From NCBI RefSeq assembly GCF_000971155.1, contig NZ_BBLX01000002.1, positions 248,001 to 312,000 on the forward strand: a DNA stretch of 64,000 nucleotides, in the 5' to 3' direction. Every line of letters starts with the position of its first letter. Position 1 is the first letter of the stretch. The notes beneath the pieces were generated by a model. That model saw nothing but the letters and a program-made list of their open reading frames with translations, had not been told where the DNA came from and searched no databases. A program made the translations under genes and the position numbers. The DNA is from Demequina maris (lineage in GTDB: Bacteria; Actinomycetota; Actinomycetes; Actinomycetales; Demequinaceae). Below are positions 1 through 64,000 of the stretch, in pieces.

Positions 1-245
1 TGCTGGTCCAGGCGCAGATCCTGCAGCTCCTCGCGGACCTGCAGGAGGAGCTCGGCCTCACGTACCTCTTCATCACCCATGACCTCGCGGTCGTGCGCGT
101 CGTCGCCGACGACGTGGCCGTGATGGAGCGGGGCAAGATCGTGGAGCACGGCAAGGTGGAGGACATCTTCTCCAACGCCCAGACCGAGTACACGCAGAAG
201 CTGCTCGACGCCATCCCCGGCGCGAACATCCCGCTCGGCGCCTAG
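1..245 (+). CDS. Peptide/nickel-type ABC transporter ATP-binding protein, C-terminal fragment
   Basis: The gene is open at the left edge; reading from base 3 gives about 80 residues ending in TAG at 243-245. Visible are the D-loop/H-loop region (YLFITHDLAVVRVVADDVAVM) and the tail typical of Dpp/Opp-family ATPases (ERGKIVEHG, then TEYTQKLLDAIPG). The invariant His of the H-loop lies in FITHDLAVV. It would energise an oligopeptide or similar importer at the inner face of the membrane. Walker A and B lie outside the window, so the substrate cannot be named. A strong hairpin follows at once, so this is the last gene of its operon. Confidence 0.85.
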   Translation, partial: LVQAQILQLLADLQEELGLTYLFITHDLAVVRVVADDVAVMERGKIVEHGKVEDIFSNAQTEYTQKLLDAIPGANIPLGA

Positions 246-262
246 TCCCCGAGCGACGGCGC

Positions 263-300
263 AAGGCCCCGGCTCTCCCGCGAGGGAGGTCCGGGGCCTT
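263..300 (+). terminator. Rho-independent-type hairpin after the ABC ATPase gene
   Basis: AAGGCCCCGG (263-272) pairs perfectly with CCGGGGCCTT (291-300). The interior is itself nearly palindromic (CTCCCGCGAGGGAG), giving one long stem. There is no T-run afterwards, as is usual in high-GC actinobacteria. Confidence 0.75.
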
Positions 301-326
301 CGTGCGTCCGGGGACGATGCGTGGGC

Positions 327-518
327 TCAGTCCTCGTCGTCGGGCTTGCGGAGCCGGAACGGTTCGACATGATCGGGCAGCGGGATCACCACGTGGGCCA
401 GCGCATCGTCCCGCGGCGGCGCCTCGGCGACCACCTCGGTCGCGGGCCGGACCTTGTCCCAGTCCTTCTGCTCGCGCGTGTGTGCGGCACCCTGGTTGAA
501 CAGCTCCTCGAAGGTCAT
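327..518 (-). CDS. Small conserved-looking acidic protein, function unknown
   Basis: The 63-residue product begins MTFEELFNQG and ends RKPDDED. The start at 518 is preferred because the in-frame extension to 566 would run through the 14-bp intergenic hairpin at 534-573. It is divergent from ychF, so the two probably share the 519-611 promoter region. Composition is charged, with no membrane segment and no cysteine. One copy of the dispersed 10-mer lies in frame (PPRDDALAH). I do not recognise the family. Confidence 0.6.
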   Translation of the reverse strand: MTFEELFNQGAAHTREQKDWDKVRPATEVVAEAPPRDDALAHVVIPLPDHVEPFRLRKPDDED

Positions 519-533
519 CCCGTCAGCGTAGGA

Positions 534-573
534 CGGGACGATGCGCGTGTCACCGTGCTCGCGCATCGTCCCG
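534..573. repeat. Inverted pair of the 10-mer forming a 14-bp perfect hairpin
   Basis: CGGGACGATGCGCG (534-547) is the exact reverse complement of CGCGCATCGTCCCG (560-573), with a 12-nt loop. It lies between the divergent starts at 518 and 612, just upstream of the ychF -10 box. It could be a cruciform or protein-binding site; its position between divergent genes argues against a terminator. Confidence 0.85.
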
Positions 574-597
574 GCAGGCGGTGGGGCCTCCCGCCGG

Positions 598-603
598 TAG
601 AAT
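598..603 (+). promoter_or_regulatory. -10 box of ychF (leaderless arrangement)
   Basis: TAGAAT ends 8 nt before the GTG start at 612, so transcription should begin at or next to the start codon. No clear -35 is seen; the hairpin at 534-573 lies just upstream. Confidence 0.6.
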
Positions 604-611
604 GGTCGCCC

Positions 612-1697
612 GTGGCACTCACCATCGGAATCGTCGGACTCCCGAACGTCGGCAAGTCGACCCTGTTCAACGCCCTCACCCGCGCCGAGGTGCTCGCCGC
701 GAACTACCCGTTCGCGACCATCGAGCCCAACGTCGGCGTGGTCCCGCTGCCGGACGAGCGTCTCGGCAGGCTCGCCGAGGTCTTCGGCTCGGAGCGCGAG
801 GTCCCCGCGACGGTGTCCTTCGTGGACATCGCGGGCATCGTCAAGGGCGCATCCGAGGGCGAGGGCCTGGGCAACGCGTTCCTCGCGAACATCCGCGAGG
901 CGGACGCGATCTGCCAGGTCACCCGCGCGTTCGAGGACCCGGACGTGATCCACGTCGACGGCAAGGTCGACGCCGCCTCCGACATCGAGACCATCACCAC
1001 CGAGCTGATCCTCGCGGACCTGCAGACCGTCGAGAAGGTCATCCCGCGCCTCGAGAAGGAGGTGCGCGCCAAGAAGGCGCCCGCCTCGCAGCTCGCGGCC
1101 GTGCAGGCCGCGAAGGAGATCCTCGAGGCCGGCCAGACGCTCAGCTTGGGCGCGCCGGTCGCGGGGCTCGACCTCGACGACATCCGTGAGCTCAACCTGC
1201 TCACCACCAAGCCCTTCATCTACGTCTTCAACCTGGACGATGCGGGCCTCGCCGACGAGGATCTGCGCGCCCAGCTCGAGGCGAGCGTCGCGCCGGCGAA
1301 GGCGATCTTCATGGACGCGAAGTTCGAGTCCGAGCTGGTCGACCTGTCCGAGGAGGAGGCCCGCGAGATGCTCGAGGCCAACGGCCAGGAGGAGTCCGGC
1401 CTGGACCAGCTCGCGCGCATCGGCTTCGACACGCTCGGCCTGCAGACGTACCTCACGGCCGGCCCCAAGGAGGCCCGCGCGTGGACCATCCACAAGGGTT
1501 GGACCGCCCCGCAGGCCGCCGGTGTCATCCACACCGACTTCGAGCGCGGCTTCATCAAGGCCGAGGTGGTCCACTTCCACGACCTCATCGACGCCGGGTC
1601 GATGGCGTCCGCGAAGGCGGCGGGCAAGGTCCGCATGGAGGGCAAGGACTACGTCATGCAGGACGGCGACGTGGTCGAGTTCAGGTTCAATGTGTAG
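612..1697 (+). CDS. ychF: Redox-regulated ATPase YchF (Obg family)
   Basis: The 361-residue product matches the usual family length. The P-loop GLPNVGKSTLFNALT starts near residue 8. The switch/G3 region reads DIAGIVKGASEGEGLGN, and the N-terminal half is typical of Obg-type ATPases. The C-terminal TGS-like domain ends EFRFNV. YchF binds ATP better than GTP and is tied to ribosomes and oxidative stress. The start is GTG 612, placed just after a TAGAAT box. The last 24 nt (AGG, AAT and a TAG stop) differ from host style. A second, host-like copy of the same 3' end lies about 1 kb downstream at 2661-2684, so the reading frame appears to have been restored by an inserted element. Confidence 0.95.
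   Translation: MALTIGIVGLPNVGKSTLFNALTRAEVLAANYPFATIEPNVGVVPLPDERLGRLAEVFGSEREVPATVSFVDIAGIVKGASEGEGLGNAFLANIREADAICQVTRAFEDPDVIHVDGKVDAASDIETITTELILADLQTVEKVIPRLEKEVRAKKAPASQLAAVQAAKEILEAGQTLSLGAPVAGLDLDDIRELNLLTTKPFIYVFNLDDAGLADEDLRAQLEASVAPAKAIFMDAKFESELVDLSEEEAREMLEANGQEESGLDQLARIGFDTLGLQTYLTAGPKEARAWTIHKGWTAPQAAGVIHTDFERGFIKAEVVHFHDLIDAGSMASAKAAGKVRMEGKDYVMQDGDVVEFRFNV
1674..1697 (+). repeat. Left attachment-like repeat (element-borne ychF end)
   Basis: It encodes VEFRFNV and a TAG stop and shares the core GTCGAGTTC with the right copy. Mismatches follow at third positions and in the stop codon. Confidence 0.65.
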
Positions 1698-1919
1698 TTC
1701 CGGTTCAGCCTTTGGCAATCGTCCTGCACGAACCTAGAGGTCGGCGCTGTGGTCTCAACCGGATTGGGGGGGATGACGCGCGCTCTGCATAGCCGTCAAC
1801 GCACGAGCGGCGTCCACTGTCGCGCCGCCGATCGACAAGTACCCGCCGTCCGTGATTGCTAGGCGGGAGTGCGGCGACGCCTTCCGGCAATGCCACCCGC
1901 CCATCAGTACGGTGACGAT

Positions 1920-2459
1920 CTAGGCGGGCGCTTTCCCGGTAGACGGGTTGCGAGATGACGGCTCAGTTCCTCGCACGAGAATGGGGATCAGCACGGACGC
2001 CGCGAGGAGGGCCGCACCGATCGGCAGCGCGACCCACACGGCAACGCTGTAGACCATAGCGATCGCCTCGTCGTACCAGTACTTGGCGTCCCAGCCGAGG
2101 CGGGAGTAGGTCTCGGCCGGAATGAAGTCCTCGACGATCTTGATGGCCAACGAACCCACGAAGACTGCGAGCGCGAGGTTGCGGTAGCGGCGAGTGCGTT
2201 GGGCAGTTCCAGGGGAGCCAGTAGCGCTGGTGATGAGCAGGGTTGCGACGAATGCTGTCGCGAGGCATGTCGCCGCCATCGAGAAGATGGTCATGAGGGT
2301 GAATGCCCACTCGACGATCCAGCGCTGGTCGGACGCTTCAAGCAACCAGAGGGTAGCCTCGTCGATCACAGCGCGCAGGAGCACGACGGACGCGAAGAGC
2401 GATACGCACGCCCACTGGTACTTCTTGATCGTGGATCGCGCCAGGACCTGGCCGCCCAA
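1920..2459 (-). CDS. Four-helix membrane protein of the ychF island, function unknown
   Basis: The 179-residue product begins with TTG at 2459, preceded by a strong ribosome site (AAGGGGGG, about 5 nt away). Hydrophobic segments lie near residues 14-33, 50-76, 95-110 and 132-162, with a short basic loop (TQRTRRYRN) between the second and third. The tail is polar. Codon use is less GC-biased than neighbouring genes, in keeping with transfer. I recognise no family; an immunity or exclusion role would be a guess. Confidence 0.65.
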   Translation of the reverse strand: MGGQVLARSTIKKYQWACVSLFASVVLLRAVIDEATLWLLEASDQRWIVEWAFTLMTIFSMAATCLATAFVATLLITSATGSPGTAQRTRRYRNLALAVFVGSLAIKIVEDFIPAETYSRLGWDAKYWYDEAIAMVYSVAVWVALPIGAALLAASVLIPILVRGTEPSSRNPSTGKAPA

Positions 2460-2547
2460 TCTAGCCCCCCTTCGTCAGTTGGCCGCAACACTAATCGCAC
2501 TGGTACAAGGCTCCAAAGCTACTGCCGCGGTTTGAGCTGGCTACACA

Positions 2548-2655
2548 ATGTTCCGTCGTCTCGTGGCTCGCGTGGTTCCTGATGAGCCGGAGTCGCCCTT
2601 AGGGCCATTGCGTGGTTGGACACGCGAAGATGAGGTGACGTTGTTCGGCCACTGA
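2548..2655 (+). CDS. Very short ORF next to the right repeat, doubtful
   Basis: ATG 2548 to TGA 2653-2655 encodes 35 residues, ending GWTREDEVTLFGH. It ends just before the right ychF repeat, and its codons (TTA, GAA, CCA) are unlike the host. No good ribosome site is seen. It could be a remnant of a lost gene of the element. Confidence 0.25.
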   Translation: MFRRLVARVVPDEPESPLGPLRGWTREDEVTLFGH

Positions 2656-2660
2656 ACGCG

Positions 2661-2684
2661 GTCGAGTTCCGCTTCAACGTCTGA
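2661..2684 (+). repeat. Right attachment-like repeat (original ychF 3' end)
   Basis: It encodes VEFRFNV and a TGA stop in host-style codons. It overlaps the stop of the convergent pseudouridine synthase gene (2674-2676). That suggests the two genes originally converged with overlapping ends before the insertion. Confidence 0.65.
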
Positions 2685-3612
2685 CGTCGGCGGGCCACGT
2701 CAGAGCGCGCCCGCTCGTGTAGTCCCGCTCGACGCCGTCGAGGGGGTCCGTGAACCGCAGGCGTCGGGCGATCAGCCGCAGGGGATCGCCGTAGGCGTCC
2801 GGCGCGTCCTCCTTGACCTCGGGATAGAGCGGGTCGCCCACGAGCGGCAGCCCCGCGTCGGCCATCTGCAGGCGCAGCTGGTGCGTCTTGCCGGTGATCG
2901 GGGTGAGTCGGTAGCGGGCGTAGCCTTCCTGCACCTCGACGACCTCCACGAGTGTCTCGGCATTGGGTTCCCCGGGCACCAGGGACGCCTGGAGGCTGCC
3001 CCGTCGCTTCTCGATGCGTCCCACGAGGCGCATCGGGAAGCTGAGCGTGGCGTCGAACCGTGCCACGGCCTCGTACGTCTTGGCGACCCGGCGCGACTGG
3101 AACACCCCGGCGTAGGCGCCGCGGCAGCCGCGGCGCGTCGTGAACACGAGCACGCCGGCTGTCAGTCGATCCAGCCGATGCGCCGGGGTGAGCTCGGGCA
3201 GATCGAGCGCCACCCTCAGCTTGACGAGCGCGGTCTCGCGGACGTGCGCCCCGCGCGGGGTCGTCGCCATGAAGTGTGGTTTGTCGACCACCACGAGGTT
3301 GTCCGTCCGGTCGAGGATGCCCAACGGGAAGGGCACCGGCGTCTCCGGGGCGAGCGGACGATGGAACCATACGAACGTGTGGGACCGGTACTCCTCGTCG
3401 CCGGTCCACGGGCGCCCCTGCTGGTCCACGAACTCGCCCGCGGCGAGCCGCCGCTCGACCTCCGCACCCGCCGGCAGGCGGTCCAGGAGGAACTCCCGCA
3501 TCGTCGACCATGGCGGCGCACCATCGGGACCTGGGCCGGGCGTGCGCACCCACGCGGCGTCGATGCCGTGGCGCTGCGGCAGCGGGGACGGGTGGGGTGG
3601 CACGCAGAGCAT
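2674..3612 (-). CDS. RluA-family pseudouridine synthase
   Basis: The product is 312 residues from ATG 3612; a further in-frame start at 3651 would add 13 arginine-rich residues and is less likely. The catalytic signature AHRLDRLTAGVLVF carries the essential Asp that attacks uridine. The downstream blocks PITGKTHQLRLQMADAGLPLVGDPLYP are typical of RluA/RluC/RluD enzymes. It isomerises uridines in rRNA or tRNA; the exact site cannot be read from sequence. There is no S4 domain at the N terminus. The 3' end overlaps the right attachment-like repeat of the ychF island. Confidence 0.88.
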   Translation of the reverse strand: MLCVPPHPSPLPQRHGIDAAWVRTPGPGPDGAPPWSTMREFLLDRLPAGAEVERRLAAGEFVDQQGRPWTGDEEYRSHTFVWFHRPLAPETPVPFPLGILDRTDNLVVVDKPHFMATTPRGAHVRETALVKLRVALDLPELTPAHRLDRLTAGVLVFTTRRGCRGAYAGVFQSRRVAKTYEAVARFDATLSFPMRLVGRIEKRRGSLQASLVPGEPNAETLVEVVEVQEGYARYRLTPITGKTHQLRLQMADAGLPLVGDPLYPEVKEDAPDAYGDPLRLIARRLRFTDPLDGVERDYTSGRALTWPADVRR

Positions 3613-3742
3613 CGTACGGAGGCAGCGGCGCGCGCGCAGGCATAGACCCATTCCCTCATTTCACGCCGGGGTGGAACACGGCCGACGGTCGAGGTGCGCG
3701 AAGGCAAGGACCAGGGCATTCGCGGGGAAGCGCATCGCTGTT

Positions 3743-3756
3743 TCACGCTTACGTGA
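3743..3756. repeat. Short inverted repeat TCACG-N4-CGTGA
   Basis: It lies in the 240-nt gap between the divergent genes starting at 3612 and 3853. It is preceded by TGTT, so the left half resembles half a parS site, but the right half does not match. It may be an operator. The rest of the gap shows only the TAGGGT box before 3853. Confidence 0.3.
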
Positions 3757-3852
3757 CACCCGCGGGAGAGAAGATGGCGCGCCGGCGAAAAGAGCCGGGC
3801 GGTGGTCGGAGCGATCTCCCGCCCTGCGGGCGCCCTCGCTAGGGTGTCGCCC

Positions 3853-4200
3853 ATGAGCGACACGGAACGAGCGATGATCGACCGTCGTGCGGCGGCGGCC
3901 CTGGGCCACGGGTGGGAGACCGGCGGAGTCTTCGACGCGACCGAGGAGGACTCGGGCCTGAGCCCCAACCGTCACGATGACAAGCGGGATTACTTCTCGA
4001 TGATCTGGCCCACCGGACAGGACCTCGACGTCGCGAACGGCGGCGGCGACGTGTACGCCGTCGGCGAGGTGAACGGCCACCTCATCGAGGCCAGCGGGAC
4101 GTTCGACGCCGCGCTCGCGCACCTCGTCGCCGACACCGACCGGATGCTGACGCGGACCGACAAGCGGCAGTCGCTGCTGCGGCGGCTGTTCTCGCGATGA
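3853..4200 (+). CDS. Small protein of unknown function
   Basis: The product is 115 residues, soluble and acidic at the N terminus, with a basic tail (DKRQSLLRRLFSR). ATG 3853 lies 7 nt after TAGGGT (3840-3845), a leaderless arrangement. Its TGA overlaps the ATG of the acetyltransferase gene, so the two are co-translated. The middle part (YFSMIWPTGQDLDVANGGGDVYAVGEVNG) looks like a compact beta domain. I do not recognise the family. Confidence 0.7.
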   Translation: MSDTERAMIDRRAAAALGHGWETGGVFDATEEDSGLSPNRHDDKRDYFSMIWPTGQDLDVANGGGDVYAVGEVNGHLIEASGTFDAALAHLVADTDRMLTRTDKRQSLLRRLFSR

Positions 4201-4685
4201 CCGCCACGCTCGTCCGCCGCGCGACCGTGGACGATGCGCCCGCCATCGCGCGCGTCCACCTGCAGTCGTGGCGCGAGACCTACCCGCCGGTGCTGCCGGC
4301 CGAGGTCCTCGACGGCCTCGACCTCGACGCGCGCACCGCGCGCTGGCAGGAGATCCTCGACGAGGGACGGTCGACCGTGCACGTCGCGGTCGCCGGGGGA
4401 GAGGTCGTCGGCTTCGCGAGCGCGGGCGACGGCCGCCAGGACGACGCGCCCGCCCCGCGCGAGCTGGAGGGGCTGTACGTTCTCGCCCGCCGGCACGGCA
4501 CCGGGGACGGCGCGAGGCTCCTCGCAGCCGCGCTCGGCGACCGCCCCGCGTACCTGTGGGTGTGGCGCGACAACGCCCGTGCCCTCGCCTTCTACGGCAA
4601 GCACGGCTTCGATGCCGACGGCGCCGAGGACACGCACACGGTGAACGAGCATCCGATCCCGGCCGTGAGGATGGTGCGGCCGTGA
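4197..4685 (+). CDS. GNAT-family N-acetyltransferase
   Basis: The 162-residue product has a typical GNAT pattern: an N-terminal strand with VRRATVDDAPAIARVHLQSW, a central strand ELEGLYVLARRHGTGDGARLL that supplies the acetyl-CoA pyrophosphate loop (R-x-x-G-x-G/A), and the C-terminal signature LWVWRDNARALAFYGKHGF. It should transfer acetyl from acetyl-CoA to an amine; the substrate is unknown. It overlaps the upstream gene by 4 nt (ATGA). Confidence 0.85.
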   Translation: MTATLVRRATVDDAPAIARVHLQSWRETYPPVLPAEVLDGLDLDARTARWQEILDEGRSTVHVAVAGGEVVGFASAGDGRQDDAPAPRELEGLYVLARRHGTGDGARLLAAALGDRPAYLWVWRDNARALAFYGKHGFDADGAEDTHTVNEHPIPAVRMVRP

Positions 4686-4707
4686 CGCGCGCCGGTAGCG
4701 TGGTCCC

Positions 4708-5439
4708 GTGACCGACCGGTCGACCAGCTTCGGACGAGCCGCCGCCGACTACGCGCGCGGCCGCCCCGGCTATCCGGACGATGCGGTGGCGTGGATGCTC
4801 GAGGGCGTCCAGGGGCGCGTCCTCGACCTGGGCGCCGGCACCGGCAAGCTCACCGCGGCGGTGCTCCACGCGCGACACGACGTCGTCGCCGTCGACCCCG
4901 ACCCCGTCATGCTCGCGACCCTCGAGGCGCACGTGCCGCGCGCGACCGTGATGCGCGGCCGCGCCGAGGAGATCCCGCTTCCCGACGCGAGCGTGGGCGC
5001 CGTCGTGCTCGGCCAGGCGTGGCACTGGGTCGACGTCGAGGCGGCCAGCGCGGAGGTCGCCCGGGTCCTGGCACCCGGGGGTGTCCTCGGCCTCATCTGG
5101 AACATCCGCGACGAGCGCGACCCCTGGGTCGCGGCGCTGAGCCGGGTGATCGGGCACTCGACGGCGGAGCTCCTCCTCGCGGGCGGCGGCCCGCGCGTCG
5201 CGGCGCCGTTCGGCCCGCTCGAGTTCTACGAGAGCGCGTGGAGCCGCCCCTTCACCGCATCGTCCCTGCACGCGCTCGTGCGCTCGCGCAGCAACTACAT
5301 CACGGGCCCCGACGCGCTCAAGAAGGACATCGACACCGCGCTCGACGCGCTCATCGCCCGCACGGCCGGACTTGCCGACGGCGGCGAGGCGACGATGCCC
5401 TACGTCACGCACGCCTTCAGGGCGCGGGTCGCGGGCTGA
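4708..5439 (+). CDS. Class I SAM-dependent methyltransferase
   Basis: The 243-residue product has the SAM-binding motif I VLDLGAGTGKLTAAVL near residue 35, followed by an acidic motif II (VVAVDPD). Later motifs are VVLGQAWHWVD and RVLAPGGVLGLIWN, the pattern of UbiE/Mtase_11-type small-molecule methyltransferases. GTG 4708 lies 6 nt after TAGCGT (4696-4701). The substrate is unknown. The end overlaps the convergent gene by 23 nt. Confidence 0.85.
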   Translation: MTDRSTSFGRAAADYARGRPGYPDDAVAWMLEGVQGRVLDLGAGTGKLTAAVLHARHDVVAVDPDPVMLATLEAHVPRATVMRGRAEEIPLPDASVGAVVLGQAWHWVDVEAASAEVARVLAPGGVLGLIWNIRDERDPWVAALSRVIGHSTAELLLAGGGPRVAAPFGPLEFYESAWSRPFTASSLHALVRSRSNYITGPDALKKDIDTALDALIARTAGLADGGEATMPYVTHAFRARVAG

Positions 5440-5851
5440 CGCCCCCGTCGGACGATGCGCGGGCCCGCTGCCCGTCGCTCGTCCGGCCGACCAGCGCGAC
5501 CAGCAGCGCCACGGTCAGCGGGATCACGAAGATCCCCACGCTCATCATCGCGAGGAAGTCCGCGGCGGCGAGCAGCCCGAACAACGTCCAGGCCGTCGGC
5601 AGCCCCCACCGACGGTCCGCGGCCATCGCGACCCCGACGAGCAGCGCGAGCGCGAGCGGCACCGCCACCGTGAGGACGCCGGAGATTCCCTCGGCCTGCG
5701 CGAGGGTGAGGTGGCGCTCGGTCTCCACGCCGTCGGAGCCGAGGCTCACCTCGGTGCCGACCGGCACCACCAGTGCGAGCACGGGCAGCAGCACGCCCCA
5801 GCCCACGGCGACCCACCAGGCGATCCGCGTCCGCGCGCTCCAGCGCTCCAT
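5417..5851 (-). CDS. Small integral membrane protein, function unknown
   Basis: The 144-residue product has about four hydrophobic segments (near residues 10-30, 55-75, 85-100 and 102-122) and a polar proline-rich tail that contains one copy of the dispersed 10-mer (ASS frame). ATG 5851 is preceded by AGGGGGTG. I recognise no family. Confidence 0.65.
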   Translation of the reverse strand: MERWSARTRIAWWVAVGWGVLLPVLALVVPVGTEVSLGSDGVETERHLTLAQAEGISGVLTVAVPLALALLVGVAMAADRRWGLPTAWTLFGLLAAADFLAMMSVGIFVIPLTVALLVALVGRTSDGQRARASSDGGVSPRPAP

Positions 5852-5901
5852 GGCACACCCCCTGGTGACGACGTTACGCCTGGTGCGCGTAGCATCGCCG
5901 C

Positions 5902-6264
5902 ATGACCCGACAGCTGATCTCCTCCGGCGGCCCCTGGGAGGAGCGCGTGGCGTACTCGCGCGCCGTGGTCCAGGGCGACTGGGCGTTCGTGTCCGGCACG
6001 ACCAGCACAGCGAGCGACGACGTCGCCGCGCAGGCCGATGCGGCGCTCGCCACGATCTCCGCGGCGCTCGAGGAGGGTGGGTTCGCGATGGCGGACGTGG
6101 TGCGGGTGCGCTACCTGCTGCCGGACGCCGCGGACTTCGAGGCGTGCTGGCCGGTGCTGCGCCGCTGGTTCGGCGACGTCCGCCCGGCCGCGACGATGCA
6201 GCAGTGCACGCTGATCGACCCCGCGATGCGGATCGAGATCGAGGCGACCGCGTACCGGGGCTAG
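5902..6264 (+). CDS. RidA/YjgF-family protein (enamine/imine deaminase-like)
   Basis: The 120-residue product is the normal RidA length. It has the N-terminal strand after SSGGPWEERVAYSRAV, VSGTTS, and the C-terminal block DVRPAATMQQCTLIDPAMRIEIEATA. RidA proteins hydrolyse reactive enamine intermediates released by PLP enzymes. The usual R in the (R)PART motif sits in VRPAATM, supporting activity but not proving it. ATG 5902 follows TAGCAT (5890-5895) by 6 nt. Confidence 0.85.
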   Translation: MTRQLISSGGPWEERVAYSRAVVQGDWAFVSGTTSTASDDVAAQADAALATISAALEEGGFAMADVVRVRYLLPDAADFEACWPVLRRWFGDVRPAATMQQCTLIDPAMRIEIEATAYRG

Positions 6265-6271
6265 CCGGGAC

Positions 6272-6859
6272 CTAGAAGAGCAGGCCCCAGATCGCGAGGA
6301 TCGTGCCCGCGGCGACCGCGGCCACGCCGATCCAGTCCGGCGTGCGCGTGATCGACGGGCCCTCGCCGCCCGCCGCGCCGCCGGCCGCGCGCCACGCGTC
6401 CCACGCATCGTGCACGAGCGCGGCCGCGTCGCCCGACGGGGTTCCCGGCACGTCGCCGGCCCGCGCGTACTCGGCCTTGTCGATCGAGCCCGCCTCGGCC
6501 GCGCGCTCGTGGCGCTTCGACGCCGCGGCGCCCGGCGCGGGCGCCGCGAACGCGCCGACGGTGCGGCCGTCGTCGCCGACGGCCTCGAGGCTCCAGCGCG
6601 TGCCCAGGTCGCTCAGCCGCGCGAACGGCACCGTCGCGACCTGCGTGACGTTGTGCAGCTCGACGCGGTCCTCACCCGCGGCGACGTGCGGGCGCAGGAA
6701 GGCGGCCCAGCCGAAGAGCGCGAGCGCCGCGCCGAGGCCCAGCCCGCCGTGCGCGTACGCGAATCCGACATTCGCCACGTGGACGACGGCGACGACCACG
6801 CCGATCGCGATCGCCACCCAGCCCCAGAGCACGGACGAGCGGGCGCGGTAGATCTGCAT
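6272..6859 (-). CDS. Membrane-anchored PH-domain protein (bacterial PH domain 6 type)
   Basis: The 195-residue product has two N-terminal helices (about 10-30 and 38-56), a beta-rich region with RVELHNVTQVATVPFARLSDLGTRWSLEA, and a C-terminal helix (TPDWIGVAAVAAGTILAIWGLLF). This order matches the actinobacterial family around mycobacterial CFP-6. The start is ATG 6859; a longer in-frame extension overlaps the next gene region and lacks support. No enzymatic role is known. Confidence 0.7.
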   Translation of the reverse strand: MQIYRARSSVLWGWVAIAIGVVVAVVHVANVGFAYAHGGLGLGAALALFGWAAFLRPHVAAGEDRVELHNVTQVATVPFARLSDLGTRWSLEAVGDDGRTVGAFAAPAPGAAASKRHERAAEAGSIDKAEYARAGDVPGTPSGDAAALVHDAWDAWRAAGGAAGGEGPSITRTPDWIGVAAVAAGTILAIWGLLF

Positions 6860-6900
6860 GGCCCCATCGTCCCACGTCAACGGCGCACGACCCTCGGACG

Positions 6901-7434
6901 TCAGTCCTCGGACTGGCGCGCCCGGAAGGCCGCCTGGGCGGCCCGGTTGGTGCACGTGACCGTGCAGTACTTGCGCGAGCGGTTGCGGCTGAGGTCGAGC
7001 ACCACGCCCTCGCAGTCCTCCATGGCGCAGCGCGAGAAGCGCTGCATCTCGTCGTCGCGCACCACGTCGGTCATGGCCATCGCGGTCTCGACCAGGATGC
7101 GCGCGTCGAGCGGGTGGTCGTCCGACGTCGCGTGGATGTGCCAGTCGGTGTCGCCGTGGCGCACGAGCTGGGGGACCGCGTGCTGCTCGGCGAGGATCGC
7201 GTTGATCTGGGGGACCGCATCGTCCCTGCTCGACAGGAACAGCCGGCGCAGCGGCGTGCGGATCGCGCGCACGGCCTCGAGGTCGCGCGCCTCGGGGCGC
7301 CGGCCGGTATAGCCGAAGCGGTCGAAGAAGTCGACGAGCTCGTCGAACGTGGTGAGCGTGTCGGGCTCGAGCTCGGAGTTGGACAGGAAGACGGCCGACT
7401 CGAGCGCCGCGACGGTGTCATTGGCGAACGTCAT
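6901..7434 (-). CDS. CGNR zinc-finger / ABATE-domain transcriptional regulator
   Basis: The 177-residue product has an N-terminal ABATE-like helical domain (residues 1-125) and a C-terminal zinc-binding CGNR-type domain. In the latter, four cysteines lie in CAMEDCEGVVLDL and KYCTVTCTNRAAQAAFRAR (CTNR here in place of CGNR). Such proteins are stress-related DNA-binding regulators. It is divergent from the EamA exporter with only 39 nt between starts, so it probably controls that gene and itself. Confidence 0.85.
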   Translation of the reverse strand: MTFANDTVAALESAVFLSNSELEPDTLTTFDELVDFFDRFGYTGRRPEARDLEAVRAIRTPLRRLFLSSRDDAVPQINAILAEQHAVPQLVRHGDTDWHIHATSDDHPLDARILVETAMAMTDVVRDDEMQRFSRCAMEDCEGVVLDLSRNRSRKYCTVTCTNRAAQAAFRARQSED

Positions 7435-7435
7435 T

Positions 7436-7465
7436 TTGACACATTACCAAACGGCACTCTAAAGT
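7436..7465 (+). promoter_or_regulatory. Sigma-70-type promoter of the EamA exporter gene
   Basis: A perfect -35 TTGACA (7436-7441) is followed after 18 nt by TAAAGT (7460-7465). The ATG at 7474 is 8 nt downstream, so the mRNA is leaderless. The region also serves the divergent CGNR gene. Confidence 0.75.
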
Positions 7466-7473
7466 CATGAGCC

Positions 7474-8556
7474 ATGACCACGTTGACTCATGACGCCGCG
7501 CGCGTGAACCGCGCTCAGGGCCTCGTCCTCGCCCTGGCGTCCGCCGCCTCCTTCGGCCTGTCCGGCAGCCTCGCCCGCGGCCTCATGGATGCGGGCTGGA
7601 CCGCCGGCGCGGCGACGCTCGTGCGCGTGGCGATCGCGGCCGTGGTCCTCACCGTCCCCGCGCTCATCGCGCTGCGCGGCCGCTGGCGCCTGCTCGCCCG
7701 CGCCGCGGGCACCGTGATCGCGTACGGCGCGTTCGCGGTCGCGGGCGCGCAGCTCTTCTACTTCTTCGCGGTCGGCCACCTCGACGTGGGCGTCGCGCTG
7801 CTCATCGAGTACATGTCGCCCATCGTCGTGGTCGGCTACCTGTGGGCCACCCGCGGTCACCGCCCGGGTCGGCTCACGCTCCTCGGTGCCGTGGTCGCGA
7901 TGTCGGGCATGGTGCTCCTGCTCGACCTCGTCGGCGGCGGCCACGTGAGCATCGTGGGCATCGGCTGGGCGCTCGGCGCCATGATCGGCGCGTCCGTCTA
8001 CTTCGTCATCTCGAGCTCGAACTCGACCGGCCTGCCGCCGGTCACGCTCGCGTGGGGCGGCCTCATGGTCGCCGCCGTGATCCTCGGCATCGCCGCCGCG
8101 ACGGGCGTGCTGCCGCTCGCGTTCAGCACGGCCACCGTCCACCTGGTGCCGGGCGACCTGCCGTGGTGGGTCGCCGTCGCGCTGCTCGGCATCGTGACCT
8201 CCGCGGTCGCGTACGTCGTCGGCATCGCCGCGACCCGCCGCCTCGGCGCGCGCCTCGGCTCGTTCGTCGCGCTCACCGAGGTGCTTGCGGCGGCGCTGTT
8301 CGCGTGGCTGCTCGTCGGCCAGGCGCCCGCCGCGATCCAGATCGCGGGCGCGGTGCTGGTCCTCGCCGGCGTCGTGCTCGTCAAGCTGGGCGAGCCCGAC
8401 GAACCCGCGCTGGCCGTCGTCCCCGAGCCCGCGCTGCCCGGCACGGACGTGGTCCCCGCGGACCCCGGCGCGCTGCTCGAGGCCGAGGCCGAGGTCGACG
8501 CCGTGGTCGACGCCGAGCTCGAGAGCGAGCCGACCGAGGCCCGCGCCGCCCTCTAG
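7474..8556 (+). CDS. EamA/DMT-family transporter
   Basis: The 360-residue product has ten hydrophobic segments in two EamA repeats (about residues 10-140 and 150-290). Conserved small-residue patterns include the segment around ALLIEYMSPIVVVGYLWA, as in RhtA-type exporters. An acidic tail of about 55 residues rich in Glu, Asp and Ala is cytoplasmic and unusual in length. It probably exports amino acids or related metabolites. Nearby CGNR protein is the likely regulator. Confidence 0.85.
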   Translation: MTTLTHDAARVNRAQGLVLALASAASFGLSGSLARGLMDAGWTAGAATLVRVAIAAVVLTVPALIALRGRWRLLARAAGTVIAYGAFAVAGAQLFYFFAVGHLDVGVALLIEYMSPIVVVGYLWATRGHRPGRLTLLGAVVAMSGMVLLLDLVGGGHVSIVGIGWALGAMIGASVYFVISSSNSTGLPPVTLAWGGLMVAAVILGIAAATGVLPLAFSTATVHLVPGDLPWWVAVALLGIVTSAVAYVVGIAATRRLGARLGSFVALTEVLAAALFAWLLVGQAPAAIQIAGAVLVLAGVVLVKLGEPDEPALAVVPEPALPGTDVVPADPGALLEAEAEVDAVVDAELESEPTEARAAL

Positions 8557-8602
8557 CCCCCCAGACCTGCCCGTGCGCACCCTCCTACGCGCCCGGGCAT
8601 GA

Positions 8603-8637
8603 CCGAGGCCGGATGCCTGATGAGCATCCGGCCTCGG
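8603..8637. terminator. Bidirectional hairpin between eamA-like gene and pckG
   Basis: CGAGGCCGGATGC (8604-8616) pairs perfectly with GCATCCGGCCTCG (8624-8636), with a 7-nt loop. It lies between two genes that converge, so it can end transcription from both. Confidence 0.85.
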
Positions 8638-8649
8638 CCCTCCCCCCGT

Positions 8650-10500
8650 CTACAGCCCGTCGATGTCGGCGCGCATCCGGGCCAGACCCTCGCGGATCGG
8701 CTCCGGCACCTTGTCGCCGTACGAGTCGAGGAACGCCTGCGCGTCGTCCGCCTCCGCGGCGAGCGCCTGCTTGTCGAGGCCGAACAGCTCAGCCCACGTC
8801 GCATCGTCCACGCCCGCGGCGGCGTGGTCGATCTCGCCCTCCGCGGGGATGAGGCCGAACGGGCTCTCCGTGCCCTCGGCGCGGCCCTCGATGCGGTCGA
8901 GCATCCAGGCCAGCGCGTGGATGTTCTCGCCGAAGCCCGGCCACAGGAAGCGGCCGTCGGCGCCCTTGCGGAACCAGTTCACCTGGAACACCGCCGGCGC
9001 GCCGCCCGCGGCGTCGGCCTTCGCGCCCACCTCGAGCCAGTGGCTCCAGTGGTCGGCCATGTGGACGCCGCAGAACGGCAGCATCGCGAACGGGTCGCGG
9101 CGCAGCTCGCCGACCGTGCCCTCCGCCGCGGCGGTGCGCTCGGACGCGAGCGTCGCGCCCATGAGCATGCCGTGCTCCCAGTCGCGGGCCTGTGCGACCA
9201 GCGGCACGTTGGTCGCGCGGCGGCCGCCGAAGATCACGGCGTCGACCACCACGCCGGCCGGGTCGTCCCAGTCGTCCGAGATCGTCGGGCACTGGGCGGC
9301 CGCGACCGTGAAGCGCGAGTTCGGGTGGGCGGCCGGGGTGGACGATGCGGGGGTCCAGTCCTGGCCGAGCCAGTCCGTGAGGTGCTCAGGCGCCTCGTCG
9401 GTCATGCCCTCCCACCACACGTCGCCGTCGTCGGTGCGCGCGACGTTCGTGAAGACTACGTCGTGCGTGAGCGTGTCCATCGCGACCGGGTTGGTGCCGC
9501 GGCCCGTGCCGGGCGCGACGCCGAAGAAGCCGGCCTCGGGGTTGATGGCGCGCAGGCGGCCGTCGGGGCCCGGTGCCAGCCACGCGATGTCGTCGCCGAG
9601 CGTCTCGACGGTCCAGCCCGGGATGGTGGGCTGCAGCATCGCGAAGTTCGTCTTGCCGCACGCGCTCGGGAAGGCAGCGGCGACGTGGAAGACGCGGCCG
9701 CGCGGGTTGGTGACCTTGAGCAGCAGCATGTGCGCCGCGAGCCAGCCCTCGTCCTGACCGATCGCGCTCGCGATGCGCAGCGCGAACGCCTTCTTGGCGA
9801 GGATCGCGTTGCCGCCGTAGGCCGAGCCGTACGACCACACCTCGCGGGTCTCGGGGAAGTGCGAGATGTACTTGGTCTTGTTGCACGGCCACGCGACGTC
9901 CTCCTGGCCGGGCGCGAGCGGGGCGCCGACCGTGTGGGCGCAGCGCACCCACTCGGTGTCGGGGCCGATCTGCGCGAGCGCGTCGGCGCCCATGCGGGTC
10001 ATCGTGCCCATGCTCACCACGACGTAGGGGGAGTCCGTGACCTGCACGCCGTAGCGGGTGAGGGGGCCGCCCACGGGGCCCATCGCGAACGGCATCACGT
10101 ACATCGTGCGGCCGCGCATCGCGCCGCGGAACAGGCCGTGCAGCGTCTCGCGCATCGCGGCCGGCGGGACCCAGTGGTTCGTGGGACCGGCGTCCTCCTC
10201 CTTGACGGAGCAGATGAAGGTGCGGGACTCGACGCGGGCGACGTCGTCCGGGTCGCTGCGCGCGAGGTAGCTGCCGGGCCGCAGCTCGGGGTCCAGCGCC
10301 TCGAGCGTGCCCGCGTCGACCATCTGGCGGATCAGCCGGGCGCGCTCGGGCGCCGAACCGTCGCACCACACGACCTCGTCGGGCGTCGCGTGAAGAGCGA
10401 GGCGCTCGACCCACGCGACGATGCTCGGGTCGGCCCCCTGCGGGTGGCCCGCTCCGGACGAGGTGCGCGTGTCGCGCAGCGGCTGCTCGATGATCGCCAT
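8650..10500 (-). CDS. pckG: Phosphoenolpyruvate carboxykinase (GTP)
   Basis: The 616-residue product has the full length of GTP-dependent PEPCK. The kinase-1a loop [14 protein letters not shown] carries the reactive cysteine of the GTP class. Further motifs are [13 protein letters not shown] and the PEP-binding region around RDWEHG. It interconverts oxaloacetate plus GTP with PEP, CO2 and GDP at the entry to gluconeogenesis. ATG 10500 follows AAGGGAG. It is divergent from a RamB-like regulator of acetate and carboxylate metabolism, a sensible pairing. Confidence 0.96.
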
Positions 10501-10526
10501 GGCTGCTCCCTTGCGGCTGTCGATTG

Positions 10527-10626
10527 GTGAATTCCTCCGCGTGCTTTCGACGTTACGGGTGGTTCAGGCCCCCTGATCGCACATTCGGCCGTGAAATTTC
10601 GCGATTCTTCACGTAGCGTGAATTCC
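10527..10626. promoter_or_regulatory. Operator candidates between pckG and the RamB-like gene
   Basis: Within the 126-nt divergent spacer, GTGAATTCC occurs twice as a direct repeat (10527-10535 and 10618-10626). Between them CGTGAA (10590-10595) and TTCACG (10608-10613) form an inverted repeat with a 12-nt spacer. All contain GTGAA. They are plausible binding sites for the adjacent regulator; this is inference from position. Confidence 0.45.
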
Positions 10627-12066
10627 ATGCCGGATCTCTCCACGCTTGGCCGCCGCGTGCGGCACTTCCGCACCGAGGCGGGGCTCACGCTCGAGCAGCT
10701 GGGGCGCGACGTCGACGTCGCGCCGAGCCAGCTGTCGCTCATCGAGAACGGCCGGCGCGAGCCGCGCCTCACGCTGCTGTCCGCGCTCGCGGAGCGGCTG
10801 GACGTCACGGTCGGCGACCTGCTCGACGCGGCACCGCCCAGCCCGCGGGCCGCGCTGGAGATCGAGCTCGAGCACGCGCAGGAGGGCGCGGCCTACCGCG
10901 AGCTGGGCCTGCCGGAGCTGCGCGCGACCCGCGGGATGCCGGACGACGTGCTGCGCACCCTCGTGGGGCTCCACCGCGAGCTCGACCGTCGCGCGCGCCA
11001 GGCGATCGCGACGCCCGAGGAGGCGCGCCGCGCCAACACGCGTCAGCGGCTGCGCATGCAGTCCCTCGACAACCACGTGCCCGCGATCGAGTCGCTCGCG
11101 TCCGAGGACGTCGCCGCGGTCGGGCACGCGGGAGGCGCGCTCACGCACCGCACCGTGAGCCTCATGGCCGCGCGGCTCGGGCTCAAGATCGTCCACGCCG
11201 ACGACCTCCCGCACTCGGCGCGCTGCGTGCTCGACCTCGAGAACGGGCGCATCTACATCCCGCCCGCCTCCATCCCGGGCGGGCACGGGCTGCGCTCGCT
11301 CGCACTGCAGGCGATGGCGCACATCCGGCTCGGGCACGGCGAGCCGACGAGCTACGCCGACTTCCTGCGCCAGCGCCAGGACGCGAGCTACTACGCCGCC
11401 GCGTGCCTCATGCCGGAGGAGCCGGCCGTCGCGTTCCTCGAGCGGGCCAAGCGCGAGCGCGACATCGCGATCGAGGACTTCCGCGACGCGTTCGGCGTCA
11501 CCCACGAGGCGGCGGCGCTGCGCTTCTCCAACCTCGCGACCGTGCACCTCGGGATGCGGCTGCACTTCCTGCGCGCCGCGGGCGACGGGGCCGTGGTGCG
11601 CGCGTACGAGAACGACGGGCTGCCGCTGCCGGTCGACGTCACGGGCGCGACCGAGGGGCAGATCGTGTGCCGGCACTGGAGCGCGCGGCGCGCGTTCGCG
11701 CGGTCGACCCGCACCACCGAGTACTTCCAGTACACGGACACGCCCGCGGGCACGTTCTTCGAGGCGACGCAGACCGGCGCCACCGAGGCCGAGGAGTTCT
11801 CGATCACGATCGGCGTGCCGTACTCGGATTCCAAGTGGTTCCGGGGCCGCGAGACGCAGAACCACGAGGTGTCCCGCTGCCCGGACCTCAGCTGCTGCCG
11901 ACGCCCCGACGCGGACGAGGCCCTGCGCTGGGCGGGGCGGGCGTGGGCGAGCGCCCGCGTGCACGCGCACATCTTCTCCCCGCTGCCGCGCGGCACGTAC
12001 CCGGGCATCGACGACCGCGAGCTGTACGCGTTCCTCGACGCCCACTCCGGCGACGACGGGGACTGA
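10627..12066 (+). CDS. RamB-type XRE-family regulator of carboxylate metabolism
   Basis: The 479-residue product has an N-terminal XRE helix-turn-helix (RVRHFRTEAGLTLEQLGRDVDVAPSQLSLIENGRREP, residues 7-45) and a central IrrE/ImmA-like domain. A C-terminal cysteine-containing region (CRHWSARRAF ... SRCPDLSCCRRPDADEA) is typical of short-chain fatty-acyl regulators such as RamB. The metallopeptidase HExxH is not intact (MAHIRLGHG), as is usual in this family. ATG 10627 is chosen over an upstream GTG because the HTH begins a few residues later. Likely target: pckG and/or itself. Confidence 0.85.
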   Translation: MPDLSTLGRRVRHFRTEAGLTLEQLGRDVDVAPSQLSLIENGRREPRLTLLSALAERLDVTVGDLLDAAPPSPRAALEIELEHAQEGAAYRELGLPELRATRGMPDDVLRTLVGLHRELDRRARQAIATPEEARRANTRQRLRMQSLDNHVPAIESLASEDVAAVGHAGGALTHRTVSLMAARLGLKIVHADDLPHSARCVLDLENGRIYIPPASIPGGHGLRSLALQAMAHIRLGHGEPTSYADFLRQRQDASYYAAACLMPEEPAVAFLERAKRERDIAIEDFRDAFGVTHEAAALRFSNLATVHLGMRLHFLRAAGDGAVVRAYENDGLPLPVDVTGATEGQIVCRHWSARRAFARSTRTTEYFQYTDTPAGTFFEATQTGATEAEEFSITIGVPYSDSKWFRGRETQNHEVSRCPDLSCCRRPDADEALRWAGRAWASARVHAHIFSPLPRGTYPGIDDRELYAFLDAHSGDDGD

Positions 12067-12123
12067 GCGGCCGGTCCAGGAGGGACGATGCGCGCTCCGC
12101 GCGTGCGCGAGGCGACCCTCCCG

Positions 12124-12129
12124 TAGAAT
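12124..12129 (+). promoter_or_regulatory. -10 box of typA
   Basis: TAGAAT, identical to the box before ychF. It lies 55 nt upstream of the chosen typA ATG, leaving a short leader that holds GGTCC-ATGTC-GGACC. Confidence 0.55.
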
Positions 12130-12184
12130 GGATCGGCGGTCCATGTCGGACCGAGCACCCCTTCACATGGAAACGAGTTCCCGC

Positions 12185-14086
12185 ATGCCCCTGCGCTCCG
12201 ATCTGCGCAACGTCGCCATCGTCGCCCACGTCGACCATGGCAAGACCACCCTCGTCGACGCGATGCTCGTCCAGGGAGGCGCCTACGGCGACCACGCCCA
12301 CGTCGAGGACCGCGCCATGGACTCCGGCGACCTCGAGCGCGAGAAGGGCATCACGATCCTCGCGAAGAACACCGCGATCCGCTACACCGGCGAGGCCGCC
12401 GGCCCCGAGGGCGTGACCATCAACGTGATCGACACCCCGGGCCACGCGGACTTCGGCGGCGAGGTCGAGCGCGGCCTGAGCATGGTCGACGGCGTCGTGC
12501 TGCTGGTCGACGCGTCCGAGGGCCCGCTGCCCCAGACGCGCTTCGTGCTGCGCAAGGCGCTCGCGGCGAAGCTCCCCGTGATCATCGTCGTGAACAAGGT
12601 GGACCGTCCTGACTCGCGCATCGGCGAGGTCGTCGACGAGACCCACGACCTGCTGCTCGGCCTGGCCTCGGACCTCGAGGACGAGGTCCCCGACCTCGAC
12701 GTCGACGCGCTCCTCGAGGTACCCGTCGTCTACGCCTCCGCCAAGAACGGCGTCGCCTCGCTCACCCAGCCCGCCGACGGCACCCTCCCCGAGGGCGACT
12801 CCGTCGAGCCGCTGTTCAAGGTCATCATGGAGCGCATCCCCGCGCCGTCCTACGACGAGGGCGCCCCGCTGCAGGCGCACGTCACCAACCTGGACGCGTC
12901 GCCGTTCCTCGGCCGCCTCGCGCTGCTGCGCGTGTTCAACGGCGAGATCCGCAAGGGCCAGCAGGTCGCGTGGGCCCGCAAGGACGGCTCGATCAAGCCC
13001 GTCAAGATCACCGAGCTGCTCGAGACCAAGGGCCTCGACCGCGTGCCCGCCGAGTCGGCGCGGGCCGGCGACATCGTCGCCGTGGCCGGCATCGAGGACA
13101 TCACCATCGGCGAGACCCTCACCGACATCGAGGACCCGCGCCCGCTGCCCCTCATCTCCGTCGACGACCCGGCCATCTCGATGACCATCGGCATCAACAC
13201 GTCGCCGCTCGCCGGCCGCGTCAAGGGTGCCAAGGTCACCGCGCGCCAGGTCAAGGACCGCCTCGACAAGGAGCTCATCGGCAACGTGTCGATCAAGGTG
13301 CTCCCGACCGAGCGCCCCGACTCGTGGGAGGTCCAGGGCCGCGGCGAGCTCGCGCTGGCGATCCTCGTCGAGCAGATGCGCCGCGAGGGCTACGAGCTCA
13401 CCGTCGGCAAGCCGCAGGTCGTCACCAAGGAGATCGACGGCAAGCTCAACGAGCCGATGGAGCACATGACCATCGACGTGCCCGAGGAGCACCTCGGCGC
13501 CGTCACCCAGCTCCTCGCGTCCCGCAAGGGCCGCATGGAGTCGATGTCGAACCACGGCACCGGCTGGGTGCGCATGGAGTTCATCGTCCCGGCGCGCGGC
13601 CTCATCGGCTTCCGCAGCCAGTTCCTCACCGACACGCGCGGCACCGGCATCGCGTCGTCCATCGCGCACGGCTACGAGCCGTGGGCCGGCCTCATCGAGT
13701 ACCGCACCAACGGCTCGCTCGTGGCGGACCGCGCCGGCGCGGTGACCTCGAACGCGCTCATGGCGCTCCAGGACCGCGGCACCTTCTTCGTGGGCCCCAC
13801 CGAGGACACCTACGAGGGCATGGTCATCGGCGAGAACTCGCGCAACGAGGACATGGACGTCAACATCACCAAGGAGAAGAAGCTCAACAACATCCGCTCG
13901 TCCACGGCGGAGGAGCTCGAGCGCCTGGCCCCGCCGCGCCGCCTCACCCTCGAGGAGTCCCTCGAGTTCGCGCGCGAGGACGAGTGCGTGGAGGTGACGC
14001 CCGAGAAGGTGCGCATCCGCAAGGTGATCCTGGACGCCACGGAGAGGGCACGCGCCGCGTCGCGCGCGAAGCGCCAGAACGCCTGA
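12185..14086 (+). CDS. typA: Translational GTPase TypA/BipA
   Basis: The 633-residue product is of family length. G1 is [16 protein letters not shown]3 [14 protein letters not shown] and G4 [10 protein letters not shown]. Beta-barrel and EF-G-like domains follow, then the TypA-specific C-terminal region ([19 protein letters not shown]). TypA binds the 70S ribosome and matters for stress growth and large-subunit assembly. ATG 12185 gives the usual start ([20 protein letters not shown]). In-frame ATGs at 12143 and 12167 are alternatives. Confidence 0.95.
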
Positions 14087-14108
14087 CGCTCCGCCTACCA
14101 TGGCAGGC

Positions 14109-14465
14109 ATGGCTCGCATCGTCTGGTCCTCCCTCGTCATCGCGCTGATCGGCGCGATCGTGGCGCTCGTGGGCGCGGGCTCGCACCGCGCCTACGGGTG
14201 GGCCGGGGTGACGGTCTGCCTGGTGCTCGTCGGCACCGCCTCCGTGTTCTCCCGCGCGTGGCTCGGCTTCACCGGGCTCGCGATCTTCGGCACCGCGTGG
14301 GCGGTGCTGACGGTCGTGCTCGCGCAGGAGGGCCCGGGCGGGTCGCTGCTCATCCCCGCCGACGCGGTCAGCCTCACCTGGGTGTACGGGGGCGCGTTCG
14401 TGATCGGAGCGGCCGCGCTCATCCCGCGCCGGGTGCTCGGCGACACCAAGGCGGCGGTCTCGTGA
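14109..14465 (+). CDS. Small four-helix membrane protein, actinobacterial, function unknown
   Basis: The 118-residue product has four hydrophobic segments covering most of its length and a short basic end. ATG 14109 lies 7 nt after TACCAT (14096-14101), matching the leaderless pattern here; an in-frame ATG at 14100 is the alternative. Its TGA overlaps the GTG of the VanW gene (GTGA), so the pair is translationally coupled. It probably helps in the same envelope process. Confidence 0.7.
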   Translation: MARIVWSSLVIALIGAIVALVGAGSHRAYGWAGVTVCLVLVGTASVFSRAWLGFTGLAIFGTAWAVLTVVLAQEGPGGSLLIPADAVSLTWVYGGAFVIGAAALIPRRVLGDTKAAVS

Positions 14466-16462
14466 GCGACCCGCGCGACGAGCGGCCCGAGGAGCAGGAC
14501 GAACTCGACGAGGCTCAGGCGGAGATCGACGCGGACCTCGACGGGGACGAGGCGGACGACGCCACCGCGCAGGTGCCCGCCTTCCTGGCGGAGCCGCCGG
14601 CCGAGCCCGAGCCGGAGCCCGACGCCGAGGCGACCGCGGTGCTGCCGCCGGTCGTCGACGAGCCGGCGGACGATGCGGCGGACGGCGCGGACGCGGAGGC
14701 GACCGCCGTGATGGCGCCGGTCCCCGCGGCGGAGCCCTTGCCAGAGCCCGCGCCGGAGGAGCAGCCCGCGACCGACGAGGTCGCCGAGACGAAGGAGCCT
14801 CGCCGCGTGCACTGGGGACGTTGGGCGTTCGTGTTCATCCTCATCGCGCTCGTCGGCGGCTACTTCGCCGCCGCGGTGTACGCCTCGGGACGCATCCCGG
14901 CCGGCACCGCCGTCGAGGGCGTCGACATCGGGGGCATGACGCGCGACGAGGCGGTCGCCGCGCTGCAGCCGACGGTCAAGGAGCTCAACACCACCCCGGT
15001 GGCGATCACCACCGACGACGCCGAGGCCACGATCGTCCCCAAGGAGTCCGGCATGGCCGCCGGCGCCGGCGCGACGGTCGACCAGCTGCTGCGCTTCAGC
15101 CTCGCGCCCTTCGACATCCTCCGCTCCTTCACCGGTGCCGAGCGCGAGGCCGAGCTCGTCACCGTCGTCGACCAGGACACGCTCGCCGAGGCGATCGACG
15201 GCACCCGCGACGACCTCGAGGTCGACGGCCAGGACGCCGCGGTCGAGATCACCGGCACCGGCGCGAGCCCCGTGGCCGCGGTCGACGGCGTCGCGCTCGA
15301 TGCCGAGGCGACCGCCGAGGGCCTCGGCGAGGTGTGGCCGGTCGACACCTACCCCGCCGTGGTCGAGTCCAAGCCCGCCGCGATCACCACCGACGACGCG
15401 GACGCCTTCGTCACCGAGCTCAACTCGGAGATCCTCGCGGGCGACGTGCTCATGACCGGCGAGAACGGCGACGCCACGGTCACCTCCGACCAGCTCACCC
15501 GCTTCGGCTCCGTCGAGGACGTCGACGGCGAGCTCGTGTTCCTGATCGACGGGCGGTCGCTCGCCGCGGAGCTCGAGTCCGCGGACCCGGGCCTCGTGAG
15601 CGCCCCGACGTCCGCATCGTTCCGCTTCACCAGCAGCCACCAGCTCAAGACCTCGGCCTCGAAGCCGGGGCGCGCGATCGCCCCGAAGCGGCTCGGCCCG
15701 GCGGTGGCCGCCGCCGCCCAGAGCCCCGAGCGCGAGGGCGAGCTGCCGTACAAGAACACCCAGGCCGCCGTCACGAGCGACGACCTCGGCGTCAAGGACC
15801 TCAAGAAGGTCGTCGCGTCCTTCGACACCCCGCTCACCCCCGAGCCCGTCCGCACGCAGAACCTCGTGCGCGGCGCCGAGAAGGTCACCGGTGTCGTCGT
15901 GAAGCCCGACGAGACGTTCTCGCTGCTCGACGCGCTCGCCCCCATCACCGAGGCGGGCGGCTACCAGGCGGCCCACATCATCGTCGACGGGTACCTCACC
16001 AACGGCATCGGCGGCGGCCTGTCGCAGATGGCGACCACGGTCTACAACGCGGCGTACTTCGCGGGCCTCGAGGACGTCGAGCACCGCCCCCACACGAAGT
16101 GGTTCGACCGGTACCCGGCGGGCCGCGAGGCCACGATCTTCGTCGGCTCGCTCGACCTGCGCTTCAAGAACAACACCCCGTACACGCTCGTGATGAGCTC
16201 GTACGTGACCGGGGGCCGCCTCCACGTCGACATCTGGTCCACGCCGTACTACACGGTCAAGACCTACGCGTCGGACAAGACGAACTTCGTCCAGCCCAAG
16301 TCGGTCGAGTCCGACCGCTCGACCTGCCTCGATACCCCCATGGGCAACCCGGGCTTCACCATCACGAACCGCCGCGAGGTGTACCTCAAGGGCGACCTCG
16401 TCGACGAGTCCTCGTACACCTGGACGTACCAGCCCGACAACGGCGTCACCTGCACCAAGTAG
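14462..16462 (+). CDS. VanW-domain cell-wall protein with PG-binding repeats
   Basis: The 666-residue product has an acidic, Pro/Glu/Ala-rich cytoplasmic N terminus (about 115 residues) and one transmembrane segment near 118-143. Next come two putative peptidoglycan-binding (PG_binding_4-like) domains, about 150-260 and 300-390. A VanW domain follows near 465-610 (VVVKPDETFSLLDAL ... GGGLSQMATTVYNAA). The end is exposed outside the cell. VanW proteins occur with glycopeptide-resistance and cell-wall genes, but the reaction is not established. Start GTG 14462. Confidence 0.88.
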   Translation: MSDPRDERPEEQDELDEAQAEIDADLDGDEADDATAQVPAFLAEPPAEPEPEPDAEATAVLPPVVDEPADDAADGADAEATAVMAPVPAAEPLPEPAPEEQPATDEVAETKEPRRVHWGRWAFVFILIALVGGYFAAAVYASGRIPAGTAVEGVDIGGMTRDEAVAALQPTVKELNTTPVAITTDDAEATIVPKESGMAAGAGATVDQLLRFSLAPFDILRSFTGAEREAELVTVVDQDTLAEAIDGTRDDLEVDGQDAAVEITGTGASPVAAVDGVALDAEATAEGLGEVWPVDTYPAVVESKPAAITTDDADAFVTELNSEILAGDVLMTGENGDATVTSDQLTRFGSVEDVDGELVFLIDGRSLAAELESADPGLVSAPTSASFRFTSSHQLKTSASKPGRAIAPKRLGPAVAAAAQSPEREGELPYKNTQAAVTSDDLGVKDLKKVVASFDTPLTPEPVRTQNLVRGAEKVTGVVVKPDETFSLLDALAPITEAGGYQAAHIIVDGYLTNGIGGGLSQMATTVYNAAYFAGLEDVEHRPHTKWFDRYPAGREATIFVGSLDLRFKNNTPYTLVMSSYVTGGRLHVDIWSTPYYTVKTYASDKTNFVQPKSVESDRSTCLDTPMGNPGFTITNRREVYLKGDLVDESSYTWTYQPDNGVTCTK

Positions 16463-16484
16463 CGGGGACGATGCGCCGGTAGCG

Positions 16485-16499
16485 GGTCCCTCGGGGACC
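16485..16499 (+). terminator. Short hairpin after the VanW gene
   Basis: GGTCCC (16485-16490) and GGGACC (16494-16499) form a 6-bp stem with a 3-nt loop, 22 nt after the stop codon. It is weak but well placed. Confidence 0.4.
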
Positions 16500-16524
16500 T
16501 GGCGGGAGGGCCCGTGCCCGGCGG

Positions 16525-16530
16525 TATGAT
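16525..16530 (+). promoter_or_regulatory. -10 box of fdxA-dapC
   Basis: TATGAT, close to consensus, 39 nt before the GTG start. A GAGGAG ribosome site precedes the start, so this mRNA has a leader, unlike many neighbours. Confidence 0.6.
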
Positions 16531-16569
16531 GAGCGCGACCCCCCGTAGAGCCGAGGTTGAGGAGACGCA

Positions 16570-16890
16570 GTGACCTACGTCATCGCCCTGCCGTGTGTCG
16601 ACGTCAAGGACAAGGCGTGCATCGACGAGTGTCCCGTCGACTGCATCTACGAGGGTGAGCGCATGCTCTACATCCACCCCGACGAGTGCGTCGACTGCGG
16701 CGCCTGCGAGCCGGTCTGCCCGGTCGAGGCGATCTACTACGAGGACGACGTCCCGGACAAGTGGGCCGAGTACTACAACGCCAACGTCGAGTTCTTCTCG
16801 GAGATCGGGTCGCCCGGCGGCGCCGCGAAGATGGGTCTGATCGAGCACGACCACGACCTCATCAAGTCGCTCGCCCCGCAGAACGGCTGA
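16570..16890 (+). CDS. fdxA: 7Fe ferredoxin
   Basis: The 106-residue product has the [3Fe-4S]/[4Fe-4S] arrangement of actinobacterial FdxA: early cysteines in PCVDVKDKACIDECPVDC and the C-terminal cluster motif CVDCGACEPVCPVEA. The tail ends GLIEHDHDLIKSLAPQ. It carries electrons in the cytoplasm. Start GTG 16570 has a GGAG ribosome site. The pairing with dapC directly downstream is a conserved actinobacterial arrangement. Confidence 0.95.
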   Translation: MTYVIALPCVDVKDKACIDECPVDCIYEGERMLYIHPDECVDCGACEPVCPVEAIYYEDDVPDKWAEYYNANVEFFSEIGSPGGAAKMGLIEHDHDLIKSLAPQNG

Positions 16891-16897
16891 CGCGGGC

Positions 16898-18007
16898 ATG
16901 GGCCTCCGCCCTCGCTCGCTGCCCGATTTCCCGTGGGACTCCCTCGCGCCCTACAAGGCGCGGGCCGCGGCACACCCTGACGGGCTCGTCGACCTCTCGG
17001 TCGGCACGCCCGTCGACCCCACGCCGGCGGTCGTCCGCGAGGCGCTCGCGGCGGCCGCCGACGCGCCCGGCTACCCGACCACACACGGGACGGCCGCGCT
17101 GCGCGAGGCCGTCGCGGACTGGTTCGCGCGTCGGCGCGGGGCACCCGGCGTGGACCCGATGGCGGTGCTTCCCACCGTGGGGTCGAAGGAGCTCGTGGCG
17201 ACCCTGCCCGCGTACCTGGGGCTGGGGGAGGGCGACGTCGTCGTCCATCCGAGCGCCGCGTACCCCACGTACGACGTCGGCGCACGGCTCGCCGGCGCGA
17301 CCCCGCTCGCGGCGGACGACGTCGACGCGTGGCGCGGCAACCCCGCCGTGCGGCTGGTGTGGGTGAACTCGCCGTCGAACCCGACCGGCGCGGTCGCGTC
17401 GGCGGCCCACCTGGCCGAGGTCGTCGCCGCCGCGCGCGAGATCGGCGCGCTGGTCGCGTCCGACGAGTGCTACGCCGAGCTGTCCTGGACCGGCGCGCCC
17501 GTGCCGTCGATCCTCGACCCCGAGGTGTGCGGCGGCTCCCACGAGGGCGTGCTCGCCGTGTACTCGCTGTCCAAGCAGTCCAACCTCGCCGGGTACCGGG
17601 CGGCGTTCGTCGCGGGCGACCCCGCGGTGATCGCGCCGCTGCTCGAGTTGCGCAAGCACGCCGGGCTGATCGTGCCGGCGCCCGTGCAGGCCGCGATGGT
17701 GGCGGCGCTGCGGGACGACGCCCACGTGGCCGAGCAGAAGGAGCGCTACCGCGCGCGACGCGCCGCGCTGCTGCCCGCGGTCGAGGCGGCCGGATTCCGT
17801 GTCGAGCATTCCGAGGCCGGCCTCTACCTCTGGGCCACCCGCGACGAGGACTGCTGGGCGACCCTTGATTACCTCGCAGAACGGGGCATACTGGCGGCTC
17901 CGGGTGCGTTCTACGGCGAGGCGGCGCGTCGACATGTGCGCATCGCCCTCACCGCGAGCGATTCGGGAGTCTCTGCGGCATCTAGTAGGCTCGCAAAACG
18001 CGAGTAA
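16898..18007 (+). CDS. dapC: Succinyldiaminopimelate transaminase
   Basis: The 369-residue product is a class I/II PLP aminotransferase. Marks are THGTAALREAVADWF, the PLP-contact block NSPSNPTGAVAS, DECYAELSW, and the Schiff-base lysine in SLSKQSNLAGYR. The neighbouring fdxA and the nearby dapD and dapE make the lysine/diaminopimelate assignment secure. It converts N-succinyl-2-amino-6-ketopimelate to N-succinyl-LL-diaminopimelate with glutamate as donor. ATG 16898 lies 7 nt after the fdxA stop. Confidence 0.92.
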   Translation: MGLRPRSLPDFPWDSLAPYKARAAAHPDGLVDLSVGTPVDPTPAVVREALAAAADAPGYPTTHGTAALREAVADWFARRRGAPGVDPMAVLPTVGSKELVATLPAYLGLGEGDVVVHPSAAYPTYDVGARLAGATPLAADDVDAWRGNPAVRLVWVNSPSNPTGAVASAAHLAEVVAAAREIGALVASDECYAELSWTGAPVPSILDPEVCGGSHEGVLAVYSLSKQSNLAGYRAAFVAGDPAVIAPLLELRKHAGLIVPAPVQAAMVAALRDDAHVAEQKERYRARRAALLPAVEAAGFRVEHSEAGLYLWATRDEDCWATLDYLAERGILAAPGAFYGEAARRHVRIALTASDSGVSAASSRLAKRE

Positions 18008-18057
18008 ACCGGCGCTCAAATCTTGGGCGACGGCTCATGGGTTTCGAAGGGGAGAAC

Positions 18058-19356
<1,299 letters not shown>

Positions 19357-19427
19357 GAGGCTGAACGGAGGGCCGACCGGCCCGGCGGGGTGCCCCGGAC
19401 CCGCTCGACGATGCAAGGGGGCACGTC

Positions 19428-19715
19428 ATGACGACCGATGACGATGCGCTGCGACGCGAGGCCAAGCGACGCGTCGAAGCGCGCAACGGCTTCTACTGGT
19501 TCCTGGTCGTGTGCCTGGTGCTGTGGACCATGTTCACGCTCATCTGGTGGATGAACGGGGGCGGCTACTTCTGGCCCGCCTGGCCGATCCTCGGGATGGG
19601 CATCGGTCTCGCCTTCTCGGCGGCCGCGGCGTTCCTGCCGGGAGCGGGGAAGCCGAGCCAGGACCGTATCGAGCGTGAGTACCGCAAGCTCAAGGACCAG
19701 ACCGAGGGCCGCTAG
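19428..19715 (+). CDS. 2TM-domain membrane protein
   Basis: The 95-residue product has a charged N-terminal helix (DDDALRREAKRRVEARNGF), two transmembrane segments separated by GGGYFWPAWPI, and a charged C-terminal helix. This is the pattern of the 2TM family, found alone or fused to histidine kinases and LytTR regulators. Function unknown. Its stop is 7 nt from the convergent gene. Confidence 0.75.
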   Translation: MTTDDDALRREAKRRVEARNGFYWFLVVCLVLWTMFTLIWWMNGGGYFWPAWPILGMGIGLAFSAAAAFLPGAGKPSQDRIEREYRKLKDQTEGR

Positions 19716-19721
19716 GACGCC

Positions 19722-20591
19722 CTAGGCCGAGGCGCGCGGCAGCAGCCGCACCGCGACGCCGACCGTGTCGGCCGGCGCATCGATGCCGCTCGCCCCGACG
19801 CCGCGCTCCCACGCCGCGTCCCCGTTCACGACGGCCTCGACGGACTCCTCGCCGGCGACCGCGACGAGCCACGCCGCGACCGCGTCGCGCATCGAGGCGT
19901 CGCCTCCCGCGGGCATCACGTCGAGCCAGATCGCGTCCTCCGTGGTCGCCAGCCGGCGCACCTCGTAGGCGCCGTCGCCGAAGTCCGCGTCGAGCCGCCG
20001 CACGAGCGCCGCGGCGGTGGTGCCCCCGCCCGGCTCGACGTCGCAGTCGACCGCGAGCGTGCCCGAGTGGCCGCGCAGCGCGGAGGCCCACAGCCGCGCG
20101 CCCGCCTCGCGGGTCGCGTACGCCTCCGGGAAGCCGGAGCGCTGCACGGTCTGGGCGGCGACCGTGACCTCCATGTCCTGCCAGCCGTCGACCTCGGCGA
20201 GCGCGCGGTAGAACGTGTCGGTCGAGTAGTAGGGGTCCATGATCTCCTCGACCGTGCCCCAGCCCTGCGACGGCCGCTGCTGGAACAGCCCGATCGAGTC
20301 GCGATCCCCGTAGTCGATGTTCACCAGCGAGGACTCCTGCATCGCCGTCGCGATGCCGATCGTCGCGCCGCGCGCGGGCAGCCCCAGCCGCGCGGAGGCG
20401 GCGGCGATGAGCGCGGCGTTGCCCGCCTGCTCGGCCGTCAGGGTGGACGATGCGTCGCCCAGGCTGGCCGTGCATCGTCCCGACGCCGTCGACGGCGCGT
20501 TCCGCTCGCTGAACAGGTACGAGCCGTAGACGGCGGCGCCGCCGGCGACGACGAGCACCGTGACGGCGGCCACCGTGCGCCGCCGGCTCAC
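19722..20591 (-). CDS. Secreted or membrane-anchored transglycosylase-like protein
   Basis: The 289-residue product has an N-terminal signal-anchor (residues 7-27). The middle (ATAMQESSLVNIDYGDRDSIGLFQQRPSQGWGT) resembles the Glu-containing core of lytic transglycosylase-like folds, with E in QESSL as the candidate catalytic residue. Such actinobacterial proteins are often annotated only as hypothetical. It starts with GTG one base after the dapD stop and so belongs to the dapD transcript. It carries an inverted pair of the dispersed 10-mer near its N terminus (20445-20480). Confidence 0.65.
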   Translation of the reverse strand: MSRRRTVAAVTVLVVAGGAAVYGSYLFSERNAPSTASGRCTASLGDASSTLTAEQAGNAALIAAASARLGLPARGATIGIATAMQESSLVNIDYGDRDSIGLFQQRPSQGWGTVEEIMDPYYSTDTFYRALAEVDGWQDMEVTVAAQTVQRSGFPEAYATREAGARLWASALRGHSGTLAVDCDVEPGGGTTAAALVRRLDADFGDGAYEVRRLATTEDAIWLDVMPAGGDASMRDAVAAWLVAVAGEESVEAVVNGDAAWERGVGASGIDAPADTVGVAVRLLPRASA

Positions 20592-20592
20592 G

Positions 20593-21540
20593 TCAGTTGG
20601 CGTGCAGCGCGGAGTTGAGCTCGATGCCCGTGCCCTTGCGCGCGACGGCCTCGATCGCGCCCGTCACCGAGTTGCGCCAGAACATGATCCCGTCCTGGCC
20701 CGAGAGCTCGCGCGCCTTGACGACGACCGGCTCGCCCGCCTCGTCGGTGCGGCCCTTGTGCGTCACCTTGGTGCCGGCCGTGAGGTAGAGGCCCGCCTCG
20801 ACGACGCAGTCGTCGCCCAGCGCGATGCCCACGCCCGCGTTCGCGCCGAGCAGCGAGCGCTCGCCGATCGACACGACCTCCTTGCCGCCGCCGGACAGCG
20901 TGCCCATGATGGACGCGCCGCCGCCGATGTCGGAGCCCTCGCCCACGACGACGCCCGCGGAGATGCGGCCCTCGACCATCGAGTGGCCGAGCGTGCCCGC
21001 GTTGAAGTTCACGAAGCCCTCGTGCATCACGGTCGTGCCCTCCGCGAGGTGCGCGCCCAGGCGCACGCGGTCCGCGTCGGCGATGCGCACGCCCGCGGGG
21101 ACCACGTAGTCGACCATGCGGGGGAACTTGTCGATGCCGTACACCGTCAGCTGGCGGCCGAACGCGCGGTAGCGCAGCCGGACCTGCTCGAAGCCCTCGA
21201 TCGCGCACGGGCCGTCCGAGGTCCACACGACGTTGGTGAGGACGCCGAAGAGTCCGTCGAGGTTGAGGCCGTGCGGCGGCACGAGGCGGTGGCTCAGGAG
21301 GTGGAGGCGCAGGTACGCGTCCTCCACCGAGGCGGGCGCCTCGTCGAGGTCGATCACCGTCTTGACCACGCGGATCTCGACGTCGCGCAGGTCGTCGGTG
21401 CGCTCCGCGGCCTTGAGCTGGGCGGATGCCGCGTCGCGCGCCTTGGGCTCGCCGAGCACGGGGGACGGGTACCACGTGTCGAGCACGGTGCCGTTGTTGT
21501 CGAGGGTCGCGAGGCCGAATCCGAAGGCGGGTCGAGTCAT
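20593..21540 (-). CDS. dapD: Tetrahydrodipicolinate N-succinyltransferase
   Basis: The 315-residue product is a left-handed beta-helix acyltransferase of the long actinobacterial DapD type. Hexapeptide-repeat region is near residues 165-270 ([27 protein letters not shown], ... [16 protein letters not shown]). It transfers succinyl from succinyl-CoA to tetrahydrodipicolinate. ATG 21540 is 31 nt from the divergent dapE start, so both steps share one control region. Confidence 0.94.
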
Positions 21541-21559
21541 GGCTCCAAGGGTACGTGGA

Positions 21560-21565
21560 TAGGGT
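21560..21565 (+). promoter_or_regulatory. -10 box of dapE (leaderless)
   Basis: TAGGGT followed by 6 nt and the ATG at 21572. This is the clearest example of the recurring TAGNNT-N6-start arrangement. Confidence 0.6.
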
Positions 21566-21571
21566 GGCCCC

Positions 21572-22663
21572 ATGACGCACCTCGACCTCGCGGCCCCCGT
21601 CGAAGAGCTCGCCAAGGCCCTGGTGGACATCCCCTCCGTGTCCGGCAACGAGGACCGCATCGCGGACGCCGTCGAGGCGGCCCTGGCGCCCCTCGCGCAC
21701 CTCGAGGTGATCCGGCTCGGCAACGCGATCGTGGCGCGCACGCACCTCGGCCGCGCCGAGCGCGTGGTGATCGCCGGCCACCTCGACACCGTGCCGATCA
21801 AGGGCAACGTGCCGGGGGAGTGGTCGCCCGAGGGCGACCTCGTGGGGCGCGGCTCGGTCGACATGAAGGCCGGGGTCGCGGTGCAGCTGTCGCTCGCGGC
21901 GGCCCTCGACGCGCCCACGCGCGACACCACGTGGGTCTTCTACGACCAGGAGGAGGTCGAGGCGGACCGCAACGGCCTGGGCCGCGTTGCGCGCGAGCGT
22001 CCCGACCTGGTCGAGGGCGACTTCGCGGTGCTGTGCGAGCCCACCCAGGGCGTCATCGAGGGCGGGTGCAACGGGACGATGCGCGCCGAGGTCCGCATCC
22101 ACGGCCGCGCCGCGCACAGCGCGCGCGCCTGGAAGGGCCTCAACGCGGTGCACCGCGCCGCGCCGCTGCTCGGCACGCTCGCGGCCTACAAGGCCGAGAC
22201 GATCCGCGTCGACGGGCTCGACTACCGCGAGGGCGTCAACGCGGTGGGCATCGCGGGCGGGATCGCGGGCAACGTCATCCCCGACGCCTGCGTCGTCACG
22301 ATCAACTACCGCTTCGCGCCCAGCTGGAGCCTCGAGGAGGCGCAGGCGCGCCTCGAGCAGCTCGTCGCCTCCGCCGGGCTCGAGGACTACGACCTCGTCT
22401 ACACCGACCTGTCCGGCGCCGCCCGTCCCGGGCTCGACGCGCCGCTCGCCGCATCGTTCGCCGCCTCGGTCGCCGCGACCGGGGTCGACGCGCCCCGCGC
22501 GAAGCAGGGCTGGACCGACGTCGCGCGCTTCGGCGAGCTGGGCATCCCGGCCGTCAACTACGGCCCCGGCGACCCCGAGCTCGCGCACGCGGACGACGAG
22601 CGCTGCCCGGTCGCCGACATCCGGCACTGCCGCGCCGGCCTGGAGGCGTGGCTCACGTCCTGA
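21572..22663 (+). CDS. dapE: Succinyl-diaminopimelate desuccinylase
   Basis: The 363-residue product is an M20 metallohydrolase. Metal ligands are in IAGHLDTVP (His), [10 protein letters not shown] (Asp), and the catalytic Glu in [12 protein letters not shown]. It hydrolyses N-succinyl-LL-diaminopimelate to succinate and LL-diaminopimelate for cell wall and lysine. It is divergent from dapD and 9 nt upstream of the LOG-family gene. Confidence 0.93.
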
Positions 22664-22672
22664 GGAGGGACC

Positions 22673-23410
22673 ATGAAGGAGTACCGCAAGGGCCCCGTGC
22701 TGCTGCGCGGGCGCAACGTGCCCACCACCTCCACCTCCGAGCGGCTCCTCGACGAGCAGCACCGCGCCGACTGGCTCCACGGCGATCCCTGGCGCGTGCT
22801 CCGCATCCAGTCCGAGTTCGTCGAGGGCTTCGGCGCGCTCGCGGAGCTCGGTCCCGCGATCACCGTCTACGGATCGGCGCGCTCGGCGCCGGGCTCGCCC
22901 GAGTACGAGGCCGGCATCGAGGTGGGGCGGCTGCTCGTGGACGCCGGCTACGCGGTCATCACCGGCGGCGGGCCGGGCTGCATGGAGGCGGCCAACAAGG
23001 GCGCGTCCGAGGCGGGCGGCACGTCCGTCGGGCTCGGCATCGAGCTGCCGTTCGAGCAGTCGATGAACGAGCACATCAACCTCGGCATCAACTTCCGCTA
23101 CTTCTTCGTGCGCAAGACGATGTTCGTGAAGTACTCGCAGGGCTTCATCGCGCTGCCGGGCGGCTTCGGCACGCTCGACGAGCTGTTCGAGTGCCTCACG
23201 CTCGTGCAGACCCGGACCGTCCGGCGGTTCCCGATCGTGCTGTTCGGCGAGGCGTACTGGGGGCCGCTCGTGGGGTGGCTGCGCGACACGCTCGCCGCCG
23301 ACGGCAAGATCTCGCCCCACGACCTCGACCTGCTCCACGTGACCGACGATCCCGCGACCGCGGTCGAGCTCGCGACGGCGCGCCACCGCCAGGGGGACGA
23401 CGTCGGGTGA
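22673..23410 (+). CDS. LOG-family (TIGR00730) Rossmann protein
   Basis: The 245-residue product has the family signatures VYGSARSAPGSPEY, VITGGGPGCMEAANKG and ALPGGFGTLDELFE (PGGxGTxxE). Members hydrolyse nucleoside 5'-monophosphates such as cytokinin riboside phosphates to free base and ribose phosphate. Its N-terminal extension with WRVLRIQSEFVEGF is typical of the group next to dapE in actinobacteria. Substrate in this organism is unknown. Confidence 0.9.
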   Translation: MKEYRKGPVLLRGRNVPTTSTSERLLDEQHRADWLHGDPWRVLRIQSEFVEGFGALAELGPAITVYGSARSAPGSPEYEAGIEVGRLLVDAGYAVITGGGPGCMEAANKGASEAGGTSVGLGIELPFEQSMNEHINLGINFRYFFVRKTMFVKYSQGFIALPGGFGTLDELFECLTLVQTRTVRRFPIVLFGEAYWGPLVGWLRDTLAADGKISPHDLDLLHVTDDPATAVELATARHRQGDDVG

Positions 23411-23436
23411 CTCCTTGCCCCCCTGGCGGGAGGGAT

Positions 23437-23466
23437 TTGGGAACGCTCCCGCGCGCGCAGTAGAAT
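23437..23466 (+). promoter_or_regulatory. Promoter of the DUF3117 gene
   Basis: TTGGGA (23437-23442), an 18-nt spacer and TAGAAT (23461-23466). A near-palindrome GGGAACGCTCCC lies within the spacer. The start is 54 nt further on with a GAGGAG site, so this mRNA has a leader. Confidence 0.6.
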
Positions 23467-23519
23467 CAGGGGCAACGCCGCGGAGGGCGGCGTTCGATCC
23501 ACCCGAGGAGATCCACACG

Positions 23520-23687
23520 ATGGCTGCAATGAAGCCCCGCACCGGTGACGGCCCCATGGAGGTCGTGAAGGAGGGTCGCAGCTACGTCATGCGGGTCCCC
23601 CTCGAGGGCGGCGGTCGTCTCGTGGTCGAGATCAGCGCGGACGAGGTCAAGGAGCTCGGCGACGCGCTCCACTCGGCGCTCCAGTAG
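23520..23687 (+). CDS. DUF3117 small protein
   Basis: The 55-residue product begins MAAMKPRTGDGPMEVVKEGR and ends ADEVKELGDALHSALQ, matching the near-invariant DUF3117 family of Actinobacteria. It is soluble and function is unknown. Start ATG 23520 follows a GAGGAG ribosome site. Confidence 0.92.
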   Translation: MAAMKPRTGDGPMEVVKEGRSYVMRVPLEGGGRLVVEISADEVKELGDALHSALQ

Positions 23688-23706
23688 CCCGCCCGGGCGG
23701 CGGCCC

Positions 23707-24336
23707 TCAGCCCTTGACGGCCGCCAGCAGCCCGTCGCCGCCGGTGAGCAGCGCGAGCGTGAGCCGCTCGTCCTCCCGGACGGCCTTCAGCGTCTCGCGC
23801 ACCGCGGTCGTGTCCTTGTCCCGCTGAGCGGGGTCCGGCACGCGGCCGTGCCACAGCGCGTTGTCCATGAGCAGCAGCCCGCCCGAGCGCAGCAGCCGCA
23901 TCGCGTGCTCGAGGTACGCCGGGTACTCGGACTTGCGCGCGTCGATGAGGACGATGTCGTAGCCGCCGTCGGTGAGGCGCGGCAGCACGTCGAGCGCCCG
24001 CCCCGTGATCATGCGCGCGCGCTCGGGGGCGAAGCCGGCCGCCGCGACCGTGCGGCGCGCGGCCTTGTGGTGCTCGGGCTCGACGTCGATCGTGGTGACG
24101 ACGCCCGCGGGCGCCATGCCGCGCAGCAGGTACGTGAGCGACACCCCGGCGCCCGTCCCGATCTCGACCGCGGACGTGGCGCGCATCGCGCGCGCGAGCA
24201 CCTCGATGGCGCGCGCGGCACCCGGCAGGACGGGCACGCATCCGAGCTGGTCGGCGACGTCGCGCGCCTCCAGGATCACGCGGTCCTCCTCGACGAAGTC
24301 CTCCGCGTACGCCCAGTTCGCTGCCTCGATGCTCAT
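23707..24336 (-). CDS. O-methyltransferase (sigE-linked)
   Basis: The 209-residue product has SAM motifs VEIGTGAGVSLTYLL and VVTTIDVEPEHHKAAR and the metal region IVLIDARKSEYPAYLEHAMRLL. This is the pattern of catechol-type O-methyltransferases such as mycobacterial Rv1220c. That protein also lies divergent from sigE, so the link is conserved. Substrate unknown. Confidence 0.88.
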   Translation of the reverse strand: MSIEAANWAYAEDFVEEDRVILEARDVADQLGCVPVLPGAARAIEVLARAMRATSAVEIGTGAGVSLTYLLRGMAPAGVVTTIDVEPEHHKAARRTVAAAGFAPERARMITGRALDVLPRLTDGGYDIVLIDARKSEYPAYLEHAMRLLRSGGLLLMDNALWHGRVPDPAQRDKDTTAVRETLKAVREDERLTLALLTGGDGLLAAVKG

Positions 24337-24452
24337 CGCGCCTCCCTCACGGGGGTCAGCCTATCCGGACGTCCCAGCGAACTCTCAGACTCGCGTGGGA
24401 ACATGAGGGCATCGGAGCCCGTTGAACGGGTGTGATCGAGGGAGGGAGCACG

Positions 24453-25040
24453 ATGACGGAGACCGCCACGCCGGCAGCCGAGGTCGTCCCTGCCGAGGCG
24501 CCCGAGCTCACGTGGGAGAGCATCGTCGCGAACCACTCGGCCCGCGTCTACCGTCTCGCGTACCACCTCACCGGCAACCAGCACGACGCCGAGGACCTCA
24601 CGCAGGACGTCTTCGTCCGCGTGTTCAACTCGCTGTCGCAGTACAAGCCGGGCACGTTCGAGGGCTGGCTCCACCGCATCACCACCAACCTCTTCCTCGA
24701 CCGCATGCGCCGCAAGAAGCGCATCCGCTTCGACTTCATGGCGGACGACGACGCGGCCGTCGCGACGTCCGACAGCTTCGACCGTCACGAGCGCTCGGGC
24801 CAGCCCGAGGACGCCTTCGACATGTCGAACCTGGGCGACGACATCATCGCCGCGCTCGCCGACCTGCCGCCGGAGTACCGCGCCGCCGTGGTGCTGAGCG
24901 ACATCGAGGGCCTCTCGTACGAGGAGATCGCCGCCACGCTCGGCATCAAGATGGGCACCGTCCGCTCGCGCCTGTCGCGTGCCCGCGCCCGTCTGCGCGA
25001 GTCGCTCGCGCATCGTGCTCCCGTGCGAGGTGGCGCGTGA
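24453..25040 (+). CDS. sigE: ECF sigma factor SigE
   Basis: The 195-residue product has sigma region 2 ([35 protein letters not shown]) and region 4 ([48 protein letters not shown]). ATG 24453 is preferred because GGAGGGAG lies about 5-8 nt before it. The order sigE, anti-sigma, htrA, tatB identifies it as the envelope-stress SigE of Actinobacteria. Stop overlaps the next start (GTGA). Confidence 0.93.
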
Positions 25041-25879
25041 CGGGTCGCCACCTCGGGGATCGGATCCACGACCTCCTCGACCACCGCCTCTCGTCGGAGG
25101 CGGCGGCCGAGGCGATGGCCCATCTCGAGCGGTGCGACGAGTGCGCCGCGCGCTGGCGCGAGATGCGCGCCGCGCGCGAGGCGCTGAACTCGTCCGAGGC
25201 CGGCATCGACCTGCGCTTCACGCAGCAGCTGCTCGACCGCGACCGCATGGCGGAGATCGCGCAGCAGGAGACGCGCCGGCGGGCGCGCGCCGCGCGCGGG
25301 CGCGACCGGCGCCCCGTGGTGCTCACGCTGTCCCTCACCCTCATCCTCGTCGCCGTCATCGGCGCCGCGTACGTCGCCGGCGCTCCCGAGGACGTCGACC
25401 CCAGCGTCTCGGCCGCGGCGGACACCGCCGGGCTGAGCGTCGACCGGATGGACGCGGGCGCGCTCCGCGCGGGCGTCCTGTCCGGCGATTGGATCCAACC
25501 GGATTGGCAGTCGAGTGGATTCAAGCCTGTCGAGGCGACGGTGCGGGAGGCCTCCAGCGGCGCCCGCTACCTCTCGTACACCCTGCTCACGGGCGACGAC
25601 AAGGTGCTTGTCGTCGAGCAGCAGGGACGGCTCGCGTACAAGGCCGTGGCCTCGTTGCCGCGCGTCGACGCGGGGGGCCTCGACGCCTATGTGATCGACA
25701 CCTGGCCGAGCCGTCTCGCCTGGCAGGCGGGCGGCATCGTCGTCGCGGTGCAGTGCAGCTGCGCCCTCGACACGCTCGAGCAGGTGGCCGCCGCATTCCC
25801 GCAGGACGACGAGCCCGGGCCCGTCGACCAAGTCCTGGCCGGACTCGGCGTCTTCGGTGACGCCCTCACCGGCCACTAG
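25037..25879 (+). CDS. rseA: Zinc-binding anti-sigma factor (RseA-like)
   Basis: The 280-residue product has an N-terminal ZAS domain with H-x3-C-x2-C ([13 protein letters not shown]) followed by one transmembrane segment near residues 97-117 and an extracytoplasmic domain of about 160 residues. It should bind and silence SigE, releasing it under oxidative or envelope stress. Start GTG 25037 overlaps the sigE stop. Its larger outer domain compared with mycobacterial RseA suggests a sensing role (inference). Confidence 0.85.
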
Positions 25880-25902
25880 CCCCCAGGGAAGAGAACCACC
25901 CC

Positions 25903-27336
25903 ATGAACGACAACCCCTTCGCGCCTCCGCGCGACGACTCCGGCTCGCACGGCGAGACGACTGCCACCGCCGTCGAGGACTCGACCGTCCGCGTGCACGA
26001 GCACGCGCCGGCGACGAACGACACCGTCGAGCTCCCCCCGGCGATCTCCCCGCAGCAGGGCGACGCCGCCCATGCGGGCGACACCCAGGAGTTCATGCCG
26101 CCGGCCGAGCCGCCGGCGGACACCCCCGTCACCGCGGCGGCCCCGCAGCCCGGCCGCGTGCGCCGCTCGACCGTCGCCGCGATCGCCGCGGGCGCGCTCG
26201 TGCTGGGCCTGGGCGGCGGCCTCGGCGGCGCGTGGGCCTACGACTCGTTCGTGGCCGACGACACCGCGGCGAGCGCCTCGACCGGCTCGACCACCTCGAC
26301 GCTGCCGACCAGCAGCTCGTCGACCATCGCGCGCACCGACGAGAACACGGTCGCCGCGATCGCGTCCGCCGTGATGCCGTCGGTCGTGTCGATCGAGAAC
26401 ATCCAGGGCGGCCAGGAGGCCGCCGAGGGCTCCGGCTTCGTGATCCGCGAGGACGGCTACATCCTCACCAACAACCACGTGGTCGAGGGCTCCGACAACG
26501 ACACCGTCACGGTCGTGATGAGCGACGGCAGCGAGTACGACGGCACTGTCGTGGGCGCCACCGGCGACTACGACCTCGCGGTCGTGAAGATCGACAAGGA
26601 CGGCCTCACCCCGCTCGTGCTCGGCGACTCCGACGAGCTCGTCGTGGGCGACGACGTCATCGCGGTCGGCTCGCCGCTCGGCCTCGAGTCGACGGTGACC
26701 ACCGGCATCGTCTCCGCGCTGCACCGCCCCGTGACGGCCGGCGACTCGTCCTCGACCGCGTTCATCGACGCGATCCAGACCGACGCCGCGATCAACCCCG
26801 GCAACTCCGGCGGCCCGCTCATCAACTCCGACGGCGAGGTGATCGGCATCAACTCGGCGATCGCGTCGCTCGGCAGCTCGTCGAGCGAGGCCGGCTCCGT
26901 GGGCCTGGGCTTCGCGATCACGTCGAACCAGGCGCGCCGCACCGCCGAGGAGATCATCGCGACCGGCGAGGCGACCTACCCCGTGGTGGGCGTCATGCTC
27001 GACTCGACCTACACGGGCGAGGGTGTCAAGGTCGCGGAGACGACGAACGCCGTCGCCGCGGGCGGACCGGCGGCCGAGGCGGGCATCGAGCCCGGCGACA
27101 TCATCACCGCGATCGACGGCCGCGTCATCACCCGCAGCGAGGAGCTGATCGTCGCGATCCGCGCCAAGGCCTCGGACGACACGGTCGTGCTGACCGTCGA
27201 GCGCGACGGCTCGACGCAGGAGATCTCGGTCACGCTCGTGCCCAACACGGACGTCACGTACCAGGACAGCGGTGAGGAGAACGGGAGCGGACTCGGCGGC
27301 GGTGGCGGCCAGCTCCTCCCGGACCCGTCAGAATAG
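25903..27336 (+). CDS. htrA: HtrA/DegP-like membrane-anchored serine protease
   Basis: The 477-residue product has a disordered acidic N terminus, a transmembrane anchor near 88-108, a trypsin-like domain and a C-terminal PDZ domain (about 365-460). The catalytic triad is visible: His192 (TNNHVVEG), Asp224 (YDLAVVKI), Ser302 (NPGNSGGPL). It degrades or refolds damaged envelope proteins and may act on the anti-sigma factor just upstream. It lies 24 nt after that gene. Confidence 0.92.
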   Translation: MNDNPFAPPRDDSGSHGETTATAVEDSTVRVHEHAPATNDTVELPPAISPQQGDAAHAGDTQEFMPPAEPPADTPVTAAAPQPGRVRRSTVAAIAAGALVLGLGGGLGGAWAYDSFVADDTAASASTGSTTSTLPTSSSSTIARTDENTVAAIASAVMPSVVSIENIQGGQEAAEGSGFVIREDGYILTNNHVVEGSDNDTVTVVMSDGSEYDGTVVGATGDYDLAVVKIDKDGLTPLVLGDSDELVVGDDVIAVGSPLGLESTVTTGIVSALHRPVTAGDSSSTAFIDAIQTDAAINPGNSGGPLINSDGEVIGINSAIASLGSSSSEAGSVGLGFAITSNQARRTAEEIIATGEATYPVVGVMLDSTYTGEGVKVAETTNAVAAGGPAAEAGIEPGDIITAIDGRVITRSEELIVAIRAKASDDTVVLTVERDGSTQEISVTLVPNTDVTYQDSGEENGSGLGGGGGQLLPDPSE

Positions 27337-27341
27337 GGTCC

Positions 27342-27668
27342 ATGTTCGACATCAACGGCGGGGAGCTCCTCATCCTCGTGCTGGTCGCCATCGTGGTGAT
27401 CGGCCCCGAGAGGATGCCGGAGTACGCGAAGCAGCTGCGGTCCCTCGTCGTGCGCGGACGCGACATGTTCCAGGAGGGCAAGGCCACCCTGAAGACCGAG
27501 GTCGGCGACGAGGTCGACTGGAAGCAGCTCGACCCTCGTCAGTACGACCCCCGTCGCATCGTCCGTGACGCGCTCAACGAGCCGACGTCGCCTCCCCAGG
27601 CGGCGTCGGCTCGGCGCCTCACCCAGGCGCCTCCCGGCGAGGCGCCGTTCGACACCGAGGCCACCTGA
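27342..27668 (+). CDS. tatB: Twin-arginine translocase subunit TatB
   Basis: The 108-residue product has a short transmembrane helix at the extreme N terminus ([28 protein letters not shown]), the FGP-like hinge (IGPERM) and an amphipathic helix, then a polar tail. It forms the Tat receptor with TatC. It starts 6 nt after htrA, and TAGGGT (27334-27339) just before the start may be a box or chance. One client here is the DyP peroxidase at 48893-50257, which has a Tat signal. Confidence 0.85.
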
Positions 27669-27727
27669 CGCATCGTCCCCGCGGGCGGACGTCCGGGGCA
27701 CCCCCGGTTGTTTGGAACAATGGCCCC

Positions 27728-28735
27728 ATGACTCGTGTGTTCTCGGGCATGCAGCCCACCTCCGACTCCCTGCACCTCGGCAACTACCTGGGCGCGCTGG
27801 TCGAGTGGGTGAAGCTCCAGGACACGCACGACGCGATCTACTCGGTCGTCGACCTGCACGCGCTCACCACCGGCCCCGACCCGGAGCTGCTGCGGGCGCG
27901 CACGCGCCGCACCGCGGCCCAATACCTCGCGGCGGGCGTCGACCCGGAGCGTTCGCTGTGCTTCGTGCAGTCGCACGTGCCGCAGCACGCCGAGCTCGCG
28001 TGGGTGCTGTCGACGTTCACCGGCATGGGCGAGGCGTCGCGCATGACCCAGTTCAAGGACAAGGCCCAGAAGACGGGCGAGTCCGGCGCGAACGTGGGCC
28101 TGTTCACGTACCCGATCCTCATGGCCGCGGACATCCTGCTGTACGACACCGACGTCGTGCCGGTGGGGGAGGACCAGCGCCAGCACCTCGAGCTGTCGCG
28201 CAACCTCGCCGAGCGCCTCAACACGCGCCTGGGCGAGGGCACCGTGATCGTGCCCGAGCCGCACATCGTCAAGGAGACGGCCAAGATCTACGACCTGCAG
28301 GACCCGACGAAGAAGATGTCGAAGTCCACGGGCAACCCCAAGGGCATCATCGAGATGCTGGACGACCCGAAGAAGGTCGCGAAGAACATCAAGTCCGCGA
28401 CCACGGACTCCGGCACCGTCATCAGCTTCGACCGCGAGGCCAAGGCGGGCGTGTCCAACCTGCTCACCATCTACACGGCGCTGACGGGACAGTCCGTCGA
28501 GACCCTGGTGGCGGACTACGAGGGCAAGATGTACGGCCACCTCAAGGTGGACCTCGCCGAGGTGGTGGTGAACTACCTCACGCCGTTCCACGACGCCGCG
28601 ATGGACTGGATCGAGTCGCCCGAGAAGCTCGACGCGGTGCTCGCGCAGGGCGCCGCGAAGGCGTCGGCGCTCGCGCAGACGACGCTCGACCGGATCTACG
28701 ACAGACTGGGACTGCTGCCCCCGATGCACCGTTGA
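27728..28735 (+). CDS. trpS: Tryptophan-tRNA ligase
   Basis: The 335-residue product is a class I synthetase with the HIGH-like motif as [11 protein letters not shown], and KMSKS at residues near 197 ([15 protein letters not shown]). It charges tRNA-Trp. ATG 27728 is 6 nt after AACAAT (27716-27721), again suggesting a leaderless mRNA. Confidence 0.95.
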
Positions 28736-28759
28736 CCCTCTGACCAGGCAAGGAGCACC

Positions 28760-29785
28760 ATGTCGAGCGACGCCGACCTCAAGGCCAAGGCCACCGAGGC
28801 GGTCGAGCGCGGCAAGGGGCTCAAGGTCTGGTGGGACGGCTCGTCCTGGGGGCGCGGCCTCAAGCGCTTCTCGGTGCAGAACGGCGCCGTGCTGTCCGCC
28901 GGCATCGCGTACTTCACCTTGGCCTCGGTCGCCGCGGGCCTCGTGGTCGCGACCACGCTCGCGACCGTGTTCCTCGCCGGCAACGACGAGCTGAGGTCCT
29001 CGCTCGTCGACTACCTGGCGACCGCCGTCCCCGGGCTGATCGCGGAGGACGGCCAGAACGGCATCATCAAGCCCGATGACCTCGGCTCCGGCAGCGCGAC
29101 GTCCGTCGCGGGCATCATCGGCGTGATCTCGTTCCTCATCCTCATCAACAGCGCCACGAAGTTCATCCGCGGGCTGCGGACGTCCACGCGCACGATGCTC
29201 GGCAAGGAGGTCGCCTCCCCGGTGCTGGGCAAGCTGAGGGACTTCGGCGGGCTGTTCGCGCTCGTGCTCATCGCGCTGGTGGGCGTGACGATCCAGGTGG
29301 TGGCGTCGGGCGCGGCGCGCACCATCGCGGACGCGGTGGGCCTCACGGTGCCCGCGTGGGAGATCCGTCTGATCGGCTACTTCGCGGGCGTGGTCGCGGA
29401 CATGCTCTACGTCGCGCTCGTGCTCATGCTGCTGGGCGGCGCGCGGATGTCGTGGCGCGTGTTCTGGGTGATCCTGCTGGCGGCGCTCGCGATCGGGGTG
29501 CTGCGGCTCGGCGTCTCCCTGGTGGTGCAGGGCTCGATCGACAGCCCCGTGCTCGCGCCCTTCGCGGCGATCATCACGCTGCTGGTCTTCGTCGACTACG
29601 TCAACCGGATCATCCTCATGTGCGCCGCGTGGCTGGGCGCGCACGACCGCGAGCACCACGAGGGGCAGATCCACCCCGAGAGCATCGCGTCGCCCACCGT
29701 GGTGATCGCCGGCCCTCGCCGCCTCGGCACGCCGGTGTCCACCGCGCGCGTCACGGTGCGCAACCCCGAGTTCGACGACGACTGA
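28760..29785 (+). CDS. YihY/BrkB-family integral membrane protein
   Basis: The 341-residue product has six membrane segments from residue about 45 to 285 and the family region (FSVQNGAVLSAGIAYFTLASVA). The family was once called ribonuclease BN but is not a nuclease; function is unknown. It starts 24 nt after trpS with an AGGAG site and is likely co-transcribed. Confidence 0.8.
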   Translation: MSSDADLKAKATEAVERGKGLKVWWDGSSWGRGLKRFSVQNGAVLSAGIAYFTLASVAAGLVVATTLATVFLAGNDELRSSLVDYLATAVPGLIAEDGQNGIIKPDDLGSGSATSVAGIIGVISFLILINSATKFIRGLRTSTRTMLGKEVASPVLGKLRDFGGLFALVLIALVGVTIQVVASGAARTIADAVGLTVPAWEIRLIGYFAGVVADMLYVALVLMLLGGARMSWRVFWVILLAALAIGVLRLGVSLVVQGSIDSPVLAPFAAIITLLVFVDYVNRIILMCAAWLGAHDREHHEGQIHPESIASPTVVIAGPRRLGTPVSTARVTVRNPEFDDD

Positions 29786-29831
29786 GCGGGCGCATCGTCC
29801 CGCGCCACCGTTCGGACCCGTCCCCGTCCGG

Positions 29832-29913
29832 ACGCAACCGGCGTACGAGACCGCGCTCGGCCGCACCGTGCCTGGTCCCGCGCCGCGACACCGCATCCGT
29901 ACGCCGGTTGCGT
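29832..29913. repeat. Perfect 16-bp inverted repeat with a 50-nt loop
   Basis: ACGCAACCGGCGTACG (29832-29847) and CGTACGCCGGTTGCGT (29898-29913) are exact reverse complements. It lies between the convergent ends of the YihY gene and sdhB. It could be a large 3' hairpin or a tiny mobile-element remnant; see findings. Confidence 0.85.
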
Positions 29914-29949
29914 GCGCTGCGAGGGGTGTGCTGCGAGAGGGCTGCGCCC

Positions 29950-30714
29950 CTAGATCTCGCCGGTGGTGAGCACCTTCTTGACCTCGGAGATCGCCTTGGT
30001 GACCTCGATGCCGCGCGGGCAGGCCTCCGTGCAGTTGAAGGCCGTGCGGCACTTCCACACGCCGGCCTTGTCGTTGAGGATCTCGAGGCGGTCCCACTGG
30101 CCCTCGTCGCGCGAGTCGAAGATGAAGCGGTGGGCGCCCACGATCGCCTGCGGGCCGAAGTACTGGCCGTCGGTCCAGAACACCGGGCACGAGGTGGTGC
30201 AGGCGGCGCACAGGATGCACTTGGTCGTGTCGTCGAAGCGCTGGCGGTCCTCGGGGGACTGGAGGCGCTCGCGCGTCGGAGCGTTCCCGGTGGTGACGAG
30301 GAACGGCATGATCTCGCGGTACGACGCGAAGAACGGCTCCATGTCGACGATGAGGTCCTTCTCCACCGGCAGGCCCTTGATGGGCTCGACGATGATCGGC
30401 TTCGCCGGGTTGAGGTCCTTGAGCAGCGTCTTGCACGCGAGGCGGTTGCGCGCGTTGATGCGCATCGCGTCGGAGCCGCACACGCCGTGCGCGCACGAGC
30501 GGCGGAACGCGAGCGAGCCGTCCTGCTCCCACTTGATCTTGTGGAGCGCGTCCAGCACGCGGTCGGTGGCGTGCGCCTCGACCTGGAACTCCTGCCAGTA
30601 CGACTCGCCCGGGGCGTGGTCGTCCGTGCCCTCCGGGTTGGTGCGGAGGATGCGCAGCGTGACCTGCATGGCCTTGACCTCGCCGACAGCGGGGGACTCG
30701 GCGGTCGCCGTCAT
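29950..30714 (-). CDS. sdhB: Succinate dehydrogenase iron-sulfur subunit
   Basis: The 254-residue product has the [2Fe-2S] motif (SCAHGVCGSDAM and a later C), and C-terminal [4Fe-4S]/[3Fe-4S] motifs CILCAACTTSCPVFW and CTEACPRGIEV. An Asp replaces the third [2Fe-2S] cysteine, as in the E. coli enzyme, so it is not a defect. It passes electrons from SdhA to quinone. Last gene of sdhCDAB, starting one base after sdhA ends. Confidence 0.95.
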   Translation of the reverse strand: MTATAESPAVGEVKAMQVTLRILRTNPEGTDDHAPGESYWQEFQVEAHATDRVLDALHKIKWEQDGSLAFRRSCAHGVCGSDAMRINARNRLACKTLLKDLNPAKPIIVEPIKGLPVEKDLIVDMEPFFASYREIMPFLVTTGNAPTRERLQSPEDRQRFDDTTKCILCAACTTSCPVFWTDGQYFGPQAIVGAHRFIFDSRDEGQWDRLEILNDKAGVWKCRTAFNCTEACPRGIEVTKAISEVKKVLTTGEI

Positions 30715-30715
30715 G

Positions 30716-32485
30716 TCAGTACTTCCTCTCCATCGGCTGGTACTTGGTCACCACCACCGGCTTGGTGTCGAGCCGGACGCCGTCCTCGGTCGCGTACGCC
30801 ATCGTGTGGTGCATGAACTTCTCATCGTCGCGCGTGGGGAAGTCCTCGCGGTAGTGGCCGCCGCGCGACTCCTGCCGCGCGAGGGCGCCCGCGACGACGA
30901 CCTCGGAGATCTCGAGCAGGAAGCCCAGCTCGATCGCCTCGAGGAGGTCGGTGTTGAAGCGTCGGCCGCGGTCGTGGATCGCGACGTCCTTGTACCGCTC
31001 CTTCAGCTCGGCGACCACGCGCTGCGCCTCCTCGAGGGAGGTCGCGTCGCGGAACACCTGGACGTTGCGGTCCATCGTCTCCTGCAGCGCCTTGCGGACG
31101 TCCGCGACGCGCTCGGTGCCCGAGCCGCTCACGGTCGCGAGGAGTCGGGTGACGATGCCCTCGACCCGGGCCGCCGCATCGTCCGGGAGGACGGCGGCCT
31201 CGTCGACCGTCGCGGCGTGCTCGGCGGCGGCGATGCCGGCGCGGCGGCCGAACACGTTGATGTCCAGCAGCGAGTTGGTGCCGAGGCGGTTGGCGCCGTG
31301 GACCGACACGCACGCGCACTCGCCGGCCGCGTAGAGGCCCTTGACGATGTCCGTGTTGTTGCGGAGCACCTCGCCGCGCACCGTGGTGGGGATGCCGCCC
31401 ATCGCGTAGTGCGCGGTGGGGTACACGGGCACCGGCTCGGTGTACGGCTCGACGCCCAGGTAGGTGCGCGCGAACTCGGTGATGTCGGGCAGCTTCTCGT
31501 CGATGTGGGCCGGCTCGAGGTGGGTGAGGTCGAGCAGCACGTAGTCCTTGTGGGGACCCGCGCCGCGGCCCTCGCGCACCTCGTTGGCCATCGCACGCGC
31601 GACCATGTCGCGGGGCGCGAGGTCCTTGATGGTGGGGGCGTAGCGCTCCATGAAGCGCTCGCCCTCGCTGTTGCGCAGGATGCCGCCCTCGCCGCGTGCG
31701 GCCTCCGACAGCAGGATGCCGAGGCCCGCGAGGCCCGTCGGGTGGAACTGGAAGAACTCCATGTCCTCGAGCGGCAGGCCGGCGTTGAGCGCGATGCCCA
31801 TGCCGTCGCCCGTGAGGGTGTGCGCGTTCGAGGTGGTCTTGAAGACCTTGCCGGCGCCGCCCGTCGCGAAGATGACGGACTTCGCGCGGAACGTGTGGAT
31901 CTGGCCGGTCGACAGCTCGAGCGCGACCACGCCCGCGACCGCGACCTCCTCGCCCGGCGCTGCGGCCTGCGGGTCCTGGTCGAGGATGAGGTCGAGCACG
32001 TAGTACTCGTTGAAGAACTCGACCTCCTGCTTGATGCACTGCTGGTACAGCGTCTGCAGGATCATGTGACCGGTGCGGTCCGCGGAGTAGCACGCGCGGC
32101 GCACGGCGGCCTCGCCGTGGTTGCGCGTGTGGCCGCCGAAGCGGCGCTGGTCGACCTTGCCGTCGGGCGTGCGGTTGAAGGGCAGGCCCATCTTCTCGAG
32201 GTCGAGCACCGCGTCGATCGCCTCGTGGCAGAGGATCTCGGCCGCGTCCTGGTCGACCAGGTAGTCGCCGCCCTTGACGGTGTCGAAGACGTGCCACTCG
32301 GCGTTGTCGTCCTCGACGTTGGCGAGCGCCGCGGCCATGCCGCCCTGCGCCGCGCCGGTGTGCGAGCGGGTGGGGTAGAGCTTGGTGAGGACGGCGGTGC
32401 GCGCGCGCTGCGAGCTCTCGAGGGCGGCACGCATGCCGGCGCCGCCGGCGCCGACGATGACGACGTCGTACTCGTGGTGGGTCAT
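30716..32485 (-). CDS. sdhA: Succinate dehydrogenase flavoprotein subunit
   Basis: The 589-residue product has the FAD-binding [16 protein letters not shown], the flavin-His region ([14 protein letters not shown]), and active-site HPTG ([11 protein letters not shown]) and a C-terminal Arg-rich end. It oxidises succinate to fumarate at the membrane. Start ATG 32485 overlaps sdhD by 4 nt. Confidence 0.96.
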
Positions 32486-32934
32486 CGGACATCCTCACAG
32501 AAGCTGGGAAGCAGGGACGGGTCGGCGTCCACGGGGCACGGGTCGAAGCTGAAGATCACGAGCGCGCCGAGCACGATGATGCCGATCACCGCGATGCCGA
32601 GCGCGCTGTGCAGCACCTTCCGCAGCCACGGGTGGTGCGCGTAGTCGTTGATGAGCAGCCGCATGCCGTTGCCGCCGTGCAGCAGCGCGAGCACGAGCAT
32701 GAGGAGGTCCCACACCTGCCAGAGGGGGGACGCCCACTTGCCGGCGACGAAGGCGAAGTCGATCTGGCTGATGCCGTCGCCGGTCATGAGGTTGATGAAC
32801 AGGTGCGTGACGATCAGGATCAGCAGCACCGGGCCGGTGATGCGCATGAACACCCACGACCACTTCTCGGCGTTGCGGCGGGTGCGGCCGGAGGGCGTGC
32901 GGGGCGGGCGGACGGACGGCTGGGCGGTCATCAT
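32482..32934 (-). CDS. sdhD: Succinate dehydrogenase membrane anchor SdhD
   Basis: The 150-residue product has three transmembrane helices (about 28-50, 72-92 and 108-130) and the motif [19 protein letters not shown], with a heme-ligand candidate His. ATG 32934 overlaps the sdhC stop. It anchors the complex and forms the quinone site together with SdhC. Confidence 0.88.
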
Positions 32935-33314
32935 GCACCCCCGAAGACGTGGCCGAGGTGGCGCCACAGGAACGGCACCATGAGCACGGCGAAGGCGATC
33001 CACACGGCCCAGACGAGCTGGCGCTGGTGGCGGAGGGCCCAGGTCGACCGGTCGACCGCGATGATGCGCAGGCCGTTGAACCCGTGCAGGAGGATGGCGG
33101 CCACGAGGCCGGCCTCGACCAGGCCGTACAGCGGCGTCTTGTAGCTTCCGATGACCTCGTTGTACGCCTCGGGGGACACCCGCACGAGCGAGGTGTCCAG
33201 GACGTGGACGAGCAGGAAGAAGAAGATGGCCACACCGGTGACACGGTGGACCACCCACATCCACATGCCTTCGTGGCCTCGGTACAACGTCGTCGGTGAC
33301 ACGGGTCTCCTCAC
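32931..33314 (-). CDS. sdhC: Succinate dehydrogenase cytochrome b556 subunit SdhC
   Basis: The 127-residue product has three transmembrane helices and the typical HRVTGVAIFFFLLVHVLDTSLV, where the second His is a heme ligand candidate. Start GTG 33314 is supported by GGAG 7 nt upstream. A likely -10 TAGGAT reads on the minus strand at 33345-33340. It is divergent from manC by 41 nt. Confidence 0.9.
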   Translation of the reverse strand: MRRPVSPTTLYRGHEGMWMWVVHRVTGVAIFFFLLVHVLDTSLVRVSPEAYNEVIGSYKTPLYGLVEAGLVAAILLHGFNGLRIIAVDRSTWALRHQRQLVWAVWIAFAVLMVPFLWRHLGHVFGGA

Positions 33315-33355
33315 AGCACTTCTCCGGGCTTGACGGCCATCCTAGTGTGGTCGCC

Positions 33356-34456
33356 ATGACGGCTGAGAACACCGACCCGCGGATCGTGTCCGATCCCGTA
33401 GACGATCTGATCACCGTGATCCCGGCCGGGGGAGTGGGGTCCCGGCTGTGGCCGCTGTCGCAGCCGCACCGGCCCAAGTTCCTGCTCGATCTGCTGGGCA
33501 CCGGCGCGACCCTGATCCAGGACACCGTCGCCCGTGTGAGCCCCCTGTCGGAGCGCGTGATGATCGTGACCGGCGAGCGTCACGCCGAGGCCGTCGGGGC
33601 GCAGGTGCCCGGCGTGCCGACCGCGAACATCGTGACCGAGCCGAGCCCGCGCGACTCCATGGCAGCCATCGCGCTCGCGGCCGCCCTCATCGAGGAGCGC
33701 TGGGGCCCGCAGGTGATGGCGTCCTTCGCGGCGGACCACCTCATACCGGACGGCGCATCGTTCCGCGCCACCGTGCGCGAGGCCGCCCACGTCGCCCGCG
33801 ACGGCAAGGTCGTCGTCATCGGCATCGCACCCACCGAGCCCTCCACCGCATTCGGCTACATCGAGATGGGCGGCCCCCTGTCGGGCGAGGCCCGCGAGGT
33901 GGCCGCGTTCACCGAGAAGCCCGACGCCGAGACCGCCGCCGGGATGCTCGCGCGCGGCGGGTACGCCTGGAACGCCGGCATGTTCGTCATGCGCACCGAC
34001 GTCCTGCTCGGGCACCTCGACCGCCTCCAGCCCACGCTCGCCGCGGGCGTGCGCGAGATCGCGGCGGCCTGGGACGGCCCCGCCCGCGCCGAGGTGCTGG
34101 CGCGGGTGTGGCCCACGCTGACGAAAATCGCGATCGACCACGCCATCGCGGAGCCCGTCGCGGCCGAGGGCGGCGTCGCCGTGGTCCCCGGCTCGTTCGA
34201 GTGGCACGACGTGGGCGACTTCGACTCGCTCGCCGAGCTGTCGGGGGCCGGGGAGGCCCCTGTGGCCATCGGCCGCGACCTCCCGGTCGCGACGGTCGGC
34301 GCCCGCGCGCCGCTCGTCGTGGGTGGCAGCAAGCCCGTCGTGGTGGTGGGCGTGGACGATGCGGTGGTCGTCGAGTCCGACGAGGCGATCCTCGTGACGG
34401 TGCGCTCCGCGGCGCAGCGCGTGAAGGATGCGGCCGCGGCGCTTTCCGAATCGTGA
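33356..34456 (+). CDS. manC: Mannose-1-phosphate guanylyltransferase
   Basis: The 366-residue product is a nucleotidyltransferase with the signature PAGGVGSRLWPLSQPHRPKFLLDL near residue 22 and the active-site regions FAADHLI and FTEKPD. It makes GDP-mannose from mannose-1-phosphate and GTP for glycans or lipoglycans. ATG 33356 follows TAGTGT (33343-33348) by 7 nt. Confidence 0.9.
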   Translation: MTAENTDPRIVSDPVDDLITVIPAGGVGSRLWPLSQPHRPKFLLDLLGTGATLIQDTVARVSPLSERVMIVTGERHAEAVGAQVPGVPTANIVTEPSPRDSMAAIALAAALIEERWGPQVMASFAADHLIPDGASFRATVREAAHVARDGKVVVIGIAPTEPSTAFGYIEMGGPLSGEAREVAAFTEKPDAETAAGMLARGGYAWNAGMFVMRTDVLLGHLDRLQPTLAAGVREIAAAWDGPARAEVLARVWPTLTKIAIDHAIAEPVAAEGGVAVVPGSFEWHDVGDFDSLAELSGAGEAPVAIGRDLPVATVGARAPLVVGGSKPVVVVGVDDAVVVESDEAILVTVRSAAQRVKDAAAALSES

Positions 34457-34486
34457 AACATCACGGAATCGTTGCGAAGGCGCAAC
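34452..34486 (+). promoter_or_regulatory. Two adjacent palindromes upstream of the nucleoside-binding lipoprotein gene
   Basis: CGTGA-AACA-TCACG (34452-34465) overlaps the manC stop, and GTTGCG-AAGG-CGCAAC (34471-34486) follows directly. The second also contains a TTGCGA element that could serve as -35. They may be operators for the nucleoside uptake operon or a small terminator for manC. Confidence 0.4.
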
Positions 34487-34583
34487 GTCCGCGCGACTGT
34501 TCGTAACATTGGCACCCGTACGATGACCTCGTACTACCCACGCCCGGTGGCAGCCGGGCATGACATTCAAGGGAAGACACCTG

Positions 34584-35663
34584 ATGAAGAACACCATCCG
34601 TGTGGGTGCGATCGCCGCCGTGTCGGCGCTCGCCCTGGCAGCCTGTGCGTCCGCGCCCGAGGAGGAGACGAGCGCCGCGGCCAGCGACGACACCGCTGCT
34701 CCCGCTGAGACCGTCGACTTCAAGGCCTGCATGGTCTCCGACTCCGGCGGCTTCGACGACCAGTCGTTCAACCAGTCCGGCTACGAGGGCCTGACCCGCG
34801 CGGAGTCGGAGCTCGGCATCGAGATCGCCTCGGCCGAGTCCTCCACCGAGGCCGACTTCGGCCCGAACATCGAGGCCCAGGTCGCCGCCGGCTGCGACCT
34901 CATCATCACGGTCGGCTTCCTGCTCTCGCAGGCGACCGTGGACGCGGCGCTCGCGAACCCGGACGTCCACTTCGCGATCATCGACGACCTCGCGGACAAC
35001 GACTACGACGGCGAGATCGACGCCCCGAACATCAAGCCGATCACCTTCGAGACCGACGAGGCCTCGTTCCTCGCGGGCTACGCCGCGTCGAGCGTCACCG
35101 GCGGCACCATCGCGACCTTCGGTGGCATGAACATCCCGTCGGTCACCATCTTCATGGACGGCTACCTCGCCGGCGCGAACTACTACAACGACACCAACAG
35201 CGCCGACGTCAAGGTGCTCGGCTGGGACGGCACCGACGGTCAGTTCACCGGTGACTTCTCCGACCAGGCCAAGGGCAAGAACGTCACCGAGACGTTCCTG
35301 GACCAGGGCGCCGACATCGTCATGCCCGTCGCGGGCCCCGTGGGCCTCGGCGCCGCGGCCGCTGTCGAGTCCGCTGGCGACGCGTGGCTGATCGGTGTGG
35401 ACTCCGACTGGACCCTCACCACCGACTACGCCGACATCATCTTCACCTCGGTGCTGAAGAACATCGGCAACTCGGTGTTCGACACCATCGCGGAGACGGT
35501 CGACGCCGGCTTCTCGACCGAGCCGTACGTCGGCACGCTCGAGAACGAGGGCGTGGGCGTCGCGGACTTCGCCGAGGGCACCGTCGACGACGCGGTCCTC
35601 ACCGAGCTCGACACGATCAAGGCCGGCATCATCGACGGCTCGATCTCGGTCGACCTCTCCTAA
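34584..35663 (+). CDS. BMP-family substrate-binding lipoprotein (nucleoside type)
   Basis: The 359-residue product has a lipoprotein signal with lipobox LAAC (Cys21) and a BMP/PnrA fold: MVSDSGGFDDQSFNQSGYEGL, the region IITVGFLLSQATVDAA, and DWTLTTDYADIIFTSVLKN. It captures nucleosides outside the cell for the ABC importer encoded downstream. ATG 34584 has GGGAAG upstream. A hairpin lies between it and the ATPase gene, so the binding protein is probably made in excess. Confidence 0.9.
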   Translation: MKNTIRVGAIAAVSALALAACASAPEEETSAAASDDTAAPAETVDFKACMVSDSGGFDDQSFNQSGYEGLTRAESELGIEIASAESSTEADFGPNIEAQVAAGCDLIITVGFLLSQATVDAALANPDVHFAIIDDLADNDYDGEIDAPNIKPITFETDEASFLAGYAASSVTGGTIATFGGMNIPSVTIFMDGYLAGANYYNDTNSADVKVLGWDGTDGQFTGDFSDQAKGKNVTETFLDQGADIVMPVAGPVGLGAAAAVESAGDAWLIGVDSDWTLTTDYADIIFTSVLKNIGNSVFDTIAETVDAGFSTEPYVGTLENEGVGVADFAEGTVDDAVLTELDTIKAGIIDGSISVDLS

Positions 35664-35678
35664 GCAGCAACAACGCGG

Positions 35679-35712
35679 GGGCGCGCTGCAGGCCTGGCCT
35701 GTGGCGCGCCCC
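35679..35712 (+). terminator. Intra-operon hairpin (attenuating terminator)
   Basis: GGGGCGCGC (35679-35687) pairs with GCGCGCCCC (35704-35712); the loop contains a smaller palindrome. It is 16 nt after the lipoprotein stop and likely reduces read-through to the transporter genes. Confidence 0.7.
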
Positions 35713-35769
35713 TCGTCGTGTCCGCTAGTAGGCTCGGTTGAGTCCGGGCAATGACGTGGGAGGACCCCT

Positions 35770-37283
<1,514 letters not shown>

Positions 37284-37287
<4 letters not shown>

Positions 37288-38510
37288 GCGCCGACAGCCA
37301 GACCACCGAGGACCAGCGCGACGAGGAGGCCCCGCCGGAGGACCGCTGGCGCCGCGCGCTGAGGGAGATCGTCGAGAGTTCGTCCATGGTCGTCTTCATG
37401 GCGATCGTCGCCTCGATGATCATCGGCGGCGTGCTGATCATCTTCGCGGACGAGGCGGTCCGCGAGTCCGCCGCGTACTTCTTCTCGCGTCCGGGTGACA
37501 CGTTCTCCGCGATCGGCGACGCCCTCGGCTCCGCGTACTCCTCGATGTTCAACGGCGCCGTCCTCAACCTCGAGGCGTCGTCCTTCGCGGGTGTGATCAA
37601 GCCGCTCACGCAGACGCTCACCATGGCGACGCCGCTGATCTTCGCGGGTCTCGGCCTCGGGATCGGCTTCCGTGCCGGCCTGTTCAACATCGGTGCCCAG
37701 GGCCAGCTGCTCATGGGCGCCACCTTCGGCGCCTACATCGGCTTCGCGTTCAGCCTCCCCGCCGGTCTCCACCTGGCGCTCGCGGTCATCGGATGCGCGG
37801 TCGGCGGCGCGATCTGGGGTTTCATCCCCGGCATCCTCAAGGCCAAGCGCGGCGCGCACGAGGTGATCGTCACGATCATGCTCAACTACGTCGCGCTGTA
37901 CCTCGTGGCATGGCTGCTGTCGCTCGACGCCTTCCAGCGCGAGGGCAGCGACAACCCCATCTCGCCGTTCGTCGCCGAGACGGCGCAGTACCCCAAGATC
38001 CTCGGCGTGCAGTTCAACCTGCACCTCGGCTTCCTGCTCGCGCTCGCGTGCGCGTGGGGCGCGTGGTGGCTGATGGAGCGGTCGACGCTCGGCTTCCGCC
38101 TGCGCGCCGTGGGCGCCAACCCGAGCGCGGCGCGCACGGCGGGCATGAACATCGGCACCGCGACGATCATCACGATGGTGATCGCCGGTGGACTCGCCGG
38201 CCTCGCGGGCTCCGCGCCGGTGCTCGGCACCCAGAAGTTCCTCACGGACGCGGTCGCGGGAACGCTCGGCTTCGACGCGATCACGGTCGCGCTGCTCGGC
38301 CGCTCGCGGCCGCTCGGCATCGTGCTCGCCGCGATCCTGTTCGGCGGCCTGCAGGCCTCGGGCCCGTCGCTCCAGGTCAACGCCGGCCTCCCGGTCGACA
38401 TCGTCGTCGTGATCCAGGCGACCATCGTGCTCTTCATCGCGGCGCCGCCCCTGGTGCGCGCGATGTTCCGACTGCCCGCCCCCGCGCACGAGAAGGAGGT
38501 GGCGGCATGA
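37284..38510 (+). CDS. nupP: Nucleoside ABC transporter permease 1
   Basis: The 408-residue product belongs to the BPD_transp_2 family, with a long cytoplasmic N terminus (about 35 residues) and around nine membrane segments. Signatures are GFRAGLFNIGAQGQLLMGA and RAVGANPSAARTAGMN. GTG 37284 overlaps the ATPase stop (GTGA). Confidence 0.9.
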
Positions 38511-39796
38511 CCGCGACCGTCGCCGACGCCCCCGCCGCCCCGGTCTCGGGCGCGCCGATCCCGCCCAAGAAGTGGGGCGCCGCGATCGCCCTCGGCGTGA
38601 TCGCGCTGCTGTCGCTGATCTTCTTCGGCTTCGGCACGCCGGCCGGCTCGACCACCAAGTTCGTGATCGCGCGCAAGACGGACTTCATCCAGCTGCCGAG
38701 CCTCACGGTGCCGTCGGAGCTCGCGGCGATCCTGCTGTCGCTCGTCGGCCTCGCCCTCGCGGGCTGGGTCGCCTACCGCGCGAACCAGCGTCGCAAGGTG
38801 GGGATCTGGCTGCCCATCGTCTACGGCATGGCGATCATGGGCGCGCTGCTCACGTGGGCCGGCGCGGGCCGCGAGGCCACCAGCATCCAGCTGACCGGCC
38901 TGCTCACCAGCTCGCTGTTCCTCGCCGTGCCGCTCGTGTTCGGCGCCCTCGCGGGCACCCTGTGCGAGCGCTCCGGCATCATCAACATCGCGATCGAGGG
39001 CCAGCTGCTCGCCGGCGCCTTCCTCGCGGCGCTCGTCGGCTCGATGGCCGGCAACGCGTACGTGGGCCTCATCGCGGCGCCCGTCGCGGGCGCCCTGGTG
39101 GGCCTGCTGCTGGCGATCTTCGCCACCAAGTACTGGGTCAACCAGATCGTGGTCGGCGTGGTGCTCAACATGCTGGTGATCGGCCTCACCGGCTTCTTCT
39201 TCAGCACCCTGATGAGCGACGACCCGTCGCTCAACCAGCCGATCGGCCTCGAGAAGCTGCCGATCCCGCTGCTGTCGAAGATCCCGGTCCTCGGCCCGGT
39301 CCTGTTCAACCAGAACCTGCTGGTCTACATCCTGTACGTCGCCGTCGCGGCGCTGCAGATCATGCTCTTCAAGTCCCGCTGGGGCCTGCGGGTGCGCGCC
39401 GTCGGCGAGCACCCCAAGGCCGCGGACACCGTCGGCATCCAGGTGAACCGCACCCGCATCCGCAACACGGTGCTGGGCGGCGCGGTCGCCGGCCTCGGCG
39501 GCGCGTTCTTCACCGTTGCCTCGGGTCTCGCCTTCGGCAAGGAGATGACAGCCGGCAAGGGCTATATCGCGCTCGCCGCGATGATCCTCGGCCGGTGGAG
39601 CCCGCGCGGCGCGCTCGCCGCGGCGCTGCTCTTCGGATTCGCGGACGCCCTGCGCGTGCAGCTCGGCGCGATCGGCTCGCCGATCCCGTCGCAGTTCCTC
39701 GCGATGACCCCGTACCTCGCGACGATCTTCGCCGTCGCGGGCCTGGTGGGCCACGCCCGTCCGCCGGCCTCCGAGGGCATCCCCTACAAGAAGTAG
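38507..39796 (+). CDS. nupQ: Nucleoside ABC transporter permease 2
   Basis: The 429-residue product is the partner BPD_transp_2 permease. Signatures are LCERSGIINIAIEGQLLAGAF and RAVGEHPKAADTVGIQVNR. ATG 38507 overlaps the preceding stop (ATGA). The pair lines the import channel. Confidence 0.9.
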   Translation: MTATVADAPAAPVSGAPIPPKKWGAAIALGVIALLSLIFFGFGTPAGSTTKFVIARKTDFIQLPSLTVPSELAAILLSLVGLALAGWVAYRANQRRKVGIWLPIVYGMAIMGALLTWAGAGREATSIQLTGLLTSSLFLAVPLVFGALAGTLCERSGIINIAIEGQLLAGAFLAALVGSMAGNAYVGLIAAPVAGALVGLLLAIFATKYWVNQIVVGVVLNMLVIGLTGFFFSTLMSDDPSLNQPIGLEKLPIPLLSKIPVLGPVLFNQNLLVYILYVAVAALQIMLFKSRWGLRVRAVGEHPKAADTVGIQVNRTRIRNTVLGGAVAGLGGAFFTVASGLAFGKEMTAGKGYIALAAMILGRWSPRGALAAALLFGFADALRVQLGAIGSPIPSQFLAMTPYLATIFAVAGLVGHARPPASEGIPYKK

Positions 39797-39800
39797 GACG

Positions 39801-40199
39801 ATGACCGACGTCGACTGGGAGCTCCTCCGGGCCCGTGCCCGCGAGGCGAGCGAGCGGGCCTACGTGCCCTACTCGAAGTACCGCGTGGGCGCCGCCGCGC
39901 TCACCGACACGGGCGAGGTGGTGACCGGCGCCAACGTCGAGAACGCGAGCTACGGGCTCACGCTCTGCGCGGAGTGCGCGCTCGTGTCGAAGCTGCACAC
40001 GGACGCGCTGGGCACGCGTCTCGTCGCGTTCGCGTGCGTCGACGCGGCGGGTGCCCCGCTGCAGCCCTGCGGTCGGTGCCGCCAGCTGCTGTACGAGTTC
40101 GGCGGCCCGGCCCTGCTCATCGACGGGCCCGAGGGCACCCTCACCCTGGACGATCTTCTTCCCTGGGCCTTCGGGCCCCAGCACCTCGAGGAGGGCTGA
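39801..40199 (+). CDS. cdd: Cytidine deaminase
   Basis: The 132-residue product has the zinc and catalytic residues in CAECALVSKL and PCGRCRQLLYEF, and the substrate region NVENASYGLT. It converts cytidine and deoxycytidine to the uridine forms. It starts 4 nt after permease 2 in one operon. Confidence 0.95.
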   Translation: MTDVDWELLRARAREASERAYVPYSKYRVGAAALTDTGEVVTGANVENASYGLTLCAECALVSKLHTDALGTRLVAFACVDAAGAPLQPCGRCRQLLYEFGGPALLIDGPEGTLTLDDLLPWAFGPQHLEEG

Positions 40200-40200
40200 C

Positions 40201-41514
40201 ATGGCCGAGCGCCACGACGCCGTCGACGTCATCCGCGTCAAGCGGGACGGCGGCACCCTGACCGACGACCAGATCGACTGGGTGGTCGACGCGTACACGC
40301 GCGGCGCCGTCGCGGACGAGCAGATGAGCTCGCTCGCGATGGCGATCCTCCAGCGCGGCATGAGCCGCGCCGAGATCTCGCGTTGGACGCAGGCCATGAT
40401 CGAGACCGGCGAGCGGCTCGACTTCTCGTCGCTGTCGCGCCCCACCGCGGACAAGCACTCCACGGGCGGCGTGGGCGACAAGATCACGCTGCCGCTCGCG
40501 CCCCTCGTCGCGGCGTGCGGCGTCGCGGTGCCGCAGCTGTCGGGGCGGGGCCTCGGCCACACCGGCGGCACCCTCGACAAGCTCGAGTCCATCCCCGGCT
40601 GGCGCGCCGCCATGTCGAACGAGGAGATGCTCGCCCAGCTCGAGGACGTGGGCGCGGTCATCTGCGCCGCCGGCTCGGGCCTCGCGCCCGCCGACAAGAA
40701 GCTGTACGCGCTGCGCGACGTCACCGGCACCGTCGAGGCCATCCCGCTCATCGCCTCGTCCATCATGTCCAAGAAGATCGCCGAGGGCACGGGCGTGCTC
40801 GTCCTGGACGTCAAGGTGGGCACCGGCGCGTTCATGAAGGACATCGACCAGGCGCTCGAGCTCGCGCGCACCATGGTCGACCTCGGCACCGACGCGGGCG
40901 TGGTGACGTCCGCGCTGCTCACCGACATGTCGACCCCGCTGGGCCGCGGCATCGGTAACGGCCTCGAGGTCACCGAGTCGGTCGAGGTGCTCGCCGGCGG
41001 CGGCCCCGCCGACGTGGTCGAGCTCACGCTGGCCCTCGCGCGCGAGATGCTCGTGGGCGCGGGCGTGACCGACGTCGACCCGGCGGACGCCCTCAAGGAC
41101 GGCCGCGCGATGGACGCGTGGCGCCGCATGATCGCCGCGCAGGGCGGCGACCCCGACGCCCCGATGCCCGACGCTCCGCACGTCGAGGAGGTGCGCGCCG
41201 ACCGCGACGGCGTCATCACCCGCATGGACGCCCTCGGCGTGGGCGTCGCCGCGTGGCGCCTGGGCGCCGGCCGCGCCCGCAAGGAGGACCCGGTCCAGGC
41301 GTCCGCCGGCGTCTACCTGCACAAGGTGGTCGGCGACGAGGTCAAGGCGGGCGACGTGATCATGACCCTGCACACCGAGACCGAGGACCGCATGCCGCGC
41401 GGGCTCGCCGCGCTGGTCGAGGCCTGCGACGGCGCCGGCACGCTCGACATCACGCCGGGCGGCTCGGTCGAGCGCAGCATCATCCTCGACTCCGTCGGCG
41501 CCCACACCCGCTAG
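40201..41514 (+). CDS. deoA: Thymidine (pyrimidine-nucleoside) phosphorylase
   Basis: The 437-residue product has the family signature SGRGLGHTGGTLDKLESIPG and the phosphate-binding KHSTGGVGDK. It splits thymidine or uridine with phosphate to base and (deoxy)ribose-1-phosphate. It starts one base after the cdd stop. Confidence 0.95.
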   Translation: MAERHDAVDVIRVKRDGGTLTDDQIDWVVDAYTRGAVADEQMSSLAMAILQRGMSRAEISRWTQAMIETGERLDFSSLSRPTADKHSTGGVGDKITLPLAPLVAACGVAVPQLSGRGLGHTGGTLDKLESIPGWRAAMSNEEMLAQLEDVGAVICAAGSGLAPADKKLYALRDVTGTVEAIPLIASSIMSKKIAEGTGVLVLDVKVGTGAFMKDIDQALELARTMVDLGTDAGVVTSALLTDMSTPLGRGIGNGLEVTESVEVLAGGGPADVVELTLALAREMLVGAGVTDVDPADALKDGRAMDAWRRMIAAQGGDPDAPMPDAPHVEEVRADRDGVITRMDALGVGVAAWRLGAGRARKEDPVQASAGVYLHKVVGDEVKAGDVIMTLHTETEDRMPRGLAALVEACDGAGTLDITPGGSVERSIILDSVGAHTR

Positions 41515-42489
41515 ATGTCCTGGACCCTGACCGCCGTGGCCGCCCGCGCGGCCGGACTGCTCGGGCTGTCCGAGCGGCGCCCGCCCGAGGACGCCGCCTC
41601 GCTCGACGGGCTCTTCGAGCGCGCGTTCCAGCGCGCGGTCGACCGCGCCTCCGCGGCCGACGCCAAGGCGCTCGAGGTGTCGCGCGACCAGATGGCGGAC
41701 GATGCGGCGGTGCTCCACCGCGCCGTCGCATCGGGCGCACCCGTCCCCGCCGTCGCGGCCCTCGCGGCCGGCTGGGAGTCGCTGGGGGAGGAGACCCGGC
41801 GCATCGTCTCCCACCCGCAGGGCGAGGGCGCCGGGGCGCTCGAATGGGGCGGCGTGCGCGCCCGCCAGGTCGACCAGACCACCTGCGGCGCCGCGACCAT
41901 GGGCCTCATGCTCATGGTGGGCGACCCGTTCGTCGCCCTGTGGATCGCGACCGGCCGCTCCCTGGCCGGCTACGAGCCGTCCGAGGCGCTGCACGCCGAG
42001 GCCGAGGGATTCGAGACGCTCACCATCGCCGAGCGCTGGCACGCGCTGCAGCGGGTCATCCACGCGCAGACCACCGCGTCCGCGCTGGGACCGGTCGCGT
42101 GGCCGCGCTCGCTCGGCACGCCCCCGTGGAAGGTCGACGACTCGACGCGCTTCGCGGGCCTGCGCTTCCGCGGATCGCTCGTCGACGACTCGTCGCCGGA
42201 CAGCCTCGCGCCGCTGCTCGCGCACGCGCGGCGCGCGCTCGGCGACGGCATCCCCGTCCCGATGTTCACGTCCGGCGACTCGTCGCTGGGCCTCGACTCC
42301 GTGATCCCGCGGCACGTGGTGCTGCTCGTCGCGGACACCGGCGACGGCTTCCTCGTGTACGAGCCCTCCGCCGGCGCGGTGCTGCCGCTCGCGGACACGG
42401 ACCTGCACCCGGACGCGGGCCGGCTCCCCGCGCTGGGGCAGTGGTCGCGCGCCTCGTGGCTCGTGCTCCCGGTGCCGCGCCGCTCGTGA
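41515..42489 (+). CDS. Putative C39-like cysteine peptidase, co-operonic with deoA
   Basis: The 324-residue product starts with no gap after the deoA stop. Gln118 and Cys124 lie in RQVDQTTCGAATMGLML, a pattern like the oxyanion Gln and nucleophile Cys of C39 and papain-like peptidases. His267 in IPRHVVLLVADTGDGFLVYEPSAG is followed by a polar residue (Glu283 or Ser285). There is no signal peptide or ABC domain. Family assignment is tentative; the role in a nucleoside operon is unknown. Two dispersed-10-mer-like words lie in it. Confidence 0.55.
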   Translation: MSWTLTAVAARAAGLLGLSERRPPEDAASLDGLFERAFQRAVDRASAADAKALEVSRDQMADDAAVLHRAVASGAPVPAVAALAAGWESLGEETRRIVSHPQGEGAGALEWGGVRARQVDQTTCGAATMGLMLMVGDPFVALWIATGRSLAGYEPSEALHAEAEGFETLTIAERWHALQRVIHAQTTASALGPVAWPRSLGTPPWKVDDSTRFAGLRFRGSLVDDSSPDSLAPLLAHARRALGDGIPVPMFTSGDSSLGLDSVIPRHVVLLVADTGDGFLVYEPSAGAVLPLADTDLHPDAGRLPALGQWSRASWLVLPVPRRS

Positions 42490-42511
42490 CGCGCGGCCCG
42501 CATCGCGCGGC

Positions 42512-42517
42512 TAGCCT
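42512..42517 (+). promoter_or_regulatory. -10 box of add (leaderless)
   Basis: TAGCCT, 6 nt before ATG 42524. It implies add has its own promoter besides any read-through. Confidence 0.5.
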
Positions 42518-42523
42518 GGCCTC

Positions 42524-43594
42524 ATGACTCTCAGCACCTCGGACATCCTCGCCCTGCCCAAGGTCGTGCTCCACGACCACCTCGACGGCGGGCTCCGCCC
42601 CGCGACCCTCATCGAGCTGGCCGGCGAGATCGGCCACGAGCTGCCCTCGACCGACCCCGACGAGCTCGCCCGGATCTTCGCCGAGAACGCGGACTCGGGC
42701 GACCTCGTGCGCTACCTCGAGGCCTTCGCGCACACCACCGCCGTCATGCAGACCGCGGCCAACCTCACCCGGGTCGCGCGCGAGGCCGTCCTCGACCTCG
42801 CGGCCGACGGCGTCATCTACGCCGAGCTGCGCTACGCGCCCGAGCAGCACGTCTCCGGCGGGCTGACCCTGCAGGAGGTCGTCGAGGCCGTGCAGGCGGG
42901 GATCGAGGAGGGCGTCTCCGCCGCGCTCGAGGCCGGCTACGCGATCCGCGCCGCGGCGATCCTGGACGCCATGCGCCACCTCGACCGCTCCCTCGAGATC
43001 GCGCAGCTCGCGCTCGACAACCGCGGGGCCTGCTGCGTCGGCTTCGACATCGCCGGACCCGAGCTGGGCTTCCCGGCCGCGAACCACAGCGAGGCCTTCC
43101 AGCTGCTGCGCGAGCACCACATGCCCGTCACCATCCACGCCGGCGAGGCCGACGGCGCCGCCTCGGTGGGCGAGGCGATCGGCCTGGGCTCGGCCCGCCG
43201 CATCGGCCACGGCGTGCGCATCCACGAGGACATCGACGGCTTCGGCGGCGAGGAGCTCGTGCTCGGCGTCGTCGCGCAGCACGCGCTCGACATGCAGATC
43301 CCGCTCGAGTGCTGCCCCACGTCGAACGTCCAGACGGCCGCCGCATCGTCCATCGCGGACCACCCGATGCACGAGCTGCGCAACCTGGGCTTCGCCGTCA
43401 CCGTCAACACGGACAACCGGCTCGTGTCGGGCGTGACCATGTCGTCGGAGTTCGCGGCGCTCGCCGAGGTCGGCTGGACCAAGGAGGACCTGTTCGAGGC
43501 CACCCTCGCCGCAGCGTGGGGCGCGTTCCTGCCCTACGACGAGAAGGCGGACCTCGCGGAGCTCGTGATCGAGGGCTACGGCATCGACCTGTAG
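42524..43594 (+). CDS. add: Adenosine deaminase
   Basis: The 356-residue product has metal-binding LPKVVLHDHLDGGLRP, TIHAGEADG (catalytic His/Glu region), RIGHGVRI, and the C-terminal TVNTDNR. It deaminates adenosine and deoxyadenosine to inosine forms, feeding the purine nucleoside phosphorylase at 46597-47394. Confidence 0.95.
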   Translation: MTLSTSDILALPKVVLHDHLDGGLRPATLIELAGEIGHELPSTDPDELARIFAENADSGDLVRYLEAFAHTTAVMQTAANLTRVAREAVLDLAADGVIYAELRYAPEQHVSGGLTLQEVVEAVQAGIEEGVSAALEAGYAIRAAAILDAMRHLDRSLEIAQLALDNRGACCVGFDIAGPELGFPAANHSEAFQLLREHHMPVTIHAGEADGAASVGEAIGLGSARRIGHGVRIHEDIDGFGGEELVLGVVAQHALDMQIPLECCPTSNVQTAAASSIADHPMHELRNLGFAVTVNTDNRLVSGVTMSSEFAALAEVGWTKEDLFEATLAAAWGAFLPYDEKADLAELVIEGYGIDL

Positions 43595-43612
43595 CCGGCG
43601 CGTCCGTGGGCC

Positions 43613-43927
43613 TCAGTGCGCGAGCTTGAGGCCCACGACGCAGCCGACGATGCCGAGGATGAGGACGATGCGCAGCAGGCTCGCGCTCTCGGCGCCCGTG
43701 AACATCGCGTAGCCGACCGTCAGCGCGGCGCCGATGCCGACCCACACCGCGTACGCCGTGCCGACCGGGAGGCCGCGCATGGCGTACGCGAGACCGGCCA
43801 TGCTCGCGGCCAGTGCGACCGCGAACACGGTGGTCGGCAGGGGACGGGTGAAGCCGTCGCTGCGGCCCAGCGCGGTGGCCCAGACGGCCTCGAGGATCCC
43901 GGACAGGATGAGGATGGCCCATGACAT
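43613..43927 (-). CDS. sugE: SugE/Gdx-type SMR guanidinium exporter
   Basis: The 104-residue product has four transmembrane helices. The first carries the SMR glutamate Glu13 in ILEAVWATALGRSDGFTR, the signature of the SugE/Gdx branch. It should exchange guanidinium for protons. A guanidine-III riboswitch directly upstream strongly supports this. It interrupts the nucleoside genes on the opposite strand. Confidence 0.88.
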   Translation of the reverse strand: MSWAILILSGILEAVWATALGRSDGFTRPLPTTVFAVALAASMAGLAYAMRGLPVGTAYAVWVGIGAALTVGYAMFTGAESASLLRIVLILGIVGCVVGLKLAH

Positions 43928-43934
43928 GGCGTGC

Positions 43935-43985
43935 TCCCGTGTGACGTCTTGTCGCGTGGCCGGGTACGTCACCCTCGTCCGGGAG
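43935..43985 (-). promoter_or_regulatory. Guanidine-III (ykkC-III) riboswitch controlling sugE
   Basis: On the minus strand the leader reads CCGGACGAGGGTGACGTACC, then CGGCCACGCGACAAGACGTC and AC. This carries the conserved blocks GGACGAGG, CGTACCCGG and ACAAGACG. GTGACGT (43972-43966) can pair with ACGTCAC (43947-43941), as in the family's pseudoknot. GGGAG (43938-43934) lies right after, 6 nt before the ATG, so ligand binding should control translation. Recognised from memory of the consensus. Confidence 0.8.
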
Positions 43986-44050
43986 CCGCGGAGCGGGCTC
44001 TGGCCCGAGGGTCTCACGTCCCCCGGCGGGTGGCAAACCCGTGCGCGGCC

Positions 44051-44056
44051 TAGGCT
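44051..44056 (+). promoter_or_regulatory. -10 box of deoC (leaderless)
   Basis: TAGGCT, 6 nt before ATG 44063. Confidence 0.55.
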
Positions 44057-44062
44057 GGTCCC

Positions 44063-44734
44063 ATGACTCTCACCCGTGCCGAGCTGGCCCAGTACGTCGA
44101 CCACACCCTCCTCAAGCCCGAGGCGACCCCCGCGGACGTCGAGGCGCTCATCGCGGAGGGCGCCGAGCTCGGCGTGTTCTCCGTGTGCGTCTCGCCGTCG
44201 ATGCTCCCCGTGAGCACCCCCGAGGGCCTCGCCGTCGCCACGGTGTGCGGCTTCCCGTCGGGCAAGCACCAGTCGTCCATCAAGGCCGCCGAGGCCGCGC
44301 TGTCGATCGAGCAGGGCGCCGACGAGGTCGACATGGTGATCGACATCGCCGCCGCGCTCGCGGGCGATTTCGACGCGGTCCAGGCCGATGTCGCCGCGGT
44401 CCGCGCGGCCGTGCCCGCGGGCAAGATCCTCAAGGTGATCATCGAGTCCGCCGCGCTCACCGACGAGGCGATCGTCGGCGCGTGCCGCGCCTCCGAGGCC
44501 GCCGGCGCGGACTTCGTGAAGACCTCCACCGGCTTCCACCCCGCGGGCGGCGCGTCCGTCGAGGCCGTGCGGCTGATGGCGGAGACCGTGGGCGGGCGCC
44601 TGGGCGTCAAGGCCTCGGGCGGCATCCGCACGTGGGACGCCGCAGTCGCGATGATCGAGGCCGGCGCCACGCGCCTGGGCCTCTCCGGCACCGCAGCCGT
44701 CCTTGACGGCGCGGAGGCCACCGGGTCCTACTGA
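44063..44734 (+). CDS. deoC: Deoxyribose-phosphate aldolase
   Basis: The 223-residue product has [11 protein letters not shown], the catalytic Asp region (EVDMVIDI), and the Schiff-base lysine in [10 protein letters not shown]. It splits 2-deoxyribose-5-phosphate to acetaldehyde and glyceraldehyde-3-phosphate, the last step of deoxynucleoside breakdown. It follows a leaderless promoter box. Confidence 0.95.
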
Positions 44735-44758
44735 CCCGCGCCGCAGATCCACCTGTCG

Positions 44759-44797
44759 ACGCCCGCGGTACCGCTCATGGTGCGGAACCGCGGGCGT
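44759..44797. terminator. Terminator hairpin 1 between deoC and the phosphohexomutase gene
   Basis: ACGCCCGCGGT (44759-44769) pairs with ACCGCGGGCGT (44787-44797). It is followed by TTCC. GGTACCGCT in its loop side recurs at 44811, so the two hairpin regions share a short direct repeat. Confidence 0.75.
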
Positions 44798-44837
44798 TCC
44801 GCGTCTCCGGTACCGCTGGTGGTGCGCCGGGGATACG

Positions 44838-44869
44838 CCCGCCCCGCCGGCGGGATCACCGGCGGGGCG
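44838..44869. terminator. Terminator hairpin 2 between deoC and the phosphohexomutase gene
   Basis: CCGCCCCGCCGG (44838-44849) pairs perfectly with CCGGCGGGGCGG (44858-44869), loop 8 nt. Together with hairpin 1 it insulates the two convergent genes. Confidence 0.75.
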
Positions 44870-44890
44870 GAGGGTGCGGGCTGGCAGCCC

Positions 44891-46597
44891 TTAGATCCCC
44901 AGCGCCACCGTCACATCGGCCCTCAGCAGCTCCATCGTGGTCGCCGCGGCCGCCTTGGCCGCCGCCACGTCGTCGCCCTCGACCGGCACGATGACCTCGA
45001 GGTACGCCTTGACCTTCGGCTCGGTGCCGGACGGCCGCACGATCACGCGCGCGCCGGACTCGGCCGCGAGGTGCAGGCCCGTCGTGCCGGGCAGCCCGCG
45101 GAAGCCCTCCGACATGTCGTCGGTCGCCACCACGGGCGAGCCGGCGAGCGTGGCCGGGGGCGCGGACATGAGCCGCGACATCGTGGCCGGGATCTCCGCG
45201 AGGTCCGCGTACCGCGCCGACACCTGGGACGTGAGGTACACGCCGTACGCGCGGGCGAGGTCGTCGATCGCGTCGGCCAGCGTCCGCCCGCCGGCCTTGA
45301 GCTCGGACACGAAGTCCGCCATGAGCAGCGCCGCGGAGACGCCGTCCTTGTCGCGCACCAGGTCGGGCGCGACGCAGTAGCCCAGCGCCTCCTCGTAGCC
45401 GAAGACCATGCGCGGCGTGCGCCCGATCCACTTGAAGCCGGTCAGGGTGTTCGCGTGCCCGAGCCCGTGCGCCTCCGCGATCGCGCCCAGTTGCTGCGAG
45501 GACACGATCGAGTTGGCCAGCACGTGCGCGCCCGCGGGCGTCGACGAGGCGATGCGCTCGCCCAGCAGCGAGCCCACGACGTCGCCGTGGAGCATGGTCC
45601 AGGACCCGTCGATCACGGTGGCGACCGCGCAGCGGTCCGCGTCGGGGTCGTTCGCGATGACCACGTCGGCGCCCACCGAGGTCGCGAGGGCGAGGGCGAG
45701 GTCGATCGCGCCCTTCTCCTCCGGGTTGGGGAAGTCGACGGTGGGGAAGTCCGGGTCGGGCTCGGCCTGCTCCGCGACGGTGTGGACGTCGGTGAAGCCC
45801 GCGGCGCGCAGCACGCGCTCCACGGTCTCTCCGCCCACGCCGTGCAGCGGGGTGAGGACGATGCGCGTGGCGGCCCGGCGCTCGGCCACCGGGGCGACCT
45901 CGCCGCCGAGCTCCGCGACCTGCGCGACGTAGTCGTCGACCACGCCCTCGCCCAGGACGCGCCAGCCCTCGGTCGCGCGCGGCACCGCGGCGACCGCGGG
46001 GACGGCGGCGATGCGGGACGCGATCGCCGCATCGTACGGCGGCACGATCTGCGCGCCCTGACCCTCGTCCGTGACCACGCGTCCACCCAGGTAGACCTTG
46101 TAGCCGTTGTCCTGGGGCGGGTTGTGCGAGGCCGTCACCATGACGCCCGCGTCGGCGTCGAGCAGGCGCGTCGCGAACGCGAGCACCGGGGTGGGCAGGG
46201 TGCGGGGGAGCAGCAGCGCCTCGTGCCCGGCGGCGGTCATCACCGCGGCCGTGTCGAGCGCGAACGCGTGCGAGCCGTGCCGCGCGTCGTAGCCGATCGC
46301 GACGCGCGCCGGGCCCTCGACGCCCAGCTCCGCGAGCGCGTCGGTGAGGTAGCGCGCCAGGCCCGCGGCCGCCCGGATGACCACCGCGCGGTTCATGCGG
46401 TTCGGGCCCGCGCCGATGCGGCCGCGCAGGCCCGCGGTGCCGAACTCGAGGAAGCCCGCGAAGCGGTCCTCCAGGTCGGCGAGCGCGTCGGCGGAGCCGG
46501 CCACGGCGGCCTCGAGCACGCCGGTGAGCTCCTCGCGGGTGACGTCGTCCGGGTCGTCCTCGATCCAGGCCTCGGCCCGGGCCAGCAGCTCCTCCAT
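44891..46597 (-). CDS. Phospho-sugar mutase (phosphomannomutase/phosphoglucomutase family)
   Basis: The 568-residue product is an alpha-D-phosphohexomutase: substrate loop FGTAGLRGRIG, the phosphoserine in VTASHNPPQDNGYK, the metal loop NDPDADRCAV, and C-terminal phosphate loop RPSGTEPK. The length matches PmmB-type enzymes. In this context it may act as phosphopentomutase, linking phosphorylase products to deoC (inference). ATG 46597 overlaps the PNP stop. Confidence 0.88.
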   Translation of the reverse strand: MEELLARAEAWIEDDPDDVTREELTGVLEAAVAGSADALADLEDRFAGFLEFGTAGLRGRIGAGPNRMNRAVVIRAAAGLARYLTDALAELGVEGPARVAIGYDARHGSHAFALDTAAVMTAAGHEALLLPRTLPTPVLAFATRLLDADAGVMVTASHNPPQDNGYKVYLGGRVVTDEGQGAQIVPPYDAAIASRIAAVPAVAAVPRATEGWRVLGEGVVDDYVAQVAELGGEVAPVAERRAATRIVLTPLHGVGGETVERVLRAAGFTDVHTVAEQAEPDPDFPTVDFPNPEEKGAIDLALALATSVGADVVIANDPDADRCAVATVIDGSWTMLHGDVVGSLLGERIASSTPAGAHVLANSIVSSQQLGAIAEAHGLGHANTLTGFKWIGRTPRMVFGYEEALGYCVAPDLVRDKDGVSAALLMADFVSELKAGGRTLADAIDDLARAYGVYLTSQVSARYADLAEIPATMSRLMSAPPATLAGSPVVATDDMSEGFRGLPGTTGLHLAAESGARVIVRPSGTEPKVKAYLEVIVPVEGDDVAAAKAAAATTMELLRADVTVALGI

Positions 46598-47394
46598 CAC
46601 ATCTCCCTCACGATCGCGGCGAGCAGCGCGGAGATGCGGGGCCCCGCCTCGCGGCCCGTGTCGAGCACCTCCTGGTGGTCCAGCGTGTCGCCGCCGATGC
46701 CCGCGGCGAGGTTGGTGACGAGCGACAGGCCCAGGGTCTCCATGCCCGCCTCACGCGCCGCGATGGCCTCGAGCACGGTCGACATACCCACGAGGTTCGC
46801 GCCCAGCGTCGCGGCCATGCGCACCTCGGCGGGCGTCTCGTACTGCGGGCCCGTGAACTGGATGTAGATGCCGTCGACCAGGTCGCCGTCGATGCCGCGC
46901 GCGATGTCGCGCAGCCGCGGCGAGTACACCTGGCTCATGTCGACGAACGTCGCGCCCTCGAGCGGAGTCGCTCCCGTGAAGTTGATGTGGTCCTCCAGGA
47001 GCACCACCGACCCGGGGCCCACCTCGGGGCGGGTCGAGCCGCAGCCGTTGGTGAGCACGAGCTGCGTGCAGCCCGCGGCGGCGGACATGCGGATCGCGTG
47101 CGCGACCTTGGCGGCGTCCCGCACCTGGTAGAAGTGCTGGCGCGCGCCGAGCACCAGCACGCGCTTGCCGTGCGGGGTGACGAGCGAGCGGAACACCGGG
47201 TGGTGGCCCGGCACCACGTGGGCGTCGAAGCCCGGGATGTCGGTCGCGTCGATCCGCGCGACCTCCTCGCCGATGAGGTCGGCCGCGCCGCCCCATCCGG
47301 AGCCCAGGACGAGGGCGATGTCGTGGTGGTCGACGCCGGTCGCGGCGGCGAGGGTGGCCGCGGCCTCCGCGGCGAACTCGGTGGCAGAAGTCAT
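46597..47394 (-). CDS. punA: Purine nucleoside phosphorylase (trimeric type)
   Basis: The 265-residue product carries the phosphate site VLGSGWGG, VPGHHP and ARQHFYQ, base-site Glu in FTGPQYETPAEVRM and Asn in LVTNLAAGIG. It cleaves inosine or guanosine with phosphate. It is translationally coupled to the mutase gene downstream (TGATG). Confidence 0.93.
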   Translation of the reverse strand: MTSATEFAAEAAATLAAATGVDHHDIALVLGSGWGGAADLIGEEVARIDATDIPGFDAHVVPGHHPVFRSLVTPHGKRVLVLGARQHFYQVRDAAKVAHAIRMSAAAGCTQLVLTNGCGSTRPEVGPGSVVLLEDHINFTGATPLEGATFVDMSQVYSPRLRDIARGIDGDLVDGIYIQFTGPQYETPAEVRMAATLGANLVGMSTVLEAIAAREAGMETLGLSLVTNLAAGIGGDTLDHQEVLDTGREAGPRISALLAAIVREM

Positions 47395-47450
47395 GCGTCG
47401 AGCCTAGCCGTCGCGCCCGCCCGGGGCAGGGCGGGAGAGGCGCCCGGGAC

Positions 47451-47487
47451 CGCGGACGATGCGCGGGGACCGGCGCATCGTCCCGCG
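47451..47487. repeat. Inverted pair of the 10-mer between punA and the quinone reductase gene
   Basis: GGACGATGCGC (47454-47464) and GCGCATCGTCC (47473-47483) form an 11-bp perfect stem with an 8-nt loop; outer CGC/GCG extends it across a one-base bulge. It ends 6 nt before the TTGAAT box of the next gene. Confidence 0.8.
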
Positions 47488-47492
47488 TGCGG

Positions 47493-47498
47493 TTGAAT
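47493..47498 (+). promoter_or_regulatory. -10 box of the quinone reductase gene
   Basis: TTGAAT, 6 nt before ATG 47505, directly after the 10-mer hairpin. Confidence 0.5.
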
Positions 47499-47504
47499 GG
47501 GGCC

Positions 47505-48896
47505 ATGTCCCCTCGCGTCGTCATCGTCGGCGGCGGTCCGGGCGGCTATGAGGCGGCGCTGGTGGCCGTCAAGGCCGGGGCGGAGGTGACGCTGATCGAG
47601 CGTCACGGCCTCGGCGGCAATGCCGTCCTCACCGACGTCGTCCCCTCCAAGACCGTCATCGCCACCGCCGAGTGGCTCACCATCGCCGGGCGCGCGTCCG
47701 AGCTCGGGATCCGTCGCCACGACGGCGACGAGATCGCGCGCGACCTCACCGTCGACATGGGCCAGGTGAACTCGCGCGTCAAGGCGCTCGTGCGCAAGCA
47801 GTCCGGCGACATCGGCGCCCGGCTCGAGCGCAACGGCGTCCGCGTGGTCGCGGGCGAGGCCCGCCTCGACGGGCCGCACACCGTGGTGGTGGGCGACGAG
47901 CGCCTCGAGGCGGACGCGGTGCTGCTCGCTGTGGGCGCGCGCCCGCGCGTGGTGCCCGGCTGCGAGCCGGACGGCGAGCGGATCCTCACGTGGACCCAGC
48001 TGTACGACCTCGACGAGCTGCCCGAGCACCTCATCGTCGTCGGCTCGGGCGTCACCGGCGCCGAGTTCGCCGGCGCGTACCGCCTGCTGGGCGCCGAGGT
48101 CACGCTCGTCGCGTCGAAGGACCGCGTGCTCGCGCGCGAGGACCCCGACGCCTCGGCGCACCTCACCCAGGTGTTCCGCGACCGCGGCATGCACCTCGTC
48201 GGCGGCCGCGCCGCCTCCGTCGCACGCACGGCCGACGGCGTGCGCGTCACGCTCGAGGACGGCACGGTGCTCGAGGGCTCGCACGCGCTCATGGCGGTCG
48301 GCTCGGTGCCCAACACCGAGGGCCTGGGGCTCGAGGAGGCGGGCGTCGAGCTCGACGACCGCGGCCTCATCCGCGTGGACCGCGTGAGCCGCACCACCGC
48401 GCGCGGCGTCTACGCGGCCGGCGACTGCACCGGCGTGCTGCCGCTCGCCTCCGTGGCGGCGACGCAGGGCCGCATCGCGATGGCGCACGCGCTCGGCGAC
48501 GCGGTCACCCCGCTCGACCTGGGGCTGGTCGCGTCCAACGTGTTCACCGTGCCCGAGATCGCCTCGGTGGGCGCCAGCGAGGCCGAGCTCAAGGAGCGCG
48601 GCCTGTTCTACGAGGTGTCGACCCTCGACCTCGCGCGCAACCCGCGAGCGAAGATGCTCGGCATCGACGAGGGCTTCGTCAAGGTCTTCGGCCACACGGT
48701 GACGGGTCAGGTCTTCGGCGCCGTGATCGTCGCGCCGCGGGCCGGCGAGCACATCTTCCCGCTGTCCCTCGCGGTCGCCCACCACCTCACGGTCGACGAC
48801 GTCGCCGACGCCTTCACGGTCTACCCGTCGCTCACGGGCACGATCGCGGAGGCCGCGCGCCGCCTGCACCGCATGGAGGACCCCCGCAAGGGCTAG
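47505..48896 (+). CDS. lpdA: NAD(P)H-quinone dehydrogenase, LpdA-type flavoprotein
   Basis: The 463-residue product has FAD site VVIVGGGPGGYEAALVA, NAD site VVGSGVTGAEFAGAYRLLG, and the second FAD motif ARGVYAAGDCTG. The disulfide cysteines of lipoamide dehydrogenase are missing (GLGGNAVLTDVVPSK), as in mycobacterial LpdA (Rv3303c), which reduces quinones. ATG 47505 is preferred over an upstream GTG since it fits the leaderless spacing. It overlaps the next gene's end by 4 nt. Confidence 0.88.
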   Translation: MSPRVVIVGGGPGGYEAALVAVKAGAEVTLIERHGLGGNAVLTDVVPSKTVIATAEWLTIAGRASELGIRRHDGDEIARDLTVDMGQVNSRVKALVRKQSGDIGARLERNGVRVVAGEARLDGPHTVVVGDERLEADAVLLAVGARPRVVPGCEPDGERILTWTQLYDLDELPEHLIVVGSGVTGAEFAGAYRLLGAEVTLVASKDRVLAREDPDASAHLTQVFRDRGMHLVGGRAASVARTADGVRVTLEDGTVLEGSHALMAVGSVPNTEGLGLEEAGVELDDRGLIRVDRVSRTTARGVYAAGDCTGVLPLASVAATQGRIAMAHALGDAVTPLDLGLVASNVFTVPEIASVGASEAELKERGLFYEVSTLDLARNPRAKMLGIDEGFVKVFGHTVTGQVFGAVIVAPRAGEHIFPLSLAVAHHLTVDDVADAFTVYPSLTGTIAEAARRLHRMEDPRKG

Positions 48897-50257
48897 GCGA
48901 ACAGCTCCTGGCCCACGTACGCCCCGTCGGAGCCCAGCACGGATCCGGCGGGCAGGCCCGGCGGGATCGCGAACAGCGCGGAGCCGGTGGTGCGCAGGTA
49001 CTCGATCGTCATGACGTCCGAGCTCGACAGCGCGTTCTGGACCGGCACGAACTGCGTCTCGGGATCGCGCACGTACGCGAGGAAGAACAGACCCGCGTCG
49101 AGGCGACCCAGGTCGTCGGCGCCGTCGGTGAAGTTGTAGCCGCGGCGCATCATCCTGGCGCCGCCGTGCGCGGACGGGTGCGCGAGCGCCACGTGCGACG
49201 TGGGCCGGATCAGCGGCTCGCCGTCGCGGCCCTCGACCGTGAAGTCGGGCTCGGTGAACTCGGTGCCGCCCGACAGCGGGGCGCCGGAGCCCTTGGTCCG
49301 GCCCACGTCCTGCTCCTGCTGCTGCAGCGACGTGCGGTCCCAGATCTCCGCGAGGATGCGGATGCGGCGCGCGACCAGGTACGAGCCGCCGGCCATCCAG
49401 GCCTGCCCGTCCGCCGCATCGGCCCACACCCAGCGGTCGACGAGCTCGGTGTCCTCGGCGCGCAGGTTGGCGGTGCCGTCCTTGAAGCCCATGAAGTTGC
49501 GCGGCGTCTGCTGCGCGCGCGTGGTGGAGGAGGTGCGCCCGAAGCCCAGCTGCGACCACCGGATCGCGGCGTCGCCGAACGCGAGGCGCGAGAGGTTGCG
49601 GATCGCGTGGACCGCGACCTGCGGGTCGTCGGCGCAGGCCTGGATGCACAGGTCGCCGCCGGTGAACCGCTCCTCGAGGGTGTCGCCCGAGAACCTGGGC
49701 AGGTCGATGAGCTGCGCGGGCCGCTTCGACGCCAGCCCGAAGCGGTCGTCGAACAGGCCCGGCCCGAAGCCGAACGTGATGGTGAGGCCGGAGGCGGGCA
49801 GGCCGAGCGCCTCGCCCGTGTCGTCCGGCGGGGCGGCGTACGCGCCGCCCGCGGCGCCCGAGCCGAGCTCCGAGCCGGTCATGAGCCGCGCGGCGGCCTC
49901 GGACCAGCGGCGCAGCAGCGAGATCACGCGCGCCCGGGAGTCGGTGGTGATGTCGAAGGCCGCGAAGTGGAGGCGGTCCTGCTGCGGCGTGACGATGCCG
50001 CTCTGGTGCGCGCCGAAGAAGTCGTAGGCGTTCTGCTGCAGCGGGTCCGCGGTGGCCCGGCCGGCGGCGAAGCCGCCCGCGGTGAGGGCCGCGGCGCCCG
50101 CGACCGCGCCGGCGGTGCCCAGCACGGCGCGTCGCGAGACGCCCGTGCGGGGAGCGTCGGCGGCGACCGCCGCATCGTCCCCGGGGACGGGCGCGGGCGC
50201 GCCCCCGCCCTCCTCGACGGAGGGGGCGGGGGCGGCCTGGTGGTCCTGCTCGGTCAT
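48893..50257 (-). CDS. efeB: Dye-decolourising peroxidase EfeB (Tat-exported)
   Basis: The 454-residue product has a Tat signal (SRRAVLGTAGAVAGAAALTAGGFAAG) after a 40-residue N region, and the heme peroxidase signature MGFKDGTANL with catalytic Asp, plus heme His in the HPSAHGGARMMRRGYNF region. It works with EfeO and EfeU in iron uptake outside the membrane. Last gene of efeUOB. Confidence 0.93.
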   Translation of the reverse strand: MTEQDHQAAPAPSVEEGGGAPAPVPGDDAAVAADAPRTGVSRRAVLGTAGAVAGAAALTAGGFAAGRATADPLQQNAYDFFGAHQSGIVTPQQDRLHFAAFDITTDSRARVISLLRRWSEAAARLMTGSELGSGAAGGAYAAPPDDTGEALGLPASGLTITFGFGPGLFDDRFGLASKRPAQLIDLPRFSGDTLEERFTGGDLCIQACADDPQVAVHAIRNLSRLAFGDAAIRWSQLGFGRTSSTTRAQQTPRNFMGFKDGTANLRAEDTELVDRWVWADAADGQAWMAGGSYLVARRIRILAEIWDRTSLQQQEQDVGRTKGSGAPLSGGTEFTEPDFTVEGRDGEPLIRPTSHVALAHPSAHGGARMMRRGYNFTDGADDLGRLDAGLFFLAYVRDPETQFVPVQNALSSSDVMTIEYLRTTGSALFAIPPGLPAGSVLGSDGAYVGQELFA

Positions 50258-50267
50258 GCGGGGAACC

Positions 50268-51440
50268 TTAGAGGACCGCCGCGGCCGTGAGGCGCGAGAG
50301 GGGCTCGCCGAGGGCGTCGACCGAGCGCGCGAGCTCGACGATCTGGTCCTCGGTGAGGTCGGTGTAGAGCACGAAGCCGTCCTCGATCGAGCCGTACTGC
50401 GCGAGCAGCTCGTTCAGCTCGGCGAAGCGCGAGTCGAGCTCCTCGACGAGGTCGGGGTCGGACTCGAGGGTGACGTCGCGGAGGACGCCGAACGCGACCG
50501 CGGCGCCATCGACGTTGGCCTGGAAGTCCCACAGGTCGGTGTGCGACCAGATCTCCTCCTCGCCGGTGATCTTGCCGGCGGCCACCTCGTCGAGCAGCTC
50601 CTTCGCGCCGTTGCCCACCTGGAAGGCGTCGATCGCGAAGTCCTCGGCGTTGACGCGCGCGGCGAGCTCGGCGGTGTCGGCGGCGAGCTTGTCCGCGAGC
50701 TCCTGGCGCTCGTCGGCGGTGACGTCGTAGCCCTCGGCCGGCGGCCACAGGTTCTTCTCGATGCGGTGCCAGCCGGTCCACTCCTCGCCCTCGGCGAGGT
50801 CCGCCTCGCGGGCGTCCATCATCGGGTCGAGGTCGCCGAACGACTCCGCGACGGGCTCGATGCGCTCCCAGTGGACGCGCGCGTCGGCGTAGAGCGCGCG
50901 GGCCTCGTCGTCGTCACCCGTGGTGTAGGCGGCGAGGAACGCGGCGGTCTTGTCCTCGAGCGTCTGGATCTGGTCGCGAACGTAGAGGAGGTACTGGTCG
51001 CCCGCGGCGGCGAGGCGCTCGGCGTTGTCGCCGGAGAAGACGTCGTCGCCGGAGTCGGTGACGGTGAAGGCGGCCTGGATGCCGTCGCCGGTCATGCCGG
51101 GCTTGCACGCGGTGAGGTAGTCGCCCGCGGGCACCTGCACGACGAGCTGGCGGGTGATGCCCGGCCCCACGTTCTCGACCTCCGAGATGATGCGCAGGCC
51201 GTCCGAGGCGAGCAGGTAGAACTCGGTGACATCGTCACCGGTGTTCGTGACGTCGAACACCACGGTGCCGGACGGCACCTCGGTGGTCGCGACGTCGCAC
51301 GCGTCGGCGCTCGAGTCGACGGCGATGGTCGCGTCGTCGGCGGAGGCGTTGGGGACGCACGCGCTCAGCGCGAGGGCCGCGAGGGCCGCGAGGACGGCGC
51401 CGGACGCGGCGAGCGGGCGTGCGAGGGCAGGGCGAGGCAT
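50268..51440 (-). CDS. efeO: Iron-uptake lipoprotein EfeO
   Basis: The 390-residue product has a lipobox (LALSAC), an N-terminal cupredoxin-like domain (about 35-130) and a C-terminal M75 (imelysin-like) domain with HWERIEP and GWHRIEKNLWP. It binds ferric/ferrous iron for EfeU. It ends 10 nt before efeB starts. Confidence 0.92.
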   Translation of the reverse strand: MPRPALARPLAASGAVLAALAALALSACVPNASADDATIAVDSSADACDVATTEVPSGTVVFDVTNTGDDVTEFYLLASDGLRIISEVENVGPGITRQLVVQVPAGDYLTACKPGMTGDGIQAAFTVTDSGDDVFSGDNAERLAAAGDQYLLYVRDQIQTLEDKTAAFLAAYTTGDDDEARALYADARVHWERIEPVAESFGDLDPMMDAREADLAEGEEWTGWHRIEKNLWPPAEGYDVTADERQELADKLAADTAELAARVNAEDFAIDAFQVGNGAKELLDEVAAGKITGEEEIWSHTDLWDFQANVDGAAVAFGVLRDVTLESDPDLVEELDSRFAELNELLAQYGSIEDGFVLYTDLTEDQIVELARSVDALGEPLSRLTAAAVL

Positions 51441-51483
51441 GGGTTTCCTTACCTGTCGTGGGGATCGGGGAGTGGGACGGGTG

Positions 51484-52347
51484 TCAGGCGCCGGCGGCGG
51501 CGAGGTCGCGCGAGGCGGCCGGCGCGGGCTGGGGGCGCGGCGGGCCGGAGCGGAACGCCATGCGCACGAAGAGCCACATCACGGGCACCACGTAGGCGAC
51601 CCACGCGACGGCCTCGAGGACCGTCGTCTGCGGCGAGATGTTGAAGATTCCCTTGAGGAGCGTGCCGTGCACCGAGCCGGCGGGCACCGCTCCGGAGATG
51701 TCGAAGGCCAGGGTGTTGAGGCCGGGCAGGATGCCGGCCTCCTGCAGGTCGTGGACGCCGTACGCGAGCACGCCGCCGGCGACGAGGATGAGGAAGACGC
51801 CGGTCCACTGGAAGAACACGCGCAGGTTGACCTTCACCGCGCCCTTGTACATGAGGAAGCCGAGGCCCACGGCGGTCGCGATGCCGAGCGAGGCGCCCAC
51901 GATCGGCACCCAGGTCGACCCGGCGGCGGTGATGCCGGCCCACAGGAACAGCGCGGTCTCGAGGCCCTCGCGGCCCACCGCGAGCAGCGCCATCGCGACG
52001 ACGGCGCCCTTGCCGACGGCGATCGCGTTCTCGAGCGCGTTCTCGAGGTGGCCCTTGAGGTGGCGGGCGGTCTTGCCCATCCAGAAGATCATCCAGGTGA
52101 TGAGGCCGACGGCCACGATCGAGAGGCCGCCGCCGATCGCCTCCTGCGCCTCGAAGCTCAGGCCCTGGGGGCCGAGCGTGAGGATCGCGCCGACGCCGAT
52201 CGAGACGCCCGCGGCGACGCCGACGCCGAACCAGACCTGGCGCAGCAGCCCGCGACGGTCGGTGCGGACGAGGTACGCGACCAGGATGCTCACGACGAGC
52301 GCGGCCTCGAGGCCCTCGCGCAGGCCGATGAGGTAGTTCGCGAGCAT
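51484..52347 (-). CDS. efeU: Iron permease EfeU (FTR1 family)
   Basis: The 287-residue product has seven membrane segments and two REGLE motifs (LREGLEAALV and VGREGLETALFL) that bind iron. It imports iron across the membrane. First gene of efeUOB; an iron-box palindrome lies 24 nt upstream. Confidence 0.93.
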   Translation of the reverse strand: MLANYLIGLREGLEAALVVSILVAYLVRTDRRGLLRQVWFGVGVAAGVSIGVGAILTLGPQGLSFEAQEAIGGGLSIVAVGLITWMIFWMGKTARHLKGHLENALENAIAVGKGAVVAMALLAVGREGLETALFLWAGITAAGSTWVPIVGASLGIATAVGLGFLMYKGAVKVNLRVFFQWTGVFLILVAGGVLAYGVHDLQEAGILPGLNTLAFDISGAVPAGSVHGTLLKGIFNISPQTTVLEAVAWVAYVVPVMWLFVRMAFRSGPPRPQPAPAASRDLAAAGA

Positions 52348-52370
52348 GGTGGAGCCTTCCGATCGGGGAC

Positions 52371-52389
52371 GGTAAGGCAGGCCTTACCC
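52371..52389. promoter_or_regulatory. DtxR/IdeR-like iron box upstream of efeUOB
   Basis: GGTAAGGCAGGCCTTACCC is a near-perfect palindrome (GGTAAGGC / GCCTTACC around AG) and resembles the consensus TTAGGTTAGGCTAACCTAA. It lies 24 nt before the efeU start. Iron-loaded DtxR/IdeR should repress efeUOB. Confidence 0.75.
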
Positions 52390-52565
52390 GTGCTGACGCG
52401 AGCGTATTGGCTCGTCGCGAGACCTGTCAAATATAGCGAACGACGCTGTTGCGTAATTCGCCGCGGGCGCAGCGAAGCGCCTGGCAGGTGGACGATGCGC
52501 GGGCCGGGCGGGCGGGCCGAAAGGCGGGGTAGCGGCGGCCCTGCCGAGGCGGCCGCCACCGCCGC

Positions 52566-52641
52566 AAGTCACACATCTGGCGACAGGTGAGGCGCGCATC
52601 GTGCGGGCGTCGTCGACCACCGGCCGTCAGAGGTGTGACTT
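52566..52641. repeat. Long-loop inverted repeat (14 bp, one mismatch)
   Basis: AAGTCACACATCTG (52566-52579) and CAGAGGTGTGACTT (52628-52641) pair at 13 of 14 positions, loop 48 nt. It lies just after the accA stop in accA's direction, so it may be a 3' hairpin. Similar in design but not sequence to 29832-29913. Confidence 0.75.
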
Positions 52642-52664
52642 CCGAACCGGGGGTGGGGGCGGGG

Positions 52665-54473
52665 TCAGCCCTCGGCGGCCTCGACCGCCACCTCGACCTC
52701 GACGTCCACGATGTCGCAGATGACGGTGCCGGCGGAGACGCCGACGCCCACGCCCGCGGCGAGCGCGCGCACCACTCCCGCGCGGTGCGCGGTGAGCGGC
52801 TGCTCCATCTTCATCGCCTCGAGCACCACCACGAGGTCGCCCTCGGCGACGGTGGCGCCCTCCTCGACGGCGACCTTGACGATCGTGCCCTGCATGGGGG
52901 AGGCGAGCGTCGTGCCGCTGCCGCCGGCGCGCGCGGCGCCGTTGCCGGACCGGCGCATCGGGCGGCGACCCTGCTTGCGCGCGTTGGCGCGGCCCGCCTG
53001 GGCCAGCGACGCGGGCAGGACCACCTCGAGGCGCTTGCCGCCGACCTCGACGACGACGCGCTCGGTGGCCTCGGCCTCCGCATCGTCCGCCGACGGCGTC
53101 GACGGGGCGAGCCCGGCGACGGTCTCCGCGAACTCCGACTCGATCCAGGTCGTGTAGACGGCGAAGCCGTCGATCGCGGTGAACTGCGGCGCGTCGAGCA
53201 CGGCGCGGTGGAACGGCAGGACCGTGGGGATGCCCTCGACGGTCATCTCGGCGAGCGCGCGGCGGGCGCGGGCGAGCGCCTGGTCGCGGGTCGCGCCGGT
53301 GATGATGACCTTGGCGATCATCGAGTCGAAGTTGCCGGACACGGTGTCGCCCTCGGCGACGCCCGCGTCGACGCGCACGCCCGGCCCCGACGGGAAGCGC
53401 AGCGCGGTGAGGCGGCCGGGCGCCGGCATGAAGTTCTGGGCCGGGTCCTCGCCGTTGATGCGGAACTCGATCGAGTGGCCGCGCGTCTCGGGGTGGAGGT
53501 GCGCGATCGAGCCGCCCGCGGCGATGCGGAACTGCTCGAGCACGAGGTCCACGCCGGTGACCTCCTCGGTCACGGGGTGCTCCACCTGGAGGCGGGTGTT
53601 GACCTCGAGGAAGCTGATGGTGCCGTCCGAGCCCACGAGGAACTCGCACGTGCCGGCGCCCTGGTAGCCGGCCTCCTGGAGGATCGCCTCGGAGGCCTCG
53701 ATCAGGCGGGCGTTCTGCACGTCCGTGAGGTACGGCGCGGGGGCCTCCTCGACGAGCTTCTGGTGGCGGCGCTGCAGCGAGCAGTCGCGGGTCGACACGA
53801 CGCGGACGTTGCCGTGCACGTCGGCGAGGCACTGGGTCTCCACGTGGCGCGGCTTGTCGAGGAAGCGCTCCACGAAGCACTCGCCGCGGCCGAAGGCGGC
53901 GACCGCCTCGCGCGTGGCGGAGTCGAACAGCTCGGGGATCTCCTCGAGCGTGCGGGCGACCTTGAGGCCGCGGCCGCCGCCGCCGAACGCCGCCTTGATG
54001 GCGACCGGCAGGCCGTGCTCCTGGGCGAACGCCACGACCTCGTCGGCCGTCTCGACGGGGTCCGGGGTGCCGGGCACGAGCGGGGCGCCGGCGCGCTGCG
54101 CGATGTGGCGCGCGCTGACCTTGTCGCCGAGCCCGTCGATCGCCTCGGGGGAGGGGCCGATCCACGTCAGGCCCGCGTCGATCACCGCGCGGGCGAAGTC
54201 GGAGTTCTCGGCGAGGAAGCCGTAGCCCGGGTGGACCGCCTCGGCGCCCGAGCGGCGCGCGGCGTCGACGATCTTCGCGATGTCGAGGTAGGTCTCGCGG
54301 GCGGTGGAGCCGCCGAGCGCGTACGCCTCGTCGGCGAGGGACACGTGCGGGGCGTCGCGGTCCGGGTCCGCGTACACCGCCACGGATCGCAGGCCCGCGT
54401 CCGCGCAGGCGCGGATGATGCGGACGGCGATCTCGCCGCGGTTGGCGATGAGCACGGAGGAGAAGGCAGTCAC
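52665..54473 (-). CDS. accA: Acyl-CoA carboxylase alpha subunit (biotin carboxylase + BCCP)
   Basis: The 602-residue product has the biotin carboxylase domain ([24 protein letters not shown] loop [34 protein letters not shown]) and a C-terminal biotinyl domain with EAMKMEQPL, the lysine of which BirA modifies. It supplies carboxybiotin for malonyl- or methylmalonyl-CoA synthesis with AccD and AccE at 60-62 kb. GTG 54473 is chosen as the start because family proteins begin there; longer forms to 54584 are unlikely. Confidence 0.92.
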
Positions 54474-54566
54474 CCCGAAACCGTAGCGCGGGGTTCCGGG
54501 CGCTCCCCGGCGCGTCGGGGTCCCGGGACCTAAGTCTGTGCACGGCTCTAAGCGCACGGCCCGCCT

Positions 54567-54638
54567 CTTGTCGGGTATCGACAAGGAAACGCGGGACGAT
54601 GCGCGCCTACGCGGTCGTAGGTTGTATCGCCTCTACAA
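54567..54638. promoter_or_regulatory. Two palindromes upstream of accA
   Basis: CTTGTCG-GGTAT-CGACAAG (54567-54585) and TTGTA-N7-TACAA (54622-54638) flank one 10-mer copy (54594-54603) in a stretch less GC-rich than its surroundings. They lie 94-165 nt upstream of accA and are candidate operators for a fatty-acid regulator. No other gene lies in this 182-nt gap. Confidence 0.45.
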
Positions 54639-54655
54639 ACGACGGGCGGCTCGGG

Positions 54656-55297
54656 TCAGCCGCGGAGCTCGTGGAAGGCCACCTCGAGCTCCGCAAGGAG
54701 GCCGCGCAGCAGCGGCAGGCTCACGCCGACCACGCCGTGGTAGTCGCCCTCGATCGCCTCGACGTACGGGCCGCCGAGGCCGTCGACGGTGAACGCGCCG
54801 GCGACGCGCAGCGGCTCGCCGGTGGCCACGTACGCCTCGATCTCCGCGTCGGTGAGCCGCGCGAAGCGCACCACGGTCGAGGACGTGGCGCCGAGCGTGC
54901 CGCCCGTGCCGTCCTCGCGGTCGTCGACGAGCCAGTGGCCCGTGTGCAGGACGCCCGTGCGGCCGCGCATCGTGCGCCAGCGGGCGATCGCGTCGGCGGC
55001 GTCCGCGGGCTTGCCGAGGATCTCGCCGTCGAGCTCGAGCATCGAGTCGCAGCCGAGCACGATCGCCTCGGTGTCGTGGAGCTCGGCCACGGTCACCGCC
55101 TTGGCGCGCGCGAGCACGAGCACCGCATCGTCCGGCTCGAGCGGGCCCCACCCGGCGGCCTCGTGCTCGACGCGCGCGGCCTCGAGCGCGGCGTCCTCGT
55201 CCACGGCGCTGACGATGACGCGCGGCTCCACGCCGGCGGACCGCAGCGTCGAGAGGCGGGCGGGCGACTGCGAGGCGAGGACGAGGGGGACCGGCAT
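54656..55297 (-). CDS. maf: Maf-family nucleotide pyrophosphatase
   Basis: The 213-residue product begins LVLASQSPARLSTLRSAGVEP and has VLGCDSMLELDG and the region YVEAIEGDYHGVVGVSLPL. Maf proteins hydrolyse non-canonical or methylated nucleoside triphosphates. It commonly neighbours carboxylase genes in actinobacteria, as here. Confidence 0.93.
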   Translation of the reverse strand: MPVPLVLASQSPARLSTLRSAGVEPRVIVSAVDEDAALEAARVEHEAAGWGPLEPDDAVLVLARAKAVTVAELHDTEAIVLGCDSMLELDGEILGKPADAADAIARWRTMRGRTGVLHTGHWLVDDREDGTGGTLGATSSTVVRFARLTDAEIEAYVATGEPLRVAGAFTVDGLGGPYVEAIEGDYHGVVGVSLPLLRGLLAELEVAFHELRG

Positions 55298-55306
55298 GCG
55301 GCGAGC

Positions 55307-55525
55307 CTAGCCGCCGTCGACGCCGGCACCGGGCGCGAGCGCGAGCCCGTGCGCCGCGAGGTGCTCCTCGAGGATGCGCACGGCCTTGGGTCCGACGCCA
55401 TGCAGGGCGAGCAGCTCACGGCGGCTGAGCCGCGACACGCCCTCGAGCGTCGTGATGCCCTCGCCGGCGAGCGCGCCGGTCGCCGGGCGGCCGATCTCAC
55501 GCGGGAGCGGCGTGGGGTCCTCCAT
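55307..55525 (-). CDS. Small helix-hairpin-helix protein
   Basis: The 72-residue product has one HhH-type DNA-binding motif (RRELLALHGVGPKAVRILEEHLAAHG). ATG 55525 lies in the loop of a small hairpin (TCCTCC-ATG-GGAGGA on the plus strand), with GAGAGGA upstream. Its role may be DNA binding or remodelling; not further defined. Confidence 0.7.
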   Translation of the reverse strand: MEDPTPLPREIGRPATGALAGEGITTLEGVSRLSRRELLALHGVGPKAVRILEEHLAAHGLALAPGAGVDGG

Positions 55526-55626
55526 GGGAGGAATCCTCTCACCGCGTCGCGCGCCCGCGGCCGCGCGAGATCCTCGCGAGGTTCCTCTCCGCTGGCGGGT
55601 CGGGCGAAACGCCTGAATAACGTCGG

Positions 55627-55632
55627 TATAGT
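55627..55632 (+). promoter_or_regulatory. -10 box of the MarR gene
   Basis: TATAGT, near consensus. A GTG at 55642 could be a leaderless start, but the ATG at 55669 has a GGGGGG ribosome site. Confidence 0.55.
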
Positions 55633-55668
55633 GAGGATTGCGTGAACATTTGGGGATGGGGGGACATC

Positions 55669-56118
55669 ATGGGAGAGCGTGACGAGCTGTTGGAGGCCGC
55701 GACCGACGCCCTGGTCGTGTTCCTCCGGAGATCCGTGCCGCGCACGGCTGAGACGGTGTCGAGCCTGGGGCTCACGCTGCACCAGTTCCGCGCGCTGGTG
55801 ATCCTCTATGCCGAGGACGGCTGCACCACCACGGACCTCGCGGACGCCGTGGGCGTGCATCCCTCGGTCGCGACGGGCATCGTGCAGCGCATGGTCCAGC
55901 GGGGCCTGTTCGAGCGCCACGAGGACCCGATCGACCGCCGCATCCGCCGCCTCACCCTCACGCCGATGGGCCGCGAGCTCGCCGGCGAGGTCGTGGGCGA
56001 CGCGCGGGTGCAGCGTCGTCGTCAGCTCGAGGCGTTGGACGACGCGCAGCTCGAGCAGGCGCGAGGGCTGCTCGAGACGATGCTCGAGGGCCTCGACAAG
56101 GCGCGCGCCGAGGTCTGA
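55669..56118 (+). CDS. MarR-family transcriptional regulator
   Basis: The 149-residue product has a winged helix-turn-helix (TTDLADAVGVHPSVATGIVQRMVQRGLFERHEDPIDRRIRRLTLTPMG) and dimerising helices at both ends. Effector and targets are unknown. An in-frame GTG at 55642 would add nine residues. It converges on the feoABC operon, which may be chance. Confidence 0.88.
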   Translation: MGERDELLEAATDALVVFLRRSVPRTAETVSSLGLTLHQFRALVILYAEDGCTTTDLADAVGVHPSVATGIVQRMVQRGLFERHEDPIDRRIRRLTLTPMGRELAGEVVGDARVQRRRQLEALDDAQLEQARGLLETMLEGLDKARAEV

Positions 56119-56131
56119 GCGGACCGCTCGC

Positions 56132-56344
56132 TCAGCGCGCGATCGGGCAGCCCGCGCACGCGGGGGAGTCGCCGGGCACGCACGTGCCGCACGCGGCGCC
56201 CGCCCGGATGACGAGCCCGAAGCGCTCGCCCTCCGCGGCGACGGTCTCGGCGAGATCGAGCGGGATGCCGAGCGCGCGGGCCGCCGCGCGCGGGCTGTCG
56301 CCCGCCGCGAGGCGCTCCATCACCGCGCCGAACACGCCCGTCAC
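56132..56344 (-). CDS. FeoC-like small cysteine protein
   Basis: The 70-residue product has a helical N half (VMERLAAGDSPRAAARALGIPLDLAETVAAEGERFG), like a small winged helix, and a C-terminal cysteine cluster CGTCVPGDSPACAGC, which can bind an Fe-S cluster or zinc. GTG 56344 overlaps the feoB stop (GTGA). Position and form suggest a FeoC-type partner of FeoB. Confidence 0.65.
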   Translation of the reverse strand: MTGVFGAVMERLAAGDSPRAAARALGIPLDLAETVAAEGERFGLVIRAGAACGTCVPGDSPACAGCPIAR

Positions 56345-58224
56345 AGCAGCCTCCCCACCTGGAAGACAGCGGTCGCGAGCACGTACGCCATCGCGAGCTG
56401 CGCGCCCGCCGCGCCGGCGGTCCAGCGCCAGCCGTACAGGCGGCGCTGCTCGGCGAGCGTCGCGAGGCACGGCAGGTACGCGAGCACGAAGATCATGAAC
56501 GCCAGCCCGGCCGCACCGGCCGCGCCGCCCGAGGTCTCCTCGACGGTCGCGCGCACCTGGGCGCCGAGCGTCTCGGTCGATCCGGAGCCCGGGTCCTCGA
56601 GCGCGTACGACTGCGCGAGCGCCCCGACGGTGACCTCCTTCGCCGCGACGCCGGACACCAGCGACGCCGCGATGTGCCAGTCGTCGAGGCCCATCGGCGC
56701 GAGCGCGGGCGCGATCGCCGTGGCGGTGGCGCCGTAGACCGAGTCCTGCACGGGCACGTCGGCGAGGTCGTGGCCGCCGCGCACCGGGATCGCCTGCAGC
56801 ACCCACAGCACCGCGACCGCGACCATGATCACGCTGCCGGCCTTGCGGACGAAGGACACGACGCGCGTCCACACGCCCAGCCCGAGCGTGCGCAGGTGCG
56901 GCCACTGGTAGTCCGGCAGGGCGATGATGAGCGGCTCCGGCTGGACGTCGCGCAGCGCGGTCCGCCGTGCGGCGAGCCCGAACAGCACGACCAGCGCGAT
57001 CGACACGAGGTACATGGCGAACACCACGGTGCCCGCGTTGCCGGGGAAGAAGGTCTGCGCGAGCAGCAGGTAGACCGTGAGGCGCGCGGTGCACGTCGTG
57101 AGCGGCACCATCAGGCCCGTGAGCAGGCGCTGGCGCGCGTGCGGCAGCACCGCGGTCGCCGACAGCGCCGGCACGTTGCACCCGAAGCCGACGATCAGCG
57201 GCAGCATCGCGCGCCCGTCGAGGCCGACGGCGCGCATCGCCCGGTCCGCGACCACCGCGACGCGCGCGAGGTAGCCGCTCGACTCCAGGATCGTCACGGA
57301 CGCGAACATGATCGCCATCAGCGGGATGAAGGACACCACCGCGCCCACGCCGGCGATGAGGCCGCCGATCGCGAACGACTCGAGCCACGCAGGCGCGCGC
57401 AGCGCCTCGAGCAGCCAGGTCGCGGCGCCGGTGATCGGCCCGTCGACGATGGCGGCCGCACCGTCCATGAGCGGCGCCGCCACGGCGGTGGTGAGCTGGA
57501 AGACCGCCCAGATGACGGCGAGGAACACGGGCACGCCGGCCCACGGGTTGAGCAGCACCTTGTCGATGCGGTCGGAGAAGGTCTCGCGCGGCTCCTCGGG
57601 CGACAGCGCAGCGTCGGTCACGCCCTCGATCCAGTCGAAGAGCTGCTGCGCGTGCGCGAGCTCGTCGCCGAGCACGTGGTCCGGCGGGCGGGGGACGATG
57701 CCGGTCACGTGCGGGCGCGTGAGCAGCGCCTCCTCGACGGTGCCGGCGAGCATCCGCGCGCCCGCGCCGGTGCGGCCGTTGACCTCGACCACGGGCACGC
57801 CGAGCGCCTCCGCCAGCGCGTCGTGGTCGGGGCGCAGCCCCCGCGCCTCCGCGAGGTCGGTCATGGTGAGCGCCGCGACCACCGGTCGGCCCGCGCGCGC
57901 GACCTGGCCGAGCACGTAGAGCGAGCGGCTCAGCGCCGTCGCGTCGAGCACGACGACCGCGAGGTCGTGACCCGCGTCGGCCACGGCGTCGGCCGCGACC
58001 TGCTCGTCGGGCGAGCGCGCGATCAGCGAGTAGGTGCCGGGCAGGTCGACGAGCGTGACGTCGACGTCCCCCGCGCGCCAGGTGCCCTCCGCGAGGCCGA
58101 TGGTGGTGCCGGGCGCGTTCACCACGCGCTGGCGGGCGCCGGTGAGGTGGTTGAACAGCGTCGACTTGCCGACGTTGGGGTTGCCGACGAGCAGGACCGA
58201 TGCGGTGCGGGTGGTGGCGGTCAT
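56341..58224 (-). CDS. feoB: Ferrous iron transporter FeoB
   Basis: The 627-residue product has an N-terminal G domain (LVGNPNVGKSTLFNHLTG; DLPGTYSL; switch region) and a membrane domain with Gate motifs and about eight helices. It imports Fe(II). It overlaps feoA by 4 nt and feoC-like gene by 4 nt. Confidence 0.94.
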   Translation of the reverse strand: MTATTRTASVLLVGNPNVGKSTLFNHLTGARQRVVNAPGTTIGLAEGTWRAGDVDVTLVDLPGTYSLIARSPDEQVAADAVADAGHDLAVVVLDATALSRSLYVLGQVARAGRPVVAALTMTDLAEARGLRPDHDALAEALGVPVVEVNGRTGAGARMLAGTVEEALLTRPHVTGIVPRPPDHVLGDELAHAQQLFDWIEGVTDAALSPEEPRETFSDRIDKVLLNPWAGVPVFLAVIWAVFQLTTAVAAPLMDGAAAIVDGPITGAATWLLEALRAPAWLESFAIGGLIAGVGAVVSFIPLMAIMFASVTILESSGYLARVAVVADRAMRAVGLDGRAMLPLIVGFGCNVPALSATAVLPHARQRLLTGLMVPLTTCTARLTVYLLLAQTFFPGNAGTVVFAMYLVSIALVVLFGLAARRTALRDVQPEPLIIALPDYQWPHLRTLGLGVWTRVVSFVRKAGSVIMVAVAVLWVLQAIPVRGGHDLADVPVQDSVYGATATAIAPALAPMGLDDWHIAASLVSGVAAKEVTVGALAQSYALEDPGSGSTETLGAQVRATVEETSGGAAGAAGLAFMIFVLAYLPCLATLAEQRRLYGWRWTAGAAGAQLAMAYVLATAVFQVGRLL

Positions 58225-58442
58225 GCGGGCTCGACCTCGATGAGGCTCGACGTCTGGCGGTCGACCGCGATGCGGGCGCCGGAGATGGCGACGACCCGCG
58301 CGCCCGAGGCGGCGCGGCCCGCGATGCGGATGCGCGTGCCGGGGCGCAGCCCCATCTCCCGGAGGCGCAGCGCGATGGGCGCCTCGGCGCTGATGGAGCG
58401 CACGCGGACCACGGCGCCGGTGGAGATCGAGTCGAGCAGCAC
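58221..58442 (-). CDS. feoA: Ferrous iron transport protein FeoA
   Basis: The 73-residue product is an SH3-like domain: GAVVRVRSISAEAPIALRLREMGLRPGTRIRI. It aids FeoB. First gene of feoABC, 19 nt after an iron-box palindrome. Confidence 0.92.
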   Translation of the reverse strand: MLLDSISTGAVVRVRSISAEAPIALRLREMGLRPGTRIRIAGRAASGARVVAISGARIAVDRQTSSLIEVEPA

Positions 58443-58460
58443 GGATCGATGGTAATTCGG

Positions 58461-58479
58461 TGAGGCGAGCCTTGCCTAA
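58461..58479. promoter_or_regulatory. DtxR/IdeR-like iron box upstream of feoABC
   Basis: TGAGGCGAGCCTTGCCTAA; read from the minus strand it is TTAGGCAAGGCTCGCCTCA, close to the consensus TTAGGTTAGGCTAACCTAA. It suggests that ferrous and ferric uptake are controlled together with efeUOB. Confidence 0.8.
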
Positions 58480-58486
58480 TTGCCTG

Positions 58487-58822
58487 TTACGCGCGGGTGC
58501 GGGAGCGACGCGCGCCGAGCACGGCGAGCGCCGCGAGGCCGACGACGAGCGCGCCCTGCGCGAGCGCCCACCGGCCCGCGGGCCCCGGCCGCGGGGCGCC
58601 CATCACGTCCCCCGGGGCGCGCGAGGCCATCAGGGTGCCGCGCGACGCGAACGACATCGCGGAGCCGAGGCTCGCCGTGCTGGCGATGCTGAACGCGGAG
58701 AAGGCGGAGCCGATCGAGCCGATCGACGCGACGCTGCCCACCGACAGGATCGACAGCGTCGATCCGCGGCTGGCGATCGACAGGAACGAGTCCTCCGACG
58801 CGATCGACCACTTCGAGGGCAT
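58487..58822 (-). CDS. Serine-triplet repeat protein with C-terminal membrane anchor
   Basis: The 111-residue product has about nineteen Ser-x-x triplets in register from residue 6 to 62 (SIA SED SFL SIA SRG STL ...). A linker follows ([10 protein letters not shown]-like), then one hydrophobic segment (ALAQGALVVGLAALAVLGA) and a basic tail (RRSRTRA), the shape of a tail-anchored protein. The triplets may form a beta-solenoid-like rod. ATG 58822 is chosen; ATG 58840 is an alternative. No known function. Confidence 0.7.
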   Translation of the reverse strand: MPSKWSIASEDSFLSIASRGSTLSILSVGSVASIGSIGSAFSAFSIASTASLGSAMSFASRGTLMASRAPGDVMGAPRPGPAGRWALAQGALVVGLAALAVLGARRSRTRA

Positions 58823-58872
58823 GGGTCCATCGTCGCGCATGGACGCGCGAGGTGCCAGGCGGTGCCGGGGGA

Positions 58873-59475
58873 TCAGCGCGGGGCGTCGTGCGGGCGCAGG
58901 GTGTCGCGGCCGATCTCGAGCGCGGCCTTCCACGTCGCCGGCAGCTCCCGCACGTAGCCGATCGCGGTGTGACGGCGCGCGAGCACGGGCGGGTAGGCGC
59001 CCTGGACGTCGAGCCCGACGCTGCGGCACAGCCACATCGCGCGCGGCACGTGGAACTCCTGGGTGCACACGATCACGCTGCCCAGCCCCAGTGTGTCCTT
59101 GGCGTTCCTGGCCGAGGCACGCGTGTCGTGGCCCGAGCCGTCGCGCACCAGCGCCGACTCGGGCACGCCCAGCTCGAGCGCGGTCCGCTCCATCGCCTCG
59201 GTCTCGTCGAGGCCTTCGCGGTTGTGCTCCGCGCCGGTGAGGACCAGCAGCGGCACGAGCCCGCGGTGGTAGAGCGCGGCGCCCGCCTCGACCCGCTGGC
59301 GCAGGAAACGCGACGGCCGGCCGTCGGGCCACACGCGTGCGCCGAGGACCAGGGCCGCGTCGGCGGGACGCAGCGCCGCATCGTCCGCCGGGTGCATGGC
59401 GCCGCGTGCGGAGACGCGGGCGTAGGCCTGCGGCGCGGCGAGGGCCGCGGCGGCCAGGGGGAGCAGCCTCTTCAC
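58873..59475 (-). CDS. YdcF/SanA-like (DUF218) protein, copy 1
   Basis: The 200-residue product has an N-terminal signal-like segment, then ALVLGARVWPDGRPS, LVLTGAEH, and TQEFHVPRAMWLCR, the DUF218 pattern. Such membrane-linked proteins are tied to envelope permeability. It is paralogous to the gene next to it (about the same motifs and order). Confidence 0.8.
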   Translation of the reverse strand: MKRLLPLAAAALAAPQAYARVSARGAMHPADDAALRPADAALVLGARVWPDGRPSRFLRQRVEAGAALYHRGLVPLLVLTGAEHNREGLDETEAMERTALELGVPESALVRDGSGHDTRASARNAKDTLGLGSVIVCTQEFHVPRAMWLCRSVGLDVQGAYPPVLARRHTAIGYVRELPATWKAALEIGRDTLRPHDAPR

Positions 59476-59482
59476 CGGGGCA

Positions 59483-60109
59483 TCATCCCGCAGGCGTCCT
59501 GCCCCGCGCGAGGTCGGCCATCGCCTTCGCGACGGCCGGCACCTCCCGCGCGTGCCCGTACAGCGTGTGGGTCGTGTTGGTGGGCGGCGGGTAGGCGCCC
59601 TGCGCCTCGATCCCGGACTCGTCGCACAGCCACACGGCGCGCGCGACGTGGAACTGCTGGGTCGCGACGATCACCGATCCCACGCCATAGACGTCGTGGG
59701 CACGCGCGCACGACGAGTAGGTGTCGACGCCGTCGGGGTCCTCGATGATCGCGTCCGCGGGCACGCCCATCTCCTCGGCGAGGCCGCGCATGACCGTCGG
59801 CTCGCCGTAGCCCGAGGAGTCGTGCGCGTCGCCGCTCATGAGCAGGCTGTCGACCAGGCCTGCCTTGTAGAGCGCGACCCCGATCGCGACTCGGTCGCGC
59901 AGGTACGGCGACGGCGTGCCGTCGGCGTAGACGCGGGCGCCCAGGACGAGCGCGGCGTCCGCGTGGTCGAAGCCTTGCGAGGCCGCGGGATGCACGGCCG
60001 CGGACGTCTGCGCGGTCACCACCGTCCACGGCGCCGCGATCAGCGTGGGGACGGCGACGAGCAGCGCGACCTTCCACCGGTGCCGGCGGTCCAGCCGCGT
60101 CCTCGCCAT
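59483..60109 (-). CDS. YdcF/SanA-like (DUF218) protein, copy 2
   Basis: The 208-residue product has an N-terminal membrane segment (WKVALLVAVPTLIAAPWTVVTAQ) and motifs ALVLGARVYADGTPSPYL, LLMSGDAH, and TQQFHVARAVWLCDESG. The match to copy 1 in order and spacing points to a tandem duplication. ATG 60109 is one base from the accE stop, so it may be co-transcribed with the carboxylase genes. Confidence 0.8.
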   Translation of the reverse strand: MARTRLDRRHRWKVALLVAVPTLIAAPWTVVTAQTSAAVHPAASQGFDHADAALVLGARVYADGTPSPYLRDRVAIGVALYKAGLVDSLLMSGDAHDSSGYGEPTVMRGLAEEMGVPADAIIEDPDGVDTYSSCARAHDVYGVGSVIVATQQFHVARAVWLCDESGIEAQGAYPPPTNTTHTLYGHAREVPAVAKAMADLARGRTPAG

Positions 60110-60110
60110 C

Positions 60111-60353
60111 TCAGCGCAGCGAGTGGCGCCACGCGGAGCCGCCGCGCGCGAGGGGGAGCGGTCCGCGGTAGCCGCGCAGCGTGCGCGAGCGGTCCATCCA
60201 GGCCGAGCGGGGGCTGCCGGGCTCCTCCGCATCGTCCCCCGCCGCGGAGGCCATGACGGCCGCGGCCGCGACCAGGGCCGCCAGCTCGGCCTCGTCGGGG
60301 GTGCCGCGCACCACCCGCAGGCCGGCGGCGGCGCTGAGCGCATCCTCGGTCAC
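60111..60353 (-). CDS. accE: Acyl-CoA carboxylase epsilon subunit
   Basis: The 80-residue product begins [33 protein letters not shown], typical of AccE, and ends [20 protein letters not shown]. This small subunit links alpha and beta rings in actinobacterial carboxylases. GTG 60353 overlaps the accD stop (GTGA). Confidence 0.85.
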
Positions 60354-61939
60354 AGCGGGATGTTCCCATGCTTCTTGGGCGGCAGGGCGGCGCGCTTGGT
60401 GCGCAGCGCCCGCAGCGCCTTGACGATCTCGGCGCGGGTCGCGGATGGCTCGATGACGGCGTCGACGTAGCCGCGGTCGGCCGCGTCGTACGGGTTCACG
60501 ATGCGGTCCTCGTAGTCCTCGACGAGCGCCTGGCGCTCCGCCTCGACGTCGCCGCCCTTGGACTCGACGTCCGCGAGCGTGCGGCGGTGCAGGATGTTGA
60601 CCGCGCCGCCGGCGCCCATGACCGCGATCTGCGCGGTGGGCCACGCGAGGTTGACGTCCGCGCCCAGCTGCTTGGACGCCATGACGATGTACGCGCCGCC
60701 GTAGGCCTTGCGGGTGATCACCGTGACGAGCGGGACGGTCGCCTCCGCGTACGCGTAGATGAGCTTGGCGCCGCGGCGGATGATGCCCTGGTGCTCCTGG
60801 CTCACGCCGGGCAGGAAACCCGGGACGTCGACGAGCGTGATGATCGGGATGTTGAACGAGTCGCACGTGCGCACGAAGCGCGCGGCCTTCTCGGAGGCGT
60901 TGATGTCGAGGGTGCCGGCCATCTGCATGGGCTGGTTCGCGACGATGCCGACCGAGTGGCCCTCGACGTGGCCGAAGCCGACCACGACGTTGGGGGCGAA
61001 CAGCGGCTGCACCTCGAGGAACTCGCCGTCGTCGACCACGGCCTCGATGAGCGACGTCATGTCGTAGGGCTGGTTGTCGCTGTCCGGGACGAGCGTGTCG
61101 AGCGCGAGGTCCTCGTCGGTGACCTCGAGGTCCGCCTCGGCGTCCCACGTGGGGGCGTCGGTGAGGTTGTTCTGCGGCAGGAACTGGATCAGGTGCTGGA
61201 CGTACTCGATCGCGTCGTCCTCGTCCTGCGCGAGGTAGTGCGCGACGCCCGACTTCACGTTGTGCGCCTGGCCGCCGCCGAGCTCCTCGAACGTGACGTT
61301 CTCGCCGGTGACGGACTTGATGACGTCCGGGCCGGTGATGAACATCTGCGAGGTGCCGTCGGCCATCACGATGAAGTCGGTGAGCGCGGGGGAGTAGACC
61401 GCCCCGCCCGCGGAGGGGCCGAGGATGATCGAGATCTGCGGGATCACGCCCGAGGCCGCGACGTTGCGGCGGAAGATCTCCGCGAACTGGGTGAGGGCGG
61501 CCACGCCCTCCTGGATGCGCGCGCCGCCGCCGTCGGAGATGCCGATGAGCGGCACGCCGGTGCGCAGCGCGAAGTCCTGGATCTTCGCGATCTTCTGCCC
61601 GTGCACCTCGCCCAGCGAGCCGCCGAAGACCGTGAAGTCCTGCGAGTAGACGGCGACCTGGCGGCCGTCGATGGTGCCGTAGCCGGTGACCACGCCGTCC
61701 CCGTACGGGCGGTTGCGGTCGAGGCCGAAGTTGCGGGAGCGGTGCCGCGCGAGCCGGTCGAGCTCGGTGAACGAGCCCTCGTCCAGCAGCTGGTCGATGC
61801 GCTCGCGGGCGGTCTTCTTACCGCGCGCGTGCTGCTTCTCCTGCGCGGTCGCCTCGGGGGCGGTGACGGCGGCGTCGACCTTCTTGCGCAGGTCGTCCAG
61901 CGCGGACGCGGTGGACTTCGTCGGCCTCATGGGTGACAC
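60350..61939 (-). CDS. accD: Acyl-CoA carboxylase beta subunit (carboxyltransferase)
   Basis: The 529-residue product has both carboxyltransferase halves: oxyanion regions [22 protein letters not shown], and [44 protein letters not shown]. It transfers CO2 from carboxybiotin to acetyl- or propionyl-CoA. GTG 61939 is chosen because GAGGAG lies 5 nt before it; ATG 61930 is the alternative. It is divergent from birA by 40 nt. Confidence 0.93.
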
Positions 61940-61967
61940 GGTTCTCCTCGGGGTCAGGACTGCCCGA

Positions 61968-61973
61968 TAGCCT
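61968..61973 (+). promoter_or_regulatory. -10 box of birA (leaderless)
   Basis: TAGCCT, 6 nt before the GTG at 61980, in the 40-nt spacer shared with accD. Confidence 0.5.
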
Positions 61974-61979
61974 AGCCCG

Positions 61980-62828
61980 GTGACCACGCCAGGAGCCGAC
62001 GACGTCGCCCGATCGCGCCGCCCGCTCACCGAGGCCGCGCTCGCGGACCTGGTGCCCGGAACCCTCGCGCGCCTCTTGGTGGTGCCCTCGTCGCCGTCGA
62101 CCAACACGCGCCTGCTGTCAGTCGCGGGAGCGGAACCCGACGCGTGGCCGCACCTGTCGGCCATCGTCGCGGACCACCAGACCGCCGGCCGCGGCCGCGC
62201 GGGACGCGCGTGGGTGACGCCCCAGGGGGCGGCCCTCACCGCATCGTTCCTGCTCCGGCCCCAGCACGTCGCGCGCGAGGACTACGGGTGGGCGCCGCTC
62301 GTCGTGGGACTGGCGACCGTGCGCGCGCTGCGCCGCCTGGGCGTGGGCGCGTGGCTCAAGTGGCCCAACGACGTGGTGGTCGAGGCCGGCGCGCGCGAGA
62401 TCCCCGGCTGGGGGCGGTGGCGCAAGGCGGTCGGCATCCTGTGCGAGACCGTGCCCGGTCAGGACGCGATCGTCGCCGGCATCGGCATCAACGTCTCGCA
62501 GGCCGCGTCCGAGCTGCCGGTGCCGCACGCCGCCTCGCTCGCCTCGCTGGGCGCCACCTCGCTGGACCGCGTGGCGCTGCTGCGGGCGCTCGCGGCCGAG
62601 CTCTCCGGCGCCGTGTCCGTGTGGGACGCCGGCGGGGACCACCCGCGCGCCGCTGTCGAGCAGGTCACCGCGACGCTGGGCTGGGACGTCGCGGTCGACG
62701 TGCCCTCCGGTCCGCCCGTCGCGGGGCGTGCGGTCGCGCTCACCGAGGGCGGCGCGCTCGTGGTGCGCACCGTGAGCGGCGAGGAGAAGGTGCTGCTCGC
62801 CGGCGACGTCCGCGTCCGCCGCGGCTGA
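61980..62828 (+). CDS. birA: Biotin-[acetyl-CoA-carboxylase] ligase
   Basis: The 282-residue product has the biotinyl-AMP loop [27 protein letters not shown], and GIGINVSQ. It lacks an N-terminal DNA-binding domain, so it is the ligase-only type. It biotinylates AccA (EAMKM). It is divergent from accD, its pathway partner. Confidence 0.93.
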
Positions 62829-62830
62829 GC

Positions 62831-62880
62831 CGCCCCGCCCCGCCCCACCCCACCCCACCCCAGTCCGCCCCACCCACCCC
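62831..62880 (-). repeat. C-rich tract with G-quadruplex potential on the minus strand
   Basis: The plus strand has ten C-runs of 3-4 separated by one or two bases (CCCCG and CCCCA units). The minus strand thus holds at least eight GGG/GGGG runs. It lies between the convergent ends of birA and the SRAP gene. Confidence 0.7.
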
Positions 62881-62944
62881 GCAAGTGGTAGATGGTGGTC
62901 GCTTTCGGGAGATCCCTGCGCCTCAGGGGTAGATCAGTGTCGCC

Positions 62945-63625
62945 TCACACCGGCGCCACGAGCTCCTCGCCCTGGTTACGGATGTTCCCGACCGCCCGGT
63001 CCACCTCGTGCCACACGAGCGCGGGCTCGGGGGACGCGATGGCCGCGAAGAGGTCGTCCTTGCTCGAGTCGTGGTCGAGCCATGCGTCGGCCTCGTCCCC
63101 CAGGAGCATGACCGGTTGGCGGTCGTGGATCTCCTGCATGTCCCCGCGCGAGGCGGTGGTCACGATCGAGCACGTCGCCAGCCACGGCGCATCGTCCCCC
63201 AGCGCCTTGTCGCGCCAGAACTCGAACAGGCCCGCGAAGGCGAGGGGCGAGCCGTCCTCGGTGTGGATGAAGTACGGCGTCTTCACGCCCTCGATGGTCT
63301 TCCACTCGAAGTAGCCGGACGCGGGCACGAGGCAGCGGCGCTTGGCGAAGGCGGAGCGGAACGACGGCTTCTCGGCGACGGTCTCGGAGCGCGCGTTGAA
63401 CATGCGCGAGCCGATCGCCGGGTCCTTGGCCCACGACGGCACGAGCCCCCACTTGGCGAGCTCGAGCGAGCGGCCCTCCTCCTTGCGCGCGACCACGATC
63501 GAGGTGTCCTGCATCGGCCCGATGTTGTAGCGCGGGGCGAGCCTCGCATCGTCCGCGATCACGGCGATCTCGAAGGCGTCGACGAGCTCCTGCTCGGTGA
63601 GGAAGTTGGCGTAGCGGCCGCACAT
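62945..63625 (-). CDS. SOS response-associated peptidase (SRAP/HMCES/YedK)
   Basis: The 226-residue product begins MCGRYANF; Cys2 forms the thiazolidine crosslink with abasic sites. Also seen are PRYNIGPMQ, WGLVPSW, FNARSETV, RCLVPASGYFEWK (catalytic Glu), and HDRQPVML. It shields abasic sites in single-stranded DNA. Two 10-mer copies lie in frame (DDA). Confidence 0.93.
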   Translation of the reverse strand: MCGRYANFLTEQELVDAFEIAVIADDARLAPRYNIGPMQDTSIVVARKEEGRSLELAKWGLVPSWAKDPAIGSRMFNARSETVAEKPSFRSAFAKRRCLVPASGYFEWKTIEGVKTPYFIHTEDGSPLAFAGLFEFWRDKALGDDAPWLATCSIVTTASRGDMQEIHDRQPVMLLGDEADAWLDHDSSKDDLFAAIASPEPALVWHEVDRAVGNIRNQGEELVAPV

Positions 63626-63720
63626 GCCCCCAGGGTAGGCACGAGGCGGCGGCGCGCGCCCGGGTGATCGTGGATCCCGCCCGATCCGGGCGTTCTCTAG
63701 GGTGTTCGCCCTGATCGGCG

Positions 63721-63726
63721 TATGGT
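63721..63726 (+). promoter_or_regulatory. -10 box of the last gene
   Basis: TATGGT, 6 nt before the GTG at 63733; again a leaderless arrangement. Confidence 0.5.
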
Positions 63727-63732
63727 CGAGGG

Positions 63733-64000
63733 GTGACCTTGGGGCAGGTCGTGGTCCTCATCGTCGGCGTCGGCACGATGGCGCTCGGCGTGTGGCTGCT
63801 CGTGCGTCGTCAGCCCCCGGGCGCGGCCGAGACCTCGGAGGCGAAGTCGCCACTCGTGAGCTTCTCGGGGCCGCCGGGGCTCATCATGGCGCTCGCGGGC
63901 CTGGCGCTCGTGGCCTTCCCGTTCACGCCGTGGTGGCCGGCCGAGCTCGACGCCGGCGCGAGCGCCAGCGCCACCCCGACGGCCAGCGAGCCCGCGGTGA
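63733..64000 (+). CDS. Small two-helix membrane protein, 3' end cut by window
   Basis: From GTG 63733, 89 residues are visible with two hydrophobic segments (about 4-22 and 50-70) and an Ala/Ser/Pro/Thr-rich stretch at the edge. No family recognised. The frame is open to the last base. Confidence 0.6.
   Translation, partial: MTLGQVVVLIVGVGTMALGVWLLVRRQPPGAAETSEAKSPLVSFSGPPGLIMALAGLALVAFPFTPWWPAELDAGASASATPTASEPAV

What the first reader, a model, noticed from the sequence alone, without database searches (positions are those of the whole stretch)
312..63554. A strongly over-represented 10-base word, GGACGATGCG, seeds the chromosome about every 1.9 kb
By eye I count 34 exact copies on both strands, 17 each way. 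With about 72 percent GC (my assumption) a random sequence of this length should hold roughly 0.3. About a third are intergenic although intergenic DNA is under a tenth of the window. In genes the word avoids frames with rare codons and sits mostly as GAC-GAT-GCG (Asp-Asp-Ala) or GCA-TCG-TCC (Ala-Ser-Ser), bringing in the otherwise uncommon GAT codon. Density, strand balance, intergenic bias and inverted pairs resemble DNA-uptake sequences of Neisseria and Pasteurellaceae or HIP1 of cyanobacteria. A Chi-like, methylation or nucleoid-protein site is also possible. I know of no such word in Actinobacteria.
Basis: partly seen in the sequence, partly recalled or inferred. Interest (0 to 1): 0.92.

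Follow-up and report, generated by a model that had tools for sequence, protein, structure and literature searches.

The report
Uptake-like DNA word in Demequina
A ten-letter DNA word is scattered about 1,480 times through this actinobacterium, turns into related 'dialect' words in sister species, and looks like the self-recognition tags that some other bacteria use when they take up free DNA, although uptake has not been tested here.

Summary
It survives a codon-preserving null and favours intergenic DNA. The genus is Demequina. By my tally of its 44 held genomes the word has clade-wise dialects: GGACGATGCG (16), GGCCGATGC[G/C/T] (18), GYCCGACGC (2), weak or none (8); seven of seven groups measured share a downstream GG. 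T2SSE ATPase and type IV prepilins are in 44 of 44 genomes, ComEC and a ComEA-type domain above cut-off in 43 of 44; the window's assembly has a pilus locus with PilB- and PilT-like ATPases. Best reading: a DNA-uptake sequence, unproven by experiment, receptor unknown. Two surprises: successive copies alternate in orientation (417 of 697), with same-strand pairs mostly depleted within 2 kb; and an unrelated word (CGGATGCCGCG, 2,180 copies) is enriched in a genome of another family of the order, where word-rich genomes usually have prepilins (13 of 14, against 10 of 26). A chromosome-organising site is the main rival.

The parts
312..321 (+). word copy, intergenic
402..411 (-). word copy in gene (GAC-GAT-GCG)
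536..545 (+). word copy, antisense in gene; inverted pair with 562-571
562..571 (-). word copy across a gene start; inverted pair with 536-545
1235..1244 (+). word copy in gene (GAC-GAT-GCG)
4229..4238 (+). word copy in gene (GAC-GAT-GCG)
4776..4785 (+). word copy in gene (GAC-GAT-GCG)
5256..5265 (-). word copy, antisense in gene
5450..5459 (+). word copy, antisense in gene
7216..7225 (-). word copy in gene (GAC-GAT-GCG)
8800..8809 (-). word copy in PEP carboxykinase gene
9340..9349 (+). word copy, antisense in PEP carboxykinase gene
12083..12092 (+). word copy, intergenic
14668..14677 (+). word copy in gene (GAC-GAT-GCG)
16466..16475 (+). word copy, intergenic
20445..20454 (+). word copy, antisense in gene
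22074..22083 (+). word copy in gene, other frame
27555..27564 (-). word copy, antisense in gene
27669..27678 (-). word copy, intergenic
29791..29800 (-). word copy, intergenic
31175..31184 (-). word copy in succinate dehydrogenase-type flavoprotein gene
34354..34363 (+). word copy in gene (GAC-GAT-GCG)
41697..41706 (+). word copy in gene (GAC-GAT-GCG)
43342..43351 (-). word copy, antisense in adenosine deaminase gene
43663..43672 (+). word copy, antisense in gene
45856..45865 (+). word copy, antisense in phosphomannomutase-family gene
47454..47463 (+). word copy, intergenic; inverted pair with 47474-47483
47474..47483 (-). word copy, intergenic; inverted pair with 47454-47463
50171..50180 (-). 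word copy in gene (GAC-GAT-GCG)
52490..52499 (+). word copy, intergenic
53079..53088 (-). word copy in gene (GAC-GAT-GCG)
54594..54603 (+). word copy, intergenic
55124..55133 (-). word copy in gene (GAC-GAT-GCG)
59377..59386 (-). word copy in gene (GAC-GAT-GCG)
60228..60237 (-). word copy in gene (GAC-GAT-GCG)
63188..63197 (-). word copy in gene (GAC-GAT-GCG)
63545..63554 (-). word copy in gene (GAC-GAT-GCG)

Best explanation
GGACGATGCG, more fully GGACGATGCG-NN-GG, is the self-recognition tag of this lineage for natural transformation. Shown: it is a sharply defined, genome-wide, strand-balanced word with clade-wise dialects; the window's own assembly carries a type IV pilus locus (PilB-, PilT-, PilC- and PilM-like proteins, a prepilin, a prepilin peptidase; PilN and PilO were not looked for) and ComEA- and ComEC-like genes side by side; a T2SSE ATPase and prepilins are in 44 of 44 Demequina genomes. 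Inferred: a pilin or ComEA reads the word on free DNA, the retracting pilus draws the DNA through the wall, ComEA and ComEC pass one strand in, and it recombines. Because tagged DNA enters more often, point mutations that make the word are copied into the population (molecular drive), so the word accumulates wherever proteins and regulation tolerate it. When the reader protein changes, sites drift to a new dialect. The alternation of orientation suggests, as inference only, that entry from a word is one-sided, so that a nearby copy in the same orientation adds little while an opposite one covers the other flank.
For: Density and control: 1,480 vs 2. Beyond codon use (observed above all 20 shuffles) in 22 of 22 genomes tested, chosen from the 40 sampled for having a clear word. 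Sharp: 183 exact vs 10.5 expected in 384 kb; most one-letter neighbours near 1x, main exceptions A at position 10 (7.5x) and A at position 2 (3.7x). Dialects; clustered on a ComEC tree (10 changes on 30 genomes, shuffled mean 18.1, 0 of 200 as low). Shared downstream GG in 7 of 7 groups, also at 170 intergenic sites, 65% and 67% G. Intergenic 170 of 777 sites (22%) in 11.6% of the DNA. Copies kept at orthologous sites 422 of 710 (59%) vs 32% for other 10-mers (pairs not independent, gapless alignments only). Across dialects the A at word position 3 is aligned to C in 136 of 480 site pairs (70 distinct sites) vs 45 of 480 for the A at position 6 and 7% for A in general. Pilus and competence genes. 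Second family: genomes with >=100 word copies have N_methyl prepilins in 13 of 14, the others in 10 of 26, Fisher p 0.0009; among genomes of 2.4 Mb or more 13 of 14 vs 9 of 18, p 0.019.
Against: No uptake experiment on Demequina was found (one paper holds both terms, listing only seen). No reader protein is identified: the prepilin found outside the pilus locus in 30 of 44 genomes is acidic (net -2 to -16 in 29 sequences), unlike the electropositive stripe of ComP mentioned in PMC3630211 (passages), and genomes with the same dialect carry quite different versions. Fourteen genomes, several of them word-rich, gave no such best match. Eight of 44 genomes have the pilus ATPase and prepilins but no strong word. 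ComEA- and ComEC-type domains also ring in Corynebacterium glutamicum (controls), so they do not prove competence. In H. influenzae the orientation of the tag did not affect uptake (PMC1939737 passages), so alternation is not a known property of such tags. G009's dialect does not alternate (18 of 34). In the second family the rank test on genomes of 2.4 Mb or more is weak (p 0.07), the cut of 100 copies was set after seeing the counts, and one word-rich draft (G426, 87% complete) has no prepilin match.
Confidence: 0.72

Rival explanations
1. The word is the binding site of an intracellular chromosome-organising or replication-related protein that needs many non-polar sites; dialects track changes in that protein.
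For: Sharp sequence definition, presence across most of the genus, conservation at orthologous sites and orientation alternation could all come from a bound protein that prefers opposed sites.
Against: Spacing is close to Poisson, copies sit inside genes in several frames and the word changes between clades of one genus. The association with prepilins in a second family is not expected.
Confidence: 0.13
2. A HIP1-like word maintained by DNA methylation or repair.
For: HIP1 of cyanobacteria is also abundant, of unsettled function and discussed together with two orphan methyltransferases (PMC4390886, search listing only).
Against: HIP1 is an 8-base palindrome; this word is non-palindromic, 10 bases plus a downstream GG, and its dialects change internal bases (GAT to GAC in the GYCCGACGC form), so no one methylation site is kept. 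Methyltransferases were not searched for.
Confidence: 0.05
3. A polar site such as Chi, KOPS or an architecture-imparting sequence.
For: Many copies per genome.
Against: Both strands are near equal within single 20-64 kb stretches and 751/729 genome-wide.
Confidence: 0.02
4. A by-product of codon use, a repeated protein motif, a mobile repeat or a terminator.
For: GAC-GAT-GCG or its dialect form is the commonest setting (305 of 777 sites).
Against: Codon-preserving shuffles give 2.5 vs 27; intergenic excess and five other frame-and-strand settings; no long shared flanks beyond the GG; only 45 of 697 neighbours lie within 100 bases.
Confidence: 0.01

Closest known systems
DNA uptake sequence (DUS) of Neisseriaceae and its dialects (Frye et al. 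2013, PMC3630211, passages)
   Same: 10-base word in one to a few thousand copies, dialects distributed by phylogeny that share a core, intergenic DNA permissive, some inverted pairs; type IV pilus and ComEA/ComEC-type genes in the genome.
   Different: Different sequence and phylum; density about 1 per 2 kb; few close inverted pairs; a conserved downstream GG; ComP-type receptor not found; uptake untested.
Uptake signal sequence (USS) of Pasteurellaceae, Hin and Apl types (PMC1626085, passages)
   Same: Short core plus conserved downstream bases, subclade-specific versions, no significant orientation bias, some close opposed pairs.
   Different: Downstream part is GG, not AT-rich segments; copies alternate in orientation, which the passages read do not report for USS; no uptake data.
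Natural competence of Micrococcus luteus through Flp/Tad pili (review PMC6370729, passages)
   Same: Actinobacterial pilus plus ComEA and ComEC.
   Different: Demequina has a PilB/PilT/PilC/PilM-like type IV pilus locus; the passages read mention no enriched word for M. luteus.
HIP1 of cyanobacteria (PMC4390886, listing only)
   Same: Highly iterated genome-wide word of unsettled function.
   Different: Palindromic, discussed with GATC/CGATCG methylation.

Membership tests
DUS/USS-type uptake sequence | Strong genome-wide over-representation beyond codon use | tested here: met
DUS/USS-type uptake sequence | No net strand bias | tested here: met
DUS/USS-type uptake sequence | Intergenic preference | tested here: met
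   170 of 777 sites in 11.6% of DNA; per-genome density ratio above 1 in 18 of 22
DUS/USS-type uptake sequence | Clade-wise dialects with a shared core | tested here: met
   8 of 44 genomes have only a weak word or none
DUS/USS-type uptake sequence | Frequent inverted pairs, often as terminators | tested here: inconclusive
   30 of 45 neighbours within 100 bases are opposed, but such pairs are few among 697; terminator role not tested
DUS/USS-type uptake sequence | Competence machinery in the genome | tested here: met
   (genes only)
DUS/USS-type uptake sequence | Word-dependent DNA uptake | not testable with these tools
   needs cells
Neisseriaceae DUS | 5'-CTG-3' core | tested here: not met
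   core here is CGAYGC; not filed as a Neisseriaceae DUS
Neisseriaceae DUS | ComP receptor | tested here: inconclusive
   unlinked prepilins exist but are acidic; no chain named ComP among the 22 PDB sequences matched
HIP1 | Palindrome GCGATCGC | tested here: not met
   word is non-palindromic
Chi/KOPS | Orientation bias along the replichore | tested here: not met

The most novel reading that the evidence does not exclude
Sequence-tagged DNA uptake has arisen in actinobacteria at least twice (Demequina GGMCGATGCNNNGG; a second family CGGATGYCGCG) and reads the direction of the tag: each copy serves DNA on one side only, so neighbouring copies are driven to alternate.
Probability: 0.3. Interest if true: 0.92.

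Novelty: new variant of a known kind. Interest (0 to 1): 0.82.

Why it matters
The passages I read describe sequence-tagged uptake in Neisseriaceae and Pasteurellaceae (PMC1939737, PMC1626085, PMC3630211). A tag system with dialects in an actinobacterial genus, and an unrelated candidate tag in a second family, would show that such systems evolve repeatedly and outside those Gram-negative families, give a new model for how a tag and its reader co-evolve, and make the open question of why tags exist testable across independent cases. Alternating orientation is a quantitative feature that any model of tag evolution would have to explain.

Tried and rejected
Chi/KOPS polarity: rejected by local strand balance. 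Codon or protein-motif artefact: rejected. Tandem or mobile repeat: copies are dispersed (28 one-kb bins of the window) and share no long flanks. ComP-like receptor: the unlinked prepilin, beside what I read as a methionine synthase gene in 8 of 8 stretches fetched for it (gene name recalled, no tool), looked promising but is acidic and does not follow the dialects (G006 and G023 share the dialect of G000 with a different prepilin); left as a weak candidate. Words in other genera: pools of Nesterenkonia, Nocardiopsis and Streptomyces loci mostly gave words that look like conserved gene pieces, as the loci are orthologous; nothing is claimed from them. G349 (family f11) has 878 GGNCGATGCG, but in 80 kb the core GGCCGATGC is only 19 vs 8.3 expected and GGACGATGC 1 vs 3.9. 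G192, the one other genus of the family met, has 126 against 14 reversed, but no core excess in 80 kb. In the capped lists of places long runs are all '+'; the plus-strand density there is about that of the genome's plus-strand count, so I take it as an effect of the listing and did not use it.

Papers: searches for an uptake sequence in actinobacteria, for Demequina with transformation, for the letters of the word, and for Agromyces with competence showed no prior report among the titles listed; one search listed 20 of 43 papers, by their titles mostly on other organisms and RNA; these papers were not opened, except PMC6370729 (passages). The library holds open-licence papers only. A search for alternating uptake sequences gave one paper, listing only seen.

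Full report
What was checked. GGACGATGCG occurs 37 times in the window (19+/18-), against 0.91 expected, and 1,480 times (751/729) in the 2.97-Mb assembly in which the window lies, against 2 for the reversed word. [quoted passage not shown] Within genes it exceeds all codon-preserving shuffles in 22 of 22 genomes tested, which I chose from the 40 sampled for having a clear word (window: 27 vs mean 2.5, max 6 of 20). 17 of the 63 GAT codons in the window's genes lie inside copies of the word.

Where it is. The closest named relatives of a window protein are Demequina species, D. rhizosphaerae at 97% identity. In the 37 genus genomes the count of GGACGATGCG is bimodal: 711 to 1,564 in 12, 10 to 235 in 25. 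In the order, 396 genomes were searched with GGNCGATGCG, 34 of them Demequina and one of another genus of its family: Demequina genomes of the A and CG forms have 495 to 1,914 copies in 2.3 to 3.4 Mb; among the 362 genomes outside the genus the highest is 878 in one 4.2-Mb genome, the next 479. Demequina genomes of other dialects or with a weak word (142 to 843) overlap with other families on this pattern.

Dialects. Sampled DNA from 40 of the 44 genomes (2.05 Mb in all) shows that most genomes poor in GGACGATGCG are rich in a relative: GGCCGATGC followed mostly by G, C or T. Whole-genome counts of GGCCGATGC reach 2,018 (reversed control 110). G009 and G012 use GYCCGACGC (GYCCGACGCT: 1,050 and 294 copies, 10 to 74 in the other 42). 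My tally over 44 genomes is 16 with the A form, 18 with the C forms, 2 with GYCCGACGC, 8 weak or none. G029 and G030 were placed, and G005 and G032 called weak, from whole-genome counts alone. G027 was placed with the A form although its exact count is only 235. Some of the weak eight still have GGCCGATGC above its reversed control (409 vs 46 in G018, 178 vs 114 in G028), so traces of a dialect are possible. On a ComEC tree of 30 genomes the labels need 10 changes against 18.1 when shuffled; the A form is not one clade (two changes forced; G004 and G063 lie apart from the other eight).

Shape. In 384 kb of the main clade there are 183 exact copies against 10.5 expected; most single-letter variants are near expectation, the main exceptions being A at position 10 (7.5x) and A at position 2 (3.7x). 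In seven of seven dialect groups G is preferred at positions 13 and 14 from the word's start (44-67% and 57-78%), also at 170 intergenic copies where codon phase cannot cause it (65% and 67%). The fuller motif is thus GGMCGATGC-NNN-GG. Over the 32 genomes of the A and C forms that were sampled, 170 of 777 copies are intergenic in 11.6% of the DNA.

Evolution. Between the window and ten close relatives, copies aligned without gaps are kept exactly in 44 of 66 cases (sum of the rows), against 23-56% for other 10-mers; over all ordered pairs 422 of 710 (59%) against 32%. Pairs share history, so no p-value is given. Between A-form species and ten species of other dialects, the A at position 3 is aligned to C in 136 of 480 site pairs from 70 distinct sites, against 45 of 480 at position 6 and 7% for A overall.

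Orientation. Copies alternate: 417 of 697 neighbours are opposed (59.8%), in 26 of 32 genomes above one half, 4 below, 2 equal; control 8-mers 47.6%. A null that keeps the sense/antisense bias gave at most 393 in 2,000 runs. The effect is seen within single genes (88 of 145), across genes (170 of 293) and with intergenic copies (159 of 259), strongest at 200-2,000 bases (233 of 376). To 2 kb same-strand pairs are at 0.5 to 0.9 of expectation in eight of ten distance classes and 1.06 and 1.11 in two short ones; opposed pairs are at 1.1 to 1.3 in seven, 1.7 below 50 bases and 0.8 in two. Local strand counts are closer than binomial (mean (p-q)^2/n 0.45 over 80 stretches, control 8-mers 1.15). 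So are whole-genome counts of the exact 9- or 10-mer in 30 word-rich genomes (sum 8.3 for 30, lower-tail p 3e-5), but not in 24 word-poor genomes (mean 1.6) or for nine counts of other words (mean 1.2). Four A-form genomes were not in that set (G027; and G059, G061, G063, for which no exact count was made). With the looser GGNCGATGCG the tightness is weaker (20 genomes, mean 0.60, p 0.085; G065 and the other dialects left out) and G061 is not balanced (635/703). G009's dialect does not alternate (18 of 34).

Machinery. In the window's own assembly one locus holds proteins like PilB, PilT (above the NCBI cut-off), PilC, a prepilin, a prepilin peptidase and PilM (above the Pfam cut-offs; PilB and PilM slightly under the NCBI ones), and another a ComEA-like protein (SLBB plus HHH) next to a ComEC-like one. 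Across the genus ComEC is found in 43 of 44, an HHH_3 domain above cut-off in 43 of 44, a T2SSE ATPase and N_methyl prepilins in 44 of 44. In 30 of 44 genomes the best match to a family of prepilins lies outside the pilus locus; in 8 of 8 stretches read it stands beside what I read as a methionine synthase gene. It is a candidate reader by position, but it is acidic, varies within one dialect, and its PDB matches rest mainly on the common N-terminal pilin helix.

A second family. In another family of the order (f19; unnamed by the tool, I suspect Microbacteriaceae from its genome sizes) a 40-kb sample of G329 is enriched in CGGATGCCGCG (17 one-kb bins vs 1.1 expected), which occurs 1,091+/1,089- in that genome against 22 for the reversed word. 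With CGGATGYCGCG 19 of 25 neighbours alternate (p 0.015). Over 40 genomes of as many genera, N_methyl prepilins are found in 13 of 14 genomes with at least 100 copies and 10 of 26 with fewer (p 0.0009); for genomes of 2.4 Mb or more 13 of 14 and 9 of 18 (p 0.019), while a rank test there gives p 0.07. The threshold was chosen after seeing the counts, and the genera are related, so this is supportive only.

Reading. Words of this definition, dialect structure and genomic company are known from the uptake sequences of Neisseriaceae and Pasteurellaceae (PMC3630211, PMC1626085, PMC1939737, PMC7811141: passages read). I therefore take it as an uptake sequence in function, not as a member of either family: its core is unrelated and neither receptor nor uptake is shown. 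A chromosome-organising site is the main rival. Alternating orientation is not reported in the passages I read, which say that uptake sequences lack net orientation bias, are somewhat evenly spaced and include close opposed pairs.

Noticed in passing
L281, L282 (genome G329, family f19); 40 genomes of that family: Unrelated word CGGATGCCGCG: 2,180 copies in G329, 620 in G432, 409 in G406, strand-balanced in G329; tends to alternate in orientation there.
   Followed up: partly
L283, L284 (genome G258, family f7): CCACCTCGGCG in 12 one-kb bins of 40 kb against 0.67 expected; may be a third such word or a hairpin element.
   Followed up: no
L141 (genome G018): Four copies of a palindrome TTTCACGTGAAA in one 20-kb stretch, parS-like (name recalled), presumably near the replication origin.
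   Followed up: no
L218 994-1419 and relatives in L220-L233: A conserved acidic prepilin outside the pilus locus, beside what reads as a methionine synthase gene in 8 of 8 stretches.
   Followed up: partly
G009:C1:2039413, G060:C1:296957, G027:C1:423579: ComEC appears in two pieces in three genomes (one with an internal stop); could be real loss or sequencing error.
   Followed up: no
L151, L153 (genome G027): TGTGGCGGAGC repeated 14 times in two clusters, many spacings of 21-39 bases.
   Followed up: no
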